The notes under the pieces: model-generated
What the model was told of the DNA's origin: nothing
Seen by the model: the letters and a program-made list of their open reading frames with translations, nothing else
Databases searched by the model: none
In this document: piece by piece, positions 1-64,000 of the stretch
How the letters are laid out: the number at the start of each line of letters is the position of its first letter
Position numbering within the stretch: position 1 is the stretch's first letter
Program-made: the position numbers and the translations under genes
Source of the DNA: Eubacterium limosum
Lineage (GTDB): Bacteria; Bacillota; Clostridia; Eubacteriales; Eubacteriaceae
Length of the DNA: 64,000 nucleotides
Direction of reading: 5' to 3'
NCBI RefSeq assembly: GCF_000807675.2
Contig: NZ_CP019962.1
Location: 620,001-684,000, forward strand

Positions 1-562
1 CGTGGTCAAACTTATAGGGACGCTGCTCCCATGTCTGATTCGGGATTCCCTTAATATCCCCTCCAGCAAAAGAATACATTCCCCTTGGATTTGTTTCCCC
101 TTTAATATACATGGGAATATCAATTGAGGCTGCGGCCCTCCCCTGCATTGCCTTCAGATCCATGATCATTCTCTGCTTTTTCGGCGGCAGCAAATTCTCT
201 ACGCTTACTGAAATTTTCTCTTGCTTTTTTCCGGTTTCGGATGCATAATTCACTTTGAAATCATATATACCGTTTTGCGTTACATGATAGGAAACCTTAT
301 CTGGATTGAACGACTCCCCATTCGGGCCGATAATTTCTTTTACCTCCCCTGCGGAAGTGTCCTTCGACAACCGGCCTACGATGTCCGCCTCCATACCGTC
401 TTCGCTCTTCTCTACATTAAATTCGTATCCGCTGCTCTGTGTACCCGCCGCTATAATCGATGTTGGTGAAATTACTGTAAATACTGCAAGAGACATCATT
501 ACAAACACGACACACAAAGAAATCATTTTATTGTTTTTTCGCTTATTTTGCAATATTCTCAT
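1..562 (-). CDS. Secreted or surface protein, N-terminal part, cut by left edge
   Basis: Translation from the ATG at 562 stays open for 187 codons to the window edge, so only the N-terminus is present. It begins with a basic stretch (MRILQNKRKNNK), then about 19 hydrophobic residues (ISLCVVFVMMSLAVFTVIS) and a small-residue region (IIAAGTQSS), which is a typical Sec signal peptide. The mature part is rich in Lys, Glu and Asp and looks beta-type (for example YEFNVEKSEDG and GIYDFKVNYASETGKK). AGAGG lies a few bases before the ATG. No domain is recognised. An extracellular adhesin-like or Ig-like protein is possible but unproven. Confidence 0.75.
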   Translation of the reverse strand, partial: MRILQNKRKNNKMISLCVVFVMMSLAVFTVISPTSIIAAGTQSSGYEFNVEKSEDGMEADIVGRLSKDTSAGEVKEIIGPNGESFNPDKVSYHVTQNGIYDFKVNYASETGKKQEKISVSVENLLPPKKQRMIMDLKAMQGRAAASIDIPMYIKGETNPRGMYSFAGGDIKGIPNQTWEQRPYKFDH

Positions 563-804
563 CTTCCTCTCTAAAGAATCTCCCTTCTTCCTTCGGAGTA
601 TGCCGTAATTAATACAATAACTAAAAGAAGGCTTCTGGCATAAATCCAACAATAGCGGCAACCAGAGAACTAAAACGATAACGATAAATACTTATATTTA
701 CTCCAAATAATATTAAAAAGATGTTGAATTTTATATAAAATCAGCAAAATTTAAAATGCTATCTCTTTTATTTTCTCTTTTCCATCTCCACATCGGTCTT
801 CATT

Positions 805-1107
805 TTATTCGGAGTGATCTTCAAATCCATTCAAAACAACATTGACGATTTCTTTCTGTTTTTCATCCAATTGGTCATAGTATTTTGCAACGAGATAAGC
901 TGTTGGTGATAACTCTGTTGGGTTATTCGATAATAAGTAGTCCACGCTCACACCCAGGTAATTTGCCACTTTTCTTAGCTTATCTGCCCCGGGCTCTGCG
1001 GTTTTCCACCGGGAAATCGTACCATTGCCAAAATGCAGCTTTTTCTCCAACGCTTTTACCGAAATCCCTTTTTGAACAGACAGCTCGTTTATTTTTTTAT
1101 AAATCAA
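805..1107 (-). CDS. Small XRE-family DNA-binding regulator
   Basis: This 100-residue protein has a Cro/CI-type helix-turn-helix in residues ~5-60, with recognition helix GNGTISRW at ~27-34, and the usual VANYLGVSVDYLL end of the domain. A short helical tail (KYYDQLDEKQKEIV) follows. The start is TTG at 1107. The nearest AGAGG is about 12 bases upstream, longer than ideal, so the start is less certain than the frame. The gene diverges from a second XRE gene at 1369. The 261-bp gap between them holds two strong promoters facing each other and repeated GATTTAA-type motifs, so mutual or self-repression is likely. The target genes are unknown. Confidence 0.85.
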   Translation of the reverse strand: MIYKKINELSVQKGISVKALEKKLHFGNGTISRWKTAEPGADKLRKVANYLGVSVDYLLSNNPTELSPTAYLVAKYYDQLDEKQKEIVNVVLNGFEDHSE

Positions 1108-1140
1108 CAGAACATTTTTCCTCTCAATTTAATATTTTCG

Positions 1141-1151
1141 AAATAAATCTA
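1141..1151 (-). promoter_or_regulatory. Candidate XRE operator copy 1
   Basis: On the minus strand this reads TAGATTTATTT. It is a variant of the TAGATTYAAYT motif also found at 1189-1200, 1289-1300 and 1339-1350 in the same XRE-XRE gap. It lies just upstream of the ribosome-binding region of the 805-1107 gene. The assignment rests only on repetition within the gap. Confidence 0.4.
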
Positions 1152-1160
1152 AACATTCCC

Positions 1161-1189
1161 TTGACAGATTGCTGAAAATAATCTATTAT
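1161..1189 (+). promoter_or_regulatory. Sigma-A promoter reading toward the 1369 XRE gene
   Basis: TTGACA (1161-1166), a 17-bp spacer and TATTAT (1184-1189). Transcription would start near 1196 and run about 170 bases before the GTG start at 1369. It faces the minus-strand promoter at 1281-1309, so the two leader transcripts are complementary over roughly 80 bases. A motif copy (1189-1200) covers the predicted start point. Confidence 0.65.
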
Positions 1190-1200
1190 AGATTCAACTA
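1189..1200 (+). promoter_or_regulatory. Candidate XRE operator copy 2
   Basis: TAGATTCAACTA overlaps the -10 and start point of the rightward promoter, a position suited to repression. Confidence 0.4.
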
Positions 1201-1280
1201 AACCACACAAATAATTAGAGTATTATCTAAAAATAGCTCTTAATCAAAAAGATTATTTGATTTACTTCAGCTTTATTTTC

Positions 1281-1309
1281 ATTATATTCGATTTAACTCT
1301 AATTGTCAA
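1281..1309 (-). promoter_or_regulatory. Perfect sigma-A promoter reading toward the 805-1107 XRE gene
   Basis: On the minus strand TTGACA (1309-1304), a 17-bp spacer and TATAAT (1286-1281). Both boxes are consensus. The spacer contains a copy of the repeated motif (1289-1300), so a bound repressor would block RNA polymerase directly. The predicted leader before the TTG start at 1107 is about 165 bases. Confidence 0.75.
1289..1300 (+). promoter_or_regulatory. Candidate XRE operator copy 3, inside a promoter spacer
   Basis: CGATTTAACTCT lies between the -35 and -10 boxes of the leftward promoter and matches the motif copies at 1189-1200 and 1339-1350. Confidence 0.45.
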
Positions 1310-1338
1310 TATATTCTTTTTGATTTTTTTCATATTTT

Positions 1339-1350
1339 TAGATTTAATTC
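1339..1350 (+). promoter_or_regulatory. Candidate XRE operator copy 4
   Basis: TAGATTTAATTC lies immediately before the AAGGAGA ribosome-binding site of the 1369 gene. It is the closest match to copies 2 and 3. Confidence 0.4.
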
Positions 1351-1368
1351 AAAAAGGAGATTGAAATT

Positions 1369-1752
1369 GTGAATGTATTAGAAAGAATCCAAAAACTCAG
1401 TAAAGAAAATGGTATAAGCGTTGGCTTTTTAGAAGAAAATTTGGGGATTGGACGCGGAACCATTTATAAATGGAACAAAAGCGCACCCAACACAGAAAAT
1501 TTGGTTAAAGTTGCCGATTATTTTAACGTTTCTATTGATTATTTGTTAGGCAGAGATCATTCATCAAACGAAAAAGACATCGCAAAAATAATGGATAAAA
1601 TGAAAAAGCAACTCATGAACGAAACAGACTTGCTGTTTGATGGCGAAGCTATGAATCCAGCGACAATAGAACTGCTGCTCCAGGAAATAGAACAGCAGGA
1701 AAGAATTATAAAGGCTTTAAATAAAAATTACATCCCTAAAAAATATAGGTAG
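1369..1752 (+). CDS. XRE-family regulator with C-terminal helical domain
   Basis: The protein has 127 residues. Residues ~1-62 form a Cro/CI-type HTH with recognition segment GRGTIYKW (~28-35) and the VADYFNVSIDYLLG end. The C-terminal half is charged and helical and contains LLFDGEAMNPATIELLL, a segment typical of Firmicute repressors that dimerise through this region. The start is GTG at 1369, supported by AAGGAGA about 8 bases upstream. It is divergent from the smaller XRE gene at 805-1107 and related to it in the HTH, which suggests a two-repressor switch. No integrase or other phage gene is nearby, so the regulated process is unknown. Confidence 0.88.
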   Translation: MNVLERIQKLSKENGISVGFLEENLGIGRGTIYKWNKSAPNTENLVKVADYFNVSIDYLLGRDHSSNEKDIAKIMDKMKKQLMNETDLLFDGEAMNPATIELLLQEIEQQERIIKALNKNYIPKKYR

Positions 1753-2085
1753 TGGTAATGTGCCGCCAAAAAGAAGCTGTCGAGGGGCTTATAAAAAACA
1801 CAAAAAGCGTTCAGAAGCATGAACTCTGTTTTCATGGATACAATCTTTTTCAGTTCATCAATATACGGACGTCAAGCTGATCGCGTTTCAGCCTATCTGG
1901 CTTTCTCGAATTGGGACAGGCGTGATTTACATGGACTATCCATTTGAATGAATCTGCGGCTGGTTATCGGTGAATAAAAACCTTTTCCTATTAGGGTAAG
2001 GCGTGTTTATGCGCAGTGCTTGGGAATTAATATTAAAAGCGCCTATGTTTAATAAATTTGGAGAAAAAAGGATTTACTAAGCTGC
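1753..2085. other. Non-coding stretch, no gene recognised
   Basis: Only short frames of up to ~40 codons without ribosome-binding sites are present, on either strand. One short open stretch near 1870-1950 (reading KLIAFQPIWLSRIGTG) might be a relic but matches nothing I recognise. The stretch ends at the hairpin at 2086. Confidence 0.5.
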
Positions 2086-2157
2086 GGGCCTGAGTCCTCC
2101 CTTTTGTCCACCCGTTAAATTTGGGTGGATAAACAGTGGGCTCAGGCCCATTTTTTA
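2086..2157 (+). terminator. Nested double hairpin followed by a T-run
   Basis: The outer stem GGGCCTGAG (2086-2094) pairs with CTCAGGCCC (2141-2149). Inside it TCCACCC (2107-2113) pairs with GGGTGGA (2123-2129). The outer stem is followed by ATTTTTT on the plus strand, as in an intrinsic terminator. It probably ends plus-strand transcription from the 1369 gene and lies just past the 3' end of the minus-strand gene at 2184. The nested architecture is more elaborate than a plain terminator. Confidence 0.65.
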
Positions 2158-2183
2158 TTAATATATACAGCTAAAAACACTAT

Positions 2184-3548
2184 TTACCTGGAAAGTTTAA
2201 CCACTGTCTCTACATGCCCCCCATGCGGAAACATATCCACACAACAGACCTTCTCCACCGCATACCCCGCTTCCTTAAAAAAAGGCAGGTCCCTCGCCAG
2301 GGAGGTGGCTTTGCAGGACACATAGATAAAGGTATCGGGTTTGAAGTCGATAATTTTAAAAATCGCTTTTGGGTGGATACCGTCTCTCGGGGGGTCGAGG
2401 ATGATGATATCAGGATTGTCGGGCAGCTCGGCTACCTTTTCCATGACGTCGCCGGCGATAAACGCGCAGTTGTGCAGGCCGTTGGCTTCGGCGTTGATCC
2501 TGGCGGCTTCGACGGCTTCCTCGATGAGCTCGATACCGATGACTTTTTTCGCCACCGGGGCCAGGATCTGGGCGATGGTGCCGGTGCCGCAGTACAGGTC
2601 AAAGATGGTCTTATCCTGGCGGTCTCCAACGTAATCGCGGACAACGGAGTACAGCTTTTCTGCGCCCAGTGTATTGGTCTGGAAAAAAGAGAAGGTCGAG
2701 ATTTCAAATTCCAGGCCGAGGATTTTATCGTGGATACAGTCCTCGCCGTACAGGATATGCAGGTCATCTTTTTTCACCACATCGGCCACTCCATCGTTGA
2801 TGGTGTGGAGGATACCCTTAATTTCGCCGGACAACTCAAGCTTCAGGAACAGTTCGGTAAAATCCTCGCTGTCCAGTTCTGCCTGGGAGGTGGTGACCAG
2901 ATTGACGAGGATTTCTCCGGTCTGCTTGCCTTTCCGGATAACCAGATGGCGCAGGAAACCCTCGTGGCTGCGTTTGTGAAAATAGGTCACGCTCTTTCCT
3001 TCAAAATAACGGAGGACAGCTCTCTGGATAATGTTAAAATCCTCATCGGTCAGGCGGCAGCAGTCGGTTTTGACAATGTTGTAAAAGCTGCCGCGCTCGT
3101 GCATGCCCAAAAGCAAGGGGCCGTCCTTCACGTCGTCGCCAAAGGAGTATTCCATTTTATTACGGTACTCAAACACCTCCGGGCTGGGGATAATCCCTCC
3201 AAACTCGAAGCCGTCGGTTCCAGCTTTACCCAGCAGGTTTAAAACGTAATCGGCCTTTAGCTCAAGCTGTTTTTCGTAGGGCAGGCTCTGGTAGGTACAG
3301 CCGCCGCATTTGCCAAAGGCCGGGCATTCTGCTGGAATTTCCAAGGGGGAGACCTCCAGAATTTCCAGGGGCTGCCCTACGATTTTTTTACTGCGTTTTT
3401 TGGTAATTCGGGTTTTGATGAGCTGTCCAGGAATACCGTTTTTAATCACAACCTTTTTTGCGCCGCTCTCTTCCTCCACCATTCCCCAGGATTTCCCCGG
3501 AAATTCAATGCCTTCTATTCTAATATCGATAATATCGCCTTTTTTCAT
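2184..3548 (-). CDS. rlmD: 23S rRNA (uracil-5-)-methyltransferase, TrmA/RumA family
   Basis: The protein has 454 residues. It contains a TRAM domain (~1-65), then the iron-sulfur Cys cluster C75, C81, C84 (CPAFGKCGGC) with a further Cys pair near 160. The C-terminal Rossmann methyltransferase domain has the SAM motif DLYCGTGTI, the DPPRDG motif and the catalytic Cys in YVSC (~412). The family makes m5U in 23S rRNA using SAM. Firmicute members may modify U747, U1939 or both (RlmCD), and sequence alone does not tell which. It is a single gene with no obvious operon partner. An ATTTCCCCGGAAAT site inside the gene resembles a Noc-binding sequence. Confidence 0.92.
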   Translation of the reverse strand: MKKGDIIDIRIEGIEFPGKSWGMVEEESGAKKVVIKNGIPGQLIKTRITKKRSKKIVGQPLEILEVSPLEIPAECPAFGKCGGCTYQSLPYEKQLELKADYVLNLLGKAGTDGFEFGGIIPSPEVFEYRNKMEYSFGDDVKDGPLLLGMHERGSFYNIVKTDCCRLTDEDFNIIQRAVLRYFEGKSVTYFHKRSHEGFLRHLVIRKGKQTGEILVNLVTTSQAELDSEDFTELFLKLELSGEIKGILHTINDGVADVVKKDDLHILYGEDCIHDKILGLEFEISTFSFFQTNTLGAEKLYSVVRDYVGDRQDKTIFDLYCGTGTIAQILAPVAKKVIGIELIEEAVEAARINAEANGLHNCAFIAGDVMEKVAELPDNPDIIILDPPRDGIHPKAIFKIIDFKPDTFIYVSCKATSLARDLPFFKEAGYAVEKVCCVDMFPHGGHVETVVKLSR

Positions 3549-3663
3549 TGGTTCCTCTTTCTCGTGTTTAAATATATTGATAATTTATTGTATCATCTTT
3601 GGGTAAAAAAAGAAACGCCGCGGCTGTATTAAGACAGACAAAACAGAGGATATGGTGTTAAGA

Positions 3664-3696
3664 TAAAAAAAACGGAGAATACCAATGTATCCTCCG
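3664..3696 (-). terminator. Intrinsic terminator after the GNAT gene
   Basis: On the minus strand CGGAGGATAC and GTATTCTCCG form the stem (3696-3673), followed by TTTTTTTT. It lies directly 3' of the gene ending at 3703. Confidence 0.85.
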
Positions 3697-3702
3697 GGTT
3701 TT

Positions 3703-4299
3703 TTATTCGTATAACTCTTTTTTCATAATCAGCAGCTTACGGATGCCGGCTATGCGCAGCAGCAGGTTGTCCTGTATTTCTGTGGTCTTAAAGCCCAGAT
3801 GGTGGTACAGGCGTATGGCATTTCCATTGTCGCCGATCACATCCAGGCTCAGGCTGGCAATTCCGGCATTTTCAGCCACATAATTGATCATTTTTGTGGC
3901 AATGCCCTGTCCTCTGCAGGCCGGGTCGGTGGCCAGAAAATCAATGTAGCCCTCGTCGTCCCTTTTCACAGCGGGCTTTCCAATGATAAACATAAGCTGT
4001 GTCTTGATGACTCGGCTTTTTACAGACCCAAACACCCGGGACACCCCGCTTCTTTCCATATCAAAGGCACGGCGTTTATTGTCGGAGTAAGCCAGCAGGC
4101 CCACAACCTTTTCGCCTTCAAGACAGACATAGGCCATATCATTTCGCAGCGCTGGCTCAAAAAGCTGAAACAGCACATCCTTATCGGCTGAAATGGACTT
4201 GATCATATCGTAAAAGCCCTCGACGAACAGACGGACAGCCTGCTGCCGGAAGCCGGACTCCAGTGTGTTGAGTTTAGTAATTTTATAATCCTTCTTCAT
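3703..4299 (-). CDS. GNAT-family N-acetyltransferase
   Basis: The protein has 198 residues. The acetyl-CoA binding motif A is visible as IDFLATDPACRGQGIATKMI (~118-137; R-G-Q-G-I-A is the pyrophosphate loop), followed by the conserved GDNGNAIRLYHHLGF segment at the end of the GNAT fold. The family transfers acetyl from acetyl-CoA to an amine, and the acceptor cannot be predicted. It is monocistronic, with its own terminator at 3664-3696. A predicted terminator for the upstream transporter operon (4364-4389) isolates it from those genes. Confidence 0.9.
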   Translation of the reverse strand: MKKDYKITKLNTLESGFRQQAVRLFVEGFYDMIKSISADKDVLFQLFEPALRNDMAYVCLEGEKVVGLLAYSDNKRRAFDMERSGVSRVFGSVKSRVIKTQLMFIIGKPAVKRDDEGYIDFLATDPACRGQGIATKMINYVAENAGIASLSLDVIGDNGNAIRLYHHLGFKTTEIQDNLLLRIAGIRKLLIMKKELYE

Positions 4300-4363
4300 A
4301 ATTTCCTCCCGGTGTTAATACAATGATTATACCCCTCTTCGCTTAAAGAAAAATCAGACCGAT

Positions 4364-4389
4364 TAAAAAAAGACCTGCTTTCGCAGATC
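4364..4389 (-). terminator. Terminator of the trpXYZ-like operon
   Basis: Minus-strand GATCTGC, GAAA loop, GCAGGTC (4389-4372), then TTTTTTT. It lies ten bases past the ATPase stop codon. Confidence 0.85.
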
Positions 4390-4398
4390 CCTTTCTTT

Positions 4399-5196
4399 TT
4401 ATAACGAATTGCCATCCTCAATACTGATTTCATTAAATTTATCGGTCAGGTCTCTGACTATCAGGGCGTCCTTCATATCGTCGGATTTATCAATCACGAT
4501 GTTACCGCGGTGCATCATGACCAGCCGGTCGCCGTAGTTGATGGCAAACTTGAGGTTATGCGTCACCATAAGGGTGGTCAGATGTTTTTCGCGCACCAGC
4601 TTTTCGGTGAGCTCCATGACGTTCTCGCTGGACTTTGGATCAAGGGCGGCAGTGTGCTCGTCCAGAATCAGCAGGTCAATGGGCGTCATGGTGGAGATGA
4701 GCAGCGCCAGCGCCTGACGCTGACCGCCGGACAGGCTGCCGACCTGCAGATCAATTTTATCCTCCAGCCCCAGCTTTAAAAGCTCCAGCTGGCTTTTATA
4801 AAAATCAATGCGCTTTTTATTAACGCCAATGCCCAGTCCATAGGGCTTGCCCTTCCGGTCTGCCAGCGCCATATTTTCAAGGATAGTCATGCTGGGGCAG
4901 GTACCAAGGGACGGGTCCTGAAACACACGGCCGATAAAGGCGGAGTGCTGGTATTCCTTAAGCCCGGTAATATCCTTGCCGCCGACATAAATCTTTCCCT
5001 GATCCACAGGCAGGCTGCCGCAGAGCAGGTTTAAAATGGTCGTTTTTCCAGAGCCGTTGCTCCCGATGACGGAGACAAAGCGGCCTTTTTTAATGTTCAG
5101 ATTAAAATCCTCAAACAATACCACTTCGTTGACAGAATCCGGATTGAAGGTTTTGTAAATATGTTCCATACGGACAAGAGGTTCATTATTCTGCAT
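4399..5196 (-). CDS. trpZ: ABC transporter ATP-binding protein, predicted tryptophan uptake
   Basis: The protein has 265 residues. It has Walker A GSNGSGKTT (~45-53), a Q-loop region around VFQDPSLGTCPS, ABC signature LSGGQRQALAL, Walker B LLILDEHTAAL and the H-loop VTHNL. It belongs to the COG1101 type that partners with COG2984/COG4120 proteins. Its start overlaps the permease end by 11 bp, indicating translational coupling. The whole operon lies behind a T-box leader whose specifier is read as UGG (Trp), which supports the trpXYZ assignment known from comparative genomics. Asp replaced by His after the Walker B Glu (DEH) is common among ABC ATPases. Confidence 0.88.
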   Translation of the reverse strand: MQNNEPLVRMEHIYKTFNPDSVNEVVLFEDFNLNIKKGRFVSVIGSNGSGKTTILNLLCGSLPVDQGKIYVGGKDITGLKEYQHSAFIGRVFQDPSLGTCPSMTILENMALADRKGKPYGLGIGVNKKRIDFYKSQLELLKLGLEDKIDLQVGSLSGGQRQALALLISTMTPIDLLILDEHTAALDPKSSENVMELTEKLVREKHLTTLMVTHNLKFAINYGDRLVMMHRGNIVIDKSDDMKDALIVRDLTDKFNEISIEDGNSL

Positions 5197-6079
5197 GGTT
5201 TTTCTTTCTCCTTTCCGGGAAAAGCTTGCCGCCTACCAGAGCGATGGTAAAGATGATGGCCATGAGCAGCTTGAGGTAGTTGGTCGGCAGACCGATCTGC
5301 ATGGCAATGGCCAGGCAAGCCTTGTAGATGATGGCTCCGAAGATCACTGCAAGGGTCGGTTTTACAAAGGATATCCGCTTGAACAGGTTCATCCCAATGA
5401 TGACTGATGCCAGCGCCATAACGACCATCCCTGTCCCCACAGCCACATTGGCGGATTCGGTCTGCTGTGCCAGAATACAGCCGGACAGGGCAGTGCAGCC
5501 GTTACCGATGGCCAGACCGATGATTTTCATCTTTCCGGGATCGCGTCCCTGTGAGACAACATACTGAGGGTTATCCCCGGACGCCCGGAGCAGCATTCCG
5601 GACTGGGTTTTTAAATACAGATCAATGAGCAGCTTGACCACAATACAGATCACTGCCACCATGATGACAAGACCGTAGCCTGAGGGCAGAACGGCTGCCA
5701 GCCCGGTGTTGAAAATGGTCGGCATATTGTAAAAGGGCAGCACTGCGCTGCCGCCGGTCAGGGCCAGGTTGATACTGTAAAGCCCCGTCATCACAAGAAT
5801 CCCGGAGAGCAGGTCAGTGATGCCGAGCTTCACATGAAGAAAACCCGTAATACAGCCAGCCGCCGCTCCCACAACAAAGGCCGCGACACACGCGAGCCAC
5901 GGATTGACCCCGGCGGTAATCAGCATGGCGGTGAGACACATCCCCATCGGGAAGGTTCCGTCGACTGAAAGGTCGGGAAAATCCAGAACTGAATAGGTAA
6001 TGTACACCCCGACGGCCATAATCCCGTAGATAAAGCCTTCCTCGAGGACATTGATTACCAAGCCACCTATAATATCCAT
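5186..6079 (-). CDS. trpY: ABC transporter permease, predicted tryptophan uptake
   Basis: The protein has 297 residues and is strongly hydrophobic with about eight membrane segments. The segment around residues 24-40 (GVYITYSVLDFPDLSVDG) is typical of BPD_transp_2 permeases, the group that includes branched-chain amino acid and COG4120 permeases. Substrate inference rests on the operon: a COG2984 lipoprotein upstream, a COG1101 ATPase downstream and a T-box leader. A GC-rich hairpin (6120-6145) separates it from the binding-protein gene and may lower its expression relative to that gene. Confidence 0.87.
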   Translation of the reverse strand: MDIIGGLVINVLEEGFIYGIMAVGVYITYSVLDFPDLSVDGTFPMGMCLTAMLITAGVNPWLACVAAFVVGAAAGCITGFLHVKLGITDLLSGILVMTGLYSINLALTGGSAVLPFYNMPTIFNTGLAAVLPSGYGLVIMVAVICIVVKLLIDLYLKTQSGMLLRASGDNPQYVVSQGRDPGKMKIIGLAIGNGCTALSGCILAQQTESANVAVGTGMVVMALASVIIGMNLFKRISFVKPTLAVIFGAIIYKACLAIAMQIGLPTNYLKLLMAIIFTIALVGGKLFPERRKKNHAE

Positions 6080-6119
6080 TTAATATAGTCCTTTCGTTGA
6101 TTAAATAAAACGTACAAAA

Positions 6120-6145
6120 CAGAGGCTGCCGCCAGGGCGCCTCTG
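6120..6145 (-). terminator. Intercistronic hairpin, possible partial terminator
   Basis: CAGAGGC (6120-6126) pairs with GCCTCTG (6139-6145). On the minus strand it is followed by TTTTGTACGTTTT, an imperfect T-run. It lies between the binding-protein and permease genes, where partial termination or mRNA processing often raises binding-protein levels. Confidence 0.5.
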
Positions 6146-6180
6146 CCTGATTTTATCTGTAAACCTGATTTTATTCTTCC

Positions 6181-7188
6181 TTATTTGGAAACAGCGGTCG
6201 CTGTGCTTAAATCCTGTGGCAGTGTTAAGCCGAGGGTTTCCAGCACTTCTTTGTTATAAACCGGTGAGCTTTCAGTCACTTCCTGAACTGCCATATCAGA
6301 AGCTTTTTCTTCACCCTTTAAGATTTTAGCGGCCATTTCCCCGGTCTGTTTTCCAAGAGCGACATAGTCGATGCTCTGAGAAGCCAGACAGCCGTTTTTA
6401 ACCTGTTCTTCCTCTGAGCCAAAAACCGGGATTTTCGCGTCGTTAGCCGCTTTTAACACAGTGCTCAGATTATCGACAACATTGTTATCGGTAAAGTTGT
6501 TAATACAGTTGACACCCTTTGATACCAGTGTCTGTGCAGCCGCAGCAACCTCTGAAGCGTTGGTCACGCCCACAGCCTCTACCTCAAAACCGTAGTTCGG
6601 GGCAATCTGTTTGAATTTTTCCAAATGCGATACGGAGTTCGGCTCGCTGGTGGTGTACAGGATACCGATTTTCTTGGCGTCTGGCAGGAAAGAGCGGATC
6701 ATTTTAATCTGGGCTTCCAGAGGCAGTACATCGGCTGTACCAGTGCAGTTGTCGCCTGGTTTTTCCATGGACTGGACGATCTTGGCAGATACCGGATCCG
6801 ATACTGCGGTAAAGACCACTGGAATATCGCCGCCCTTTGTTGCAGCATAGGCAGACATTGCTGCTGGTGTGGCGATACCGGCGATCAGGTTATACTTTTT
6901 AGACACCATATTCTTCGCGGCCATGTCGGCATTGGCGACGTCACCCTGAGCATTCTGGAACTCGATGGTGAGGTTCTCGCCTTCCTTAAAGCCGCCTGCT
7001 TCCAGGCCCTGCTTAAAGCCCTCATAGCAATTATCAAGGGACGGGTGTGTGGCGTACTGGATGACCCCAACGGTGACCTTGCCGTCGTCTGACGCGCTGC
7101 CGCCGTTACTGCTGCATCCTGCTGTAAAGCCTGCTACCATCGCAATACTTACCACACCAACCATTACTTTTTTAAATAATTTATTCAT
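6181..7188 (-). CDS. trpX: Lipoprotein substrate-binding component, predicted tryptophan uptake
   Basis: The protein has 335 residues. The signal peptide ends in a lipobox (FTAGC, Cys25), so it should be membrane-anchored outside the cell. The mature part is the ABC_sub_bind fold of COG2984 (VTVGVIQYATHPSLDNCYEGF at the start, GIATPAAMSAYAATKGGDIPVVF and GILYTTSEPNSVSHL later). This family was linked to tryptophan by its frequent T-box regulation. Here a T-box leader with a UGG candidate specifier sits directly upstream, so tryptophan is the likely ligand. It is the first gene of a three-gene operon read leftward. Confidence 0.88.
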   Translation of the reverse strand: MNKLFKKVMVGVVSIAMVAGFTAGCSSNGGSASDDGKVTVGVIQYATHPSLDNCYEGFKQGLEAGGFKEGENLTIEFQNAQGDVANADMAAKNMVSKKYNLIAGIATPAAMSAYAATKGGDIPVVFTAVSDPVSAKIVQSMEKPGDNCTGTADVLPLEAQIKMIRSFLPDAKKIGILYTTSEPNSVSHLEKFKQIAPNYGFEVEAVGVTNASEVAAAAQTLVSKGVNCINNFTDNNVVDNLSTVLKAANDAKIPVFGSEEEQVKNGCLASQSIDYVALGKQTGEMAAKILKGEEKASDMAVQEVTESSPVYNKEVLETLGLTLPQDLSTATAVSK

Positions 7189-7330
7189 TTCATTTTCCTC
7201 TTTCTGTTTTAATTCTCTTTTTTCCGTTTTTTATCTTTACCGTATTTTATATTGATTTTCCACCAGCCAACCATATGGCATCAACTCCTTACTCACTGCC
7301 AAATTCCCATGGAATTTGGACAAAACATCA

Positions 7331-7600
7331 AAAAAAGCCTGCCCCTTACACAAGGGACAAGCTCCATAAGCCTGCGGTACCACCCAAATTGACGATAAAT
7401 CGCCCACTTAAGTCCGTATACTAACATACACGCTCCCTTTATAACGGGTGGAGATCCCGTCAGAGATACTCGGACCACTGTCCTTTTGCTCTGCCCTCAT
7501 AAGCCCATTCAACGGACCGCACCTCACCGCTTTTCCACCGTCCGCGGCTCTCTATCCAGATGACATGCCTGTTTACTTACTCTTAATCACAGGTTTATTT
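7331..7600 (-). ncRNA. T-box riboswitch leader, candidate specifier UGG (Trp)
   Basis: Minus-strand reading shows the T-box TGGTACCGC (7382-7374) inside GGGTGGTACCGC. It is followed by a terminator hairpin GCTTGTCCC...GGGGCAGGC and a T-run (7336-7331). Upstream are stem-I type elements including AGTA near the 5' side, GGTGGAA and GCGGTGAG. The specifier-side strand has GAATGGGC, with TGG at 7507-7505 directly after GAA. Uncharged tRNA-Trp would then stabilise the antiterminator and switch on the transporter operon. The T-box identity is firm. The specifier choice is an inference that the COG2984 transporter supports. Confidence 0.9.
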
Positions 7601-7615
7601 TTTATTATGTTTCGT

Positions 7616-7644
7616 ATTATAAGCTTGCCTGCGTCTTTTGTCAA
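7616..7644 (-). promoter_or_regulatory. Perfect consensus sigma-A promoter of the T-box operon
   Basis: Minus-strand TTGACA (7644-7639), a 17-bp spacer and TATAAT (7621-7616). Transcription would start near 7609, at the 5' edge of the T-box leader. Basal initiation should be strong, leaving control to the T-box. Confidence 0.85.
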
Positions 7645-7697
7645 GCTTTAAATTTTTTACCCTCCCGGAACAATAATAAACATCCCAGCTCAAAGGC

Positions 7698-7726
7698 TTG
7701 CGCTTCACTTCACTTGCCTCTATAAT
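7698..7726 (+). promoter_or_regulatory. Sigma-A promoter of nagA
   Basis: TTGCGC (7698-7703), a 17-bp spacer and TATAAT (7721-7726), 25 bp before the nagA ATG. The leader would be very short, about 18 bases. Confidence 0.65.
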
Positions 7727-7750
7727 AAAAACAGAAAGGCAGAAGTTAAA

Positions 7751-8863
7751 ATGATTATTCGAAATGCATGGGTCTACACGCCAGACCACCGCTTTTTAAA
7801 AAAAGACCTTATTTTTGACGGACTCTGTATCGGCAGCCGGACTGCTGATCCGGCTGAAATGGACGCCTCCGGCCTCTACGCCATTCCCGGGCTCACCGAT
7901 ATCCACCTCCACGGCTGTATGGGGCATGATTTCTGTGACGCCGCGGCGGATACCCTTAAGTCCATAGTGGCTTATCAGGCCCACAGCGGCGTGACAGGCT
8001 TTGTCCCTGCCTCCATGACCTTTTCTGAGAAAAGGCTGTCCGGCATTTTCGAAAACGCCGCCCGCCGGACGCAGGAAACTGGCGCCATGCTTTTGGGCGT
8101 CAATCTGGAAGGGCCTTTTCTCGCCGAAAAAAAGAAAGGCGCACAAAACGCCTGTTATCTTATGCCGCCAGATATCCCGATGTTCCGCCGGCTGAACGCC
8201 ATTTCAGGCGGCCGTATCAAGCTGGTCACCCTGGCGCCTGAACTTCCCGGCGCTTCTGAGTTTATCACTGCCCTGAAAGATGAAACCATCATCTCACTCG
8301 GCCACACCGAGGCCGGTTTCGAGACAGCCTCCAAAGCCTTTGAGCTGGGCGCTTCCCATGTAACACATCTGTTTAACGCCATGCAGCTCTTTAACCACCG
8401 GGAGCCAGGCCTCGTCGGCGCGGCCTTTGACCATCCCGGCGTTACGGTTGAACTCATCTGCGATGGTGTTCACGTCGCTCCGGCTATGGTCCGGGCAGCT
8501 TTCAGGCTTTTCTCCGCCGAACGCATTGTTCTCATCAGCGACAGCATGCGGGCCACAGGACTAGGCGACGGCGACTATACTCTCGGCGGACAGGCTGTAC
8601 ATGTCCGCGGAAACCGGGCAACCCTTGCGGACGGCACTTTGGCGGGCTCAGTCATCAATCTCATGGACTGTCTGAGAAACGCCGTGGCCTTTGGTATTCC
8701 TCTGGCAGAAGCGGTCCAGGCGGCGGCTGTCAATCCGGCGCACGTCATCGGTGAGTCCGACCGTCTGGGCAGCCTGGAGCCTGGCAAGCTCGCCAATGTG
8801 GTGTTGCTTGATAAAAGCCTGAATGTTGTGAAGGTTTTTGTTAAGGGAAAATCCATGGTATGA
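7751..8863 (+). CDS. nagA: N-acetylglucosamine-6-phosphate deacetylase
   Basis: The protein has 370 residues and is an amidohydrolase-fold enzyme that removes acetate from GlcNAc-6-P in amino-sugar catabolism and cell-wall recycling. Visible metal and active-site motifs are HLHG (H52, H54), NLEGPFL, SLGHTEA, THLFNAM, CDGVHV and the catalytic Asp in LISDSM. The AVNPAH motif near the C-terminus is also present. The ATG at 7751 follows AGAAAGG. The gene stands alone, with its own promoter and a bidirectional terminator. No nagB or GlcNAc transporter gene is adjacent. Confidence 0.94.
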   Translation: MIIRNAWVYTPDHRFLKKDLIFDGLCIGSRTADPAEMDASGLYAIPGLTDIHLHGCMGHDFCDAAADTLKSIVAYQAHSGVTGFVPASMTFSEKRLSGIFENAARRTQETGAMLLGVNLEGPFLAEKKKGAQNACYLMPPDIPMFRRLNAISGGRIKLVTLAPELPGASEFITALKDETIISLGHTEAGFETASKAFELGASHVTHLFNAMQLFNHREPGLVGAAFDHPGVTVELICDGVHVAPAMVRAAFRLFSAERIVLISDSMRATGLGDGDYTLGGQAVHVRGNRATLADGTLAGSVINLMDCLRNAVAFGIPLAEAVQAAAVNPAHVIGESDRLGSLEPGKLANVVLLDKSLNVVKVFVKGKSMV

Positions 8864-8868
8864 AAAAG

Positions 8869-8918
8869 CCCCGGTCAAGACTGTCCTTGGCAGCCTTGAC
8901 CGGGGCCTCTGTTTTTTT
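8869..8918. terminator. Bidirectional terminator between nagA and thioredoxin
   Basis: GCCCCGGTCAAG pairs with CTTGACCGGGGC (8895-8906). TTTTTTT follows on the plus strand and TTTTTC on the minus strand, so it serves both convergent genes. Confidence 0.9.
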
Positions 8919-8921
8919 ACT

Positions 8922-9245
8922 TTATTCCGCTGAATAGTAATTCAGTTTATCTCTGAGCTCGGACTCTGGTCTCAGACCAACCAGGGTTTCCACAACCTCA
9001 CCGTCCTTGAACAGCTTCATGGTCGGGACACTCATGACGCGGTATTCTGTGGCCAGGGCGCTGTTTTCGTCAATATCAACCTTGACGATCTTCACTTTGC
9101 CGCTCATTTCCTCAGACAGCTTATCTACAATGGGTGTTAAAGCCTTACAGGGGCCGCACCAGGTCGCGAAAAAGTCGACCAGGACAACGCCTTTATGCTC
9201 TAAAACTTCGCTCTTAAACTCGCTTGAATTTACTTTCTTTGCCAT
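8922..9245 (-). CDS. trxA: Thioredoxin
   Basis: The protein has 107 residues, the full thioredoxin length, with the redox motif WCGPCK (~29-34) and the cis-Pro segment SVPTMKLFKDGE. It reduces protein disulfides in the cytoplasm. It lies 11 bp after an FMN-dependent oxidoreductase gene read in the same direction, so the two probably form an operon. A second thioredoxin gene is at 37147-37470. No thioredoxin reductase gene is adjacent. Confidence 0.95.
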   Translation of the reverse strand: MAKKVNSSEFKSEVLEHKGVVLVDFFATWCGPCKALTPIVDKLSEEMSGKVKIVKVDIDENSALATEYRVMSVPTMKLFKDGEVVETLVGLRPESELRDKLNYYSAE

Positions 9246-9256
9246 TTTAATGCCTC

Positions 9257-9814
9257 CTATAAATTTTTAATCTGCTGTGCCAGCGCATCCAGCTCTGCGA
9301 CAGCTTTTTTATTTTCAAGTGCCGGCGTCTCATCGGTGTGGGAAATCTCCACAAAGCCCATGGGTACGGCGTTCAGATTTTTCAAATACCATTCCAGCGT
9401 GTACTCCATGCCCTTGAACTGGTGTCCGTAGGCCGGGGCGCCGCCCACTCCGATAAAAATGATTTTCTTATTCGGAATATGGGAATGATCTTCCAGATTA
9501 TAGATCATCTGGGTCCTGTCAATAACGGTTTTCAGCTTGGAAGGAAAGGCGGTAAAGTACACAGGGCTCGCAATGACCAGCAGATCACAGTCCATAAAAT
9601 CGTCATAGATCCATGTCATATCATCGTCTTTGATCACGCACTCTCCCTGATGGGGAATGCAGTAATCACAGCCCTTGCAGTGCTCCACGTGCACCTTGTT
9701 TACATTGATGAGGCGAAGCTCGTTATTCTCCCGGATCTGTTCCAGAAAATAATTCAGTATTTTATTGGTGTGGCCATTATTCCGATGGCTTCCCATAATC
9801 GCGGTAATCTTCAT
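9257..9814 (-). CDS. Flavodoxin-fold NAD(P)H-dependent FMN oxidoreductase
   Basis: The protein has 185 residues. Its N-terminus ITAIMGSHRNNGHTNKIL is the FMN phosphate-binding loop of the NADPH-dependent FMN reductase / iron-sulfur flavoprotein group. Residues ~46-60 hold CKGCDYCIPHQGEC, a compact Cys motif seen in iron-sulfur flavoproteins, and VIASPVYFTAFPSKLKTVIDR is the second flavin-binding segment. A role as electron carrier or quinone/nitro reductase is likely but the partner is unknown. It precedes thioredoxin by 11 bp. Confidence 0.85.
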   Translation of the reverse strand: MKITAIMGSHRNNGHTNKILNYFLEQIRENNELRLINVNKVHVEHCKGCDYCIPHQGECVIKDDDMTWIYDDFMDCDLLVIASPVYFTAFPSKLKTVIDRTQMIYNLEDHSHIPNKKIIFIGVGGAPAYGHQFKGMEYTLEWYLKNLNAVPMGFVEISHTDETPALENKKAVAELDALAQQIKNL

Positions 9815-9855
9815 TCTTTTCTCCTCGTCCTGTTGGTAACTCTATCCTAAACCCT

Positions 9856-12800
9856 TTAACAGGAAATGTCAATATGACTTCCCGTTTCGGTTTTTTCCAC
9901 AATAATTTTGGTATCAATCCGGTCCTTGAGCTCTTCGACATGAGAGATAATGCCCACTGTACGGCCGTCATTTTTGATGGCCAGCAGACAGCTGATGGCA
10001 TTATCAAGGGCCTCTGGGTCCAGGGTGGCAAAACCTTCATCAATAAAAATAGTATCCAGTGAGATGCCGCCTGCGTAGGACTGGACAATATCTGAAAGTC
10101 CGAGGGCCATGGACAGTGCCGCCATAAAGGTTTCCCCGCCCGACAGGGTGTTCGCGCTGCGGCGCAGCCCGGTATAGGCGTCAACCACCTCGATTTCAAG
10201 GCCGCGGTTGCCGGATTGCCTGAAGTCACCCATGACCTCCAGACGGTAACGTCCTGAGGACATTCTTTCGAGAAAAACATTGGCGCTTTCCAGAATATCC
10301 TGCAAATATGCAGACAGGATATACCGCTCAAAGCTGATCTTTGGTTTTCCGGCCAGAGTGCCTTTGATGGTCTGGTCCAGATGGGTATAAACTCCCTGAA
10401 GGCGCTCGACCTCTTTCAGTTCCTGTACCAAACCCTCTATTTTCCCGATCTGCTGACGGTTCTGGGCGATCTTTTCATTCAGAATCGTTATATCCCGGCG
10501 GCAGCCTTCGATCTGCGCTTCCAGTGCCTGCTGGTCTTCACGGTAACGCGTAAGCTCAACGGGTTTCTTATCCCTGAGCCCGTCCTCAAGCTCCTGCACC
10601 CTTTCGGCAGTGCTTTTGAGGTTAAACCGGTACTGCTCCAGCCCGGCTTCCATTGCCTGGATCGCTTCATCACTCATGTTATGGCAGCCCGCATAGATTT
10701 CCGGTGTAAGCCCCGCATCTCTGAGGGCTCCCCTGTAGTCTTCATTCAGCTTGATTTCTTCCTCGGCTGCCTTTTCCAAAGCCTGACTGCCATTTTTGAA
10801 GTTAGCTGTCTGTACGGCTTCCTCCTGCAGCAGCTTCTGGTGATTCTCCTGAATGTTATCTTTATACCCCTTCTTTTCAGCGATTAACGCGCTGGTATTG
10901 CGCTCAAAGCTTTCAACTTTTTTTAAAAACGCCTTTGGGTTTTCTATTTCGGGCGGAAATCTTAAAGCCTCCGCCAGATTGGTTATCTGTTCCTCCATCT
11001 GGGAGAGCTGCCCGCGCAGCAGCCCAGTTTCTTCCCGGGCTTCCCTCAGCTGTCCCTCCAATGCCCCGTAGCTTTCCAGCTGCGTTTTCAGTTTCTTTGC
11101 CACAGATTCCAGACCGCCTTTTTCCTTCTGCCTGGCCTTGAGCTCCTTCTCAGCATTCTGACACCTGGCGTGCAGAACCTCAAAGCTCTCCTCCAGATGC
11201 TTTTGCAGCATGGTCACTTCCGCTTTATCTGGAAGCACATTATCCACGGTATCCATCATTTCCGCAAGGCGGCCTGAGAGCTCTTTCTGGCGTGTCTCGA
11301 TTTCTTTTCGCTGCAGGGTACCTTCATTCTTCAGGGAGCCGCTTTTAATTTTGAGTGTATTCAAAGCCTCTGTCGTCTCTGCGAGGGCCGACGCATCGAC
11401 AGACTCCCGGGACTCGGCCTTCTGGGGATGATGGACGCTGCCGCACACCGGACAGGGCTGTCCCTCCTCAAGCCCTGCGGCCAGTCCCGCGGCGGTTTGC
11501 TGCCGCTGCTTCTCAATTAAAGCCTGATAAACGGCCTCCTGTGCCTTGATGCGGTTCTGGTTTTCCTTCCATTCCTTTCTCAGGACTGTAATCCGGCGCT
11601 CACGGTTTTCGATGACACTGTAAATTTCCAGCGCCTCCTCCACCCGCTTCTGCCGGCTTGTCAGATTTTCAAGCTCGTGGCCGCTTCGCTGAAAAGCTTT
11701 TTCCAGCTCGAATATTTCCTTATCCAGCGTGTAGCTCTCATGCTCCAGCTTTTTTAAGGACTCACTGTCTTCCTGCTGGCGTTTCCCTTTTTCCTCGAGC
11801 TGTGCCAGCTCCCCGCTTCGTTCTTGTAATCCGGTATGCTTTTCCTCAAAGGCACGCAGGCTTTCGGACAGCCTCTTTTCAATGTCGAGCTTTTCCTGAA
11901 GCTGCTCAACAACCGCGCTGTATTCGGGTGCACTGACTGCCTCATATTCTGCTTTTGATTTTTCAAGGTCTTTCTGGCAATCCTCCAGCCGCTCTTTAAT
12001 CATTTCAAGCTCTGCCGCAGCCCCTTCCTTCTTGCGGTAGGCCCGGTTCCAGGCTTCCTCATAGGGTTTGACCGACAGTGCCTTCTTTGAAAGGGCCAGG
12101 GCCTTTTCTCTTTCCCGGATAACAGCCTGCTCATCCTCCAGCGCCTTCAGGCGTTTCTTCTGATTCTCCAGCTGTTCAAACCGGCTGTTAATCTGCTCGC
12201 CGGCAACCAGAGTGATGCGCAGCTGCTCCAGTGACTGGACAGCCTCTTTCTCCTGTTCTGCCAGAGCCCTGATTTTAGCCGTGTCAGCCTCGATTTCTTT
12301 CCGGGTTAAATCCAGCACGTAATCCATGGTTTTATCATTCTGTGCCAGAGTGTCCGCCAGAACTGAGTTTCCGCTGCATTTAATATGCTGGCGCTCTGTC
12401 TCCATCTCAACACTTAAGTCATTGTGGCGCCCCCGGATTTCCCGCAGGCCTGAGGCCACCTTATCCTTAAGGTTATTGTACAAATCCATCCGAAAAATAC
12501 TTTTCAAGAGCTCAACCCGCTCCTCTTCCTTCGCTTTCAGAAGACGGCTGAACTCGCCCTGGGGCAGCATGACAATCTGACGGAACTGGTTGGCATTGAT
12601 GCCGAGGATTTCCTGGATCTTTTCTCCCACCTCAGCCACTGAGGCGGAAATTAGTTTTTCCTCACCGCCCGTTATCTCGTACAGCGCCGCCTCGTGCTTT
12701 TGCCGGGCAATGCCCTGTCCGCGCTCTTTTTTCCGATCCTGCTCAGGGATTCGCCTGATCCGGTAGGTCTTTTCCCGCAGCTCAAAGGTGAAGTCCACCC

Positions 12801-13026
12801 ACATCATTTCCAGCGGGTCGCCAAACTGGCTTTTCATTTCTCTTGACTGCCGGAAAGTGTTGCTGCCCTCGCCGTACAGCGCATAACACAGCCCGTCAAA
12901 AATGGTGGTTTTCCCACTGCCGGTGGGGCCGGTAATCAAAAAAAGCTCCTTGTCCAGCCTTGTAAAATCAATCTGCTCTTCCATAAAAGGGCCAAAATGG
13001 TGCATGTAAAGGGCAATGGGTTTCAT
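9856..13026 (-). CDS. sbcC: Nuclease SbcCD subunit C (SMC/Rad50-like ATPase)
   Basis: The protein has 1056 residues. The N-terminal ATPase half has Walker A GPTGSGKTT (~33-41) and a Q-loop around MLPQGEF. Two very long coiled coils flank a zinc-hook CPVC at 525-528. The C-terminal half has signature LSGGETFMAALSMALGL and Walker B IFIDEGFATLD. With SbcD it forms the Rad50/Mre11-type complex that cleaves hairpins and processes blocked DNA ends. It overlaps the sbcD stop by 4 bp, so the two are translationally coupled. Confidence 0.95.
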   Translation of the reverse strand: MKPIALYMHHFGPFMEEQIDFTRLDKELFLITGPTGSGKTTIFDGLCYALYGEGSNTFRQSREMKSQFGDPLEMMWVDFTFELREKTYRIRRIPEQDRKKERGQGIARQKHEAALYEITGGEEKLISASVAEVGEKIQEILGINANQFRQIVMLPQGEFSRLLKAKEEERVELLKSIFRMDLYNNLKDKVASGLREIRGRHNDLSVEMETERQHIKCSGNSVLADTLAQNDKTMDYVLDLTRKEIEADTAKIRALAEQEKEAVQSLEQLRITLVAGEQINSRFEQLENQKKRLKALEDEQAVIREREKALALSKKALSVKPYEEAWNRAYRKKEGAAAELEMIKERLEDCQKDLEKSKAEYEAVSAPEYSAVVEQLQEKLDIEKRLSESLRAFEEKHTGLQERSGELAQLEEKGKRQQEDSESLKKLEHESYTLDKEIFELEKAFQRSGHELENLTSRQKRVEEALEIYSVIENRERRITVLRKEWKENQNRIKAQEAVYQALIEKQRQQTAAGLAAGLEEGQPCPVCGSVHHPQKAESRESVDASALAETTEALNTLKIKSGSLKNEGTLQRKEIETRQKELSGRLAEMMDTVDNVLPDKAEVTMLQKHLEESFEVLHARCQNAEKELKARQKEKGGLESVAKKLKTQLESYGALEGQLREAREETGLLRGQLSQMEEQITNLAEALRFPPEIENPKAFLKKVESFERNTSALIAEKKGYKDNIQENHQKLLQEEAVQTANFKNGSQALEKAAEEEIKLNEDYRGALRDAGLTPEIYAGCHNMSDEAIQAMEAGLEQYRFNLKSTAERVQELEDGLRDKKPVELTRYREDQQALEAQIEGCRRDITILNEKIAQNRQQIGKIEGLVQELKEVERLQGVYTHLDQTIKGTLAGKPKISFERYILSAYLQDILESANVFLERMSSGRYRLEVMGDFRQSGNRGLEIEVVDAYTGLRRSANTLSGGETFMAALSMALGLSDIVQSYAGGISLDTIFIDEGFATLDPEALDNAISCLLAIKNDGRTVGIISHVEELKDRIDTKIIVEKTETGSHIDISC

Positions 13027-14186
13027 CTTTCTTCCTCCATGGTGGTCTCAAGCAGCTCCGTGATCACTGCCTGCTCGTCCGCCTGCATGGCCTCGCCGTT
13101 GACAAAAGTGTAAAAATCCTCGAACAGCTTCAGCGGGTCCTGTATCCGCTCCTTGATACGCCGGCTGCTTTTCTGAGCCTCGGTTTTCTCCCGCTTTTCA
13201 TAGGCCATTTCCAGCACATTCGGGTAAACCCTGCGGAGCTTGTCCATCGGGTTTACCAACCGCTCCTGATCCTCCAGAATCACCTTCAGGTAATCTTCCC
13301 GGCCTTCGGTCTCGTAGGCTTCAAGGGCGGTCAGTTCTTCAAGCCTTCCGTGGATGACACGCAGGTCACGCAGCGGCTTAAAGCTTGCCGGCTCCAGGTT
13401 CAGCGTACCCTTTTCACCAAGCTCCACCAGTGTCACGGATTTTTTCTGGTTCCATTCCGAAAAGGAATATTTCAGCAGAGACCCTGAGTAGCGCACCTTA
13501 TCCCACAGTACCTTCTGCGGCCTGTGCAGATGCCCCAGAGCCACGTAATCAAAGGCTTCAAAGGTCTCGGCGCAAGCGTACTCAATGCCGCCGATCTCAA
13601 TGGGCCTGACCGAATCGTCAATGGTCTGAATATCCGCCATATTGCCTAAAATCAATCCGTGAGAGACCATGACGTTACGTTTGGATGTATCCATACGCCC
13701 TGTAATTTCAGCGGTAATCTCCCGGTACATCTCATCATAGCCCATGGTTTTTTCAAGCTTCATCAGGCTCCGGTATTCCACCGGCTTGATAAAAGGCACT
13801 GTCCAAAAACAGACCTCGCCCCACTCATCGCTTAGTGTCACAGGCTCCTGCCCGGGCAGATAATTGCCCGCGATATGAAGCCCCTGCTTTTCAAGGATAC
13901 CGCCGTTCATGGCCAGCCGCTCACGACCGTCGTGGTTGCCGCCGATGAGCAGAACCGGTATTCCCAGCCTGAGAATAATTTCAGAGAGCACTGTGTCCAC
14001 CAGCCCCAGCGCCTCTTTAGAAGGGACTGACCGGTCATAGATGTCGCCTGCAACCAGAAGGATGTCTGGCCGCTCCCGGTCAAGCCAGGCGAGCAGCTGT
14101 GTGAGCAGCGCCTCCTGATCCTCCAGCAGGCTTTTTTCATTGAGTGTCCGGCCAATATGCCAGTCTGAGGTGTGTAGTATTTTCAT
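13023..14186 (-). CDS. sbcD: Nuclease SbcCD subunit D (Mre11-like)
   Basis: The protein has 387 residues and is a metallophosphoesterase. Metal-binding motifs are visible in order: HTSDWHIGR (~5-13), VAGDIYDR, GGNHD, the MVSHG segment and ALGHLHRPQ. It is a Mn-dependent exo/endonuclease working with SbcC, whose gene follows with a 4-bp overlap. The first gene of the operon starts just after a terminator (14231-14260) of the preceding gene. Confidence 0.95.
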   Translation of the reverse strand: MKILHTSDWHIGRTLNEKSLLEDQEALLTQLLAWLDRERPDILLVAGDIYDRSVPSKEALGLVDTVLSEIILRLGIPVLLIGGNHDGRERLAMNGGILEKQGLHIAGNYLPGQEPVTLSDEWGEVCFWTVPFIKPVEYRSLMKLEKTMGYDEMYREITAEITGRMDTSKRNVMVSHGLILGNMADIQTIDDSVRPIEIGGIEYACAETFEAFDYVALGHLHRPQKVLWDKVRYSGSLLKYSFSEWNQKKSVTLVELGEKGTLNLEPASFKPLRDLRVIHGRLEELTALEAYETEGREDYLKVILEDQERLVNPMDKLRRVYPNVLEMAYEKREKTEAQKSSRRIKERIQDPLKLFEDFYTFVNGEAMQADEQAVITELLETTMEEER

Positions 14187-14230
14187 GATCGTTCTCCTTT
14201 ATGTCAAGTATAGCGGATTCAGGCAAAAAA

Positions 14231-14260
14231 CACAAAAGCCGGAGTAAGAATACTCCGGCT
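14231..14260 (-). terminator. Terminator after the 14332-14844 gene
   Basis: Minus-strand AGCCGGAGTA, TTCT loop, TACTCCGGCT (14260-14237), then TTTGTGTTTTTTG. Confidence 0.85.
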
Positions 14261-14331
14261 GGTTTGTAAAAATTTTGAAAGAGGGTAACTTGTTTACTTC
14301 ATTATCATACTGCTTTTTGCTTAATTGCCCC

Positions 14332-14844
14332 TTAAACTTTTTTGGCGTTTTTGTTCTGGCTGACCACGCTTTTCAATGCCTTGTGAAATTTGGAGGAGCA
14401 TTGAATTTTGGCGCCGCATACCTGGCCGCCCTCGCGGTAGAGCACCACATATTTAGCCTTATTTTCAATCCGGGCAACGGTATAATTCTTAACCTTGCCG
14501 TTAATCCCCTTAAAAGCTTCTTCCGGTACCACATCAAACATTGCCTTGACCGGAATATCTGCAATTTCCTTGCGCCAGAAAAAGATTTTCCGCTCAATGT
14601 TCAGGCTCTGATGCGTCAGCAGCATAAAGAACCCGGTGGTAATGAACCTGAGAATCACGACAAACACTACAATCATCACGATCAGAGCCGCGATACCGAT
14701 CCCTGTTTTTAAAGCGTAGTCATCCATCTGGCTGATGGAGCGGTTATAAATAAATACATAGGCCACGACAAACAGCCCGATGAGTATCATTCCAATGGCG
14801 CTGAACTCACGGCTGCGGACCTCTTCTCTTGCTTTAACTGCCAT
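14332..14844 (-). CDS. Small membrane protein of unknown function
   Basis: The protein has 170 residues from the ATG at 14844 (MAVKAREEVRSREF), chosen because GGGAG lies 7-8 bases upstream. The frame is open further upstream, but that part runs into the rubredoxin terminator. Two membrane segments are clear (IGMILIGLFVVAYVFI and IGIAALIVMIVVFVVIL), followed by a soluble domain of ~100 residues with a PH-like alternation of strands (NIERKIFFWRKEIADIPV, KYVVLYREGGQVCGAKI). The C-terminus is basic. No family is recognised with confidence. Confidence 0.75.
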   Translation of the reverse strand: MAVKAREEVRSREFSAIGMILIGLFVVAYVFIYNRSISQMDDYALKTGIGIAALIVMIVVFVVILRFITTGFFMLLTHQSLNIERKIFFWRKEIADIPVKAMFDVVPEEAFKGINGKVKNYTVARIENKAKYVVLYREGGQVCGAKIQCSSKFHKALKSVVSQNKNAKKV

Positions 14845-14924
14845 AATAATCTCCCTTGATAATCGATTCTTTTCAATTATCATACCCGATTTAGGGAAGT
14901 TTTGCAAGGCCGCCGGAAACCGCA

Positions 14925-14954
14925 AAAAATAAAAAATCCCCGGCAATCCAGGGA
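14925..14954 (-). terminator. Terminator after rubredoxin
   Basis: Minus-strand TCCCTGG, ATTG loop, CCGGGGA (14954-14937), then TTTTTTATTTTTT. Confidence 0.85.
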
Positions 14955-14972
14955 CTTATTCAAAAGCCTTAA

Positions 14973-15134
14973 TTAAGCTTCCGGTGAAAATTCATCTTTG
15001 CTGACGCCGCATTCCGGGCAAACCCAATCTTCCGGCAGATCAGCGAAAGCTGTTCCAGGAGCTACACCATTATCAGGATCACCTACAGCGGGATCATAAA
15101 CATAACCACAGATATCACATACATATTTTTGCAT
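14973..15134 (-). CDS. Rubredoxin
   Basis: A 53-residue protein starting [15 protein letters not shown], with the two Fe-binding knuckles CDICG (C6, C9) and CPECG (C39, C42) that hold one Fe(Cys)4 centre. The ATG at 15134 follows AAGGAGGAG. Rubredoxins carry single electrons in anaerobes, often in oxygen or peroxide detoxification. No rubrerythrin or flavodiiron gene is adjacent. It has its own terminator, and the next gene on the other side reads rightward. Confidence 0.96.
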
Positions 15135-15311
15135 TTTTTTCTCCTCCTTCGAAGGTCTAGAATTTATTTATCTTGTATATACCCCGGAGAATTTGATTTT
15201 AAACTCCGTTACCGCAATTATAACGAAATTTTCGCTATTTTTCAATGGAAACTTAAACATTTCGGGATTTTAAGGTATAATAGTTTTCGACACTTGTCAT
15301 CGGAGGCGCTT

Positions 15312-16211
15312 ATGCAAAAAATAAAACCCTATCTGGCTATTTCTTACACCCTGGTTTTTTGGGGCATTTCTTTTATCAGTACAAAAATCTGTCTTCAGGC
15401 TTTTTCGGTATACGCTTTAATTTTCGGACGCTTTGCCATCGCGGCGATTATTCTGTTTCTGGTCAAGCGAAAGCTCGAACCCGAGCAGCGGCTTCTGAAA
15501 AAGGATCTTCCCCGCGTTTTACTCGCAGGGCTTATCGGCTTTACCGGCTATTATGTGTTTGAGGCTGTGGGTGTAGACCTGACCGGAGCCTCCATGGCCT
15601 CCATATTATTGAGCCTTGTTCCAATTTTTTGTATGCTCATTGACACGGTAATTTTAAAGCAGCGATTTACTCTCATAAAGGCAGGCGCCGTGGCCTTTTC
15701 CGTAGTGGGCGTTGTCATGATTGTGGGGCTTTCTGAAATTGAGATCAACCCCTGGGGATGCGGCGCCATGATTTTATCGGGCCTCGGCTGGCTTTTATAT
15801 AATTATCAGGCTAAACCCCTTTACAGCCGTTATACAGGGCTGGATATCACCACCTACCTCTCGGCCTGCATCGCGGGGGTTACACTGCCTCTCTCCCTCG
15901 CCTTCCCGCCGGATTTCAGCCTTTTTACCGGAGAGATCATCATCAATTTCCTGTTTTTGGCTGTACTGGTCTCCGCCACAGCCAACCTCACCTACATGTA
16001 TGCTCTGAAGAGCATTCCCATTCTTACAGTGACCATCCTCGTCAATTTTGTACCGGTTGTCACCATTATCTTCAGCGCTATCGTGCTCGGCGAGACATTC
16101 ACAGCGCTTCAGCTGCTCGGCGCGGCCCTGGTTATTGCGTCGGTCTGTCTGACCGCTCTGCCGGAAAAACCTGCGGGCAATTCTGAAAATGAAATCGAAC
16201 CTGAAGGCTGA
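15312..16211 (+). CDS. EamA/DMT-family transporter
   Basis: The protein has 299 residues with about ten hydrophobic segments and the internal duplication typical of the drug/metabolite transporter superfamily. The second EamA repeat begins near AMILSGLGWLLYNY, and the family segment PVVTIIFSAIVLGE lies near the end. The start is set at the ATG at 15312 (MQKIKPYLAI) because GGAGG lies 5 bases upstream; the frame is open from 15129 but that extension crosses the rubredoxin promoter region. The transported solute is unknown; amino-acid or metabolite export is typical. Confidence 0.9.
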   Translation: MQKIKPYLAISYTLVFWGISFISTKICLQAFSVYALIFGRFAIAAIILFLVKRKLEPEQRLLKKDLPRVLLAGLIGFTGYYVFEAVGVDLTGASMASILLSLVPIFCMLIDTVILKQRFTLIKAGAVAFSVVGVVMIVGLSEIEINPWGCGAMILSGLGWLLYNYQAKPLYSRYTGLDITTYLSACIAGVTLPLSLAFPPDFSLFTGEIIINFLFLAVLVSATANLTYMYALKSIPILTVTILVNFVPVVTIIFSAIVLGETFTALQLLGAALVIASVCLTALPEKPAGNSENEIEPEG

Positions 16212-16253
16212 TTTCATTTTTGAATTTATACTTAACGATAGATTTTTTCTTCT

Positions 16254-16289
16254 GCCGGAGAGCTCGTTGCGTTTTCCGGCTTTTATTTT
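16254..16289 (+). terminator. Terminator after the EamA gene
   Basis: GCCGGA (16254-16259) pairs with TCCGGC (16275-16280), followed by TTTTATTTT. Confidence 0.75.
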
Positions 16290-16510
16290 GCTTTTCAGCG
16301 CCTGTAAATGTCTCTATCCTTCCTTATTATATATGAGTAAACCATTTCCTTCAAAATAGACTTGTTTTTATTTTTCGTAAAATATCAAAAATTTTAAAAT
16401 AGAAATCTGAAAACAAGGATAAAAATCGTCATATTTCATCTTTGAAATCCTTTAAAATATATTTTTACAAAAAACGGCTGATTCTAGCCATTCCTTTACT
16501 TTTGATTTTT
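16290..16510 (+). promoter_or_regulatory. AT-rich upstream region of the sigma-54 promoter, possible activator sites
   Basis: No gene is seen here. CTTGTTTT (16361-16368) and AAAACAAG (16410-16417) form an inverted pair about 100-150 bp upstream of the sigma-54 promoter, a usual distance for enhancer-binding proteins. A second small palindrome, TTTCA-TCTT-TGAAA, lies near 16434-16447. These are candidates only. Confidence 0.35.
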
Positions 16511-16525
16511 TGGCACGGGACTTGC
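16511..16525 (+). promoter_or_regulatory. Sigma-54 (RpoN) promoter of MttB1
   Basis: TGGCACGGGACTTGC matches the -24/-12 consensus TGGCAC-N5-TTGC exactly. GG (16512-16513) and GC (16524-16525) are at the required 12-bp pitch. Transcription would start near 16537, leaving a ~40-base leader to the ATG at 16578. A sigma-54-dependent activator gene lies in the same island at 30884-32317. Confidence 0.9.
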
Positions 16526-16577
16526 GTTATATAAAGGCATAAGAAAAAACACATAATGATCATGGAGGGTAATGATT

Positions 16578-17987
16578 ATGACACGTAACTTTTATTCCAA
16601 TTTATTCACTCGCAAAGAGGACATTGAACTCATTCACGACAAAAGCTTATATCTGCTCGCAAATAAGGGGATTTTATTTGATAACGAAGAAGCTCGTGAT
16701 ATTTTAGCAAAAGCAGGCTGTAAAGTAGACGGCAAGATCGTTTATATCGACAAAGACCTGGTTGAAAAATGTGTGGCTCTGGTTCCAAAGACCTTTGATA
16801 TGTATTCAAGAGGTATGAAATTCACAACAGGCGTTGGGCAGGAAATGATGGTTCAGTCTTCACTGGGTCCAGTCAATGTTCTGGATAACGGCGAATACCG
16901 CAAGGCCAACGCAGAAGATTATATCAACTTCATTAAAATTCATCAGGACAGCGACATCATGCACCTGATCGACGCGGACATCGTCGTACCAAACGATATT
17001 CCGACAAAGATCCATACCGAATGGACCACCCTGGCAAACTTGAAATACTCCGATAAATTAATCGGCGGTCACAACGGTACAAAAGAACGCTGTGAAAAAT
17101 TCATCAAGCTGGTTCAGGACTTCAATGACGATCACGAACATTGCCAGACCATTACGCTGGCCACCAACTCCGCTCCATTTGCATGGAACAAGGAAATGTG
17201 TGATACCATCATCACCTACGCCAGAATGGGCCAGGCCCTGGTTATCACAGGCGTTGGCTTAGCCGGTATGACTTCCCCACCGACCCTGGCTTCCACCACT
17301 GTTCAGAACAACACCGAACTGCTGGCCGGCCTTGTGTTATCTCAGCTTGTTCAGCCGGGCGCACCGGTTATCTACCAGTTAAGCTCTCTTGAATGTGACT
17401 TAAGATACTCTCTGTGCGTATGCGGCGGACCGGAAACCTTCCAGTCCTTCTGTACCATGCGTGAACTGGCAGACTTCTACGGACTGCCCTGCCGCGCCAA
17501 CGGCTGTCTCGCGGACGCCAAACAGGATGACTATCAGAGCGGCGCTGAATCCATGCTGATCTGCTTATCCGGCTATATGGTAGAACCTGAACAGTTATAC
17601 ATGCTCGGCGGCATCTTAGATTCCTACGGCGCTTTAGGCTATGAAAAATATATGCTCGACGAACAGACTGCCCGTATTGTCAAACATCTCTTAAAGGGAA
17701 CCACCATCAATGACCAGACACTCCTGATGGACAAAATGGAAAAAGTTGAACATAAAACAAACTACATCGCCCGTACCAACAAACTGTACAAGGCAGACTA
17801 TTTCCTGCCGCCACTGTACAACCGCCAATCCATCGGCAACTGGGAAGCTGCCGGCAGTCCAACTGTACAGGAACTGGCTCGTCAGGCATGGAAAGACCGC
17901 GTAGCCAACTACGAACTACCGACCAAACTTGAAGCATTCCAGGAAAAACTGATTGCAGACTTGATTCCTGAAGAATTCATGTTCTAA
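16578..17987 (+). CDS. MttB-superfamily (non-pyrrolysine) methyltransferase 1
   Basis: The protein has 469 residues, full length for COG5598, with no internal stop, so it is a non-Pyl member. Precedents (MtgB, MtpB, MtcB, MtyB) move a methyl group from a quaternary amine to a Co(I)-corrinoid protein. Family segments include TSPPTLASTTVQNNTELLAG, PGAPVIYQ and the strongly conserved DAKQDDYQSGAESM. It is clearly more diverged than MttB2 and MttB3, which resemble each other. The start is taken as the second ATG (16578) because GGAGGG at 16565-16570 gives a 7-base spacing; the ATG at 16572 would leave only 1-2 bases. It is transcribed from a sigma-54 promoter, with an MFS gene following. Confidence 0.92.
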   Translation: MTRNFYSNLFTRKEDIELIHDKSLYLLANKGILFDNEEARDILAKAGCKVDGKIVYIDKDLVEKCVALVPKTFDMYSRGMKFTTGVGQEMMVQSSLGPVNVLDNGEYRKANAEDYINFIKIHQDSDIMHLIDADIVVPNDIPTKIHTEWTTLANLKYSDKLIGGHNGTKERCEKFIKLVQDFNDDHEHCQTITLATNSAPFAWNKEMCDTIITYARMGQALVITGVGLAGMTSPPTLASTTVQNNTELLAGLVLSQLVQPGAPVIYQLSSLECDLRYSLCVCGGPETFQSFCTMRELADFYGLPCRANGCLADAKQDDYQSGAESMLICLSGYMVEPEQLYMLGGILDSYGALGYEKYMLDEQTARIVKHLLKGTTINDQTLLMDKMEKVEHKTNYIARTNKLYKADYFLPPLYNRQSIGNWEAAGSPTVQELARQAWKDRVANYELPTKLEAFQEKLIADLIPEEFMF

Positions 17988-18018
17988 ATTCCTTAACAAT
18001 AACTAACCCATTTCATTA

Positions 18019-18071
18019 GTGCAAAATAGGGATTCGGCAATACCAGAACTTATTTTGCACTAATTTTTTAT
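18019..18071 (+). terminator. Hairpin between MttB1 and MFS1, possible attenuator
   Basis: GTGCAAAATA (18019-18028) pairs perfectly with TATTTTGCAC (18051-18060), followed by TAATTTTTT. With no separate promoter visible for the MFS gene, it could act as a partial terminator or mRNA stabiliser so that MttB1 is made in excess over the carrier. Confidence 0.65.
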
Positions 18072-18089
18072 CAAGGAGAGAGGAGACCT

Positions 18090-19370
18090 ATGATGAATAA
18101 CAGTGTTACCAACAAGGATAACTTAAGCAAATTCAGGACAATGCTGATTGTGTTCCTGGTCAGCTTCGGTTCTGCCGTTCTTTTTCAGATTATTTACTTC
18201 CGTTTTTCATTTTACGACACCATGATGACCAGCCTGAACATTAACAATGCCCAGCTCGGCGCTACCGGTGGTATCTATGGCCTGGTCGCCACGATCTGCT
18301 ATCTTCCGGGTGGGATTATCGCAGACAAAATCCGGGCAAAATACCTCGCTTCGATTGGTTTTTTCACTACCGCTGCCGTTATCTGCTGGTTTGCGACGCT
18401 TCCGTCTTACACCAGCATCATGATTATTTTTGGCCTTCTCGGTGTTACCAGTACCCTTATTTTCTGGGGTATCCGTTATAAACTGATCCGTCTGGTCAGC
18501 GATGACACCACCTATTCTCGAAATATTGGCCTGAGCTACGGGATCTACGGCGTCGGCGGTCTGCTTCTGGGCTTCGTCTCACAGCAGATTTTTAACGCTT
18601 TCGTATCCGATTCTGCGGCTGGTTTTGTGGTTGTCTTAATTGTCAGCGCTATTTTAAATGTTATTTTTGGTATCGCCACCTTGCTCTTTGTTCCAAAATT
18701 TGACGATGAAATCAAAGATGGACAGGGTTTTAACCTCAATGAATTTAAAGAGGCCATCAAGCATCCTGGCGTTTGGCTGACCACTGCGTCCATGTTCTTT
18801 GTCTACTGCGCCTACGCCGCAATGGCCTACACGACACCATACCTGACGGATGTTTTCGGCGCTTCCATGGGCATTACCTCAACCGTCGGCATGATCCGTA
18901 CTTACGGGATCGCTTTGCTTTCTGCGCCGATCATTGGCAGCATTGCTACAAAAATCAATTCGCCGGCCAAGGTATTAATTCTGATTATGGCCTTAACTGC
19001 TATCTGCTCAGCCATTCTGATTTTCCTACCGACAACGGCTGCGCTTTTAATGATCGCCATTGTTTTAATTCTGGCCATTGGTTTCTTCCTGACCGGCGCT
19101 TACGGCGTTGCCTCCTCCCAGTTTACCGAATCCGCTGTGCCAACCACTATCTTCGGCGCCGCTACGGGTATCCTGTCGGTTATCGCCTTTATTCCTGATA
19201 TGTTTGTACCGGTTATCACTGGTAACTGGCTGGATCAGCATCCAGGTATGCTTGGCTATCAGATGAGTTTTGGCTGCTTCTTGATTGCGGCTTCTGTCAT
19301 TGCAGTACTCTGCTCTGTGGCTGTTCGCATCTATGTTAAGAAAAAGAATATTCAACCTGAAAATAAATAG
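18090..19370 (+). CDS. MFS transporter, linked to MttB1
   Basis: The protein has 426 residues with twelve predicted membrane segments and a central cytoplasmic loop (~KFDDEIKDGQGFNLNEFKEAI). The MFS motif-A region is visible as LPGGIIADKIRAKYL in the loop after helix 2. It is paralogous to the MFS protein at 24534-25802, which also follows an MttB gene. Location suggests uptake of the methylamine substrate or export of the demethylated product, but direction and substrate are unknown. AAGGAGAGAGGAG precedes the start; two adjacent ATGs (18090, 18093) are possible. Confidence 0.9.
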   Translation: MMNNSVTNKDNLSKFRTMLIVFLVSFGSAVLFQIIYFRFSFYDTMMTSLNINNAQLGATGGIYGLVATICYLPGGIIADKIRAKYLASIGFFTTAAVICWFATLPSYTSIMIIFGLLGVTSTLIFWGIRYKLIRLVSDDTTYSRNIGLSYGIYGVGGLLLGFVSQQIFNAFVSDSAAGFVVVLIVSAILNVIFGIATLLFVPKFDDEIKDGQGFNLNEFKEAIKHPGVWLTTASMFFVYCAYAAMAYTTPYLTDVFGASMGITSTVGMIRTYGIALLSAPIIGSIATKINSPAKVLILIMALTAICSAILIFLPTTAALLMIAIVLILAIGFFLTGAYGVASSQFTESAVPTTIFGAATGILSVIAFIPDMFVPVITGNWLDQHPGMLGYQMSFGCFLIAASVIAVLCSVAVRIYVKKKNIQPENK

Positions 19371-19383
19371 TAAACACATGAGC

Positions 19384-19405
19384 GGGGAGGGCATTGCCTT
19401 CCCCC
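19384..19405 (+). terminator. GC-rich hairpin after MFS1
   Basis: GGGGAGGGC pairs with GCCTTCCCC around a three-base loop. There is no clear T-run on the plus strand, so termination would be weak. It lies 13 bases past the MFS stop. Confidence 0.45.
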
Positions 19406-19450
19406 AAAAATATAAAATAGCCTGTTTACCATAATTTATCCGTTAAATCA

Positions 19451-19480
19451 TTGGACTAAACCATCAAATCGTAGTAAGAT
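19451..19480 (+). promoter_or_regulatory. Sigma-A promoter of the first CaiT-like BCCT gene
   Basis: TTGGAC, an 18-bp spacer, TAAGAT. The same arrangement, with flanking ATCATTGGAC and a downstream TTACGAATATAAG block (19490-19502), recurs before the next BCCT gene at 21221. Confidence 0.7.
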
Positions 19481-19536
19481 ACAATTATCTTACGAATATA
19501 AGTGTGTGATTGTGAAAGACAGAAGGGGGCGGACTT

Positions 19537-21156
19537 ATGAAAAAATTTAAAATCGACAAATGGGCTATTATTATTACGCTGGTCATCGTGCTGGCACTCA
19601 GTATCTACATTGTACTCCTGCCGGAACAGGCAACTTCAACGCTCAATAACCTGCGCGTTTTTACAACATCCAAAATGGGTTTTTACTTTGTTTTGATTAC
19701 CATTGGCATTTTTGCTGTAAACATCAGCCTTGCCTTCTCTAAATATGGAAATATCAAACTCGGCAAGGGCGATCCAAACTACAAAACCTTTAGCTGGATT
19801 GCCATGATCTTTTGTGCCACCATGGGCACCAGTATTCTGTACTGGGCCACATTGGAATGGGTTTATTACTATACTGGTCCGCCGATGGGGCTGGACCCGC
19901 AGAGTATGGCCGCCGCGGAGGTTGCCGTATCCTACAGTTTTTTCCACTGGGGTATTCCCGCCTGGGGGATATATGCCATTGGCACCATTCCCATTGCTTA
20001 CCGCTACTACATCCGCCAGAAAGACGGCCTTTCTCTGGCCGGCGGCTGTGAAGGGGTTACAGGCGGAAAGCCTGTCTGGAATAAAATCATCAATATCGTT
20101 TTTATTTTTGGTATTGTATCCGGCATTATCATCAGCTTTGGAACAGGGATTCCAATGCTGGTCAACAATCTGCACAACAGCGTTGGGACGCCTGATACCT
20201 TCATTATGCAGGTAATCATGGTGGTGGTCGTCACTTTTATCTTTACGCTCAGCTCATATGCGGGTCTTGACAAGGGAATGAAGTTCTGTTCAGATTCTAC
20301 AACATACCTCTTTTTTATCCTTCTGGCTTTTGTATTCATCTTCGGGAATCCTTTATTCCAGATTGAAAATACCATTAAAAGTCTCGGGCTCATGATCAAT
20401 AACTTTGTTCCGATGATCTTTGAGACAGAACCCATTGTCAAAACCGGATTTACTGCGGACTGGACGGTCTTTTACTGGGCCTGGTGGATTACACTGGCGC
20501 CTTGGATGTGGATTTTTATCGCAAAAATCTCCAAGGGCCGCACCATCAAGCAGGTCGTGCTTACCATATCCCTGGCCGGTCTCATCAGCACGGTGCTGTT
20601 CTTTGGTATTCTTTCAAACTACGGCTTGAATTTACAGCTGACCGGACAGTTTGACTTTGTCTCAATTCTGCAGAACCAGAGTCCTGAACAGGTCATCTCA
20701 TCGGCCATTATGGCCTTGCCGCTCGGCAAAATCGTGCTCTTTGTCTGGTTCATCGTCGGCCTGATGCTGCTGGTCACCACATTGGACTCCGCTGTGTTTA
20801 CACTGGCGGCAGCCTCAGTCACCAACCTGAAAACCGATGAAATCCCGCCTAAGAGTCTGAAGCTTTTCTGGGCTGTCATCATCGCTGCGATTCCGCTGTG
20901 CCTGATGTTCGCCAAGGCTCCGCTGGATTCGCTTAAATCGACCATTATCATTACGGCGCTTCCGGTTTCCATCACGCTGATTTTCTGTATCATTTCCATT
21001 TTCAAATGGCTGAAGCAGGATTACGGCGATATGACAAGGGATGAAATCACCCGCAAGGAAAAGGAAACGGTTCCTGACTTCCCTGAAAAAGAACCGCTCT
21101 CCCCGAGTTCATGTGAAAAAGCAAGTGTGATCGATGCTTTGAATGAACACGAGTGA
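19537..21156 (+). CDS. BCCT-family transporter 1, CaiT-like
   Basis: The protein has 539 residues with twelve membrane segments. The substrate-binding helix carries DWTVFYWAWW followed by IAKISKGRT, closely resembling the Trp box of E. coli CaiT (carnitine/gamma-butyrobetaine antiporter) rather than Na+-coupled BetP. Residues ~95-130 (ILYWATLEWVYYYTGPPMG) also follow the CaiT pattern. A long polar C-terminal tail (ITRKEKETVPDFPEKEP) is present. It is nearly a twin of the next gene. A precursor/product exchange role for a betaine with one of the MttB enzymes is plausible. Confidence 0.9.
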   Translation: MKKFKIDKWAIIITLVIVLALSIYIVLLPEQATSTLNNLRVFTTSKMGFYFVLITIGIFAVNISLAFSKYGNIKLGKGDPNYKTFSWIAMIFCATMGTSILYWATLEWVYYYTGPPMGLDPQSMAAAEVAVSYSFFHWGIPAWGIYAIGTIPIAYRYYIRQKDGLSLAGGCEGVTGGKPVWNKIINIVFIFGIVSGIIISFGTGIPMLVNNLHNSVGTPDTFIMQVIMVVVVTFIFTLSSYAGLDKGMKFCSDSTTYLFFILLAFVFIFGNPLFQIENTIKSLGLMINNFVPMIFETEPIVKTGFTADWTVFYWAWWITLAPWMWIFIAKISKGRTIKQVVLTISLAGLISTVLFFGILSNYGLNLQLTGQFDFVSILQNQSPEQVISSAIMALPLGKIVLFVWFIVGLMLLVTTLDSAVFTLAAASVTNLKTDEIPPKSLKLFWAVIIAAIPLCLMFAKAPLDSLKSTIIITALPVSITLIFCIISIFKWLKQDYGDMTRDEITRKEKETVPDFPEKEPLSPSSCEKASVIDALNEHE

Positions 21157-21163
21157 TTTTCAT

Positions 21164-21198
21164 AAAGCCTGGATGTTTTTACAGCATCCAGGCTTTAT
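21164..21198 (+). terminator. Terminator after BCCT 1
   Basis: AAAGCCTGGATG pairs with CATCCAGGCTTT, followed by ATTAG. The stem is strong and the T-run is weak. Confidence 0.65.
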
Positions 21199-21220
21199 TA
21201 GTAACTTTAATGAAGGATCA

Positions 21221-21250
21221 TTGGACAAAACGCCAAAAATATAGTAAAAT
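21221..21250 (+). promoter_or_regulatory. Sigma-A promoter of the second CaiT-like BCCT gene
   Basis: TTGGAC, an 18-bp spacer, TAAAAT, with the same flanks as the promoter at 19451, including the downstream TTGCGAATGTAAAG block. The promoter was evidently duplicated with the gene. Confidence 0.7.
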
Positions 21251-21319
21251 AATAATACCTTGCGAATGTAAAGATTTTCCTAGCTAGCTTATCTTTGCAT
21301 ATCAAAGGAGGTATAACCC

Positions 21320-22933
21320 ATGAAAAAATATAAAATTGACAAATGGGCAATCATTATCACTCTGGCACTGGTTGCTGTCTTCAGTGTATATATTATACTG
21401 ATGCCTACAGCAGCGACGGAAATTCTGAATAATATTCGAATTTTCATTACAACCAAGATGGGCGTTTACTTTATTGTAATCACCATCGGTATCTTCGTCT
21501 TTAACTTTGCCGTGGCTTTTTCCAAATTTGGGAATATCAAACTTGGCAAAGATAAACCGGAGTACAAAACCTTCAGCTGGATCGCCATGATCTTCTGCGC
21601 GACGATGGGTGCTGCGCTTTTGTACTGGGCCGTTCTCGAATGGGTCTATTACTACATTACGCCGCCTGAGGGCATTACACCTGAAAGTATTGCTGCCGCG
21701 CAGGTCGCTGTATCCTACAACTTTTTCCACTGGGGCGTTCCCGCCTGGGGAATCTATGCCATCGGCACCATTCCTCTTGCCTACCGTTTTTATGTCCGCA
21801 GACAGGAGGGCCTCTCCTTGGCAAACGGCTGTGAAGGTGTTACCGGCGGCCGGCCAATCTGGAATAAAATCATCAATATTATTTTTATTTTTGGAATCGT
21901 TTCAGGTATTATTTTAACCTTCGGAACAGGGGTTCCAATGCTGGTCAACAACCTGCACACCAGTCTCGGCACACCCGATAACTTTATCATGCAGGTCGTT
22001 ATGGTGATTGCGGTCACCATATTCTTTACTGCCAGTTCCTACGCAGGGCTCGACAAAGGAATGAAATTCTGTTCAGACTCCACCATTTACCTGTGTTTCT
22101 TTTTACTGGCTTATGTCTTTATTTTCGGCGGGCCTCAATTCCAGCTGGAAAATACCATCAAGAGCTTTGGCATGATGCTCACCAACTTTGTGCCCATGAT
22201 CACTGAAACCGAGCCCATCGTCAAGACCGGTTTTACAGCGGACTGGACAGTCTTTTACTGGGCCTGGTGGATTACGCTGGCGCCTTGGATGTGGATCTTC
22301 ATTGCCAAAATCTCCAAAGGGCGCACCATCAAAGAGGTTATTCTGTGTATCACCGGCGCAGGCATGCTCAGCACGCTTTTGTTCTTTGGTGTATTATCCA
22401 ACTACGGACTCCAGCTTCAGCTTACCGGTTCCTTTAACTTTGTTGAAATCCTCCAGACCCAGAGTCCGGAACAGGTTATTTCAACGGTTATCGCGGCCTT
22501 GCCGCTCGGTAAGATCGTCTTGCTTGTCTGGTTCCTCACTGGCACCATGCTGCTCATCACGACTCTGGATTCCGCTGTCTTTACTTTGTCTGCGGCTTCT
22601 ATCAAAAACATCAAGGATGACGAAATCCCACCGAACCATCTCAAACTGTTCTGGGCCATTGTCATCTCCGCAATTCCACTGTGCCTGATGTTTGCTAAGG
22701 CGCCGCTGGATTCTCTGAAATCGGCCATTATTATATCAGCGCTCCCGGTGTCTGTAACACTCATCCTCTGTGTTGTATCTCTGTATAAATGGATGAAAAA
22801 AGACTTTGGCAGCCTGACACGGGCGCAGATTATCGAAAAGGAAAAAGACCCCACACCAGATTTTGAACCCGGCGATTTTACCTTACCCGAAAAGGGTAAA
22901 AAACCAAAAGAAGAGGAAACTCTGACCGAATAA
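21320..22933 (+). CDS. BCCT-family transporter 2, CaiT-like (tandem paralogue)
   Basis: The protein has 537 residues and aligns along its whole length with the preceding gene, sharing long identical runs such as KTGFTADWTVFYWAWW and LAPWMWIFIAKISKGRTI. Differences cluster at the N-terminal ~60 residues and the polar tail (KEKDPTPDFEPGDFTLPEKGKK). It therefore arose by tandem duplication including its promoter. AAAGGAGG precedes the ATG at 21320. The copies may differ in substrate or in induction. Confidence 0.9.
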   Translation: MKKYKIDKWAIIITLALVAVFSVYIILMPTAATEILNNIRIFITTKMGVYFIVITIGIFVFNFAVAFSKFGNIKLGKDKPEYKTFSWIAMIFCATMGAALLYWAVLEWVYYYITPPEGITPESIAAAQVAVSYNFFHWGVPAWGIYAIGTIPLAYRFYVRRQEGLSLANGCEGVTGGRPIWNKIINIIFIFGIVSGIILTFGTGVPMLVNNLHTSLGTPDNFIMQVVMVIAVTIFFTASSYAGLDKGMKFCSDSTIYLCFFLLAYVFIFGGPQFQLENTIKSFGMMLTNFVPMITETEPIVKTGFTADWTVFYWAWWITLAPWMWIFIAKISKGRTIKEVILCITGAGMLSTLLFFGVLSNYGLQLQLTGSFNFVEILQTQSPEQVISTVIAALPLGKIVLLVWFLTGTMLLITTLDSAVFTLSAASIKNIKDDEIPPNHLKLFWAIVISAIPLCLMFAKAPLDSLKSAIIISALPVSVTLILCVVSLYKWMKKDFGSLTRAQIIEKEKDPTPDFEPGDFTLPEKGKKPKEEETLTE

Positions 22934-22988
22934 AAAAGGGACTGCTGTCCGTTGATTAAAATCATAGTACAGCAGTCCCTTTTTATTT
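22932..22988. terminator. Bidirectional terminator between convergent BCCT genes
   Basis: GGGACTGCTGT (22938-22948) pairs with ACAGCAGTCCC (22969-22979), with A-run and T-run flanks on both sides. It separates rightward BCCT 2 from leftward BCCT 3. Confidence 0.9.
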
Positions 22989-24491
22989 CGTTTTCCTTAT
23001 TAAAACCACGGCGCTGGCAATAACGCCGATGATCAGAAACATCGCTGCCAGACCGCCGATATTGGACAGCATTTTTATTCCTGTCAGCCCGTCACCGATC
23101 CCCATCATAATCCATGTAACGATACCGACAATGACGCCCCACACAACCTTGAGGTATGCCGGACTGTCCACTGTTTCGCTTTTTGACTGGCGGCAGCACA
23201 GATTGGTAATGGCAACCGTCGAAGAATCCGCCGCAGTCACAAAGGAGATCAATACTGCCGCAAGATAAACCGGGACCATGAGCTCCGCCATTGGCAGATT
23301 TTTGAAAAGCTGGTAAATAACATTCTCATAGCCCAGCTGGTAGGCCTCCACTAATCCACATCCCGGCGTGTTAAACAGAATATTTACCGTTGCGCCGGAG
23401 ATAATCATAAACCACAAGACACTGAACAGTGCCGTAAGAAGCAGATTCATTTTTATGATCTCCCGGATAGTTCTTCCATAGCTGATCTGCCCGAGAAACA
23501 CAGCCGTGATGGGCGTCCAGGCCATCCAGTTACCAAAATAGTACATGGTCCAGTTCTTAGTCCAGGGATCATGCTCCAAGACACCCGTAAAGAGTGCGCC
23601 GGAGAAAAAAGTATCTAAAAACTCCCCTGCTCCTTCAATCCCAAAGGATACAATAAAGAGCGTCCCGCCAAAGCACAGGATAAACAAAAGAATAAAAATG
23701 TATATTCCAACATTGATATTTGATAAAAGTGTAATCCCTTTTTTTATACCTGAAATGGCCGAGATAACAGAAATCCCGCCTACAAGGACAATAATCACAA
23801 GCCAGACCGCCGGGTTAGACGGCAAACCAAAAAGCCTGCCCAAACCACTGTTAATGCTTAAGGTTCCAATGCCAAGGGACGCTGAAAGACCTGTCACCAG
23901 TGAAAAAACACAGACCACATCAATGAGTCCGTTTATCCTTCCCCGGCGCTTTTCAGAAATCAATGGCGCCATCATCGACCCAATGGAAAAAGAAGCCTTC
24001 ATATTATAGCAGCCATAGGCGAACATCACCGCCAGCAGGGTATACATGGCGTAGGGCAGCACCGTCCAGTGCCTGTAAATTGCCGCCATGGCAAAACGAG
24101 CCGACTCTGCGGTCATTGCAGTGATACCGCTTGATTCTGGAGGGTACAGAATATGCTGTACCGGTTCAGCCGCTCCCCAGAATACAATCCCTGCTGCAAT
24201 GGTCGTCCCGAGCGTTACTGTGAACCAGTTCCAGTTCGTAAGCTTTGGTTTAGCCGTGGGACCGCCAATTCTAACCTTGCCCAGCGGCGAAAAATAAATC
24301 CATACGCAGACGCCAAGGGAAACCACAGCTGTCAGCAGAAACGCCCAGCCGAAATAATTAAGAATCCAGTCATAAAAAGCTGTGGCCAGAGCGGAAAAAC
24401 CCGCCCCGTCACAAAGATTCCAAAGGATACATCCAATAAACAATATGGCCGGCGGCAAAAAAACACCCCACCGAATTTGTCTGTATTTCAT
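22983..24491 (-). CDS. BCCT-family transporter 3, MttB2-linked
   Basis: The protein has 502 residues with twelve membrane segments. It belongs to the BCCT family but to a different branch from the CaiT-like pair: the core helix reads WTMYYFGNWMAWTP followed by LGQISYGRT, and the glycine-rich stretch is GTTIAAGIVFWGAAEPVQHI, closer to the BetP/OpuD pattern. It is the last gene of the leftward unit MttB2-MFS-BCCT, 42 bp after the MFS gene. Betaine uptake for MttB2 is the natural inference. Confidence 0.9.
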   Translation of the reverse strand: MKYRQIRWGVFLPPAILFIGCILWNLCDGAGFSALATAFYDWILNYFGWAFLLTAVVSLGVCVWIYFSPLGKVRIGGPTAKPKLTNWNWFTVTLGTTIAAGIVFWGAAEPVQHILYPPESSGITAMTAESARFAMAAIYRHWTVLPYAMYTLLAVMFAYGCYNMKASFSIGSMMAPLISEKRRGRINGLIDVVCVFSLVTGLSASLGIGTLSINSGLGRLFGLPSNPAVWLVIIVLVGGISVISAISGIKKGITLLSNINVGIYIFILLFILCFGGTLFIVSFGIEGAGEFLDTFFSGALFTGVLEHDPWTKNWTMYYFGNWMAWTPITAVFLGQISYGRTIREIIKMNLLLTALFSVLWFMIISGATVNILFNTPGCGLVEAYQLGYENVIYQLFKNLPMAELMVPVYLAAVLISFVTAADSSTVAITNLCCRQSKSETVDSPAYLKVVWGVIVGIVTWIMMGIGDGLTGIKMLSNIGGLAAMFLIIGVIASAVVLIRKTK

Positions 24492-24533
24492 ATGAGCGCC
24501 TCTATTCTAAGCATTGAAAGGTCTTTTTATTGC

Positions 24534-25802
24534 TTACTCCACTTCCGCTGTCTGTTCTTTACTTTTCCGAATTTGTCTGAACAAAACACCAGCCGCTACT
24601 AACCCAATGGCGGTCACCACAATCATGTACACAAAGATATGCTGATATCCGCCAATTCCAGGATATTTATCCATCCAGTTACCGATCAGGCTATAAATAT
24701 AAGCTTCTGGAATGAAGCCGACCAGAGAGACAAAGCCCATTGCTGTACCGCTGTAGGACAGCGGAATTTTCAGTTCATCAATGGCTGCAAAGTAGATCCC
24801 TCTGAGCATGAACATTGAAAGTCCTGTTGCCAGCATAAAAGCGATAAATACGCCAAGATACTGAGGATTATTCGGAATGATCATATACGCAGCATAGCAG
24901 ATAACCGGGATAACGGAGGTGAAAAAGATCACCTTAATGTTTGAACCGATCTTATCCGCAATAAAACCACTGATGAGACCGCCTACAATCGCCATTCCAT
25001 AAATACGCAGAATTCCCAGAAATGCGGCTGTCGAGGCTGACAGTCCAAAGAATTCTGTTAAATAGGGGGTTAAATAAGAGTAAGACGCATAAATGGAACA
25101 GACAGAAAAGACAACAATGGATAAAAGCCAGAGCTTCGGCATTTTAACAACCTTGACAAGATCTTTGACAGACGCTCCTGTTTTTTCTTCCGGGTTATCC
25201 GTCGGTTTATTATCATTCAGGCCAAACCATGCAAAAACACCTCCGATGATGGCTAAAATCGCATAGCCTATAATAACCCAGCGCAGCGCCAGATAGTTGG
25301 CCCCGGTGGTGTTAAAGATGAACAGTATTACCATCCCATAGAGCACTGGCATAATACCCGTTCCGCTTTCGCGCATTCCAAACAGTCTTCCCTGCTCGCT
25401 GCTGTCGCCCAGCTGTCTTGTGGCCTTCAGCATAGCAGCCCAGAAGGTCAATGATGAAAGAACACCGTACATAACATAAATAAAAACAAGCACAGGGTAA
25501 GACGGATACGTTGACAATAGCAGTCCAAGAGCGCCTGTTCCCACCAGTGAGAAGGCAATCAGCTTTCTGGCAGACAGGCGGTCAGCCAGGTAACCGCCAG
25601 GAAAGTAACCAATCATTGAGATGAAACCAAAAATACTCATCAGCAGACCAAGCTGAGAATTTGAAATATTCATGGCCTCCAGAATCACGTCATAATAATT
25701 ATAGCTCAAATAGGGAAGTTCATAAATTGTACTTCCCGCAAGAATCAATGCAAAAAGTGCCACATACTTTTTAACTTTCGAGTTTTTAGCAGTGCTATCC
25801 AT
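24534..25802 (-). CDS. MFS transporter, linked to MttB2
   Basis: The protein has 422 residues with twelve membrane segments and MFS motif A as FPGGYLADRLSARKL. It is paralogous to the MFS protein at 18090-19370 in length, topology and sequence, and likewise directly follows an MttB gene (17 bp gap). Pairing of this MFS type with MttB homologues in two separate operons suggests a specific carrier for the methylated amine or its product. Tail residues ~410-422 are polar. Confidence 0.9.
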   Translation of the reverse strand: MDSTAKNSKVKKYVALFALILAGSTIYELPYLSYNYYDVILEAMNISNSQLGLLMSIFGFISMIGYFPGGYLADRLSARKLIAFSLVGTGALGLLLSTYPSYPVLVFIYVMYGVLSSLTFWAAMLKATRQLGDSSEQGRLFGMRESGTGIMPVLYGMVILFIFNTTGANYLALRWVIIGYAILAIIGGVFAWFGLNDNKPTDNPEEKTGASVKDLVKVVKMPKLWLLSIVVFSVCSIYASYSYLTPYLTEFFGLSASTAAFLGILRIYGMAIVGGLISGFIADKIGSNIKVIFFTSVIPVICYAAYMIIPNNPQYLGVFIAFMLATGLSMFMLRGIYFAAIDELKIPLSYSGTAMGFVSLVGFIPEAYIYSLIGNWMDKYPGIGGYQHIFVYMIVVTAIGLVAAGVLFRQIRKSKEQTAEVE

Positions 25803-25819
25803 TTTTTTCTCCTAATTTT

Positions 25820-27256
25820 CTAAATATTTTCCCGATATTCTTCAGGAATATACGGGGCTACAATATCGTTCTGCTCTTTTGTGATTTCCGGCGGCTGATA
25901 AGAGGCAATTCTTTCCTTTACTACATTTTCAGCCACTTCTTTTAAGGAGTGCCGTCCTTCGTTCTGCCATACGTTAGGGTCTTGCTTGTTAAAGAATTTT
26001 GGCATAACAAATTCTTCGCGGTACATCTTTGGCGTTCTGCCCTTTAAGTAAGAGCCGCGCGGGCCGATTTTCCTGATCAAATCAAAGCAGCCTTTTTCTT
26101 CGGAGGTATCAATTCCAGCGGCCATTCGTCTTGCGTAGAGCAAGGTGTCTTCATCCAGCATATATTTTTCGTAGCTGAAGATATTAAAGGAGCCCATAAT
26201 ACCGCAGGCGTGAAGGATCAGGTCAACGCCGGATTCATAGGTCGCGTTTAACACCAGCATAGATTCCGCGCCAGTCTGGTAGTCCAGATCCTTTGCGTCG
26301 CTCAGGCTTCCGCCGCTTCGGCATGGCATTTTATAATAGTCCGCCATGGCTACAGCCGCATAGACCATTAAAGCGGTCTCCGGTGATCCGATGCTCAAAA
26401 GAATACTTCTCAAATCCGTAGAGGCTGAGGTATTTCCGTAAATGACCGGCACTCCCGGACAGGCAAGCTGTGCCAGCGTTAAGCCCGCCAGTATTTCTGC
26501 GTTGGTCAGGCTTACAGTTGCAAAAACAGATGGCGGTGAGGTTAAAGCCGGCATCGCGCAGGGTGTAAACCAGATTGGCTGCTTTTCAGCACAGAAGGCC
26601 AGCATCTTTTCAATAGGTGCAAAATCATAGCAAAGCGGCGATAAGGAATTGACACAGAAGGAATTAACATAGCGCTCCTGTTCCTCTACTCCTTCAAAGG
26701 CCTTGATGATTTTAAGGCTTTTTACCGTTGTGTCAAAAAGCTCCTCATGCGGTACTGAAAAGGTATCCGGGTCAAAGCAGGCGATCTGCGGGCTGTATTT
26801 TAAAAGCATGCCAACATTCGAAAAAATTTTCTGTTCTTTTGTAAAATTAGTAGTATCCGCGAAATAGTCCATGTAATTATAATCTGTTGCCGGACTGGTA
26901 GACGCCAGTTTGAAAATATTGATGGTATCCTCATTGCGCATACGGCGGATGGAATTATGGTCCTCGACATATACTGCACCACAGGCAGGCATATTAACGC
27001 GGCTGCCATCGCCAATGGTGACAGACCCCTTTGTCGAATACAGCTCAAAGGTCTCTGGACACTGTGCTACGGCCTGATTCACCAAATCTTCGCTTATAAA
27101 AACAATGTCCTCCTCAATCTCTGCACCATGCTCTTTGAATAATTCTAAAGCTTTTGGATGCTCAAAACGTACGCCGACCTCTTTTAAAATTCTTAGTGAC
27201 TCTTCGTGGATGCGCTCGATATTTTCTTTCGAAACATAATGACTAAATTTCTTCAA
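25820..27256 (-). CDS. MttB-superfamily (non-pyrrolysine) methyltransferase 2
   Basis: The protein has 478 residues if translation begins at TTG 27256, giving (M)KKFSHYVSKEN, which matches MttB3 (MKKYSHYVSKET). GAGGAGAG lies 6-13 bases upstream. The in-frame ATG at 27280 has no ribosome-binding site and would absorb it, so the TTG is preferred. Conserved segments are LTSPPSVFATVSLTNAEILA, CPGVPVIYGNTSAS, SDAKDLDYQTGAESM and NKQDPNVWQNEG. There is no internal amber codon. It should demethylate a quaternary amine onto a corrinoid protein not encoded here. It is the first gene of an operon with MFS and BCCT genes, and its promoter sits between two TetR-type operators. Confidence 0.92.
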   Translation of the reverse strand: MKKFSHYVSKENIERIHEESLRILKEVGVRFEHPKALELFKEHGAEIEEDIVFISEDLVNQAVAQCPETFELYSTKGSVTIGDGSRVNMPACGAVYVEDHNSIRRMRNEDTINIFKLASTSPATDYNYMDYFADTTNFTKEQKIFSNVGMLLKYSPQIACFDPDTFSVPHEELFDTTVKSLKIIKAFEGVEEQERYVNSFCVNSLSPLCYDFAPIEKMLAFCAEKQPIWFTPCAMPALTSPPSVFATVSLTNAEILAGLTLAQLACPGVPVIYGNTSASTDLRSILLSIGSPETALMVYAAVAMADYYKMPCRSGGSLSDAKDLDYQTGAESMLVLNATYESGVDLILHACGIMGSFNIFSYEKYMLDEDTLLYARRMAAGIDTSEEKGCFDLIRKIGPRGSYLKGRTPKMYREEFVMPKFFNKQDPNVWQNEGRHSLKEVAENVVKERIASYQPPEITKEQNDIVAPYIPEEYRENI

Positions 27257-27286
27257 CGTTCTCTCTCCTCGTTTTTTCATTCTAAA

Positions 27287-27304
27287 AATTTAAACCGGTT
27301 AATT
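27287..27304 (-). promoter_or_regulatory. TetR-type operator, downstream copy (MttB2)
   Basis: AATTTAAACCGGTTAATT, a near-perfect palindrome, lies just after the predicted start point of the MttB2 promoter. It is related to the operators at 27351, 28857 and 28921. Confidence 0.7.
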
Positions 27305-27316
27305 TTTTGTAACTGT

Positions 27317-27345
27317 AGGATATCATGATTTTACGATTGTGTCAA
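27317..27345 (-). promoter_or_regulatory. Sigma-A promoter of the MttB2 operon
   Basis: Minus-strand TTGACA (27345-27340), a 17-bp spacer, TATCCT (27322-27317). It is bracketed by operators on both sides, with operator centres about 64 bp apart, the same as at MttB3. Confidence 0.8.
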
Positions 27346-27350
27346 CACTT

Positions 27351-27367
27351 TTTTAAACGGGTTAATT
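27351..27367 (-). promoter_or_regulatory. TetR-type operator, upstream copy (MttB2/TetR1)
   Basis: TTTTAAACGGGTTAATT lies 6 bp upstream of the MttB2 -35 box and immediately before a weak rightward promoter candidate for TetR1 (TTGTAA-18-TAGAAT, 27374-27403). One bound dimer could therefore affect both directions. Confidence 0.7.
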
Positions 27368-27450
27368 TTTATGTTGTAAAAGTTTTGAGAAATGTGATAG
27401 AATAAGCACAGCAACACAATTATTGATCAATATCATGAAAAGAGGAAACA

Positions 27451-28101
27451 ATGGAATATAAAAAAAGCAAGGAAACCCGCGATAAGATTTTCAACCTTGC
27501 CAAAAAATCATTTTATGAAATTGGATTTAAAAAAACAACGATCCGTAACATTGCAAAAGAAGCCGGCATCAACCACGCATTGGCTTATTACCATTTCAAT
27601 GGGAAATACGACATTGCCCACCATATTGTTGACGAATTTCACCAGAAGGCAGAGGTAGCCTTTAACAAACTGACGGCCAATATGTCGTTTGAAGATCCGC
27701 TTCTTCGCCTTTTAGCCCTCTACCGCTTCGGGCTGCGGGAAATTTATGATAACGAATGGGATTTCAACTTCTATGTCGAGGTTTATCAGCAATCCTACTA
27801 TGACTCTGATCTTGTGGAAAACTGCGTTAAAATTCTGGATTTTTATCATTATCCCATCGACCGCAAAAAAATTGATATCGCGGTTCTGTCCACCTCCTCC
27901 TCATGGGGCCAACTGTATACCAACGAGGATGTTCCCTACAGAGACCACTTCACTCACCGGGATATCATGGATTCCATCGATATCATGCGATGGTCTTATC
28001 TGGGTTTTGAACCAGACTTTATCATTGATAAAATAAAGCAGGCTGAGGAACTGCTCGCATCTCTGCCCATTATGAATATCCGCATTTTAGAAAAACAGTG
28101 A
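27451..28101 (+). CDS. TetR-family regulator 1
   Basis: The protein has 216 residues. The N-terminal HTH (~10-55) reads KSFYEIGFKKTTIRNIAKEAG with recognition part HALAYYHF. The ligand-binding C-terminal domain is aromatic-rich (EWDFNFYVEVYQQSYYDSD), unusual enough to suggest a specific effector pocket, perhaps for a quaternary amine. It is divergent from the MttB2 operon, with two palindromic operators between them, and paralogous to TetR2, which converges on it through a shared terminator. A likely repressor of MttB2, MttB3 or both. Confidence 0.9.
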   Translation: MEYKKSKETRDKIFNLAKKSFYEIGFKKTTIRNIAKEAGINHALAYYHFNGKYDIAHHIVDEFHQKAEVAFNKLTANMSFEDPLLRLLALYRFGLREIYDNEWDFNFYVEVYQQSYYDSDLVENCVKILDFYHYPIDRKKIDIAVLSTSSSWGQLYTNEDVPYRDHFTHRDIMDSIDIMRWSYLGFEPDFIIDKIKQAEELLASLPIMNIRILEKQ

Positions 28102-28107
28102 ACAAAA

Positions 28108-28142
28108 ACATCATCTCAGCCACAGCTGAGATGATGTTTTTT
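28108..28142. terminator. Bidirectional terminator between the two TetR genes
   Basis: ACATCATCTCAGC (28108-28120) pairs perfectly with GCTGAGATGATGT (28125-28137), with an A-run before and TTTTTT after. Confidence 0.92.
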
Positions 28143-28785
28143 AATTCATCTTTCCCAATAACGGGATTCCCTGTATCGGTATAGTTTCCAGAAGCTGCTT
28201 TGCCTCCTTTATTTTTTCAAGGACTTCCTCTCTGCTGAAGCCCAGATAGCACCATCTTAAAATATCTGTTGTGTCCCGTATCTCATCCAAATCCACAGGC
28301 GAGGACAGCAGCTTCGCATTAAAATAGAGCTGGCTCCAGACGCTGGTTGTCGAGAGCACCGCGATCTCAGCCATTTTTTTATCTACAGACATCCCATGCT
28401 CCTGGCACACCAGCATACAGTACTCAACCTGTGATTTATCACAGTATGGTTTTTCATAAGCGTGAAGGTAAAGCTCCAAATCCCTTGGATTCTGATAGAT
28501 TTCTCTCAAAACTGCCCGAACCAGCAGCAAAGAAAATAAAAACAAATCCTCCTCCGCGTCAATATATTTTTTAAATACCGTTGATGCCCTGTAAAAATGT
28601 TCGTCAATAATGCGGTGCGCCAACTCATATTTACTGTCAAAATAATAATAGATCAACGCCTGATTTGTTCCCAGAGCGTCTGCAATTGAACGCATGGTGG
28701 TCTTTTTAAATCCCACCTCATAAAAAGATTGTTTGACAGTACTTAAAATCTTTTCTTTTGTTTCCTTACCTTTTTTGTACTCCAT
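28141..28785 (-). CDS. TetR-family regulator 2
   Basis: The protein has 214 residues from the ATG at 28785 (MEYKKGKETKEK), matching TetR1 (MEYKKSKETRDK). GAGG lies 6-7 bases upstream. A TTG four codons further up is less likely. The HTH reads QSFYEVGFKKTTMRSIADALG, and the C-terminal domain parallels TetR1 (for example LSTTSVWSQLYFN and ILRWCYLGF). It diverges from MttB3 and shares with it an intergenic region holding two AATTAAACCGTTTAA-type operators. TATAAT on the minus strand at 28826-28821 is a likely -10. Confidence 0.9.
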   Translation of the reverse strand: MEYKKGKETKEKILSTVKQSFYEVGFKKTTMRSIADALGTNQALIYYYFDSKYELAHRIIDEHFYRASTVFKKYIDAEEDLFLFSLLLVRAVLREIYQNPRDLELYLHAYEKPYCDKSQVEYCMLVCQEHGMSVDKKMAEIAVLSTTSVWSQLYFNAKLLSSPVDLDEIRDTTDILRWCYLGFSREEVLEKIKEAKQLLETIPIQGIPLLGKMN

Positions 28786-28856
28786 AAAATGCCTCAATCA
28801 AATAATTTTTGTGTGTTTCTATTATAACATATTCTGACTAAAAAATCTTCAAAAAT

Positions 28857-28873
28857 AATTAAACCGTTTAAAT
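28857..28873 (+). promoter_or_regulatory. TetR-type operator, upstream copy (MttB3/TetR2)
   Basis: AATTAAACCGTTTAAAT lies 7 bp before the MttB3 -35 box and also close to the TetR2 promoter. The core TTAAAC-C-GTTTAA is a perfect palindrome around a single central base. Confidence 0.8.
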
Positions 28874-28880
28874 TTTATTC

Positions 28881-28909
28881 TTGACATACTATAATTATGG
28901 CTGTATAAT
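28881..28909 (+). promoter_or_regulatory. Perfect consensus sigma-A promoter of MttB3
   Basis: TTGACA, a 17-bp spacer, TATAAT. Such a strong promoter needs repression, which fits the operators on both sides (centres 64 bp apart). Confidence 0.88.
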
Positions 28910-28920
28910 ACACTCATGAA

Positions 28921-28937
28921 AATTAAACCGTTTAATT
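28921..28937 (+). promoter_or_regulatory. TetR-type operator, downstream copy (MttB3)
   Basis: AATTAAACCGTTTAATT is a perfect 17-bp palindrome around a central C, covering about +5 to +21 of the transcript. Confidence 0.82.
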
Positions 28938-28960
28938 TAAATTTTTAAAAGGAGTCTTTT

Positions 28961-30400
28961 ATGAAAAAGTATAGCCACTATGTCTCAAAAGAAACCATTG
29001 AAAGTATTCACGAGCAGTCTCTGCGTGTATTGAAAGAAATCGGCGTACGCTTTGAAAATCAGCGTGCTCTGGACCTTCTGGCAAAAAACGGCGTCAAACT
29101 TGACGGCTGCGTTGCATATTTTGATGAGGAAACCGTCGTAAACGCCATGAAGCTTGCTCCTTCAGTTTTTGAATTGACCTCAAACACCAAGGGCAATTTA
29201 ACCATCGGTAATGAAAGCCGTATTACCATGCCAAGCGGCGGCCCGGTCTATATTACCGAAAATGGTGTTATCCGTAAAACCGTTAACCAGGACATCATCA
29301 ATTTTCTTAAATTAACTTCGACCAGCGATGAAATCGGTTATCAATACATTGATTTTCTCCCTAACGACGACCATTTAAACGAAGATCAAAAAATTTACGC
29401 CTCCGAAGCGCTGCTGCTGAAATACGGAAAACAGCCGGCCTGTATTGATCCCGACACCTTTTTAATGGACGAGGGCAAAATTTACAACGCCACGTTAAAA
29501 AGCATTGACCTCATCCGTAAATTTGAAGGCATTGAAGACAGTGAAAAACACGTCAACTCCTTCTGTGTCAATTCTATTTCTCCGCTTTGCTATGATTTTG
29601 CGCCTCTTGAAAAAATGTTTGCCTTCTGTGAACAAAACCAGCCGCTCTGGTTCTCCCCCTGTGCAATGCCCGGCATGACCGCTCCGCCGTCGGTTATGGC
29701 AACGCTCGTAATGACCAACGCTGAAATTCTGGCCATTAACGCACTGGCTCAGATGATTAAACCTGGCGTACCGGTTATTTACGGCAACACCTCCGCCTCT
29801 ACCAATCTGCGTACCTTACTGCTAAGCTTTGGCGCTCCGGAAACCATGCTCATGTGCTACGCCACTGCAGCCATGTCCGACTTCTATGATGTTCCCTGCC
29901 GTACCGGCGGTGCACAATCTGACGCCAAAGACACCGACTATCAGTCCGGCGCGGAATCCATGTTCATGATCCAGTCCTGTATGGAATGTGGTACTGATTT
30001 AATCTACCATGCGAGCGGCATGATGGGCAGCATGAATCTTTACAGCTATGAAAAATTTATTCTGGACGAAGAATGTATTGCCTTTGCAAGAAGAATGGTT
30101 CAGGGAATTGATCCTTCTGAAGAAAAAGTCTGCTTCGACGCATTGAAAAAGGCTGGTCCTCGAGGTTCCTTTATCACCGGAAGAACTCCCAAAATGTACC
30201 GCGAAGAGTTCTATCTGCCTAAATATTTTAACAAACAGGATGTTAATGTCTGGCAAAACGAAGGCTCACACTCTGTTTTAGAGGTTGCCCGGAAAGCGGT
30301 TGACGAAAGAATCAAATCCTACGTACAGCCAGATATTACCAAGGAACAGCAGGAATTATTGAACCCATACCTTCCGCCCGAATACAGAGAAAGCATTTAG
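28961..30400 (+). CDS. MttB-superfamily (non-pyrrolysine) methyltransferase 3
   Basis: The protein has 479 residues without internal stop. It is closely related to MttB2 along its whole length (shared CYDFAPLEKMFAFC/CYDFAPIEKMLAFC, VPVIYGNTSAS, DAKDTDYQSGAESM, NKQDVNVWQNEG) and less to MttB1. The expected reaction is methyl transfer from a quaternary or tertiary amine to a corrinoid protein. The gene is monocistronic; AAAAGGAG precedes the ATG at 28961. The promoter is perfect sigma-A flanked by two operators, and TetR2 is divergent. Substrate unknown. Confidence 0.92.
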   Translation: MKKYSHYVSKETIESIHEQSLRVLKEIGVRFENQRALDLLAKNGVKLDGCVAYFDEETVVNAMKLAPSVFELTSNTKGNLTIGNESRITMPSGGPVYITENGVIRKTVNQDIINFLKLTSTSDEIGYQYIDFLPNDDHLNEDQKIYASEALLLKYGKQPACIDPDTFLMDEGKIYNATLKSIDLIRKFEGIEDSEKHVNSFCVNSISPLCYDFAPLEKMFAFCEQNQPLWFSPCAMPGMTAPPSVMATLVMTNAEILAINALAQMIKPGVPVIYGNTSASTNLRTLLLSFGAPETMLMCYATAAMSDFYDVPCRTGGAQSDAKDTDYQSGAESMFMIQSCMECGTDLIYHASGMMGSMNLYSYEKFILDEECIAFARRMVQGIDPSEEKVCFDALKKAGPRGSFITGRTPKMYREEFYLPKYFNKQDVNVWQNEGSHSVLEVARKAVDERIKSYVQPDITKEQQELLNPYLPPEYRESI

Positions 30401-30422
30401 TATAAAAACATCAAACCCTTTT

Positions 30423-30469
30423 ATGGAGAATTGAGAGCGTCCATTGATCTGCACGCCTCAATTCTCCAT
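30423..30469. repeat. Perfect inverted repeat after MttB3
   Basis: ATGGAGAATTGAG (30423-30435) pairs with CTCAATTCTCCAT (30457-30469). There is no T-run, so it is not a standard terminator. The arm resembles the arms of the palindromic element at 45766-45884, so it may be a short relative of that element. Confidence 0.7.
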
Positions 30470-30480
30470 TGTCCCAGGCA

Positions 30481-30801
30481 TCACAACTTTATCGGATTTT
30501 CTGTCACCGATTCAGAAAATAATGAGGTTTGGAGAAGCACATAAGCGCATTCCAGGCTTATCTTATCCTTGAAATATCCACATGCTTCCATCATTTTTCT
30601 GTAATATTCCAGCCCGTCTCTTTTTTCTAAAAGTCCGTTATATAAACTTTCCACAGCGCTAAAAATTATTTCCAGAAATCCAATGACAAATGGCGTGGTA
30701 TCTCCCATATTATTTTCAATCATTTCTTCGAAAAGTATACGTTTTCTTTTGTTTGTATGGGTTGATTTTTGTGCTTCAGCAAAAAATAGAGCACCTTTTA
30801 T
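30481..30801 (-). pseudogene. Remnant of a TetR-like regulator gene
   Basis: The frame is open from 30801 to the stop at 30481 (about 106 codons) but lacks a DNA-binding N-terminus. It begins IKGALFFAEAQKST, which resembles the segment just after the HTH in TetR proteins (usually Y-F-x-N-K-x-A-L-F), then FVIGFLEIIFSAVESLYNGLLEKRDGLEYY as an effector-domain-like helix. A stop codon precedes the first codon, and upstream the reading continues only in another frame. An ATG-started 80-residue version (from 30723) is possible, but no good ribosome-binding site is seen. I read it as a decayed third regulator of the island. Confidence 0.55.
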
Positions 30802-30835
30802 TTATAATAATTTTTCACACATTCCCTTGTTTTTA

Positions 30836-30875
30836 CATAAAAACAGACGGAGCCTTTTATCCAGACACTCCGTCT
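30836..30875 (-). terminator. Terminator after the sigma-54 activator
   Basis: Minus-strand AGACGGAG (30875-30868) pairs with CTCCGTCT (30852-30845), followed by GTTTTTATG. Confidence 0.8.
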
Positions 30876-30883
30876 CAAGTCGT

Positions 30884-32317
30884 CTATTTTTTCATCAAAT
30901 CCTTACAGTATTCACTCACCAGCCGAAAGGCCTTAGAATGGCTGATGTCCAGATCCTCAGCAACCTTTTTCATATTTCTGTATTTTTTATAGGACTCACG
31001 GATCAGCTGTTTCCCAACGCTTTCCAGAATATAATCATAACTTTCCTTATAGGTCTCCTCTACCATGGCCGTACCCTCAATCATAAATTCCGGTAAATCC
31101 TTCGGCGCAACCGGTCCGCTGGTGGACAGAAGAACCGTCCGCTCCATGAGGTTTTTCAGCTGCCGAATATTGCCGGGCCAGTCGTAGGCGATGAGGATCG
31201 CCATGGACTTTGGCGAAAAATCAATATCTTTTCCATATTTTTTATTATATTTTTTCAGAAAATAGGCTGTCAAAGGAAGAATATCTTCCCGGCGCTCCCT
31301 GAGTGCAGGAATCTCAATATTGATGGTATTGATCCGCCAGTACAGATCTGAACGGAACTTCTTTTCCGAGACCAGTTTTTCGAGGTTCGCGTTGGTGGCG
31401 GCCACAATACGGATATCTACATGTTTCATTTCACTGCCGCCCACCTGAATAAAGCGCTTATTTTCCAGAACGTCCAGCAGTTTGGCCTGAAGTCCCGGCG
31501 CCATCTCGCCGATTTCATCAAGGAACAGCGTGCCGCCGTCTGCCAGTTCCACAAGGCCTACTTTTCCTTTGGCGCTTGCCCCTGTAAAGGCATGGGGCGC
31601 ATAACCGAATAATTCCGATTCCAGAAGGTTTTCCGGTATCGTGGCACAGTTAATGGCCCAGAACGGCTTTGAGGCCCTCAGGCTTGTTTTGTGCACGTAT
31701 TCGGCAATCAGTGTCTTGCCTACCCCAGACTCTCCGGTTAAAAGGATTGGGACGTCCGATTCCGAAACCTTTTTAATGGTCAGCAGAATCTTGCAGAAAA
31801 TATAGCTCTGTCCCACAATCTCATCGTCATCTTTGCCATCCTCAGCCTCTATTGTATGGGTTTTGCTCTTGCTTCCGGCCTTGCTCTTCTCACCGTCCAT
31901 CTTTCGCCAGGTCATGTCATATTTTTCAGGGATTTCATTGGCAATGGTCACGACCATTTCGATCTCGCCGTCCTTATCAAAAATGGGGGTGAGCACCGTT
32001 GAAACACTTTTTCCAATGAGAAGATAGTTCTGCTCTGCAAAGACAGTCCGTTTTTCCTTAACACATTTTTCCAGAGCCGTCGGCGTCCACTTCCCCTTTC
32101 TGAAAGAATAGTTATTCTGACCGATCATCTCTTTAGGGTCTACCCCATAATGGCGGATGGAGTTGGGATTAACGTAAATAATCTTCCCCTCTTTGTCCAT
32201 CACATACACATCCGATGAACAGTTTTCCAGAATTTTAATATAGACGTCCACCGGAATGGAACGGAGATATTCCAGGTACTCCTCATCAATTCCAAATTCT
32301 TTGTTTATTTTTCCCAT
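30884..32317 (-). CDS. Sigma-54-dependent transcriptional activator (PAS, AAA+, Fis-HTH)
   Basis: The protein has 477 residues from the ATG at 32317 (MGKINKEF), chosen because AGAGGTG lies 5 bases upstream; an upstream TTG lacks such support. A PAS domain (~20-125, ILENCSSDVYVMDKEGKIIY) probably senses a small molecule. The AAA+ domain has Walker A GESGVGKT, the sigma-54 contact loop HAFTGA in place of GAFTGA, Walker B GGTLFLDEIGEM and the R-finger region. The C-terminus is a Fis-type HTH (NMKKVAEDLDISHSKAFRLV). The only sigma-54 promoter found in the window is that of MttB1, so this is its likely activator. Confidence 0.93.
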   Translation of the reverse strand: MGKINKEFGIDEEYLEYLRSIPVDVYIKILENCSSDVYVMDKEGKIIYVNPNSIRHYGVDPKEMIGQNNYSFRKGKWTPTALEKCVKEKRTVFAEQNYLLIGKSVSTVLTPIFDKDGEIEMVVTIANEIPEKYDMTWRKMDGEKSKAGSKSKTHTIEAEDGKDDDEIVGQSYIFCKILLTIKKVSESDVPILLTGESGVGKTLIAEYVHKTSLRASKPFWAINCATIPENLLESELFGYAPHAFTGASAKGKVGLVELADGGTLFLDEIGEMAPGLQAKLLDVLENKRFIQVGGSEMKHVDIRIVAATNANLEKLVSEKKFRSDLYWRINTINIEIPALRERREDILPLTAYFLKKYNKKYGKDIDFSPKSMAILIAYDWPGNIRQLKNLMERTVLLSTSGPVAPKDLPEFMIEGTAMVEETYKESYDYILESVGKQLIRESYKKYRNMKKVAEDLDISHSKAFRLVSEYCKDLMKK

Positions 32318-32462
32318 AAGGCACCTCTGTTGTCTTCTGAATCCTCTCAAACGCTATACGATTTCAATAGAAGTATTATATCATAGCGGCACTTACTTTT
32401 TCCAGTTAAATTCGCAGCCTTTGTATTCTTAAAAATCGGGATACATATCTACCGGCGGCAAG

Positions 32463-32491
32463 AAAAAAACACCATCCGCGCGGAATGGTGT
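32463..32491 (-). terminator. Terminator after ferredoxin
   Basis: Minus-strand ACACCAT (32491-32485) pairs with ATGGTGT (32475-32469), followed by TTTTTTTC. Confidence 0.85.
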
Positions 32492-32509
32492 TTTCTTTTT
32501 GTATTCTTA

Positions 32510-32680
32510 TTAGTCTTCAGGTACAATTGCTTCTACTGGGCACTGATCAGCGCAAGCGCCGCAATCTGTACATAAAGCTTCATCAATTTCGTAGATAGAA
32601 CCTTCAGAAATTGCTTCTACTGGACATTGATCTGCACAAGAACCGCAAGCGATACATTCGTCTGTGATTTTGTAAGCCAT
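32510..32680 (-). CDS. 2[4Fe-4S] ferredoxin
   Basis: A 56-residue protein with two clostridial cluster motifs, CIACGSCADQCP (~9-20) and CTDCGACADQCP (~37-48), each completing two cubane clusters. It carries low-potential electrons, central to acetogens (hydrogenase, CO dehydrogenase, Rnf). The ATG at 32680 follows AAAGGGG. The gene is monocistronic with its own terminator. No Rnf or hydrogenase gene is adjacent. Confidence 0.97.
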   Translation of the reverse strand: MAYKITDECIACGSCADQCPVEAISEGSIYEIDEALCTDCGACADQCPVEAIVPED

Positions 32681-32746
32681 TTAATACACCCCTTTCTGAA
32701 CAACATTTATTTTATTATATCTTATTCTTGATTTAAAGCAAGACAA

Positions 32747-33646
32747 TTATTTATCTTTTTTGCCTTTTTCAGGTTTTTTTTCAGATTTTTTTTCGCGTTT
32801 CCGCTCAGGCTTACGCTCGGGCTTTTTTTCCTGCTTTTTCTTCTGGATATCCGCTAACAGATATTTTCGGACTTCCGTTTCGTCCTTTTCCATCTGCATT
32901 TTGACAAAGACCGTTTCCTCAAGAATACTTAACTTAAACACCTCGCCCTCGCCGTCCGGCGTAATGACCTGCTGGCCGACTCTTGGCATCTTCCTGGTGA
33001 CTTCCTCATAAAATTCCTGTTCATAGGTCAGGCAGCACAGCAGCCTGCCGCAGATACCGGATATTTTGGTCGAATTCAGGGATAAGTTCTGCTCCTTGGC
33101 CATTTTAATGGACACAGGGGTGAAATCGCCCAGCCACTGAGCACAACAGGTGGTTCTCCCGCATACGCCCAGCCCCTTAAAAATCTTGGCCTCATCCCGG
33201 ACACCGATCTGGCGCAGCTCAATGCGCACCTTAAACACAGCTGCCAGATCCTTGACCAGATCTCTGAAATCCACGCGGCCGTCGGCTGTAAAATAAAAGA
33301 TCGCCTTCTTCTTATCAAAGGTATACTCCACATCAATGAGCTTCATCTCAAGCTTGTGGGCTCTTGCCTTTTCGATAAAAATATCCTTTGCCTCGATTTC
33401 CTTGCGCTTCAGCCGCTCAAAATCCGATGTATCCTTCTCGGTAGCTTTCCTGATAACGGGCTTAATGGGCGCTGTGATCAAATCGTCCTCGATCTCCCTC
33501 GGTCCAAGGGCAATCTCGCCGTACTCCACGCCGCGGACAGTCTCGACAATGACATGGTCGTACTGCTCTACTTCCAGATTCTGTGGATCAAAATAATAAA
33601 TTTTACCGACTTTTTTAAATCGGACTCCAACCACTGATTTTGCCAT
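32747..33646 (-). CDS. ricT: PSP1-domain protein RicT (YaaT)
   Basis: The protein has 299 residues. The PSP1 domain (~50-180) ends in the Cys-rich segment GLGVCGRTTCCAQWLGDF, followed by ICGRLLCCLTYE, ligands for the iron-sulfur cluster of the RicAFT complex. That complex affects RNase Y processing, competence and sporulation in Bacillus. The last ~40 residues are a Lys/Glu/Pro tail (KPERKPERKREKKSEKKPEKG), an unusual low-complexity extension. It follows holB as in many Firmicutes. Confidence 0.93.
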   Translation of the reverse strand: MAKSVVGVRFKKVGKIYYFDPQNLEVEQYDHVIVETVRGVEYGEIALGPREIEDDLITAPIKPVIRKATEKDTSDFERLKRKEIEAKDIFIEKARAHKLEMKLIDVEYTFDKKKAIFYFTADGRVDFRDLVKDLAAVFKVRIELRQIGVRDEAKIFKGLGVCGRTTCCAQWLGDFTPVSIKMAKEQNLSLNSTKISGICGRLLCCLTYEQEFYEEVTRKMPRVGQQVITPDGEGEVFKLSILEETVFVKMQMEKDETEVRKYLLADIQKKKQEKKPERKPERKREKKSEKKPEKGKKDK

Positions 33647-33665
33647 CTATAGTATCTCCTGTAAT

Positions 33666-34628
33666 TTATATTTTTAATAGGACGCTTTCCCACTGCAGCC
33701 TCAGGTTGACATTATACTGCAGGGTGTTCATAAACTCAAAAAGGATCTCTGCGATTCGGCTGTTTTGACGCGGCGTCAAAACCGAAGCGTATTTTACCTG
33801 CCAGCTGTAATAAGGATTTCCTTCATCCTCCGCGCCTTCCAGAAACAGCGCCATGCTGTGAAACCAGACAAGCAGAAAATTCAGGACCTCAGCGCTGGTG
33901 TTTTTATCCTTCCCTATTTTTTCACTGAAAGCGAACGCCTTAAAGGTATCTCCCTTAAGTATAGCATAAAATACATTGAGTGCCTCAATTTTTAAGCTTT
34001 CCAGCTCGGTATTTTCAAGAAATTCTAAAGCCTTTCCCGGTGATCCCTCACAGCTGTAGATGGCCTGATCTACCGCCTCGCCTGGGGCGCAGCCCTTCTG
34101 TTTCAAAATCTCACGGATCCCCGCATCTGAGACCGGCTCAAAGCTCAGGACCTGGCAGCGTGAACGGATGGTATTCAGCATTTTTTCCAGATTTTCCGCT
34201 GTAATGATGAAAACATTATGGGGCTCCGGCTCCTCCAGCGATTTTAACAGGGCGTTCTGAGCCTCTGGCGTCATTTTATCTCCGCCCTTTATGATGCTGA
34301 CCCTCAGCTCGCTTTCAAAGGGCTTGACCGGCAGCGTGGCGATGAGCTTACGGACCTGGTCAATTTTAATGGCGCTCTCGCCCTTTCCAGGCTGGGTAAT
34401 CAAAACATCCGGGTGGTTTCCGTGCTCGATCTTCTCACAGGGAATGCAGGCGCCGCAGGGCTTTTCATCGTCCCGGCACAAAAGAGCCTTTGCGAACTCA
34501 AGGGCCATCATGGTCTTGCCAATGCCCTTTTTCCCCACAAAGAGATAGGCGTGGCTCACCTCATGATTGGCAATACTCCCCGCCAGAAGCTTTTTGATCC
34601 GCTCCTGTTCAACAACCGCCTTAAACAT
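33666..34628 (-). CDS. holB: DNA polymerase III delta prime subunit
   Basis: The protein has 320 residues. The clamp-loader AAA+ fold shows Walker A GKKGIGKT, the zinc module CRDDEKPCGACIPC, SRC-type motif (IRSRCQVL) and the NALLKSLEEP segment. It helps load the sliding clamp. It lies in the conserved cluster tmk-DUF2007-holB-ricT, read leftward with short gaps, and the 12-bp gap to the small upstream gene supports co-transcription. Confidence 0.94.
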   Translation of the reverse strand: MFKAVVEQERIKKLLAGSIANHEVSHAYLFVGKKGIGKTMMALEFAKALLCRDDEKPCGACIPCEKIEHGNHPDVLITQPGKGESAIKIDQVRKLIATLPVKPFESELRVSIIKGGDKMTPEAQNALLKSLEEPEPHNVFIITAENLEKMLNTIRSRCQVLSFEPVSDAGIREILKQKGCAPGEAVDQAIYSCEGSPGKALEFLENTELESLKIEALNVFYAILKGDTFKAFAFSEKIGKDKNTSAEVLNFLLVWFHSMALFLEGAEDEGNPYYSWQVKYASVLTPRQNSRIAEILFEFMNTLQYNVNLRLQWESVLLKI

Positions 34629-34640
34629 GCCTGCTCCTCC

Positions 34641-34904
34641 CTAGTGCCATTCTTCCTCGGCTAGCTCCGAAAAATCTGTTTTCAGCAGCTCTTTTGCTTC
34701 CTCAAGGTCTCTGGGGTCTACAAATATCTCAATGTTGGCCGTGGTGAAAGTCCCCATAAAAATACTGCGGATCGGGCCGCCGAAGCCCTTTTCCCGAGAG
34801 GTGACCTTAATGCCGTTCGCCTCCAGAAAACTCCGCGTCATGGCAAATTCCATGTCCGAATAGGCTACCTTCAAAAGCGCATAGCGATCCTCAAACCGTT
34901 CCAC
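34641..34904 (-). CDS. DUF2007-type putative signal-transducing protein
   Basis: An 87-residue protein with the pattern LLKVAYSDMEFAMTRSFLEANGIKV and IEIFVDPRDLEEAKELL, matching small DUF2007-like domains thought to sense or bind ligands. It overlaps the tmk stop by 14 bp. In Bacillus the equivalent position holds the cyclic-di-AMP receptor DarA (YaaQ), which this does not resemble. Function unknown. Confidence 0.75.
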   Translation of the reverse strand: MERFEDRYALLKVAYSDMEFAMTRSFLEANGIKVTSREKGFGGPIRSIFMGTFTTANIEIFVDPRDLEEAKELLKTDFSELAEEEWH

Positions 34905-35577
34905 TTGTCATCACCCTCTCATATATTTCTTCGTGTATATCCTCAATGCTGCGGAGCTTTCCCTCCGAGACGCATACAATCTCTGTCCAGTTGTACTTTT
35001 CAATAAGCTCAAGGGCGTTCTGATAAGCGTGGATTAGGTGCTCCGGGCTTTTTTCATGTATATCCTTTTCCGCCTCACCCGTAATTTTATTGGCGCGGCC
35101 CTCCATCAGCCTGAAGTTGATCTCTGGCGGTATATTCAAAAAGAAAACCGCGTCGGGTACAGGCAGCTCCATCTTATTAAACTCATAATCTGACAGCCAG
35201 TCCATAAAGCGGCGGCGCTCTCTGGGATCGCTGATTTTTCCTGCCTGATGGACCATATTCGAGGTGGTATAGCGGTCGGCGATTACAATGCCGCCGTCCT
35301 TATAAAAAGCTTCGTAATCCTCCTTGTAGGACGCATAGCGGTCAGCCGCATAAAAGGTCGATGCGATATAAGGGCTGATGCTGTCCGGGTCATTTCCAAA
35401 GGCACCGGACAGGTACAGCCGCACCATGGCGGAGGACTCCTTATCGTAACGGGGATAGGAAACCTTCATGACCCGCTGCCCCTCCCTTTTCAGGCGGTCG
35501 TAGAGCTTTTCTGTCTGTGTCTGCTTACCGCTGCCGTCAACACCCTCGATGACAATCAGCTGTCCTTTATTTTCCAT
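34891..35577 (-). CDS. tmk: Thymidylate kinase
   Basis: The protein has 228 residues from the ATG at 35577 (MENKGQLIVIEGVDGSGKQTQ), supported by AGAAGG 8 bases upstream. An ATG seven codons earlier has no such site. The P-loop is GVDGSGKQT and the DRY motif is DRYTTSNMVHQ. It is slightly longer than typical dTMP kinases and has Gln-Thr in place of the usual Thr-Thr/Ser-Thr after the P-loop Lys, a variant seen in a Clostridial subgroup. It phosphorylates dTMP to dTDP. Confidence 0.92.
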   Translation of the reverse strand: MENKGQLIVIEGVDGSGKQTQTEKLYDRLKREGQRVMKVSYPRYDKESSAMVRLYLSGAFGNDPDSISPYIASTFYAADRYASYKEDYEAFYKDGGIVIADRYTTSNMVHQAGKISDPRERRRFMDWLSDYEFNKMELPVPDAVFFLNIPPEINFRLMEGRANKITGEAEKDIHEKSPEHLIHAYQNALELIEKYNWTEIVCVSEGKLRSIEDIHEEIYERVMTSGTV

Positions 35578-35636
35578 TGATAAACCTTCTTTTCTCATTT
35601 TGTTTCAGGCATTATTATATCATAACGACCCATGCA

Positions 35637-37049
35637 TTAAAACGAAGAATTGAGAATGACCTCAATCATTCCTTCACTGTCTATACCCACAACAGCTTCG
35701 CCATTTCTCTGCCGTCTCAACAGCTCTGCGACAGTTTCCTCTGTTACCAGGCTCCCTGGCAGCAGCACTGGTATTCCCGGAGGATATGGAATAACAAAGC
35801 CTGCCGCCGCTCTGCCAACAGCGTCCTCCAGAGGCATTCTCCCAGTTTCCATATTGTAGAGCGCCTGCCAAAGGGGATATTTCTCCTCGTGCTTCCAAAG
35901 ACTGACAAATTCGACCTTTGGTGGCTCTGTGGCCTCTGGGCATTCTCTGTTCATATCGGCCACTGCTGCCATCAGCCGGTCCAGTTCGTCAACGGTAGTA
36001 CCGATTCCTGTCATGGCCAGCACATAATTAAAACCAGACATCTCACACTGGATGTTAAACTCTGCAAGCAGCCGCCTTTCAGCAGCCGTGCCCCGGCCGT
36101 CCTTTACCATCAGCAGCCATTTGCTTTTATCATAGAGCTGTCCTTCTCCCGGAGTGTACAGGACAATGCAGTCGCCTGCTCCTGCCTGTTTCTGATAATA
36201 ATCCCAACGCTCTGCGATTGCCTGAAAAACGGCTTCTCCCTTTTCACAGGCTTCATCCACAGCGTTTTCCACACTCATCATCAAAAGATAGCTGGGGCTT
36301 GAGGACTGAAGCATGGCCAGAAACTTTTTAACACGGCGCCTTTCCACCAATGGTCCCTGCATATGCAGCAGGGAGCTCTGGGTAAAAGCGCCCAAAAGTT
36401 TGTGCGTGCTCTGGATAACAATATCTGCCCCGCAGGTTACCGCGTCCGGCGGCAGTGCAGCACAAAATTTCAGATGTGCTCCGTGAGCCTCGTCCACGAT
36501 CAGCACCTTTCCCCTTTTGTGAAGCAGCTCCGCAATGGCGGCCACATCACTGACAGTGCCGTAATAGGTGGGATTGACCAGGATCATCCCCTTTACCTCT
36601 GGATGCTCTGTCAGTTTTTTTTCTACCTGCTCCGGGGTAATGCATTTTCCAAAGCCCAGCCGAGTATCGTATTCCGGTTCAAAATAAATGCCCTTTACCC
36701 TGCCCAATGCCAACCCCGCATAAACAGAACGGTGGCAGTTCAGCGGCACCAGAAGGCTGTCGCCTTCCCTGCAAACGCCCATAACAGCACTCTGTATGCC
36801 GGCTGTGCTGCCACCCACCAGAATACAGGCCTCCTCTGATCCATAAGCTTCTGCCAGCTTTTCCTGAACCCTTAAAAGAATATCGGAGGGATCGTGCAGA
36901 TTATCCGCCCCAGGCACTTCTGTTGTATCCAGGGTTGCCCAGTTCTCATTATCAAAGCAAATTTTTCCCTTGTGCCCCGGCATATGGAACCGCAAAGCCC
37001 CTCTGTCACTCAGTTCTTGTAATCTTGTATATAAAAGTCGTTTTTTCAT
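35637..37049 (-). CDS. Orn/Lys/Arg decarboxylase family PLP enzyme (YaaO-like)
   Basis: The protein has 470 residues. The N-terminus FHMPGHKG and TEVPGADNLHDP are family hallmarks. The PLP-binding segment is VIQSTHKLLGAFTQSS with the Schiff-base Lys in THK, and VDEAHGAHL holds the Asp that contacts the pyridine nitrogen. Members of this short form are often annotated as arginine/lysine decarboxylase, but activity varies. Placement next to tmk matches the Bacillus yaaO-tmk order. It is involved in polyamine or amino-acid metabolism; the substrate is not resolved. Confidence 0.9.
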   Translation of the reverse strand: MKKRLLYTRLQELSDRGALRFHMPGHKGKICFDNENWATLDTTEVPGADNLHDPSDILLRVQEKLAEAYGSEEACILVGGSTAGIQSAVMGVCREGDSLLVPLNCHRSVYAGLALGRVKGIYFEPEYDTRLGFGKCITPEQVEKKLTEHPEVKGMILVNPTYYGTVSDVAAIAELLHKRGKVLIVDEAHGAHLKFCAALPPDAVTCGADIVIQSTHKLLGAFTQSSLLHMQGPLVERRRVKKFLAMLQSSSPSYLLMMSVENAVDEACEKGEAVFQAIAERWDYYQKQAGAGDCIVLYTPGEGQLYDKSKWLLMVKDGRGTAAERRLLAEFNIQCEMSGFNYVLAMTGIGTTVDELDRLMAAVADMNRECPEATEPPKVEFVSLWKHEEKYPLWQALYNMETGRMPLEDAVGRAAAGFVIPYPPGIPVLLPGSLVTEETVAELLRRQRNGEAVVGIDSEGMIEVILNSSF

Positions 37050-37146
37050 GGATTTATTTTATCATAAAATCTGGATTTTTCCCCTTTATTTTTAGATAGA
37101 TTATTGATATGATAATCACTGTAAAAAAATTCAAGGAGTGAAAAAG

Positions 37147-37470
37147 ATGGCAAATATCATCTCTGTCGATATGACTAACTTTGAAGCGGAAGTGCTAAAC
37201 TATACGGAAGGCCCTGTTATGGTCGATTTTTGGGCTGAATGGTGTGGTCCCTGCAAGGCTCTTCTTCCGATCATCGAAGAAATCGCCGGCGAAGTCCCTG
37301 CAACCGCTAAGATCTGTAAGCTGAACGTGGATGAAAACACCGATCTGGCCAGACAGTTTCATGTCATGAGCATCCCGACTTGTGTATTCTTAAAGGACGG
37401 CAGTGAAGTCGAACGTTTCGTAGGAAGCCGCGACAAGCAGGAATACATTGATACCCTAAAAAATTTATAA
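37147..37470 (+). CDS. trxA: Thioredoxin (second copy)
   Basis: The protein has 107 residues from the ATG at 37147 (MANIISVDM), with AAGGAG 8 bases upstream; a GTG three codons earlier overlaps that site and is less likely. The active site is WCGPCK and the cis-Pro segment SIPTCVFLKDGSEV has an extra Cys beside the cis-Pro, not present in the copy at 8922-9245. It is monocistronic with its own terminator. The role is disulfide reduction. Confidence 0.95.
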   Translation: MANIISVDMTNFEAEVLNYTEGPVMVDFWAEWCGPCKALLPIIEEIAGEVPATAKICKLNVDENTDLARQFHVMSIPTCVFLKDGSEVERFVGSRDKQEYIDTLKNL

Positions 37471-37479
37471 GTTTTTTCA

Positions 37480-37507
37480 GACTGTGCTCCGGGCATGGTC
37501 TTTTTTT
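37480..37507 (+). terminator. Terminator after thioredoxin 2
   Basis: GACTGTGC pairs with GCATGGTC (two G-U pairs), followed by TTTTTTT. Confidence 0.8.
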
Positions 37508-37594
37508 ATCGAACTACTTTTTATTATATTTTCTCTTACAATACAAGACGTTTCTCTTTTTATTCCATTTTTATAACTATTATTTCGAAAATCC

Positions 37595-37623
37595 TTGAAC
37601 CTTTTTTGAAAATATGTTACTAT
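37595..37623 (+). promoter_or_regulatory. Sigma-A promoter of the XRE gene at 37687
   Basis: TTGAAC, a 17-bp spacer, TACTAT. Confidence 0.6.
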
Positions 37624-37686
37624 GAAAATTGTTTATAGCTTCCTTATTTTCAATCCTATCTGTCAAACACTCGGGAGGAACTCCAG

Positions 37687-38022
37687 ATGAACAGTAAATA
37701 CCTCGGGCAGCGGCTTCGCCAGTTTCGAAAAGACGCCCATCTTACACAAAACCAGCTGGCTAAAAAGGCCGGTATCACCCCCACTTATCTCAGTATCATT
37801 GAAAGGGGCGCGCAACTGCCCCGGCTGGAAACCTTTATCAATCTTGCCAATGTCTTGTCCGTTTCCGCCGACGACCTTCTGATGGAGGATCAAACGGAGT
37901 CTTGGAAAGATTTGTATCCCTCTTTCTGTATTCCGTCTGACAATCTAACGGACGAACAGCTTGCATTAGTTCAGGATATGGTCAAGCTAATGTGCGACCA
38001 TTTCAAAACAACAAATGACTAA
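37687..38022 (+). CDS. XRE-family regulator
   Basis: The protein has 111 residues. The HTH in residues ~8-65 (LRQFRKDAHLTQNQLAKKAGI, then TPTYLSIIERGAQLPRLETF) is typical of SinR/Xre proteins. The C-terminal ~40 residues form a short helical tail (DEQLALVQDMVKLMCDHF) also seen in the next gene. GGGAGGAA precedes the ATG. It is paralogous to the 38291 gene, and the two stand in tandem with separate promoters. Confidence 0.9.
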   Translation: MNSKYLGQRLRQFRKDAHLTQNQLAKKAGITPTYLSIIERGAQLPRLETFINLANVLSVSADDLLMEDQTESWKDLYPSFCIPSDNLTDEQLALVQDMVKLMCDHFKTTND

Positions 38023-38062
38023 ATTATTTGTTTAAATTCTTGAACAAAACTATAATTGAATA

Positions 38063-38091
38063 TTGACTTCATTCGCATTGTGAGTTATAGT
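38063..38091 (+). promoter_or_regulatory. Sigma-A promoter of the c-di-GMP riboswitch transcript
   Basis: TTGACT, a 17-bp spacer, TATAGT. The start point would be near 38098, about 20 bases before the aptamer. Confidence 0.75.
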
Positions 38092-38118
38092 AAATAATAT
38101 ACATCCGAATCATTTTGA

Positions 38119-38205
38119 AATAGGGCAAAACTATTGAAAGGTAGTGACGCAAAGCCAAGGGTCTAATTCATCTCCAGATGAAACGACAGCCGGTTGCTCG
38201 GGTAT
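38119..38205 (+). ncRNA. Cyclic-di-GMP-I (GEMM-I) riboswitch
   Basis: The core matches the GEMM-I consensus: AGGGCAAAACTATTGAAAGG with the GAAA tetraloop, then GTGACGCAAAGCC, the GGTCTAA receptor side, a variable hairpin (TTCATCTCCAGATGAA) and GACAGCCGGTTGC. Downstream a short CCCTG/CGGGG stem followed by TCTTTTTATT (~38228-38260) could be the expression-platform terminator. The switch lies between its own promoter and the XRE gene at 38291, so c-di-GMP should control that regulator. Whether it turns it on or off cannot be decided by eye. Confidence 0.93.
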
Positions 38206-38290
38206 TAAACTTACTGAATGCAATCTCCCTGCCTTGGTTTATGCCGGGGTCTTTTTATTGCCCCAATCTCACGCAGAGGAGTTAATCACA

Positions 38291-38623
38291 ATGGATAATA
38301 AAGTTATTGGCAGGCATATTCGTGAAGCCCGTCTTGATAAAAAACTGACGCAATACCAGCTCGCGGAACGTGTTCATATTACACCGAATTATCTGAGCAT
38401 GCTGGAACGCGGCACCCATCTGCCCAAACTTGAAACGCTCATCACCATTTCCGAAGCACTGGAGGTTCCTGTCAGCGCACTTCTTACCGATTTCCCCGTC
38501 GAGTCCTTTACCAGCCGGATTCACTTTCTGTCCACTGCAATGGAAGGGCTTGATGACGAGCAGTCCAAAATCGTGTGCGATGTCATCAAGGTGATGACTG
38601 ACGGCTTTAAATTGAAAAAATAA
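38291..38623 (+). CDS. XRE-family regulator under c-di-GMP riboswitch control
   Basis: The protein has 110 residues from the ATG at 38291 (MDNKVIGRHI), with AGAGGAG about 10 bases upstream. The frame is open from 38144, but that part is the riboswitch. The HTH reads REARLDKKLTQYQLAERVHI, then TPNYLSMLERGTHLPKLETL. The tail DDEQSKIVCDVIKVMTDGF parallels the preceding XRE protein. It probably relays the second messenger to genes of motility, adhesion or biofilm type, but no such target is in the window. Confidence 0.9.
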   Translation: MDNKVIGRHIREARLDKKLTQYQLAERVHITPNYLSMLERGTHLPKLETLITISEALEVPVSALLTDFPVESFTSRIHFLSTAMEGLDDEQSKIVCDVIKVMTDGFKLKK

Positions 38624-38624
38624 A

Positions 38625-38661
38625 TAAAAATCCCCGGATCAAATGATCCGGGGATTTTTTT
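38625..38661. terminator. Bidirectional terminator between XRE and LTA-synthase-like genes
   Basis: TCCCCGGATCA (38631-38641) pairs with TGATCCGGGGA (38644-38654), with TTTTTTT on one side and an A-rich stretch on the other. Confidence 0.92.
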
Positions 38662-38663
38662 AG

Positions 38664-40667
38664 TTAAAAGTCTGAAGCCGGGTAAAACAAATCGTTTCGC
38701 CGCCTCGCCGTATCCAGCATGTTATTGTAGAGTATCTGCTGGTATTCCAGGACCTCACGGTCATGGATAGTTGGATCGCCCCTTCTGAAGTACTGCCCCT
38801 CATTGTCAATGACCCCTACTTTATTGATGACCGGCAGGGTTTCGGACAGCTTCATTAAATAATTGTTGTAGGGTGTGCCCTGGATACCCGCCTGCGCAAG
38901 CAGCAGGCTGGAAAGGTAGTTTACACTCAGCTTATCCACCTGAGCTTCTGGGATGTCATAGTTTGCCCAGATGACAAAGGGCGTAACGTAACGCCTCTGC
39001 AGTTCCTCCAGGCTCCACTGGTCCAGGGGCTTCTGCATGAGTTCTTCATAAAAAGCCTGCTCAATATACGCCTGATGATCGCCAAACATGACCACCAGTG
39101 TGGGCTCATCCTGACCGCTGAAATAGTCGATCAGATTTTTGAACGCCGCGTCGGAGCTGCGCATCAGCGATAAGTACTGCTCGGTTTCAGGATAGCTTCC
39201 CTCCATCCCCTCCAGAAGCACGGGCTCCAGATCATCGGCATTCAGCTGGTAGCCAGCATGGTTCTGGATGGTCACATCAAAGACAAAAAGAGGATTGTCG
39301 CCTTTGTTTTCATAAAGCTCGATGACCTTGTCATAAGTGGCCGCATCGCTGACCCATTTTTCTCTGAGCGTCTGAGATTCCAAAAATTCTTCTTCTGAGA
39401 AAAACTGCTGAAAGCCAAAATTCGGATAAACCTTGTCACGGTTCCAGGCGTTCCGCTCTCCAGGATGGATGGCGTAGCTGCTGTAGCCTTCATAGTTCAG
39501 TGTTGACGTGAGTCCGGGGGCCGGACCCTTGATATAAAGCTGATAGGGCCTCGCATTTTCTGGCAGATAAGCCGTGGTGTTCCCTGTCAGAAAAGCGTAT
39601 TCGGAGTCACAGGTGCCTCCGCCGAAAACTGACACATAGAGATTCCCTTTAATGGTATTTTCCTGCAGGCTGTCAATGAAGGGCATGTAGTCAATATTGG
39701 TTGAAAAATCCCCCACGGCCCGCAGGTCACTGAAGGACTCATTCATAATGGCAATAATATTAGGCTTATGACTGTTTTTCATCCCGGGACCAACAGCGGC
39801 TTTTTCCGTTGTTCCGCCCCGGCCGACAGCCCCTGTAGTCATGGGCTGCTGCACGTTTTTGATACTCTCGCCCAGAAAGGCCAGATCATATCCTTCCGGC
39901 TCCCTGACATGTGAGAGCTTAGCATTGACCGTAAAGGTATAAGGGTAGCCGTTAACCGGCATGTCCCAGGCATAGTAATACCGCTCCACATTGGTCTCAA
40001 AAAATAACCCAAAGGTGATGGTCAGGGCTGCAAAGGCCATCAGGCGCAGCTTACGGCTTTTATATTTATCCCGAACGCGTCTGTTTGCTTTAAAGGCCCA
40101 AAGCAGCAGTGCCGCCAGAACCAGCGTTGCAAGCAGAATCGTGCCGCTGAGCTCAAAATGGTAGGCCGAAGCGACCTGAAGTCCTGTCTTCGCTGAAAAC
40201 AGATCCGTATAGAGCAGCGTATCTCCTCTGAACAGACGGACAAAGTAGCCTGCCAATCCAAAAATATACAGAAGAACTCCCCCACCCATCAAGGATGCTC
40301 TCATCCGTCCTGTTAAAATATATAAAAAAACATAGACTGCCATACAGCAGGCCAGGTTTAAAAATAAACGAATTCCCTCTGTATCAAAGGGCGCTTCCTG
40401 AAAGATCTGGAAGATGGTATAAGAAAAGGCAGAGATCAGGACAAGCAGCAGCATATTCCACAGAGCTGCTGCACGCTCCCTGCACTCTATATTTGAAAAG
40501 ATCGCCAGGCCGATCATAAAAATGCACAGCCCCGCTGTGTTCAGGTAACGTTCATCAAATCCCATCATCTGGTAACAAAGCGCCAGACTCAGGCTCAGCA
40601 CTGCCACTGTCGCCAGCGCTGCCAATATTCTTTTTTTACTCGTTGTTAAATTGATTACAGAATCCAA
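38664..40667 (-). CDS. LTA-synthase-family membrane sulfatase-fold protein
   Basis: The protein has 667 residues. About five membrane helices lie in the first ~225 residues, then an extracellular alkaline-phosphatase/sulfatase domain. Metal-site residues are visible: Glu in IIAIMNESFSDL (~310), the catalytic Thr in FGGGTCDSEYA (~352) and the MFGDHQA motif near residue 537. Members polymerise or transfer glycerol-phosphate from phosphatidylglycerol (LtaS) or act as related phosphoglycerol transferases. The start is TTG at 40667 with a GGAGG site 6 bases upstream. It is longer at the junction than LtaS, so the exact product is uncertain. Confidence 0.88.
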   Translation of the reverse strand: MDSVINLTTSKKRILAALATVAVLSLSLALCYQMMGFDERYLNTAGLCIFMIGLAIFSNIECRERAAALWNMLLLVLISAFSYTIFQIFQEAPFDTEGIRLFLNLACCMAVYVFLYILTGRMRASLMGGGVLLYIFGLAGYFVRLFRGDTLLYTDLFSAKTGLQVASAYHFELSGTILLATLVLAALLLWAFKANRRVRDKYKSRKLRLMAFAALTITFGLFFETNVERYYYAWDMPVNGYPYTFTVNAKLSHVREPEGYDLAFLGESIKNVQQPMTTGAVGRGGTTEKAAVGPGMKNSHKPNIIAIMNESFSDLRAVGDFSTNIDYMPFIDSLQENTIKGNLYVSVFGGGTCDSEYAFLTGNTTAYLPENARPYQLYIKGPAPGLTSTLNYEGYSSYAIHPGERNAWNRDKVYPNFGFQQFFSEEEFLESQTLREKWVSDAATYDKVIELYENKGDNPLFVFDVTIQNHAGYQLNADDLEPVLLEGMEGSYPETEQYLSLMRSSDAAFKNLIDYFSGQDEPTLVVMFGDHQAYIEQAFYEELMQKPLDQWSLEELQRRYVTPFVIWANYDIPEAQVDKLSVNYLSSLLLAQAGIQGTPYNNYLMKLSETLPVINKVGVIDNEGQYFRRGDPTIHDREVLEYQQILYNNMLDTARRRNDLFYPASDF

Positions 40668-40700
40668 AAAAACCTCCTGTTCTCTGAAGATGATAATACC

Positions 40701-40738
40701 TTCGGATTTCTCCGTGTTTCACACTCCCGAAATCCGAA
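40701..40738 (-). repeat. Inverted repeat in the leader of the LTA-synthase-like gene
   Basis: TTCGGATTTC (40701-40710) pairs perfectly with GAAATCCGAA (40729-40738), and a third copy CGAAATCCG follows near 40745. It could be a regulatory hairpin or operator for the minus-strand gene. The rest of the 251-bp gap holds a TTTCACG...CGTGAAA palindrome (40815-40832). Confidence 0.5.
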
Positions 40739-40918
40739 AAACATTCGAAATCCGCTCATTTTTCTGCAAAAAACGGCTGCTTTCTCATGTTTGGCGAGTC
40801 CAAAAGCCCTGTTTTTTCACGCGAACGTGAAACACATGCTCTTTTGACCCTTATATCATATTATATCATTAAACAGGCGGTTTTGTGTTATTTTCAATAC
40901 AAATTAAGTTTTATCCTT

Positions 40919-42865
40919 TTAGCTTACCTTGCCGCCGGCTGGAATCACATCGCCGTCAACGGTCAGAATACTCAGCTTTTTCCCCTTAACAGCGGAAAGA
41001 ATCATCCCGTTGGATTCCAGTCCCCGCAGCATAACCGGCTTCAGATTTGTGCAGACAATGACCTTTTTGCCCACGAGGTCTTCAGGCTTATAGTATTTAG
41101 CGATTCCGGAGATAATCTGTCGCTTTTCTGTTCCCAGATCCAGTTGGAACACCAGAAGGCGGTCTGCGTCAGGGTGCTGTTCACAGGAGATGACCTCTGC
41201 GACTTTCATCTCAACCTTGGCAAAATCATCGATGGTGATCAAACCTTCCGGCACCTCGGTTTTTTCTTCCTTCTTGGCCTGTTTTTCCTTTTTAGGCTGC
41301 TGCTTCTGCTCTGGTTTTTCCTTCTTCACTTCAATTCTCGGAAAGATCGGTTCACAGCGCTCTACCTGGATGCCGTCCGGGTATTTTCCAAAGGACTGGA
41401 TACTTTCCCAGGTCCTGAGTTCGTCCGGTACCTTGAGTTCATCGGCAATCTTAACGCCGGTATCGGGCATTGCAGAGCTTACGAGTACAGAAATTATTCT
41501 GAGCGACTCTGTCAGGTTATACATCACCATTGCCAGACGGGCTTTCTTTTCAGGATCTTTGATCAAAACCCATGGCTGTGTCTCATCAATGTATTTATTG
41601 GTACGGGAAACCAGCTTCCAGATCGCTTCCAGCGCGCGGCTGAAATCCAGCTTATTCATATAATCTTCCACAATGCCTGGGGTTTCCTCTGCCAGAGCAA
41701 TGAGATCGGCGTCAAAATCACCGCTTTCACGCTCAGCCGGAATCACACCATCGAAGTATTTCACGGTCATGGCCACAGTCCGGCTCAGGAGATTACCCAG
41801 GTCATTGGCCAGATCAGAATTGATGTGGCTGACCAGCAGATCTTCGTTATAAATACCGTCTGCACCATAGGTCATTTCACGCAGCACATGATAGCGCAGG
41901 GCATCAACACCGTATTTTTGGGCCAGCTCTACCGGGTCGACTACATTCCCCACAGATTTGGACATTTTTCCACCCTTTAGCAGAATCCAGCCGTGGCCGT
42001 ATACGTGTTCTGGCAGCGGAAGATCCAGTGCCATTAGAATAATCGGCCAATAGATGGTATGAAAGCGGATGATGTCCTTACCGACCAGATGCACATTCGC
42101 CGGCCAGTATTGATCCATGAGCTGCGGCTTGTCATTCATATAGCCAAGTGCCGAGATATAGTTCGGCAGGGCGTCGATCCAGACATACACCACATGCCCC
42201 GGGTCAAAGGTTACCGGAACGCCCCAGCTAAAGGAGGTTCTGGAAACACAGAGATCCTGAAGTCCGGGCTTGATGAAATTGTTGATCATTTCATTCTTCC
42301 GGGATTCCGGCTGAATAAAATCCGGATGGTCTTCAATATACTGCAACAAGCGGTCTGCGTATTTTGACATTTTAAAGAAATAAGCTTCTTCGGAGGCTTT
42401 TTCTACCGGACGTCCGCAATCCGGGCAGTTTCCGTCCACCAGCTGGCTTTCTGTCCAGAAGGATTCGCAGGGCGTGCAGTACCAGCCTTCATATTTTCCT
42501 TTGTAAATATCGCCCTGGTCATAGAGCTTTTTGAAAATCTGCTGGATAGTTTTCTCGTGTTCCGGATCTGTGGTACGGATAAACTGGTCATAGTTGATGT
42601 TCATCAGCTTCCACAGCTCCTTAATTCTTCCCACCACGTCATCCACATAGGCCTGTGGGGTAACGCCCTTTTCCTCAGCAACCTTCTGAATCTTCTGGCC
42701 GTGCTCATCTGTACCGGTCAGAAAATAGGTATCGTAGCCCGTCAGCTTTTTAAAACGGGTCAGGGTATCAGCGGCTACAGTGGTGTAGGTATGGCCGATG
42801 TGTAAATCCCCGCTTGGATAGTAAATCGGGGTTGTGACATAAAAAGTTTTCTTTTCTTCCATCAT
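40919..42865 (-). CDS. metG: Methionyl-tRNA synthetase
   Basis: The protein has 648 residues and is a class I synthetase. It has HIGH at 22-25, a zinc knuckle CTPC...CPDC (~126-146), the KMSKS loop (MSKSVGN), an anticodon-binding helical domain and a C-terminal OB-fold tRNA-binding domain (VAEVISCEQHPDADRLL) fused after a Lys/Glu linker. It charges tRNA-Met. AGGAGG precedes two adjacent ATGs (42865, 42862). A T-box leader upstream couples expression to uncharged tRNA-Met. Confidence 0.96.
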   Translation of the reverse strand: MMEEKKTFYVTTPIYYPSGDLHIGHTYTTVAADTLTRFKKLTGYDTYFLTGTDEHGQKIQKVAEEKGVTPQAYVDDVVGRIKELWKLMNINYDQFIRTTDPEHEKTIQQIFKKLYDQGDIYKGKYEGWYCTPCESFWTESQLVDGNCPDCGRPVEKASEEAYFFKMSKYADRLLQYIEDHPDFIQPESRKNEMINNFIKPGLQDLCVSRTSFSWGVPVTFDPGHVVYVWIDALPNYISALGYMNDKPQLMDQYWPANVHLVGKDIIRFHTIYWPIILMALDLPLPEHVYGHGWILLKGGKMSKSVGNVVDPVELAQKYGVDALRYHVLREMTYGADGIYNEDLLVSHINSDLANDLGNLLSRTVAMTVKYFDGVIPAERESGDFDADLIALAEETPGIVEDYMNKLDFSRALEAIWKLVSRTNKYIDETQPWVLIKDPEKKARLAMVMYNLTESLRIISVLVSSAMPDTGVKIADELKVPDELRTWESIQSFGKYPDGIQVERCEPIFPRIEVKKEKPEQKQQPKKEKQAKKEEKTEVPEGLITIDDFAKVEMKVAEVISCEQHPDADRLLVFQLDLGTEKRQIISGIAKYYKPEDLVGKKVIVCTNLKPVMLRGLESNGMILSAVKGKKLSILTVDGDVIPAGGKVS

Positions 42866-42886
42866 ATTTCCTCCTTAAAAATTTCT

Positions 42887-43150
42887 AAAAATAAAGAGAG
42901 CCTCTCCATATAAGGACGAAGCTCTCGTGTTACCACCTTACTTTCCGCCTGTCTCACGGCAGACGGCTCAGCTAATAAACCGGCAGGGTTTATTATTTGT
43001 TTTTAACGCTTTCCGCGGCCCTGGCTTAGGCTTCCACCCTCACCAAAGCTTGCTCCGAGGCCATCTTCCATTCTTTGTCCACAGCCGGCTTTCACCTTTC
43101 CCGGTTCTCTGTATGCTTTCTCCGAATGTACTCTTCTCTTCATCGCAGTT
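42887..43150 (-). ncRNA. T-box riboswitch leader of metG
   Basis: Minus-strand reading shows AAGGTGGTAACACG (T-box, 42939-42926) overlapping a terminator GAGAGC...GGCTCTC, followed by TTTATTTTT. Upstream is a long structured leader with GGTGAAAGCC and an ATG-containing specifier-side strand (GAATGGAAGATGGCC). AUG fits a methionine switch, but two ATG triplets are present and I cannot decide which is the specifier. Confidence 0.88.
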
Positions 43151-43173
43151 CATATTCAATTTATTACTATACT

Positions 43174-43201
43174 ATTATATCCAAATATTTTTAAAATGCA
43201 A
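43174..43201 (-). promoter_or_regulatory. Sigma-A promoter of the metG T-box transcript
   Basis: Minus-strand TTGCAT (43201-43196), a 16-bp spacer, TATAAT (43179-43174). Confidence 0.7.
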
Positions 43202-43232
43202 GCCCTTTTACAATAATGGAAAAAACCTAAGA

Positions 43233-43411
43233 GACGAAGCCTTTTACCTAAGAAAGAAAAAAGTGTCCTGCGGGTACTGATCACTCACCTGTATCTTCTT
43301 TATGAATGTTAATCTTTGATCTCGAAAGTGTCCGGCTGTTCCACGATTCCGGACCGTTTACCACAGCGCCTGGACCTTTTTTCTTATCTGGATAAAAGGC
43401 GCAGTTTCGGA
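43233..43411. repeat. Dispersed ~180-bp element, copy A (possible structured RNA)
   Basis: This copy shares three conserved blocks with 56457-56646: GACGAAGCCTTTTACCTAAG at one end, GTGTCCGGCTGT in the middle, and CCACAGCGCCTGGACC with TTATCTGGATAAAAGG at the other end. The sequence between the blocks differs in length and base content. No open frame runs through it. The pattern of fixed blocks and variable connectors suggests a folded RNA or a small mobile element. A lone ATTTTCCATTCTCAAT arm follows at 43460-43475. Confidence 0.75.
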
Positions 43412-43485
43412 TTGTTCCTCTTCTTTGACCGCCTGCAGCGGCCGCAGATTTGTACTATAATTTTCCATTCTCAATTGTTTTCAAA

Positions 43486-44316
43486 TTACCGTTTGATCAG
43501 GTTGTAGATATCCCGCTTGCTCACGCCCCGGTCTCTGGCTACCTGCTTCATGGCTTCCTTTTCGCCCATACCCTGGTCTTTGTAGTGGGCCACATGATCT
43601 TCCAGAGAAAGGGCCGCCAAATCCTGACAGCCTGCCGGAAGCCCGTCGCCGCCTTCAATGACCAGCACAAACTCACCCTTAGGTGGATTTTCAGAATACC
43701 AGTCCAGATGCTCCTGAACGGTGCCCATTCGGGTCTCTTCATATTTTTTTGTTATTTCCCTGGAAATACTCATTTTTCGGTCCGGAATGACCTGAACCAT
43801 GGCTTCCAGTGTTTTCACCAGTCTGTGGGGCGTTTCATAGAGAATAACCGTATTTTCAGAGACGGCTATTTTCTCAAGCCCCTCACGGATCTCTTTATTT
43901 CGCTTTCCTAAAAAACCCATAAAGGTAAAGGCCCGGGCATCAATGCCTGAGAGCACAAGTGCACAAAGCCCAGCGTTTGGTCCGGGCACCACCTCCACCG
44001 GGATTCCGGCTTCATTGCACCGACTGACAATGACCGAGCCCGGGTCAGAGATAATGGGCATTCCCGCATCGCTGACCAGGGCAATATTTTTACCCTCTGT
44101 CAAAAACTCCAGCAGCTTTTCACTGCCGCTCTGCTCATTATGCTGATGATAGGCCAGCAGATGCTTCTTAATCTCAAAATGATTGAGCAGCTTGACCGTA
44201 TGGCGGGTATCCTCCGCGGCGATCACGTCCACTTCCTCCAAAACCCTGAGAGCCCTCAGCGTAATATCCTCAAGATTACCGATGGGTGTTCCGACAATGT
44301 ATAGTTTACCCGGCAT
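43486..44316 (-). CDS. rsmI: 16S rRNA (cytidine-1402 2'-O)-methyltransferase
   Basis: The protein has 276 residues from the ATG at 44316 (MPGKLYIVGTPIGNLED), with GGAG 6-7 bases upstream; an ATG four codons earlier lacks a site. The SAM-dependent tetrapyrrole-methylase fold shows the TPIGNLEDIT start, EDTR, SDAGMP(I)ISDPG and GPNAGLCALVLSG. A short C-terminal HTH-like tail (KDQGMGEKEAMKQVARDRGVS) is typical. It modifies C1402 of 16S rRNA. Confidence 0.95.
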   Translation of the reverse strand: MPGKLYIVGTPIGNLEDITLRALRVLEEVDVIAAEDTRHTVKLLNHFEIKKHLLAYHQHNEQSGSEKLLEFLTEGKNIALVSDAGMPIISDPGSVIVSRCNEAGIPVEVVPGPNAGLCALVLSGIDARAFTFMGFLGKRNKEIREGLEKIAVSENTVILYETPHRLVKTLEAMVQVIPDRKMSISREITKKYEETRMGTVQEHLDWYSENPPKGEFVLVIEGGDGLPAGCQDLAALSLEDHVAHYKDQGMGEKEAMKQVARDRGVSKRDIYNLIKR

Positions 44317-44330
44317 GTCATTCTCCATTT

Positions 44331-45716
44331 TTAATCAAACAAATTTCGCGCCACATAGACGCCGTTGACAGACGCCTGCATCAGACCACGGGTAATTCCA
44401 GCGCCGTCGCCCAGCACGTACAGGTTTTTAATATTGGTCTGAAAATGTTCATCCACAGCCACCTTGTTAGAGTAGAATTTGACCTCTACCCCGTAAAGCA
44501 GGGTCTCATCGCTGGCCAGACCCGGCGATACATGGTCCAGCGCCTGGATCATTTCGTCGATATCCTTCATAATGCGGTATGGCAGCACCAGGCACAAATC
44601 TCCCGGCACTGCATCCTTGAGAGTGGGGCGGATATTGTTACGGTGCAGCCGTTCCTCGTTGGTTCTCCGGCCTCTGATAAAGTCGCCGTAGCGCTGCACA
44701 AGAATTTTATTCCCGGTCAGCATGTTTCCAAGGCTGGCAATGTGCTTGCCATAAGCGATGGGCGCGTTAAAAGGCTTTGTAAAGCCTTTGGAAACCAACA
44801 GCGCAAAATTGGTGTTGTCTGTTTTTAAAGCGTCGGATTTGTAGCTGTGGCCGTTGACCACTGCCAGATTATCATCATAGTATTCCGTTGAAACGACTCC
44901 GCCGGGATTTGAGCAGAAGGTCCGGACCGCGTCGTCAAAGGTCGGCGTATAGTAGACCAGCTTGCCCTCATAAAGGGCATCGTTAATTTCCTTCATGATT
45001 TCGTTGCGGGTTTCAAGCCGGATACCGATATCCACCTTGCCCACTGTGGTATCTACACTGTAGGCGTCACACATGGCTTTAAACCACTCTGAACCCTCAC
45101 GGCCTACACCGGCTAAAATTTTATCCGCGTAGTATTCACCGTCGGCATTCACGCCAACAGCCACACCGTCCTCCACGATCAGGCTCTTTACCGGATTGCG
45201 GAACTTGATTTCTACCCCAAGATCATGGATCAAATGATCCTGAATGCGCTTATAGATGGTGTAGCCAACCTCTGTCCCCATATGGCGTATGGGGCATTCG
45301 ATAAGCTTTAGATTACTCTGGATGGCCTTTGTCCTTATCTCACGGATTTTCTCTGGATTATCGAGGCCGTGTACCTTGGGGTCTGCCCCAAAGCGCAGGT
45401 AATGCTCATCCACATAGGCGATAAGTTCTTCGGTTTTCTCATAACCGATATAATCCGGCAGCTCCCCGCCGACATCCGGCGACAGCGAGAGCTTCCCGTC
45501 TGAGTAAGCGCCCGCTCCGGCAAACCCCGTCGTGATATTGCAGGGCTTACATCCCACACACACGCCAGTCTTCCGTTTTGGGCAAATCCGTTTTTCGATG
45601 GCGTTACCTTTTTCCAGCATTAAAATACTGAGCTCAGGCTTTTCCTTTTTAAGCTCAAGCGCAGCAAAAATGCCGGCAGGGCCGGCGCCGATTATAATGA
45701 CATCATACTTGTTCAT
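44331..45716 (-). CDS. FAD-dependent oxidoreductase (COG2509 type)
   Basis: The protein has 461 residues. The N-terminal dinucleotide-binding motif is VIIIGAGPAGIFAALEL (~5-21). CPKRKTGVCVGCKPC (~49-63) forms a Cys cluster characteristic of this uncharacterised dehydrogenase family, and the FAD-closing motif YVLGDGAGITRGLMQA lies near the C-terminus. It precedes rsmI by 14 bp, so the two probably share a transcript. The substrate is unknown. Confidence 0.9.
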   Translation of the reverse strand: MNKYDVIIIGAGPAGIFAALELKKEKPELSILMLEKGNAIEKRICPKRKTGVCVGCKPCNITTGFAGAGAYSDGKLSLSPDVGGELPDYIGYEKTEELIAYVDEHYLRFGADPKVHGLDNPEKIREIRTKAIQSNLKLIECPIRHMGTEVGYTIYKRIQDHLIHDLGVEIKFRNPVKSLIVEDGVAVGVNADGEYYADKILAGVGREGSEWFKAMCDAYSVDTTVGKVDIGIRLETRNEIMKEINDALYEGKLVYYTPTFDDAVRTFCSNPGGVVSTEYYDDNLAVVNGHSYKSDALKTDNTNFALLVSKGFTKPFNAPIAYGKHIASLGNMLTGNKILVQRYGDFIRGRRTNEERLHRNNIRPTLKDAVPGDLCLVLPYRIMKDIDEMIQALDHVSPGLASDETLLYGVEVKFYSNKVAVDEHFQTNIKNLYVLGDGAGITRGLMQASVNGVYVARNLFD

Positions 45717-45765
45717 ATGAAACCCTTCTTACCCTGAACGTCAGGGTAACCTTCAATAAAAAAAT

Positions 45766-45884
45766 AATTGAGAATGGAAAATCAAAGAACAAATTTGCCT
45801 TTGGCAAATTTGATTATAATCAAATCCGCTTTGCGGATTTGCACCTGTCATTTTCCATTTTCAATTTTCCATTCTCCATTCAAT
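45766..45884. repeat. MITE-like palindromic element
   Basis: The outer arms, ATTGAGAATGGAAAAT at one end and ATTTTCCATT...CATTCTCCATTCAAT at the other, are inverted. Inside are two perfect hairpins, CAAATTTGCC/GGCAAATTTG (45790-45812) and CAAATCCGC/GCGGATTTG (45821-45841), both with TTT loops. There is no coding frame. Similar arms occur at 30423-30469 and 43460-43475. It fits a small non-autonomous repeat or intergenic repeat unit between dnaB and the FAD gene. Confidence 0.75.
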
Positions 45885-45949
45885 GACCACAGATTTCCAT
45901 TGTACCACAGCTTGAAAACCGCCTCACCATTCCCGCTGCACTACCATAT

Positions 45950-47290
45950 TTAGTACCCCGGGTCCTCATAGAAATCAGGCGCAGGATCATTGAATTTGGT
46001 GTATTCAGGCAGCCATGCGAGCTTCAGACGGCCAGTCGGGCCATTACGCTGCTTGGCAATATCGAGTTCGGCGATGTGAGGCTCAGATTCTTTGTTATAG
46101 TAATAGTCACGGTATAAAAACATAACTACATCGGCATCCTGCTCGATGGAGCCGGACTCACGGAGGTCGGCGAGCATGGGATGATGGTCTGTCCTTGCAT
46201 CCGGCGCACGGCTGAGCTGTGACAGGCAGATCAGCGGGCAGTCCATTTCACGGGCAAGGCTCTTCAAACCTCTGGAAATCTCCGAGATTTCATTCTGCCG
46301 GTTCTCAGCCTTTCCCCTGCCGCTCATGAGCTGAAGGTAGTCGATAAGAATCAAATCCAGCCCTTTTTCTGTTTTGAGACGGCGGCATTTTGACCGTACC
46401 TCTGACAGGGTCACCCCCGGAGTGTCGTCAATAAAGATATTGGTATTGTATAAATGACTGTAGCCAAGGGAGATACTCTCCCAGTCCTCCGGTGAAAGAT
46501 CTCCTGTACGGATCTTATTGCTGTCGACCAGAGATTCCGCGCAGAGCATACGCTGTACCAGCTGGGCCTTTGACATTTCAAGGCTGAAAATCGCGACTGC
46601 GGCGTTTTCCTTCAGGGCAGCGTTCTGGGCCAGGTTTAAGGCAAAGGCCGTTTTACCCATGGAGGGACGTGCTGCCACGAAAATCAGGTCAGATCTCTGC
46701 AGACCGGAGGTATAAAGATCGAGCTCTGAAAAGCCTGTTGTCAGGCCGGTCAGATTCCCCTGGTTCTGCTGAATGGTCTCAATCTGCATCAGGGTTTCAC
46801 CAAGGGTTTCGCTGATGGGCTCAAAGTCCCCGCGTTTTTTTCCCTGTGAAACCTTAAAAATACTCTGCTCGGCACTTTCGATGACGGATTCCACATCATC
46901 ATACTGGCCGTAGCTTTCATTGAGAATTTCGGTGGCGGTGTCAATCAGGTTTCGTATGACCGATTTTTCCTGAACAATTTTACAGTATTCCTCATAGTTC
47001 GTATACATGGGGACCTGGTCAACCAAGCCCGCGATATAGGCCGGCCCGCCAATTTCTTCAAGAACGCCCCGGTTTTTAAGCATATTAATCAAAGTTACGG
47101 TATCGATTGGCCGTCTTTCATCATGCAGCGCCAGCATACACTCAAATATTCTGGCATTAGCGGTACTGTAAAAGTCGTCCGGTGACAGCAGCTCCTCGGC
47201 CCTGGCGATATTGGATTCTTCCAGCAAAATCGCCCCGAGAACTGACTGTTCTGCTTCAAGGTTGTGGGGCGGAGTCTTCGGGTTAATCAC
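45950..47290 (-). CDS. dnaB: Replicative DNA helicase
   Basis: The protein has 446 residues. The N-terminal primase-interacting domain (~1-105, starting NPKTPPHNLEAEQSVLGAIL) precedes a RecA-type domain with Walker A ARPSMGKTAFALN, Walker B LILIDYLQLM and the arginine-containing LSQLSRAPD motif. It is the hexameric helicase that opens the fork. The start is GTG at 47290 with GGAGGTG 7 bases upstream. It ends an operon that includes rplI and gdpP. Confidence 0.96.
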   Translation of the reverse strand: MINPKTPPHNLEAEQSVLGAILLEESNIARAEELLSPDDFYSTANARIFECMLALHDERRPIDTVTLINMLKNRGVLEEIGGPAYIAGLVDQVPMYTNYEEYCKIVQEKSVIRNLIDTATEILNESYGQYDDVESVIESAEQSIFKVSQGKKRGDFEPISETLGETLMQIETIQQNQGNLTGLTTGFSELDLYTSGLQRSDLIFVAARPSMGKTAFALNLAQNAALKENAAVAIFSLEMSKAQLVQRMLCAESLVDSNKIRTGDLSPEDWESISLGYSHLYNTNIFIDDTPGVTLSEVRSKCRRLKTEKGLDLILIDYLQLMSGRGKAENRQNEISEISRGLKSLAREMDCPLICLSQLSRAPDARTDHHPMLADLRESGSIEQDADVVMFLYRDYYYNKESEPHIAELDIAKQRNGPTGRLKLAWLPEYTKFNDPAPDFYEDPGY

Positions 47291-47315
47291 CTGATTTCAC
47301 CTCCTTTTTCAAAAA

Positions 47316-47329
47316 ATTTCCCAGGAAAT
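47316..47329. other. Near-match to a Noc-binding sequence
   Basis: ATTTCCCAGGAAAT differs at one central position from the Bacillus Noc-box ATTTCCCGGGAAAT. It lies in the rplI-dnaB gap. A similar one-off match, ATTTCCCCGGAAAT, is at 3491-3504. Noc is encoded at 61486-62295, but binding is unproven and two sites may occur by chance. Confidence 0.3.
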
Positions 47330-47347
47330 CGGCACGGATTTCCAAAT

Positions 47348-47797
47348 TTATTTTGCAGCTTCAACCACAACTGTCAGGTTGCCTTCAACGCCGGCATAGG
47401 TTTTAACCTTTACTTCAATACGGCCTACATTTCTGACTGGTGCGTTTAAAGCGATCTTGCGTTTATCCACTTTGATTTCTTTCTGAGCCTCCAGGGCTTC
47501 AGCAATATCCTTGCTGGTGACAGAGCCAAAAAGCTTTCCGTCTTCCCCTGCTTTTTCAGCAATGGTGACGGTCGTGTCGTTAATGACTTTTGCCAAAGCC
47601 ACAGCGGCCTGACGTTCTTCTTCCATCTGTTGTTTTTTCAGAGCCTGGGCTTCCTCAGCCTTAGCGATATTTTCTTTTGTTCCCGGAAGCCCTTTGTTGG
47701 TTTTGATCAAAAAGTTACGGCCGTAGCCATCCTTAACATTGACAATTTCGCCGGCTTTGCCGACATTTTGAACATCTTCTAATAAAACTACTTTCAT
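47348..47797 (-). CDS. rplI: 50S ribosomal protein L9
   Basis: The protein has 149 residues with the L9 signature GYGRNFLIKTNKGLPGTKENI (~25-45), a central alpha-helix (AQALKKQQMEEERQAAVALA) and the C-terminal rRNA-binding domain. It overlaps the gdpP stop by 4 bp, as in many Firmicutes, so it is translated with that gene. Confidence 0.97.
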   Translation of the reverse strand: MKVVLLEDVQNVGKAGEIVNVKDGYGRNFLIKTNKGLPGTKENIAKAEEAQALKKQQMEEERQAAVALAKVINDTTVTIAEKAGEDGKLFGSVTSKDIAEALEAQKEIKVDKRKIALNAPVRNVGRIEVKVKTYAGVEGNLTVVVEAAK

Positions 47798-49773
47798 TTT
47801 TCTTCTCTCTCTTTCATATATTCTTCAATGGCACTAAGCAACATCTGTTTTCCGACATCCAGATCATTGATATCTGGAAGCTGGGCGCCCGCAATGGCTA
47901 AATGACCGCCGCCGCCCATTTTTTCAAGGATCAGCTGAACGTTGACCTCACCCATGGAACGGCCGCTGATCACCAGCCCGCTGCCGCTTTTTAAGATAAT
48001 GAAGGACGCGTTGATCCCCTTGATATTTAACAGCTCATCCGCTGCCTGGGCGGCAATGATCTTGGCGTATTCCGATTCGTTTTCCAACTGGGAAATGGCA
48101 ATGCTGTCAAAATAGATCTTCGCGTTCCGCACCGCTTCTGACCGGGTGGAATAGGTTGCAAGGTCATCCTGAAGCATGGTTTTGGCGATAATGGTGTCCG
48201 CACCTTTACGGCGGAGATAGGAGGCTGCCTCAAAAGTACGCACCCCTGTTTTGAAGGTAAACATCTTCGTGTCCATGCACATACCCGCCATGAGGGCATT
48301 GGCCTCGGTTTCGTTCATATTTTCCTTTTCATCAAGGTACTGGAGCAGCTCTGTGATCAATTCACAGGTCGATGAGGCGTAGGCTTCCGTATAGTTGAGC
48401 ACCGTCTTTTCGATGAATTTTCCGGAACGCCGGTGATGGTCGATGACCACAATCTTTTCGATTTCGTCGATCAGCTCCGGAACCTCCAGATAGTTGGCAT
48501 TCTGAGTATCCACGATAATCAGCAGGGTGTTGGGCGTAATGTAGTCCTCTGCTTCCTTTGGCTTGATGAAGGAATCCCGGTACTCGTCGTTTTCCATCAG
48601 GTACTGGAACAGTTCCTTAATACTGTAGTTAATCTCTTTAATAACAATCTTACCGGTTTTATTGAGCGCCTTGCAGGCGCCAAGGAGGCCGACTGCCGCG
48701 CCCAGGCAATCCATATCCGGTGTCTGATGCCCCATGATCAGGACATTGTCGGACTCGCGGATAAGTTCTCTGAGGCCGTGGGCTTTAACCCTGGCCTTAA
48801 CCTTAGTCCGTTTTTCTGTGGCTTCAGTGGTTCCGCCATAAAAGGCCATTTTTTCATCCTGTCTGACAACGGCCTGGTCGCCGCCGCGGGCAAGGGCAAT
48901 GTCCAGCGCCGCGTGGGAAAGCTCATCGGCTTCACGGATAGCCAGCGGCTCATCGGACACACCGATACCGATACTCAGGGTCACTTGGGATTTTTCTTCG
49001 GTTTCTGTCTCCCGGATTTCATCGAGAATGCGGAAACGCTCTTCTTCCATGGCCCTCAGTTTTTCTTTTTCAAAAATCATTAAATAGTGGTCATTTTCAT
49101 ACTGAATGATCACAGCCCCGACCTTCTTTGCCCATTCGTTGATCTTCAGGTCGATCTGGCTCAGCACCGCAGACCGCTCGTGGCTGGGAAGCTGCTCGAT
49201 GATATCGTCATAGTTGTCGATTAAAATATAACAGAAAACCGGTTCGTTTTCCTTATAGATTTCCTGCTGTTTTTTCTGAATAGTGACATCAAAAAAATGC
49301 AGCAGAATCAGTGTTTCATCCCCGTCGCTGAAGCTGTTTGACACAATGGTATAGTCGATATCCCTGTGATTGAAGTCCTGTTCTTTTTCCTTGAGCAGAG
49401 ATTCAAGGTTGATCCCCAGCTCTTCCTGAATTTTTTTCCCGAAAAAGTTGGCAGTCGTATCCTTCTTCTTAAAGTTCCGGTCAAAATACTGATTATACCA
49501 GCAGATTTGTCCGTCTTCGTTGACAATCACCAGGGCAATCGGCAGCTCATACATCCGCTCCTGGTTTAAACGGTCAATATCGCCATAGATGGTCTCAATA
49601 GCCTTCTGAAGGCGCAGATTGGACTGTTTTTCCTCCTGGCTGTCACGCCAGAAGCAGATGCCGCAGAGCAGAACGCCCAGGCACCCCAGAGGGATATTGT
49701 AGAACAGGAGAATCAGCGACAGCAGAAAAATCACTAAATAGAGCTTCGACGCGATTGATTGCTTCTCTTTCAT
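47794..49773 (-). CDS. gdpP: Cyclic-di-AMP phosphodiesterase (GdpP)
   Basis: The protein has 659 residues. Two membrane helices (~12-45) are followed by a PAS-like region, a degenerate GGDEF domain (SIGIGVSDEPLAIREADE) and a DHH/DHHA1 phosphodiesterase. Catalytic motifs are GHQTPDMDCLGAAVGL, VDTQN, VIDHHRR and GGGGHLAIAGAQL. It cleaves c-di-AMP, controlling potassium and osmotic balance and cell-wall status. It overlaps its neighbours on both sides by 4 bp. Confidence 0.95.
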   Translation of the reverse strand: MKEKQSIASKLYLVIFLLSLILLFYNIPLGCLGVLLCGICFWRDSQEEKQSNLRLQKAIETIYGDIDRLNQERMYELPIALVIVNEDGQICWYNQYFDRNFKKKDTTANFFGKKIQEELGINLESLLKEKEQDFNHRDIDYTIVSNSFSDGDETLILLHFFDVTIQKKQQEIYKENEPVFCYILIDNYDDIIEQLPSHERSAVLSQIDLKINEWAKKVGAVIIQYENDHYLMIFEKEKLRAMEEERFRILDEIRETETEEKSQVTLSIGIGVSDEPLAIREADELSHAALDIALARGGDQAVVRQDEKMAFYGGTTEATEKRTKVKARVKAHGLRELIRESDNVLIMGHQTPDMDCLGAAVGLLGACKALNKTGKIVIKEINYSIKELFQYLMENDEYRDSFIKPKEAEDYITPNTLLIIVDTQNANYLEVPELIDEIEKIVVIDHHRRSGKFIEKTVLNYTEAYASSTCELITELLQYLDEKENMNETEANALMAGMCMDTKMFTFKTGVRTFEAASYLRRKGADTIIAKTMLQDDLATYSTRSEAVRNAKIYFDSIAISQLENESEYAKIIAAQAADELLNIKGINASFIILKSGSGLVISGRSMGEVNVQLILEKMGGGGHLAIAGAQLPDINDLDVGKQMLLSAIEEYMKEREEK

Positions 49774-50738
49774 ATGTTTGTACCATCTCGATTTTCTATA
49801 AATTTTCGTACATCAATGTAAATATCCGCAACGCCTACAAAGGAAATAATATAGGAAATATACGGTATAAACAGACAGAGTACGACGATCAGAATCTTCA
49901 GGCCCATGGATTCCTTTGCCCGCTTACGGTTTATCAGCCAGTACACAAAGGATATCCCCATTAAAAAGTACAGAAGATAGATGATCATCATCAGCGTATA
50001 GGTATAGACGGCCGGAATCGTATCAATATGCGCCAGATCAATGACTAAAAGGACAATGACCACCATAATGAGGAAATTCTTAAAGGACCTCGGCAGACGC
50101 CATTTACTGAGCTGTGGAAGCGGCTTTACCTGCAGCCGCATCCGTTTCAGAATTGTGTCAGAAATCAACACATTGGCCCAGCCAATAAAGAATGGCGAAA
50201 TCAGAAACGCCAGCGGGATAACCATTTTCATGGTCTCCTTCATCTGGTCGACAGCTGTTTGCAAAAGGCTCAGCTGATCCTCTGGAAAAGCGCCCAGAGA
50301 GCGGTAAACATCCATTACCTGCGCTGATGAGGTGTCAATGGTTTCCGTAAGCATTGCGACAAAATTCTGTCCTGTCAGGACCTGCAGCAAAATAATGATG
50401 AGGATGATTGCTGCGAAAATCCCGGCATAAGCGGCTGCGAGTTTAAGAAAACCATCCTTACGCTTGTAATACATATACCCAAGACTACAGCCCACAAAAA
50501 TCATATAGATACCGTAGCCCCCGGCTGTAAGCGGGTCCATAAACATAAATAAAATCAGCGTTGCTGCCAGGCCCGCGATAAGTGTCACCTTAAAGCCCTG
50601 TTTTTCCGCCAGTATAACCATCGGCACTGGAATCAGGAAAAAAAGCAGCAATAAAAAGGGAACATAAGAAGAAAACAGAGCGATGATTACCGCCAATGCA
50701 CACAGCATTGCACCCTCTGTTATGGCCTTTGTTTTCAT
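49770..50738 (-). CDS. DUF2232 membrane protein (YybS-like)
   Basis: The protein has 322 residues with about eight membrane segments and the pattern EGAMLCALAVIIALFSSYVPF at the N-terminus and LPQLSKWRLPRSF in a cytoplasmic loop. It is a DUF2232 member that precedes gdpP in many Firmicutes. The 4-bp overlap with gdpP indicates translational coupling. The function is unknown; an energy-coupling-factor S-component-like fold is a suggestion only. Confidence 0.88.
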   Translation of the reverse strand: MKTKAITEGAMLCALAVIIALFSSYVPFLLLLFFLIPVPMVILAEKQGFKVTLIAGLAATLILFMFMDPLTAGGYGIYMIFVGCSLGYMYYKRKDGFLKLAAAYAGIFAAIILIIILLQVLTGQNFVAMLTETIDTSSAQVMDVYRSLGAFPEDQLSLLQTAVDQMKETMKMVIPLAFLISPFFIGWANVLISDTILKRMRLQVKPLPQLSKWRLPRSFKNFLIMVVIVLLVIDLAHIDTIPAVYTYTLMMIIYLLYFLMGISFVYWLINRKRAKESMGLKILIVVLCLFIPYISYIISFVGVADIYIDVRKFIENRDGTNI

Positions 50739-51021
50739 TTTTTCATACCTTCCTTTTCAAGGCATATTTATCCAATTCTATTATACATGATACACCTTGA
50801 ATTAGTTTTAAAATCCCTTTTGTCCTTAAATAGACTAAAATGAACCTAGATATTATACCACATTCCCGGCTTAATGAACACATTTCTGTAAATTTTACAA
50901 CATTTTTGCAACATTCTTTTTATCTTTGTGATTTTGTGGTATAAATAATAACAGCATTTAATTGAAGATTCTTTTACGAAATGTTAAACTATTTTTAAGT
51001 GGATAACTGAAAGGAGAAACA

Positions 51022-51930
51022 ATGTCTGATTATATTGTAAGAGCCACAGCTGCCGACGGACAGATCCGCGCATATGCCGCGACGACCCGGGAGCTCTGTG
51101 CCCATGCGCATAAAATACACAACACCTCCCCCGCCGCCACCGTGGCTCTCGGCCGCCTGCTGACAGCCGGCAGCCTAATGGGAAGCATGATGAAAAACGA
51201 TGATGAGGTGCTGACCCTGCAGATCAAAGGCGACGGCCCCATCGGAGGTATTACCGTTACGGCCAACAGCAAGGCCGACGTCAAGGGCTTTGTCTTTGAA
51301 CCGCAGGTGAAAAGCGAAAATCCGCTCGAAACGGAAAAGGTCATCGGAAATGGAAATTTAAGCATTATTAAGGATATCGGCTTAAAGGAACCTTATGTGG
51401 GCACCTCACCACTGGTAACCGGAGAAATTGCTGAGGATTTAACCTATTATTACGCTTTTTCTGAACAGATTCCAACCTCTGTGGCACTGGGCCTTACCTT
51501 AAAGGAAGAAACCGAGGTCAACCAGGCTGGCGGCTTTATCATTCAGCTGATGCCTTACACCTCCGATGAAATCATCGACAGGCTTGAAAAAAAATTAAGC
51601 CAGGCCGAATCGGTTACTTCACTCCTGGAAAAAGGCCAGACTCCCGAAGAGATCCTGGAAATTATACTGGGCGATTTCGGCGTAAAGATCATTGACCGTC
51701 TGCCTGCCCAGTTCAAATGTGACTGTTCCAGAGAACGTGTCACCAAGGCCCTCATCAGTGTCGGCGAAAAAGACCTTCAGGAAATGATCGATGACGGCAA
51801 GACCATTGAGGTCAATTGTGATTTCTGCGGCAAACACTACTACTTTACCCCAGAGGAGCTGCAGATCTTGCTCCAGCTGGTGACAAAGAAAAAGATGCAG
51901 AAATTTAAGGTTGTGGACGCAGAACAATAA
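51022..51930 (+). CDS. hslO: Redox-regulated chaperone Hsp33
   Basis: The protein has 302 residues. The N-terminal domain (~1-240) shows LGRLLTAGSLMGSMMK and IKGDGPIGGITV. The C-terminal zinc switch has CDC (~233-235) and CDFC (~266-269), the four Cys that release zinc on oxidation to activate the chaperone. AAAGGAG precedes the ATG. The gene is monocistronic, with a bidirectional terminator after it. Confidence 0.96.
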   Translation: MSDYIVRATAADGQIRAYAATTRELCAHAHKIHNTSPAATVALGRLLTAGSLMGSMMKNDDEVLTLQIKGDGPIGGITVTANSKADVKGFVFEPQVKSENPLETEKVIGNGNLSIIKDIGLKEPYVGTSPLVTGEIAEDLTYYYAFSEQIPTSVALGLTLKEETEVNQAGGFIIQLMPYTSDEIIDRLEKKLSQAESVTSLLEKGQTPEEILEIILGDFGVKIIDRLPAQFKCDCSRERVTKALISVGEKDLQEMIDDGKTIEVNCDFCGKHYYFTPEELQILLQLVTKKKMQKFKVVDAEQ

Positions 51931-51937
51931 AAGCAAT

Positions 51938-51970
51938 AAAAAACGAACTGAAAATTCAGTTCGTTTTTTT
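51938..51970. terminator. Bidirectional terminator between hslO and pdxT
   Basis: ACGAACTGAA pairs with TTCAGTTCGT, with A-run and T-run flanks. It includes the last codons and stop of pdxT. Confidence 0.9.
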
Positions 51971-52591
51971 AGTGGATTCCCAAATAAAACCCTGGCATCT
52001 GGCTTCTTCAGTCATTCTCAGGAAGTATTGGTATACGTCTATATTCTCAGTCAACTCCGGGTGAAAAGCGGTTGCAAGCATATTTCTCTGCCGGGCAGCT
52101 ACAATATGCCCCTCCAGCTCACACAACACCTCCGCGCCGCCACTCACAGATTCTATATAAGGCGCCCGGATAAAAACCAGCGGCATTGGGGACTGGCCAA
52201 AAGCCGAAATAATCTCAGATGTTTTAAAGCTGTCAACCTGCCGCCCATAGGCGTTTCGTCTGACTGTAATATCCATGACGCCCAGATACGGCGTCTCTCC
52301 CAGTATATGCTTTGCCAGCAGAATAAGCCCCGCACAGGTTCCCCAGACCGGCAATCCATTCGTAATATGGTCTTTCAGCGGGTCCAGCAGGCCAAAGTCT
52401 CGCAACAGTCTGCCGATGGTTGTGCTCTCTCCTCCAGGCAGGATCATGCCGTCCACAGCCGCAATCTCCTCTTTCCGTTTTACCGGAACACCCCGCACGC
52501 CCAGACGGCTCAGGCACTCCAGGTGCTCGTCCACTGAGCCTTGGAGCGCCAAAACCCCAATATGCGTTTTTTTACCAGCCCCTGCCTGCAT
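51956..52591 (-). CDS. pdxT: Pyridoxal 5'-phosphate synthase glutaminase subunit
   Basis: The protein has 211 residues. Glutaminase motifs are [13 protein letters not shown], the catalytic Cys in [12 protein letters not shown] and the His-Glu pair in AFHPELT. It supplies ammonia to PdxS. It overlaps the pdxS 3' end by 20 bp, with GAGGAAGAG upstream of its ATG. Its last residues (TKKTN) are encoded within the terminator shared with hslO. Confidence 0.96.
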
Positions 52592-53444
52592 AACGCTCTT
52601 CCTCGCCCAAATCTTTTAAATCGACGCCGGACATGGCTTTTCCAAGATCCTCGCTGACTTCTGCCAGAATTTCTGGATCGCTGTAATAGGCAGTTGCCCT
52701 GACAATGGCCTTTCCAACTTTTTCAGGGTTCTCCGACTTGAAAATGCCTGATCCTACAAAAACACCCTCGCTGCCAAGCTGCATCATAAGCGCTGCGTCT
52801 GCCGGCGTCGCGATGCCCCCGGCAGAAAAATTGACCACGGGCAGCCTGCCAGTTTCGTGGACATCGCACACCAGATTATATGGCGCCCCGATCTCCTTGG
52901 CATAGGATATGAGCTCTTCTCTGCGCATTCCGGCCACCTGGCGCATATCTGCCTGAATGGTCCGCATGTGCCGCACTGCTTCTACAACGTTGCCAGTGCC
53001 TGCCTCCCCCTTTGTACGGATCATGGAAGCCCCTTCTCCAATACGGCGCAGTGCCTCTCCGAGATTTCTCGCTCCGCAGACAAAGGGTACTTTAAACGCC
53101 GCTTTGTCAATGTGAAATCTTTCATCCGCAGGCGTCAGGACTTCGCTTTCGTCAATATAGTCAATTCCCAAAGCCTCAAGGATCTGCGCTTCAGCGATAT
53201 GGCCGATCCGCACCTTTGCCATGACAGGGATGGTCACAGCCTCCTGAATTTCCTTGATCATCTTCGGGTCGCTCATTCTGGCGACACCGCCCTCTTTTCT
53301 TATATCTGACGGAACACGTTCCAGGGCCATAACCGCTACCGCTCCGCATTCCTGGGCGATTTTTGCTTCCTCCGGTGTGGTGACATCCATGATTACCCCA
53401 CCTTTAAACATCTGGGCCAGGTTTTTATTTAATTCATTTGACAT
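52572..53444 (-). CDS. pdxS: Pyridoxal 5'-phosphate synthase lyase subunit
   Basis: The protein has 290 residues with a TIM barrel. Characteristic segments are [21 protein letters not shown], the catalytic Lys in [21 protein letters not shown] and [18 protein letters not shown]. With PdxT it makes PLP from ribose 5-phosphate, glyceraldehyde 3-phosphate and ammonia. It is transcribed leftward from a promoter overlapping that of the divergent MocR gene. Confidence 0.97.
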
Positions 53445-53471
53445 GATTTTTCTCCAATTTATATTTTTTTA

Positions 53472-53501
53472 TTGACAGATATCTGTAATCTTGGGTATTA
53501 T
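53472..53501 (+). promoter_or_regulatory. Promoter of the MocR-type gene, overlapping a palindrome
   Basis: TTGACA (53472-53477), an 18-bp spacer, TATTAT (53496-53501). The perfect 12-bp palindrome ACAGATATCTGT (53475-53486) covers part of the -35 box and spacer and is a candidate operator. The -10 box overlaps that of the leftward pdxS promoter. Confidence 0.6.
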
Positions 53502-53528
53502 TATAGTTAAGAACTGACTCCTGCACAA
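53500..53528 (-). promoter_or_regulatory. Promoter of pdxST
   Basis: Minus-strand TTGTGC (53528-53523), a 17-bp spacer, TATAAT (53505-53500). The -10 overlaps that of the divergent regulator promoter, so only one polymerase could bind at a time. Confidence 0.55.
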
Positions 53529-53570
53529 TAACCAGATTTAAAATAATTAATAGTATCAGATTGGAGAATT

Positions 53571-54992
53571 ATGCTGACCTTTATTCTGAATCCCGATCAC
53601 GAAATTCCACTGTACCAGCAGCTATACAGCTTTATCCGGAAGGAAATCGAGACCGGAAGGCTGCATCCCGGTGAAAAACTAACCTCAAAAAGAAAGCTGG
53701 CTGCCCACTTGAAAATCAGCCAGAATACTGTGGCAACAGCCTATGAACAGCTGGCCGCAGAGGGTTATATTATCTCCAAGCCCAAGAGTGGCTACTATGT
53801 GGCTGTTTTGGAGGATATGCTGCCCGATATACCAGAACCCTCTCCTGAGGAAGCTGTTGTTCACGCGGCTCAAAAGCCAACCCGCGAGCAGTGGCTTTAT
53901 GATTTTAAAACCAATACCGTTGACGCTAACTTTTTTCCTTTTCCCACCTGGGCAAAAATCTCACGGGAAATCCTCCACAACCGCAACCGAAATCTGCTGC
54001 GGGCTGTCGATCCCCGGGGGTATTATCCTCTGAGAAAGGCTATCGCGGACTACGTGCACCAGTACCGCGGGGTCAACTGTACACCGGAGCAGATTATCAT
54101 CGGCGCAGGGTCAGAATATCTGCTGGGGCTTGCGGTACAGCTTCTCGGCCGGAAAAGCCGCTACGCGGTGGAGAATCCCAATTACAATAAGGTCTACAAG
54201 GTCATTAAAAGCAATGGGGCGGACGTAAGCCTTATGTCCCTGGATGATGATGGCGTTTCCGTGGAAAGCCTGAAGCATTCCGGTGCAGAAATCCTTCATC
54301 TGACACCATCGCACCAGTTTCCATTGGGCATCGTCATGCCTGTGGGCCGGCGCATGGCGCTGCTGAAATGGGCGCTGGAATCCCCGGACCGCTATATTCT
54401 TGAGGACGACTATGACAGTGAATTTCGTTTCAGCGGCCGTCCCATCCCTGCCCTGCAGGGGCTGGACACAGCGGATAAGGTCATTTACTTTAATACCTTT
54501 ACCCGGAGCCTGGCACCCTCCATGCGTATCTCATACATGATTCTGCCCGAGCGGCTGCTTCACGGTTACTGTGAGGATTTTTCCTTTTATTCCTCAACTG
54601 TTCCCCGCTTTGAGCAGCACACACTGCACCAGTTTATGAAGGGCGGCCATTTTGAGCGCCACCTGAGCCGTATGCGTAAAATCTATAAGGTGCGGCGGAA
54701 TAAAATGCTGGAGTGCATCCGCTGTCTGCCCATGGCAGATAAAATAGAAATCTCCGGCGAAAACGCCGGTCTTCACCTGCTGCTGAAATTTGAGCCTCCC
54801 TACACTGAGAAAGCCCTTGTTGAACACGCAAAGGCGGCTGGTATCCGGGTTTATGGGCTGTCGGAGTATTATATTGAGCCAGAGGCCAGGATGCCGCGTA
54901 ACGTCATTGTCATGGGCTACGCCAGCTTTACAGAGGAAGAAATTGAAACAGCCGTTTCGCTTCTGGGTCATGCCTGGAGCGCAATTAACTGA
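53571..54992 (+). CDS. MocR/PdxR-type regulator (GntR HTH + aminotransferase fold), PLP Lys replaced
   Basis: The protein has 473 residues. A GntR winged HTH (~8-75, IPLYQQLYSFIRKEIETGRL, then LKISQNTVATAYEQLAAEGYI) is fused to a type-I aminotransferase domain. The Asp facing the PLP pyridine nitrogen is present (LEDDYDSEF). The segment that normally reads GTFSK with the Schiff-base Lys here reads NTFTRSLAPSMR, so Arg takes the Lys place. Divergence from pdxST argues for a PdxR role in vitamin B6 control. Loss of the Lys means any PLP would bind without an internal aldimine. Confidence 0.88.
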   Translation: MLTFILNPDHEIPLYQQLYSFIRKEIETGRLHPGEKLTSKRKLAAHLKISQNTVATAYEQLAAEGYIISKPKSGYYVAVLEDMLPDIPEPSPEEAVVHAAQKPTREQWLYDFKTNTVDANFFPFPTWAKISREILHNRNRNLLRAVDPRGYYPLRKAIADYVHQYRGVNCTPEQIIIGAGSEYLLGLAVQLLGRKSRYAVENPNYNKVYKVIKSNGADVSLMSLDDDGVSVESLKHSGAEILHLTPSHQFPLGIVMPVGRRMALLKWALESPDRYILEDDYDSEFRFSGRPIPALQGLDTADKVIYFNTFTRSLAPSMRISYMILPERLLHGYCEDFSFYSSTVPRFEQHTLHQFMKGGHFERHLSRMRKIYKVRRNKMLECIRCLPMADKIEISGENAGLHLLLKFEPPYTEKALVEHAKAAGIRVYGLSEYYIEPEARMPRNVIVMGYASFTEEEIETAVSLLGHAWSAIN

Positions 54993-55002
54993 GGAGGATG
55001 TG

Positions 55003-55335
55003 ATGAAACGTTATTATATCATTGTCGAAGGACGTGTTCAGGGGGTTGGTTTCAGGTATTTTGTCCAGTCCATTGCCGCAGGCTATGGACTGACCGGCTG
55101 GGTCCGCAATCTGGACAATGGCATGGTGGACATGGAGGTCCAGGGTAAGGAAGCCCTGATCCATAAGTTTATGACCGCCGTTCGGAAGGGGAATCACTTT
55201 ATACGGGTGGATGACTACTCCATGAAGCCCATCGCCTTGGGTGCGGACAGCAAGTTTAAAATAAAGTACTACAAAACACCGGAATCCTTAGATTCCGGTG
55301 TTTTGTGCTTTTTAGTTGTTAGATGTGTATGGTAA
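55003..55335 (+). CDS. acyP: Acylphosphatase
   Basis: The protein has 110 residues. Catalytic motif [12 protein letters not shown] (~10-21) holds the Arg, and [16 protein letters not shown] (~37-52) holds the Asn. The natural end of the domain is near residue 90 (KFKIKYYK); about 20 extra residues are encoded by the terminator hairpin before a stop is reached, and the last 24 bp overlap the 3' end of rpsR. It hydrolyses carboxyl-phosphate bonds. It follows the MocR gene by 10 bp, with GAGGAGG before its ATG. Confidence 0.93.
55273..55304. terminator. Terminator inside the acylphosphatase 3' end, shared with rpsR
   Basis: AAAACACCGGAATC pairs with GATTCCGGTGTTTT around a CTTA loop. It works for the rightward acylphosphatase transcript and the leftward rpsR transcript. 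Confidence 0.88.
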
Positions 55336-55539
55336 TAATGCGATATTACGTGCACGTTTAACAGCTTCGGTTACCTTACGCTGATGTTTTGCGCAGGTTC
55401 CTGTAGCTCTTCTTGGTAAGATTTTGCCGCGTTCAGAAATGTATTTCTTTAACGTAGCCACATCTTTATAATCGACTTCTGTCTCATGTCTTTCACAGAA
55501 TTCGCATACTTTTCTTCTTCTTTTAAACGGTTTTGGCAT
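55312..55539 (-). CDS. rpsR: 30S ribosomal protein S18
   Basis: The protein has 75 residues with the conserved core [18 protein letters not shown], then [22 protein letters not shown]. The N-terminus has CEFCERHE, a Cys pair typical of zinc-type S18. It is the last gene of the rpsF-ssb-rpsR operon, 17 bp after ssb. Confidence 0.97.
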
Positions 55540-55556
55540 TGTTTTATCCTCCTATC

Positions 55557-56021
55557 TTAAAAAGGTACTTCGTCATCGTCTGCCATCAAATGAAAATCGT
55601 CGTCGAAATCTAAAGGCATATTATTGGCTGGCTGTGGTGCTGCTTTTGCCGGAGCCTGATTGTAGCCGCCGCCAAAGTTATCGTTATAGCCGCTTCCACC
55701 GCCATCGTTTTTGCTACCGATGAAATCAAATTCTTCCAGAACAACCTCTGTCACATAACGTTTAGAGCCATCCTGAGCGTCGTAGGAACGGGACTGTAAT
55801 CTTCCGGTCAGAGCGATTTGTCTGCCCTTGCCAAGATATTGGCAAATGACTTCAGCCTGTCTTCCCCATGCAACAATATTGAAAAAGTCGGCGGTTGGCT
55901 GACCTTCCTGTTTAAACCGTCTGTCAACAGCTAAAGAAAATGTCGCCACTGATTTTCCGGTGTTAGTTGTGCGCAGTTCAGGGTCTCTTGCTAATCTTCC
56001 TACTAAAATTACTTTATTCAC
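55557..56021 (-). CDS. ssb: Single-stranded DNA-binding protein
   Basis: The protein has 154 residues. The OB fold (~1-105) starts MNKVILVGRLARDPELR and includes FNIVAWGRQAEVICQYLGKG. A Gly/Asn/Pro-rich linker follows, and the acidic tip DDDEVPF recruits repair and replication partners. It is the middle gene of rpsF-ssb-rpsR. Confidence 0.97.
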   Translation of the reverse strand: MNKVILVGRLARDPELRTTNTGKSVATFSLAVDRRFKQEGQPTADFFNIVAWGRQAEVICQYLGKGRQIALTGRLQSRSYDAQDGSKRYVTEVVLEEFDFIGSKNDGGGSGYNDNFGGGYNQAPAKAAPQPANNMPLDFDDDFHLMADDDEVPF

Positions 56022-56031
56022 GGTTTAACCT

Positions 56032-56319
56032 CTATTTTTCTTTTTTAACGATGATGCTTCTGATGAACTCTTCATTCATCTTGAATAAGTAGTCAAGGCT
56101 GTCTAATACAGACTGTTCAGCTTTGAATTCAATCACAACATAGTAACCTTCGGTATACTTTTTGTCGATTTCGTAAGCTAACTTTCTTTTACCCCATTCA
56201 TCAACAGTTCCAACTTCACCTGCTGCTGCAATGGCGCCTTTAACCTTCTCAATCCAGGAATCTGTAACTTCCTTTTCTAATTCAGGTTGTAAAACAAATA
56301 CTGTTTCGTAAGCTCTCAT
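56032..56319 (-). CDS. rpsF: 30S ribosomal protein S6
   Basis: The protein has 95 residues with the S6 patterns RAYETVFVLQPELEKE and WGKRKLAYEIDKKYTEGYYV. CAAGGAGGTG precedes the ATG. It is the first gene of the rpsF-ssb-rpsR operon. The short leader contains a GCGCA/TGCGC hairpin that may bind the S6-S18 pair. Confidence 0.97.
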   Translation of the reverse strand: MRAYETVFVLQPELEKEVTDSWIEKVKGAIAAAGEVGTVDEWGKRKLAYEIDKKYTEGYYVVIEFKAEQSVLDSLDYLFKMNEEFIRSIIVKKEK

Positions 56320-56345
56320 TTCAATTCACCTCCTTGTGGACTATG

Positions 56346-56367
56346 GCGCACCGCTTCTGCAATGCGC
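56346..56367 (-). promoter_or_regulatory. rpsF leader hairpin, candidate S6-S18 autoregulatory site
   Basis: GCGCA (56346-56350) pairs with TGCGC (56363-56367) around a 12-base loop, on the leader of rpsF. S6-S18 complexes are known to bind rpsF leaders in many bacteria. The exact consensus has not been verified here. Confidence 0.45.
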
Positions 56368-56456
56368 AAGGGTACAGTTCAATAGTATATCATAAAAGCA
56401 AAAAAAAGCAAACTCTTTTTCAAAAAAGAATTTGCTGGGGGGTTCAAGACCAGAAA

Positions 56457-56646
56457 GACGAAGCCTTTTACCTAAGGAAGAAAAAAGTGGCCTGCGGGTA
56501 CTGCCCTCACAGGGATAGCTTCTTCACTAAAGCGGATGCTTCATCTCGCCGATGTCCGGCTGTGCAGTTAGGGCGGCGCCATTCCTGGCCGTCATCCACA
56601 GCGCCTGGACCTTTTTGCTTATCTGGATAAAAGGTGCAGTCTCGGA
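56457..56646. repeat. Dispersed ~190-bp element, copy B (possible structured RNA)
   Basis: Second copy of the element at 43233-43411 with the same orientation and block order (GACGAAGCCTTTTACCTAAG, ATGTCCGGCTGT, CCACAGCGCCTGGACC, TTATCTGGATAAAAGG). Read on the minus strand it contains TTATC-CA-GATAA and ACCTTTT/AAAAGGT pairings and lies between the DUF951 gene and rpsF, both read leftward. With the rpsF leader it fills the 386-bp gap. Open frames across it have no family match. Confidence 0.75.
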
Positions 56647-56705
56647 CTACACTACTTTTTTGACAGTCTAAGCAAACTTTTTTTAAAAACAACTTGCCGT
56701 TTTCG

Positions 56706-56909
56706 CTATTTATTGTCCTCGTTGTGTTCGACAACTTTTTTAATCATCTTATTGAACTTGGACCGCGGCACAGTTACCATATGCTCACATCCTGTGCACT
56801 TTAATTTGATTTCTCCTCCCATACGAAGAATTTTCCAGTTGTAGCTTCCGCAGGGATGTTTTTTCTTCAGCTCCACAATATCCCCGAGACCATATTCCCT
56901 GTTTTCCAT
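56706..56909 (-). CDS. DUF951 family small protein
   Basis: The protein has 67 residues: GDIVELKKKHPCGSYNWKIL, then IKLKCTGCEHMVTVPRSKF. The two Cys groups (CG and CTGC) suggest zinc binding. The family is widespread in Firmicutes next to mscS-like and parB genes, as here, but its role is unknown. It lies 12 bp after mscS and is probably co-transcribed with it. Confidence 0.9.
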   Translation of the reverse strand: MENREYGLGDIVELKKKHPCGSYNWKILRMGGEIKLKCTGCEHMVTVPRSKFNKMIKKVVEHNEDNK

Positions 56910-56921
56910 GATGGCTCCTTT

Positions 56922-57803
56922 CTACTTTTGCATAATTTGCGGCTTGGACTGTCCGTTGGAATAGACAACGTACTTACCATAAGGGATCTCAATACCCTTT
57001 TCGTCAAAAACTTCCTTAATACGCTTTCTTAGCGCAGTTTCTGCCTTGACCTTTCTGGCTGCATCCTCATCTGCAATGATGCGGATATTCATAGATGAAG
57101 GGTCCATGCGGGTTACCCCAAGTACCTCCGGCTTTCCGACAAACAAAGTCTCGTTGGCATTGTAGACTTCCTCACAGATTTCCCGGAGAACAGAAAGTAC
57201 ATAATCAATATTTTCTTCATAAGCAACTCCGACATCAACCACGGCTTTGATGGTTCCTTTGGAGTGATTGATGAGCCGGTCGATTTTCCCATTGTGAATA
57301 ATAAACAATCCGCCGTCCATTTCACGGACCGCCGTTGTCCGGACACCAATGGTTTCCACTACCCCGTAGTGGTCATTGTCGATGGTGACATAATCTCCGA
57401 CAGAAAACTGATTTTCAAATATGATGACAAAACCGCTCATAACATCCTCGACCAGGCCCTGAGCGCCGAAGCCAATGGCCAGAGTTCCAACTCCGGCAAC
57501 CGCGAGAAGGGCCCCTACGTCGGTGAAAAAGGATAAAACGGTCAATAGTTCCGTCAAGAGCAAAGCCGTCCTTAAAAACGTCTTTAAAGCCTTTTTAAGG
57601 GTAAGTACTCTTTTTCGCTCCTGCGGTGTGATATTTTTCTTATTTTCATTAAAAAATTTATTGACCAGCCCATTGCTGACCTTGATGAGAATAAAAAATA
57701 CAATGATCGTAATGACAACCGAAATAATTTTTTCGGTTAGTTCGCTCAGGTCAATTCCACTCAGCAAATGCTGCCAGAGATCTCCAACGTTTTCGTATAC
57801 CAT
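56922..57803 (-). CDS. mscS: Small-conductance mechanosensitive channel
   Basis: The protein has 293 residues. Three N-terminal membrane segments end in the pore helix VAGVGTLAIGFGAQGLVEDV with alternating Gly/Ala, followed by the beta domain start VGDYVTI. The C-terminal alpha/beta domain closes with DEKGIEIPYGKYVVY. It releases solutes on hypo-osmotic shock, complementing the betaine uptake systems of this genome. It lies 12 bp after cvpA. Confidence 0.94.
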   Translation of the reverse strand: MVYENVGDLWQHLLSGIDLSELTEKIISVVITIIVFFILIKVSNGLVNKFFNENKKNITPQERKRVLTLKKALKTFLRTALLLTELLTVLSFFTDVGALLAVAGVGTLAIGFGAQGLVEDVMSGFVIIFENQFSVGDYVTIDNDHYGVVETIGVRTTAVREMDGGLFIIHNGKIDRLINHSKGTIKAVVDVGVAYEENIDYVLSVLREICEEVYNANETLFVGKPEVLGVTRMDPSSMNIRIIADEDAARKVKAETALRKRIKEVFDEKGIEIPYGKYVVYSNGQSKPQIMQK

Positions 57804-57815
57804 AAATCCTCCCTT

Positions 57816-58466
57816 CTAATGCAGATACAGTGCCACTGGTCCGGTGAGCACACCGTCCTTTACCATCTGCACAATGGTGACGTCTCCTGAAAAAATACCA
57901 TAGTACAATACAACTGTGATCACAATCACTGCAATCACCAGTCCAATCACCAATCCAATGGCCAAACCTGCAACGCGGTTGGCTGTTCCGATAACAGGCA
58001 CCCGGTTCATACCCTTTCCAATATGTCTTACAATGCCAAAGGCGGCGCTGCACAAAAGCAGCAGAATCAAAAATACAAAGCCGTTTGCAATCTGATAAAT
58101 GACTGGCTGAAGCGCCTGATTGACTGCCTGGGCGGCAGCTGTGCCGCCCGACAGTATCGATGCGTCAGTAATACCAGATAAAAAATCCAGCCCTCCAATC
58201 CCCTGAAGGCTCGAGAGTGCCTCACTCCCATACTGTCCCACAGCATTTATGGCATTTTGGGTAATCGTGTCATTTATAAAATTTTTAACGGGTTCTACAT
58301 TGAGTAACCAGTTTGTTACCGGTGCTGAAAAAATCCTTGCTATGACAAAAGATGCAATAAATCCCGCCAGACCAATGAGCGTATTTATTGCACCTTTTAT
58401 ATAACCGATCATTCCAACTCCGATCACCAGCACAATGCAGATGATGTCAAGAGTTGTCATATTCAT
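57816..58466 (-). CDS. CvpA-family membrane protein
   Basis: The protein has 216 residues with four membrane segments. The N-terminal DIICIVLVIGVGMIGYIKGA and the Gly-rich later helices fit the CvpA (colicin V production) family. Its role is unknown, with possible involvement in cell-envelope processes. It lies 2 bp after the 58469 gene and 12 bp before mscS, so it is in one operon. Confidence 0.88.
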   Translation of the reverse strand: MNMTTLDIICIVLVIGVGMIGYIKGAINTLIGLAGFIASFVIARIFSAPVTNWLLNVEPVKNFINDTITQNAINAVGQYGSEALSSLQGIGGLDFLSGITDASILSGGTAAAQAVNQALQPVIYQIANGFVFLILLLLCSAAFGIVRHIGKGMNRVPVIGTANRVAGLAIGLVIGLVIAVIVITVVLYYGIFSGDVTIVQMVKDGVLTGPVALYLH

Positions 58467-58468
58467 AT

Positions 58469-59545
58469 TTATTTCCTTTTGTTTTTATCATTCTGGGACA
58501 TCAGCTTACGGATATGCTCCAGCTCTGCTGTGATATCCTGTGTTTCTGATTTTTCTCTGTCCAGCACGTTGTCTTTTTCACGCGGCGCTTTTCTTGGCTG
58601 TTTCGCTGCCTTAAGGCCTCTTTGGGTTTCGGCTATGGCACGGTTAACAGCCTCCGTATCAATTTCATCGATCAGACCTTTTTCTACATGATCCAGTATC
58701 TCCTCTGCTTCACCTGAAGGCGTGGCTGCTTCGGCCATCTTATCCTCAAGATTTTCCCGTTTACGCCGTTCTGCTTCTTCAAGCATTTCATCGGTGATTA
58801 CTGAGAAAGCCTCGGTATAGATGATCTGAGGCTGATCATCATCATCTCCAAAGGGATCTTTGGGGTCAGCCTTTTTAGGCTGTGGTTTTGCTGGTGCTTT
58901 TTTCTTTGGTTTCTGCGGCGCTGCCTGTTGACTGGCAGCTGGTCTTCTTTTTTTGTTGTAGGGCTCAATGACCTTTTCGACGCTGATCTGTTCTTTTTCT
59001 TTTTCCCGTCTTTCTGCACGCTCGCGCAGTTTTTTACGTCTGCCGGAGCCCATGGCAATGCCGATCCCCTGGAAAACAATGACCAATATCAGGCAGATGA
59101 CAAAATACACAACAATGGGAATAGCAGAGCCGATAAAATGGTAAATCAGCCCATAGGGCAGATACCAGAAAATCGTTGGCGCTACCAAAAATGTAAATTC
59201 ATTCCAGGCGCTGGTGAAGTTTGTTCCAGGCGCTGCGTAGATCACTATTGTAGATACAATGGTAAAGACCAGTATGGGCAGCAGACTAAAAAATATGTAT
59301 TTTGCATAGCTCCCATCCTGGTGGCTTGCTGGATTTCTAAATAAAAACCAGTTCAGGAATATCCAGTAACCTGCCGTTATCACCAATTCGATGGCACCAA
59401 ACCAGAGCTTATAGTTGCCATCATTTCCTATAAGGTCTAGAACATTTTTCAAAATCAGAACAAGCACGATGTAAATCAGGTTGCCGAGCAGCGCTGTCTC
59501 TATCGGGCTCATCCTTTTTTTAATGTGATAATTATTCTGATTCAT
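58469..59545 (-). CDS. Membrane protein with long charged C-terminal tail, unknown
   Basis: The protein has about 358 residues from ATG 59545 or 59548, following GGGAG; a start at 59566 is also open but lacks a site. Five or so membrane segments occupy residues ~15-165. The remaining ~195 residues are soluble and highly charged, with coiled-coil-like KKLRERAERREKEKEQ, a Pro/Ala/Lys stretch (AAPQKPKKKAPAKPQPKK) and acidic DDDDQPQI. It overlaps the 3' end of parB by 14 bp, so it is co-translated with the segregation genes. No family recognised. Confidence 0.8.
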   Translation of the reverse strand: MNQNNYHIKKRMSPIETALLGNLIYIVLVLILKNVLDLIGNDGNYKLWFGAIELVITAGYWIFLNWFLFRNPASHQDGSYAKYIFFSLLPILVFTIVSTIVIYAAPGTNFTSAWNEFTFLVAPTIFWYLPYGLIYHFIGSAIPIVVYFVICLILVIVFQGIGIAMGSGRRKKLRERAERREKEKEQISVEKVIEPYNKKRRPAASQQAAPQKPKKKAPAKPQPKKADPKDPFGDDDDQPQIIYTEAFSVITDEMLEEAERRKRENLEDKMAEAATPSGEAEEILDHVEKGLIDEIDTEAVNRAIAETQRGLKAAKQPRKAPREKDNVLDREKSETQDITAELEHIRKLMSQNDKNKRK

Positions 59546-60431
59546 CATTACTCCCGTCATTTTCATATCCCAAAAGATCCAGAATGCGGTTCAGGTCTTC
59601 TGTAGAATAGTATTCCAGCTCGATCTTCCCCTTATCCTTTTTTCCTGAGATTTTTACTTTGGTGGCAAATTTCTGTTTCAATCCATCCTCCACTGCGGTA
59701 ATATACGGATTTTTTTCAGGTTTTGCCTTCTCCTCCTTTGGAGGGTTTTTCAGCAGTTTCACCTTTTTTTCGGTTTCACGTACACTGAGTTTTTTATCAA
59801 TAATCTCTTCGCACAGGGCCTCCATCTGCCTCTGATCTTCCAGTGACAAAAGAGCTCTTGCGTGACCTGAGCTGATGTTGTCATCCAGAACCTCCTGCCG
59901 CACTTTATCGGGAAGATTTAAAAGCCGCATAGTGTTTGTAATAGCTGCCCGGCTTTTACCGATACGGATGCCAATCTCTCCCTGTGTCAGATTAAAATGC
60001 TCCATAAGCGCGCCGTAAGCCTCAGCTTCCTCGATGGCATTCAGATCCTCTCGCTGAACATTTTCGATAAGCGCAAGCTCCATTACATCTTTAGCTGGCA
60101 GGTCTTTCACAATGACCGGAACTTCTTTCAGCCCAGCCATGGTGGCTGCGCGCCAGCGGCGCTCGCCTGCGATAATGGTATATCCATTGTTTTCCGGCCT
60201 TACCACCAAGGGCTGAAGAATGCCGTGCTCTTTAATGGAAGCAGCCAGTTCCTCCAGTTTTTCCCGATTGAATTTCTTACGGGGCTGGTCGGCATTTGGT
60301 CTTATCTTGTTGATCTGGAGAAAAAAGACCAGCTTTTCGGCATTTTCAGTATCGCTGTTGTCAATACTCATAAAGCTTTCATCGGGAATTAATGCCTTCA
60401 AACCCTTTCCTAATCCTCTGCTCTTCGCCAT
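59532..60431 (-). CDS. parB: Chromosome-partitioning protein ParB (Spo0J)
   Basis: The protein has 299 residues. CTP-binding and nuclease-like motifs are visible: RPNADQPRKKF, then IIAGERRWRAA (GERRxR motif) and ENVQREDLN. The central HTH (LTQGEIGIRIGKSRAAITN) binds parS, and the C-terminal dimer domain ends ILDLLGYE. It loads SMC and works with ParA. It follows parA by 3 bp. Two perfect parS sites lie within 2.8 kb upstream. Confidence 0.96.
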   Translation of the reverse strand: MAKSRGLGKGLKALIPDESFMSIDNSDTENAEKLVFFLQINKIRPNADQPRKKFNREKLEELAASIKEHGILQPLVVRPENNGYTIIAGERRWRAATMAGLKEVPVIVKDLPAKDVMELALIENVQREDLNAIEEAEAYGALMEHFNLTQGEIGIRIGKSRAAITNTMRLLNLPDKVRQEVLDDNISSGHARALLSLEDQRQMEALCEEIIDKKLSVRETEKKVKLLKNPPKEEKAKPEKNPYITAVEDGLKQKFATKVKISGKKDKGKIELEYYSTEDLNRILDLLGYENDGSNDESE

Positions 60432-60434
60432 GAT

Positions 60435-61199
60435 CTACTCCTGCCTTTTTATAAACTCTTGTGAAAATTCCGAATAGGCCTGCGAACCTTTTGAGTTGAT
60501 CGCATATTCAAAAATCGTCTGACCATAGCTCGGCGCCTCCGCCAGTCGGACATTTCTGGGAATATAGGTATTATACACTTTGTCCTTGAAATATTCCTTT
60601 ACCTCATCCACAACCTGAAGTGAAAGATTGGTACGGCCATCATACATGGTCATTAAAACGCCCTCAATTTCAAGCTTGGGGTTCAAACCTTTTTTCACCA
60701 GGCCTACAGTGCTCATCAGCTGCCCAACACCTTCCAGCGCATAAAACTCACACTGGATCGGTATCAAAACCGAATCTGAGGCTGCCAGAGCATTGATGGT
60801 TAAAAGTCCAAGAGATGGCGGACAATCAATGAAAATAAAATCATAAAAATCCTGAACGCTTTCAAGGCTGTGCTTCAAACGAAGCTCCCTCTGGCTCATG
60901 TTTGTCAGCTCAATTTCACTTCCCGCCAGCTCCAGATTGGATGGAAGAATGTGAAGGTTTTTGTACGAGGTTGTCAGGATAATCTCTTTGGGATCATCTC
61001 CGACAATGAGCGCGTCATAAATGCTTTTTTCCAGCTCATTTTTATTGATGCCGAAGCCACTGCTTGTATTCCCCTGGGGATCGGTATCAACGGTCAGTAC
61101 TTTGTAATTCATCATGCTTAGCGCAGTGGTGAGATTCATGGTTGTCGTTGTCTTTCCGACACCACCCTTTTGATTAAAAATCGCAATAGTTTTTGCCAT
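60435..61199 (-). CDS. parA: Chromosome-partitioning ATPase ParA (Soj)
   Basis: The protein has 254 residues from the ATG at 61199 (MAKTIAIFNQKGGVGKTTT), with AAAGGA 7 bases upstream. The frame is open to 61250, but that part is the parS palindrome. The deviant Walker A KGGVGKTT, the IDCPPSLG motif and DPQGN are present. It is the Walker-type ATPase for segregation and, in relatives, a regulator of DnaA. It is in an operon with parB. Confidence 0.96.
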   Translation of the reverse strand: MAKTIAIFNQKGGVGKTTTTMNLTTALSMMNYKVLTVDTDPQGNTSSGFGINKNELEKSIYDALIVGDDPKEIILTTSYKNLHILPSNLELAGSEIELTNMSQRELRLKHSLESVQDFYDFIFIDCPPSLGLLTINALAASDSVLIPIQCEFYALEGVGQLMSTVGLVKKGLNPKLEIEGVLMTMYDGRTNLSLQVVDEVKEYFKDKVYNTYIPRNVRLAEAPSYGQTIFEYAINSKGSQAYSEFSQEFIKRQE

Positions 61200-61218
61200 A
61201 TCAGGGTCCTTTCCAGTA

Positions 61219-61234
61219 TGTTTCACGTGAAACA
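61219..61234. other. parS: parS centromere site 1
   Basis: TGTTTCACGTGAAACA is a perfect 16-bp match to the bacterial parS consensus, just upstream of the parA start. Confidence 0.97.
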
Positions 61235-61327
61235 TATATAATCTCGGCACAGTTTGTACTCTAACATTATAATAAACAACAGACTGTTTTGTCCATTTTT
61301 TATTGGTATCTTAAATATTTTTTTGCA

Positions 61328-61354
61328 TAAAAATGCTTCTTCAGATGAAGAAGC
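61328..61354 (-). terminator. Terminator after noc
   Basis: Minus-strand GCTTCTTCA and TGAAGAAGC form a stem (61354-61335), followed by ATTTTTATG. Confidence 0.8.
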
Positions 61355-61485
61355 AAAATATTCTTTGAATTGTGATGGTGGCTTTCTAAAGCACATCGAT
61401 CAATGGACAGGTGCATTAAAAAATTTACATAACTGCCTTACCCAGCACCATTTTAAGCTGTATTATCCGCAGCCACAGAAATTCC

Positions 61486-62295
61486 CTACTTAGGAATAAT
61501 TATTTTAATCTCGACATAGTCTTCCCGTTCGATCTCTTTATATTCTGCTGTGTTCCGGCTTTCCTTAACAGCCTTGAATGCTGTCTTGATGGTATTGATA
61601 TAAATCTGGGCGTTGATGAAGGACTTGACACGAGCCTTCTTTTCCGGCGTCAGCTTTTCATCATAATTATTAGTTAATACATCCTTGCGGATTTTTTCAA
61701 CCAGCTCCTCAGTTTTTTTAACAGTCATATCTTTTTTGACGACCTGCTTTAATACCTCTTCCTGAAGCTCTGTATCTGGAATCCTCAAAAGAGCCCGCGC
61801 GTGGCGCTCTGTAAGATTATTCTCAGTCAATGTTTCAATGATCAACGGATCCAGCTTTAAAAGGCGAATTTTATTTGCGACGAAGGATTGGGATTTTCCT
61901 AGAAGCTCCGCAATTCGGTCCTGGGTTAAATTATAGTATTCCATGAGCTGCCGGTAGCTTTCCGCTTCCTCGAAGTAGGTCAGGTCTTCACGCTGAACAT
62001 TTTCCATGATAGCGATCAAAGCGGAATCCTGATCGGACATTTCCACGATGATAGCTGGAATGGTTTCCTCCCCTGCCACTTTGCTGGCTCTCAGCCGACG
62101 TTCACCAGAAACAAGTTCATAAAATTCCTCACTGATCTTCCGAACCTGGATAGGCTGAATGACACCAAAGGATTTAATGGATTCCGCCAGTTCAGTAATC
62201 GCAGAATCTTCAAAATGTTTTCTTGGTTGATTTGGATTTGGAAGGATTTTATCAACTGGTATCTGTTCAACATTTGATTCAATAATACTCTTCAT
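61486..62295 (-). CDS. noc: Nucleoid occlusion protein Noc
   Basis: The protein has 269 residues and is a ParB paralogue: PVDKILPNPNQPRKHF, LVSGERRLRASKVAG, ENVQREDLTYFEEA, and an HTH LTQDRIAELLGKSQSFVANKI. Gene position between rsmG and parA and the shorter length identify it as Noc, which prevents division over the nucleoid in Bacillus. Unlike many Noc proteins it has no clear amphipathic N-terminal membrane helix (it starts MKSIIESNVEQI), so membrane binding is open. Confidence 0.88.
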   Translation of the reverse strand: MKSIIESNVEQIPVDKILPNPNQPRKHFEDSAITELAESIKSFGVIQPIQVRKISEEFYELVSGERRLRASKVAGEETIPAIIVEMSDQDSALIAIMENVQREDLTYFEEAESYRQLMEYYNLTQDRIAELLGKSQSFVANKIRLLKLDPLIIETLTENNLTERHARALLRIPDTELQEEVLKQVVKKDMTVKKTEELVEKIRKDVLTNNYDEKLTPEKKARVKSFINAQIYINTIKTAFKAVKESRNTAEYKEIEREDYVEIKIIIPK

Positions 62296-62327
62296 TTGAT
62301 TATCTCCTACATGTGTTTCATATGATA

Positions 62328-62343
62328 TGTTTCACGTGAAACA
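62328..62343. other. parS: parS centromere site 2
   Basis: TGTTTCACGTGAAACA again, a perfect match, between rsmG and noc and 1.1 kb from site 1. Confidence 0.97.
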
Positions 62344-62345
62344 TC

Positions 62346-63065
62346 TTAACCCGGAAAAGGTTCCCTCTTAATTTTACCAAAGGCTCTCGGAAACCTCTCC
62401 GGTGTGTTTTTAACTTTATCAACTAATATTATAACATGAACCAAGTCCCTTTGCAGTAACAAACAGGATTCTATTCCGGTTATTTTTCCGCCAAGGACCT
62501 TAATGGCTTTTTCTCCGTCATCCATCTCTTCCAGATAATTTTTTCCCTTAAGAGCAATAAACTGGCCACCTTTTTTTGCCAAGGGCAGACATAGCTCAGA
62601 AAGCAAACATAAGTTCGCTACCGCGCGGGAGACAATACAATCATAGCCCTCCCGGTAGGCAGGGTCTTTTCCAAACTCCTCAGCCCTGCCGTGAAGAAAT
62701 TCCACATTTTTTATTCCGATCTCGCGACAGATATTCTCAATAACCTTCAGCTTTTTGCCGGTTGCATCCATCATGGTGATCTCTGCTTCCGGCATCATAA
62801 TAGCAAGAGGTACACCTGGAAATCCGCCGCCCGTACCTATGTCTAAAATTGATTTCGCATCTCTATGAATAAATTTCAAACAGGTAAGGGAATCAATCAG
62901 GTGCTTTTCAATAAACTCATCCACATCCGTAATGCGGGTCACATTGATCTTTTCATTCATAATAAGCAGCTTTTCCATATAAAGAATCATCAGCCGGCTT
63001 TGTTCTTCGTCAATGGCAATGCCGCATTTTTTGCCGGCATCCATCAGCTTTTCTATATTACTCAT
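62346..63065 (-). CDS. rsmG: 16S rRNA (guanine-527 N7)-methyltransferase
   Basis: The protein has 239 residues from the ATG at 63065 ([11 protein letters not shown]), with GGAGG and GAAGAAG just upstream; a longer frame from 63146 lies within mnmG. The SAM-binding motif is [19 protein letters not shown], and SRAVANL is also typical. It makes m7G527 in 16S rRNA. It overlaps the mnmG 3' end by 8 bp. Confidence 0.95.
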
Positions 63066-64000
63066 TTTCTTCTTCCTCCACCGGCGCCTGTCTGCGGTTC
63101 TGCTCCAGATAAATAAGCAGTACAGATAAATCTGCAGGAGATACACCCGAAATACGCGAAGCCTGTCCCATGGATTTTGGCTGAATATCCGTCAATTTCT
63201 CAACGGCCTCAAGACGAAGACCCCCGATGGCAGTGTAGTCAATATTTTCTGGTATCAGCTTTTTTTCCATTTTCTTAAACTGTTCCACCTGAGCAATCTG
63301 TTTTTTAATGTAGCCGTCATATTTAATCTGAACCTCTACCTGTTCACACACAGCGTCAGAAAGCGCCTGACGCTCAGGGTCAAGCTCTGCGGTATTGGCA
63401 TAGCCTACCTCTGGCCTACGGATAAGCTCTGCCAGAGTAACGCCGCTTTTAATGGGTGAACTTCCAATATCTTCGAGTACCTTATTAGTATGTTCACCTG
63501 GTTTAATCATTAACCGGGTTAACCTTTCCTTTTCCTGCTCAACTGCTGCTTTTTTGTGAAGAAAAGCGGTGTAACGCTCCTCAGAAATCAGGCCAATTTC
63601 ATAGCCAATGGGGGTTAACCGCAGATCTGCGTTATCCTGGCGTAAAAGCAGGCGATACTCTGATCGGGAAGTCATCATACGGTAAGGCTCTTCTGTTCCT
63701 TTGGTAATAATATCATCAATCAAAACGCCAATATAGGCCTGTGAGCGGTCAAGAACAACCGGCTCCTTACCTTCGATGGCACGCACCGCATTGACACCGG
63801 CGATAAGCCCCTGGGCTGCCGCCTCCTCGTAACCGGAAGTCCCGTTGATCTGTCCTCCGAAGAAAAGCCCCTTAATATCTTTAGATTCAAGACTGGCCTT
63901 TAACCGTGTGGGATAAATACAGTCGTACTCAATGGCATAGGCTGAGCGCATAAATTCGACCTTTTCCATTCCCGGAACCGTACGGTAAAGAGCGATCTGC
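63058..64000 (-). CDS. mnmG: tRNA uridine-5-carboxymethylaminomethyl modification enzyme MnmG, C-terminal part
   Basis: The frame is open to the right edge, so only the C-terminal ~314 residues are present. The first visible residues ([27 protein letters not shown]) and [22 protein letters not shown] are classic MnmG (GidA) segments. The C-terminal domain includes [21 protein letters not shown]. With MnmE it modifies the wobble uridine of certain tRNAs. Its neighbours rsmG, noc and parA form the usual origin-proximal set. Confidence 0.96.

Follow-up and report, generated by a model that had tools for sequence, protein, structure and literature searches.

The question raised by this locus is whether three neighboring genes for MttB-family methyltransferases in Eubacterium limosum form a single locus or several independently controlled ones. 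The window analysed was a 64,000-nucleotide stretch of the chromosome, in which the region 16511..32317 is bounded by a TGGCAC-N5-TTGC site (16511) and the likely ATG of an activator gene (32317). The arrangement is probably best explained as two separately controlled methylated-amine loci, one nested inside the other. Locus A consists of mttB1-MFS1-BCCT1-BCCT2, with the sigma-54 activator gene convergent to it. Locus B consists of BCCT3-MFS2-mttB2-tetR1-tetR2-mttB3 and lies between the locus A operon and the activator gene. The features are as follows.

16511..16525 (+): TGGCACGGGACTTGC, sigma-54-type promoter for the mttB1 operon, conserved in all 7 genomes aligned
16572..17987 (+): mttB1, MttB-family methyltransferase (P0001; PF06253)
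18090..19370 (+): MFS1 carrier (P0005; PF07690)
19537..21156 (+): BCCT1 carrier (P0006; PF02028), nearest solved relative DddT
21320..22933 (+): BCCT2 carrier (P0007; PF02028), 72.6% identity to BCCT1
22888..30864 (no strand): nested block, present in G024, replaced by 99 bases in G023
22983..24491 (-): BCCT3 carrier (P0008; PF02028)
24534..25802 (-): MFS2 carrier (P0009; PF07690)
25820..27256 (-): mttB2, MttB-family methyltransferase (P0002; proposed TTG start)
27290..27302 (no strand): predicted TetR operator, mttB2 side
27317..27345 (-): sigma-A promoter TTGACA-17-TATCCT of mttB2
27353..27365 (no strand): predicted TetR operator, mttB2 side
27451..28101 (+): tetR1 (P0010; PF00440)
28141..28785 (-): tetR2 (P0011; PF00440), 45% identity to TetR1
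28859..28871 (no strand): predicted TetR operator, mttB3 side
28881..28909 (+): sigma-A promoter TTGACA-17-TATAAT of mttB3
28923..28935 (no strand): predicted TetR operator, mttB3 side
28961..30400 (+): mttB3, MttB-family methyltransferase (P0003)
30481..30723 (-): 80-aa open frame, perhaps the TetR remnant of the initial annotation
30884..32317 (-): PAS-AAA+ sigma-54 activator (P0012; PF00158)

The three MttB enzymes and their carriers

Reading frames and PF06253 matches (positions 24-489, 31-492 and 32-491 of 500) confirmed the initial annotation of three full-length MttB-family (COG5598) proteins with no internal stops. The codons at the pyrrolysine position are CTC, CTG and CAA, with no amber, which on sequence places MttB1-3 in the non-pyrrolysine branch of the MttB superfamily (PF06253/COG5598). 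Domain matches likewise agreed with the three BCCT (PF02028) and two MFS (PF07690) carriers, the two TetR proteins (TetR_N) and the one sigma-54 activator (PAS and AAA+ domains) annotated there. No listed NCBIfam curated cut-off was reached by any of the ten proteins scanned. The start of mttB2 is probably the TTG at 27256, preceded by GAGGAG, rather than the ATG at 27280.

E. limosum ATCC 8486 is already known to have 42 non-pyrrolysine MttB homologs, three of which lie in the window. Clustering of mttB genes is ordinary for this genome, with four others found within 7.4 kb (4263849-4271195). For comparison, the MtcB gene was located by published primers, and MtyB by identity and context. Two trees were made, one of 49 rows including M4026, which had a very long branch, and one of 48 rows excluding it. 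The tree comparison proposed in the initial annotation placed MttB1 and MttB2/MttB3 in different clades, none of which joined MtcB, MtyB, MthB or MtgB. The identities of MttB1-3 to MtcB and MtyB are 27-34%, and all three fell outside that subgroup. MthB, the phosphocholine enzyme of the same superfamily and organism, is 26-28% identical to MttB1-3 and grouped with none of them, its own branch being long and its position unsure. Its locus encodes its own corrinoid protein, pterin-type methyltransferase, EamA carrier and kinase, whereas there are no local corrinoid protein, MthA or kinase genes beside MttB1-3. The nearest solved structures for all three proteins are 2qne and 9yce, the former being MtgB (glycine betaine, Desulfitobacterium hafniense, PDB 2QNE), which shares 29-33% identity but belongs to a separate clade. 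By these comparisons, MttB1-3 are further, uncharacterised enzymes of a known betaine-demethylating family, and the novelty lies in their predicted regulatory anatomy.

One of the three could in principle be MtpB, the known proline betaine enzyme, in which case the locus would be partly characterised. MtpB is among the 42 homologs, and MtcB, MtyB and MthB are located elsewhere in the genome, but no positive sign pointed to MtpB here and the chance by count is 3 of the 39 remaining genes; we consider this very unlikely.

MttB2 paired with the mttB2 product of G005 and MttB3 with its mttB3 product, each with a bootstrap of 100; therefore, the split between the two enzymes predates the split of these genera. 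The separate pairings also ruled out a recent inverted duplication (mttB2-tetR1 / tetR2-mttB3).

As the initial annotation cautioned, substrates could not be read from the sequence, and the pocket residues yielded class-level hints only. Four of the five residues of the modelled MtgB pocket are retained in MttB2, three in MttB3 and one in MttB1. In MttB1 and its relatives in G001, G006 and G026, Arg309 alone is kept, and Tyr replaces the aromatic Phe353. The best solved relative of BCCT1 is DddT (361 bits versus 207 for the next kind), and DddT carries DMSP. Both observations would suit an MttB1 substrate other than a classical betaine, such as a sulfonium or a non-carboxylated amine. We regard this as unlikely, since the carrier of the G001 locus is just 34% identical to BCCT1, and the pocket itself was derived by docking and not from a ligand-bound structure (PMC6855144).

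The window encodes no corrinoid or pterin-binding protein, and we therefore infer methyl transfer to a shared MtqC-type protein. MtqC is common to MtpB, MtcB and MtyB (PMC8604678).

Predicted sigma-54 control of mttB1

The initial annotation had also proposed separate regulation of the paralogs. This was supported and could be given in more detail, with mttB1 having a sigma-54 promoter and both mttB2 and mttB3 having predicted TetR operators. The mttB1 promoter has the GG/GC -24/-12 form and lies 61 bp upstream of the start. Genome-wide, 24 sigma-54 sites were found versus 5 in the reversed control, six of the 24 lying at most 100 bp upstream of mttB starts. One-mismatch sites were not enriched in the window (2 versus 2.7 expected). 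The site at 2591859, where the reading frame is unclear, was left out of the promoters upstream of a carrier gene. A GAFTGA-type loop is the motif of sigma-54 activators, and the PF00158 domain of P0012 carries HAFTGA, with the first Gly replaced. The zones within 3 kb of mttB genes make up 5.5% of the genome and hold 18 of the 21 PF00158 matches. rpoN is annotated in the genome (PMC5651825).

In G023, G025 and G006, the activator gene is convergent to the mttB1 operon and directly follows it. We infer that P0012 drives the mttB1 operon. The link is not universal, because a different activator (53%) adjoins the operon in G001, and mttB1 and the activator are on separate contigs in G026. The E. 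limosum activator could serve other promoters.

The MtcB (L-carnitine) and MtyB (gamma-butyrobetaine) loci of E. limosum similarly have an MFS neighbor and a sigma-54 activator beside a non-pyrrolysine mttB, with no corrinoid gene alongside. In those loci the sigma-54 sites precede the mttB start by 43 and 74 bp, compared to 61 bp here. Their activator genes are divergent, whereas the one here is convergent and separated from the mttB1 operon by the block.

Predicted TetR operators at mttB2 and mttB3

Unlike the MtcB and MtyB loci, mttB2 and mttB3 have predicted TetR operators rather than a sigma-54 site. Each of their sigma-A promoters is flanked on both sides by palindromes TTAAMCSGKTTAA. 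Exact TTAAACSGKTTAA sites occur five times in the whole genome, four of them at this locus, although the motif was derived from these four sites, which are therefore no test of it. With two mismatches, 14 sites were found in the window versus 6.1 expected, a number equalled in 3 of 100 shuffles. The one-mismatch motif is not rare, with 44 genome matches versus 25 in the reversed control, and the widened motif TTAAMCSGKTTAA also has an exact match at 63510, inside an open frame. In the corresponding gaps, G005 has three exact sites and G045 has two sites (one with a mismatch), and none of 200 shuffles gave as many. All seven promoters examined are bracketed by palindromes, although they come from four genomes and are not all independent. 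Because the same layout is also seen in a different genus and a different family, the palindromes are predicted to be the operators of TetR1 and TetR2. A divergent TetR gene with promoter palindromes is conserved in relatives, but in G005 tetR1 follows mttB3 and is not divergent. A scan of genome contigs for the TetR pair found a single distant locus (L031), which had no motif site and was set aside.

The mttB gene at 1736059-1737507 is preceded, at a distance of 15 bp, by a one-mismatch site of the motif. Elsewhere in the E. limosum genome, a TetR/MFS-mttB unit (mttB at 1181345) also has palindromes in the gap and a TetR gene divergent from its MFS-mttB operon. Its TetR is 38% identical to TetR1, and its palindrome TTATACWGTATAA differs from that of mttB2 and mttB3.

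Three of the four regulators claimed earlier, TetR1, TetR2 and the activator, were verified. The fourth, a TetR remnant, was unsupported: tblastn of TetR1 and TetR2 against 16001-33000 returned the two intact genes and otherwise chance-level matches only (E of at least 0.21). The 80-aa frame at 30481-30723 (-) had no Pfam match at E≤1, and an 87-aa frame in the same region matched nothing below E 0.68 among the compared loci except itself.

The nested block in relatives

Of three near-complete congeners, G024 has the block (22888..30864) and G023 and G025 lack it. In the latter two, and likewise in G006, the activator gene stands next to the mttB1 operon. The 'one locus' part of the initial proposal was therefore not supported. 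A stronger version is quite unlikely; it would have all the regulators jointly controlling three enzymes that share one substrate or work on its successive products. The genes are adjacent, the block is intact in E. limosum and G024, and MttB2 and MttB3 are 57.5% identical and share the same palindrome at both promoters. However, mttB1 is 32% identical to either and belongs to another clade, its 360-bp upstream region carries a sigma-54 promoter and no palindrome, and G023, G025 and G006 have its locus but not the block. Joint control of MttB2 and MttB3 alone is quite possible.

Between E. limosum and G024, the identity is 91.6% for the block, 89.4% and 90.2% for its flanks and 91.7% for the activator. 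Since the block resembles its flanks and the activator gene, recent transfer between the two is disfavoured, and shared ancestry followed by loss in G023 seems the better fit.

Under two nested, separately controlled loci, locus A would be transcribed by sigma-54 RNA polymerase once the PAS-AAA+ activator senses an inducer. In locus B, both mttB3 and the mttB2 unit, which includes MFS2 and BCCT3, would be repressed by TetR1 and TetR2 on the palindrome pairs bracketing their promoters and turned on when a ligand, probably the substrate, releases these repressors. The carriers would import the methylated compound, and each MttB would pass a methyl group to the Co(I) of a corrinoid protein whose gene lies elsewhere, the known shared one being MtqC, from which MtqA would move it to THF and acetogenesis. 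The genes, promoters, palindromes with their conservation, gene order in relatives and lack of a corrinoid protein in the window were read from the DNA; TetR binding, the activator-promoter link, enzyme activity, the partner protein, transport and the substrate class are predicted.

Where the mttB1 operon meets its convergent activator gene, G023, G025 and G006 have no cassette in between, E. limosum and G024 have the TetR cassette, and G001 has an MtyB-like sigma-54 cassette. We tentatively suggest that this junction may have repeatedly taken up whole substrate cassettes (an MttB, carriers and their own regulator) that plug into a shared corrinoid/THF core. If so, these acetogens would widen their range of methylated amines by adding self-regulated cassettes to one such core, and most of the genome's sigma-54 activators (18 of 21 domain matches) would be devoted to these substrates.

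E. limosum and its kin consume trimethylamine precursors in the gut, and in the papers examined a named substrate was found for only four of the 42 E. limosum MttB enzymes (MtpB, MtcB, MtyB and MthB). The predicted operators offer a handle: a compound that releases TetR1 or TetR2 would indicate the substrate of MttB2 or MttB3, and the inducer of the sigma-54 activator should point to that of MttB1. With activators beside mttB genes throughout the genome, the same inducer approach would be possible for many other MttB enzymes.

Gene content and placement of the three enzymes

Searches bore out most of the gene content claimed in the initial annotation: three complete MttB proteins without amber codons (PF06253 matches and sequences), three BCCT and two MFS carriers, two TetR proteins and one sigma-54 activator (PAS-AAA+). 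The additional TetR remnant found no support in the searches. The order is as follows (coordinates up to 64,000 refer to the window, others are genome-wide).

First part, plus strand: sigma-54 site, mttB1, MFS1, BCCT1, BCCT2
Second part, minus strand: BCCT3, MFS2, mttB2
Third part: tetR1 (plus strand), tetR2 (minus strand), mttB3 (plus strand), activator gene (minus strand)

Upstream of the activator gene (about 32510-32690, minus strand) there is also a small open frame that, judged by eye, resembles a ferredoxin. The pyrrolysine position is occupied by Leu in MttB1 (CTC) and MttB2 (CTG) and by Gln in MttB3 (CAA). The PF06253 search found 42 MttB homologues in the genome (one contig, 4,422,837 bases), MttB1-3 among them, the number also stated for E. 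limosum ATCC 8486 in an excerpt of PMC12155760, and two of them have Gln at this position. Since four other mttB genes are packed within 7.4 kb (4263849-4271195), the clustering of mttB1-3 is no exceptional concentration in this genome.

The mtcB primers published in PMC10223405 (excerpt) matched one place in the 23 stretches of the genome that were searched, flanking 1024275-1025735, and the outer pair spans 3637 bases, which is the published product size. This gene is MtcB, the L-carnitine enzyme. Its nearest relative, at 494202-495671, is 52.6% identical and has an MFS neighbor and a divergent activator. Because this identity and context fit the available text of PMC8604678 (53%, MFS neighbor, divergent activator), we took the gene as MtyB, the gamma-butyrobetaine enzyme. 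The gene at 227644-229071 was taken as MthB (phosphocholine) from its EamA, pterin-binding, B12-binding and APH-kinase neighbors (excerpt of PMC12155760). In the tree that had been proposed for the three enzymes, built from 48 rows without a place for MtpB, MttB2 and MttB3 were located in an 18-row clade (100/100) and MttB1 in an 11-row clade (100/96), apart from both the separate 11-row clade of MtcB and MtyB (100/99) and the 5-row clade of MtgB and MthB (98/94). The same excerpt of PMC8604678 names MtcB and MtyB (53%) as the most similar pair in the genome, although the homologues at 809324-810781 and 1756904-1758361 are 83.1% identical to each other.

Five pocket residues of MtgB, the glycine betaine enzyme of Desulfitobacterium hafniense, were named from docking (PMC6855144, excerpt). 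MttB2 retains four of the five (N199, R309, H345 and F353), MttB3 three (N199, R309 and H345), and MttB1 R309 alone, with Tyr at 353. The modeled pocket weakly hints at carboxylated amines for MttB2 and MttB3 and at something different for MttB1. The nearest solved relative of BCCT1 is DddT (361 bits; next kind 207), and that of BCCT3 a choline transporter (214 bits). All five residues (Y N R H F) were found in only one of the 42 homologues, at 761479-762915, which is a lead as a candidate glycine betaine enzyme. No B12-binding_2 or pterin-binding protein was matched within the window, and the corrinoid partner is therefore encoded elsewhere. MtqC, common to MtpB (proline betaine), MtcB and MtyB according to the PMC8604678 excerpt, would be the likely partner of MttB1-3.

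Predicted sigma-54 promoter and putative activator of the mttB1 operon

The sigma-54 site upstream of mttB1 was kept in all seven aligned genomes (own, G023-G026, G001 and G006), even where the surrounding sequence diverged. The genome contains 24 exact matches to the sigma-54 pattern TGGCAC-N5-TTGC, compared with 5 for the reversed control. Six precede an mttB start on its own strand by no more than 100 bp, and four more (827030, 1738466, 4272603 and 4341284) are just upstream of a co-directional gene preceding an mttB. At one mismatch the window showed no excess (2 vs 2.7 expected). Most sigma-54 activators of this genome are near mttB genes, with 18 of 21 PF00158 matches within 3 kb of one, a zone making up 5.5% of the genome.

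The activator gene (30884-32317) directly follows the mttB1 operon, in convergent orientation, in G023, G025 and G006. In G001 a 53% relative of the activator occupies that place with the orthologue beyond it, and in G026 (80% complete) mttB1 and the activator gene are on different contigs; these arrangements speak against a fixed partnership. The canonical loop of sigma-54 activators is GAFTGA, and that of the window activator is HAFTGA. Among the matches listed, the loops of 11 activators of this genome begin with H in four and Y in one, and read GAFTGA in five and GSFTGA in one.

The nested block and its predicted TetR operators

The genes from BCCT3 to mttB3 form a block between the mttB1 operon and the activator gene. 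The window aligned with the congener G023 at 13001-22887 and 30865-32420, with only 99 bases between them in G023; G025 has 68 bases at this position. The congener G024 carries the block in the same gene order at 91.6% identity, with flanks 89.4% and 90.2% and the activator gene 91.7% identical to the window. Because G023, which lacks the block, is nearer to the window in its flanks (94.0% and 93.2%), the simplest reading is that the block was present in the common ancestor and was then probably lost in G023; transfer of the block is possible. The same junction in G001 holds a different unit, an activator plus mttB-MFS-BCCT, whose mttB is 75.2% identical to MtyB; its four genes share 81-88% identity with those of a unit located elsewhere in G006 and G004. 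In G024 a MATE-type carrier gene, absent from the window, separates mttB3 from the activator gene (L033, the G024 locus, 17868-19184).

The two tetR-mttB gaps contain the palindromes TTAAACCGGTTAA, TTAAACGGGTTAA and two copies of TTAAACCGTTTAA, 63 and 64 bp apart. Exact sites of TTAAACSGKTTAA number five in the genome, four of them in these gaps; because the motif was derived from those four sites, the evidence lies solely in how rare it is elsewhere. This rarity is limited to exact sites, as one mismatch gave 44 genome matches vs 25 for the reversed control. At two mismatches the window had 14 matches vs 6.1 expected, and 3 of 100 shuffles reached 14. The wider form TTAAMCSGKTTAA occurred once, at up to one mismatch, in 22 other stretches of the genome (330,721 bases), and a further exact site is at 63510 in the window, within an open frame.

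Independent support for the predicted motif is given by two more distant genomes. In G005 (other genus), where the order is MFS2, mttB2 / mttB3, tetR1, three exact sites fall between mttB2 and mttB3. In G045 (other family), where it is MFS2, mttB2 / tetR1, there are two sites, of which one has a mismatch. For neither locus did any of 200 shuffles reach the observed number. A sigma-A promoter was located between two sites in all seven promoters examined (four genomes), with a -35 of TTGACA in six and TTGACT in one and a spacing of 16 or 17; these are not seven independent cases, because G024 shares 91% identity with the window. Of 67 genomes from the order, four, counting that of E. limosum, gave TetR1 relatives (E<=1e-40). 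Elsewhere in the E. limosum genome, a third unit of the TetR / MFS-mttB type has three palindromes of other sequence, TTATACWGTATAA, in the gap before its TetR gene at 1184270 (stretch L019), and a one-mismatch TetR-type palindrome (1737522-1737534) was seen 15 bp upstream of the mttB at 1736059-1737507.

Among the literature matches listed, no description was found of this locus, the palindromes or a sigma-54/mttB association, and the terms "sigma-54" and "TetR family" were each absent from those of the listed matches in which they were looked for. RocR-like regulators adjoin mtyB and mtcB in the excerpt of PMC8604678, and such regulation is therefore partly known. MttB1-3 are further members of an already known type of enzyme; the new elements here, as predictions from sequence, are the form under TetR control and the nested arrangement of the loci.
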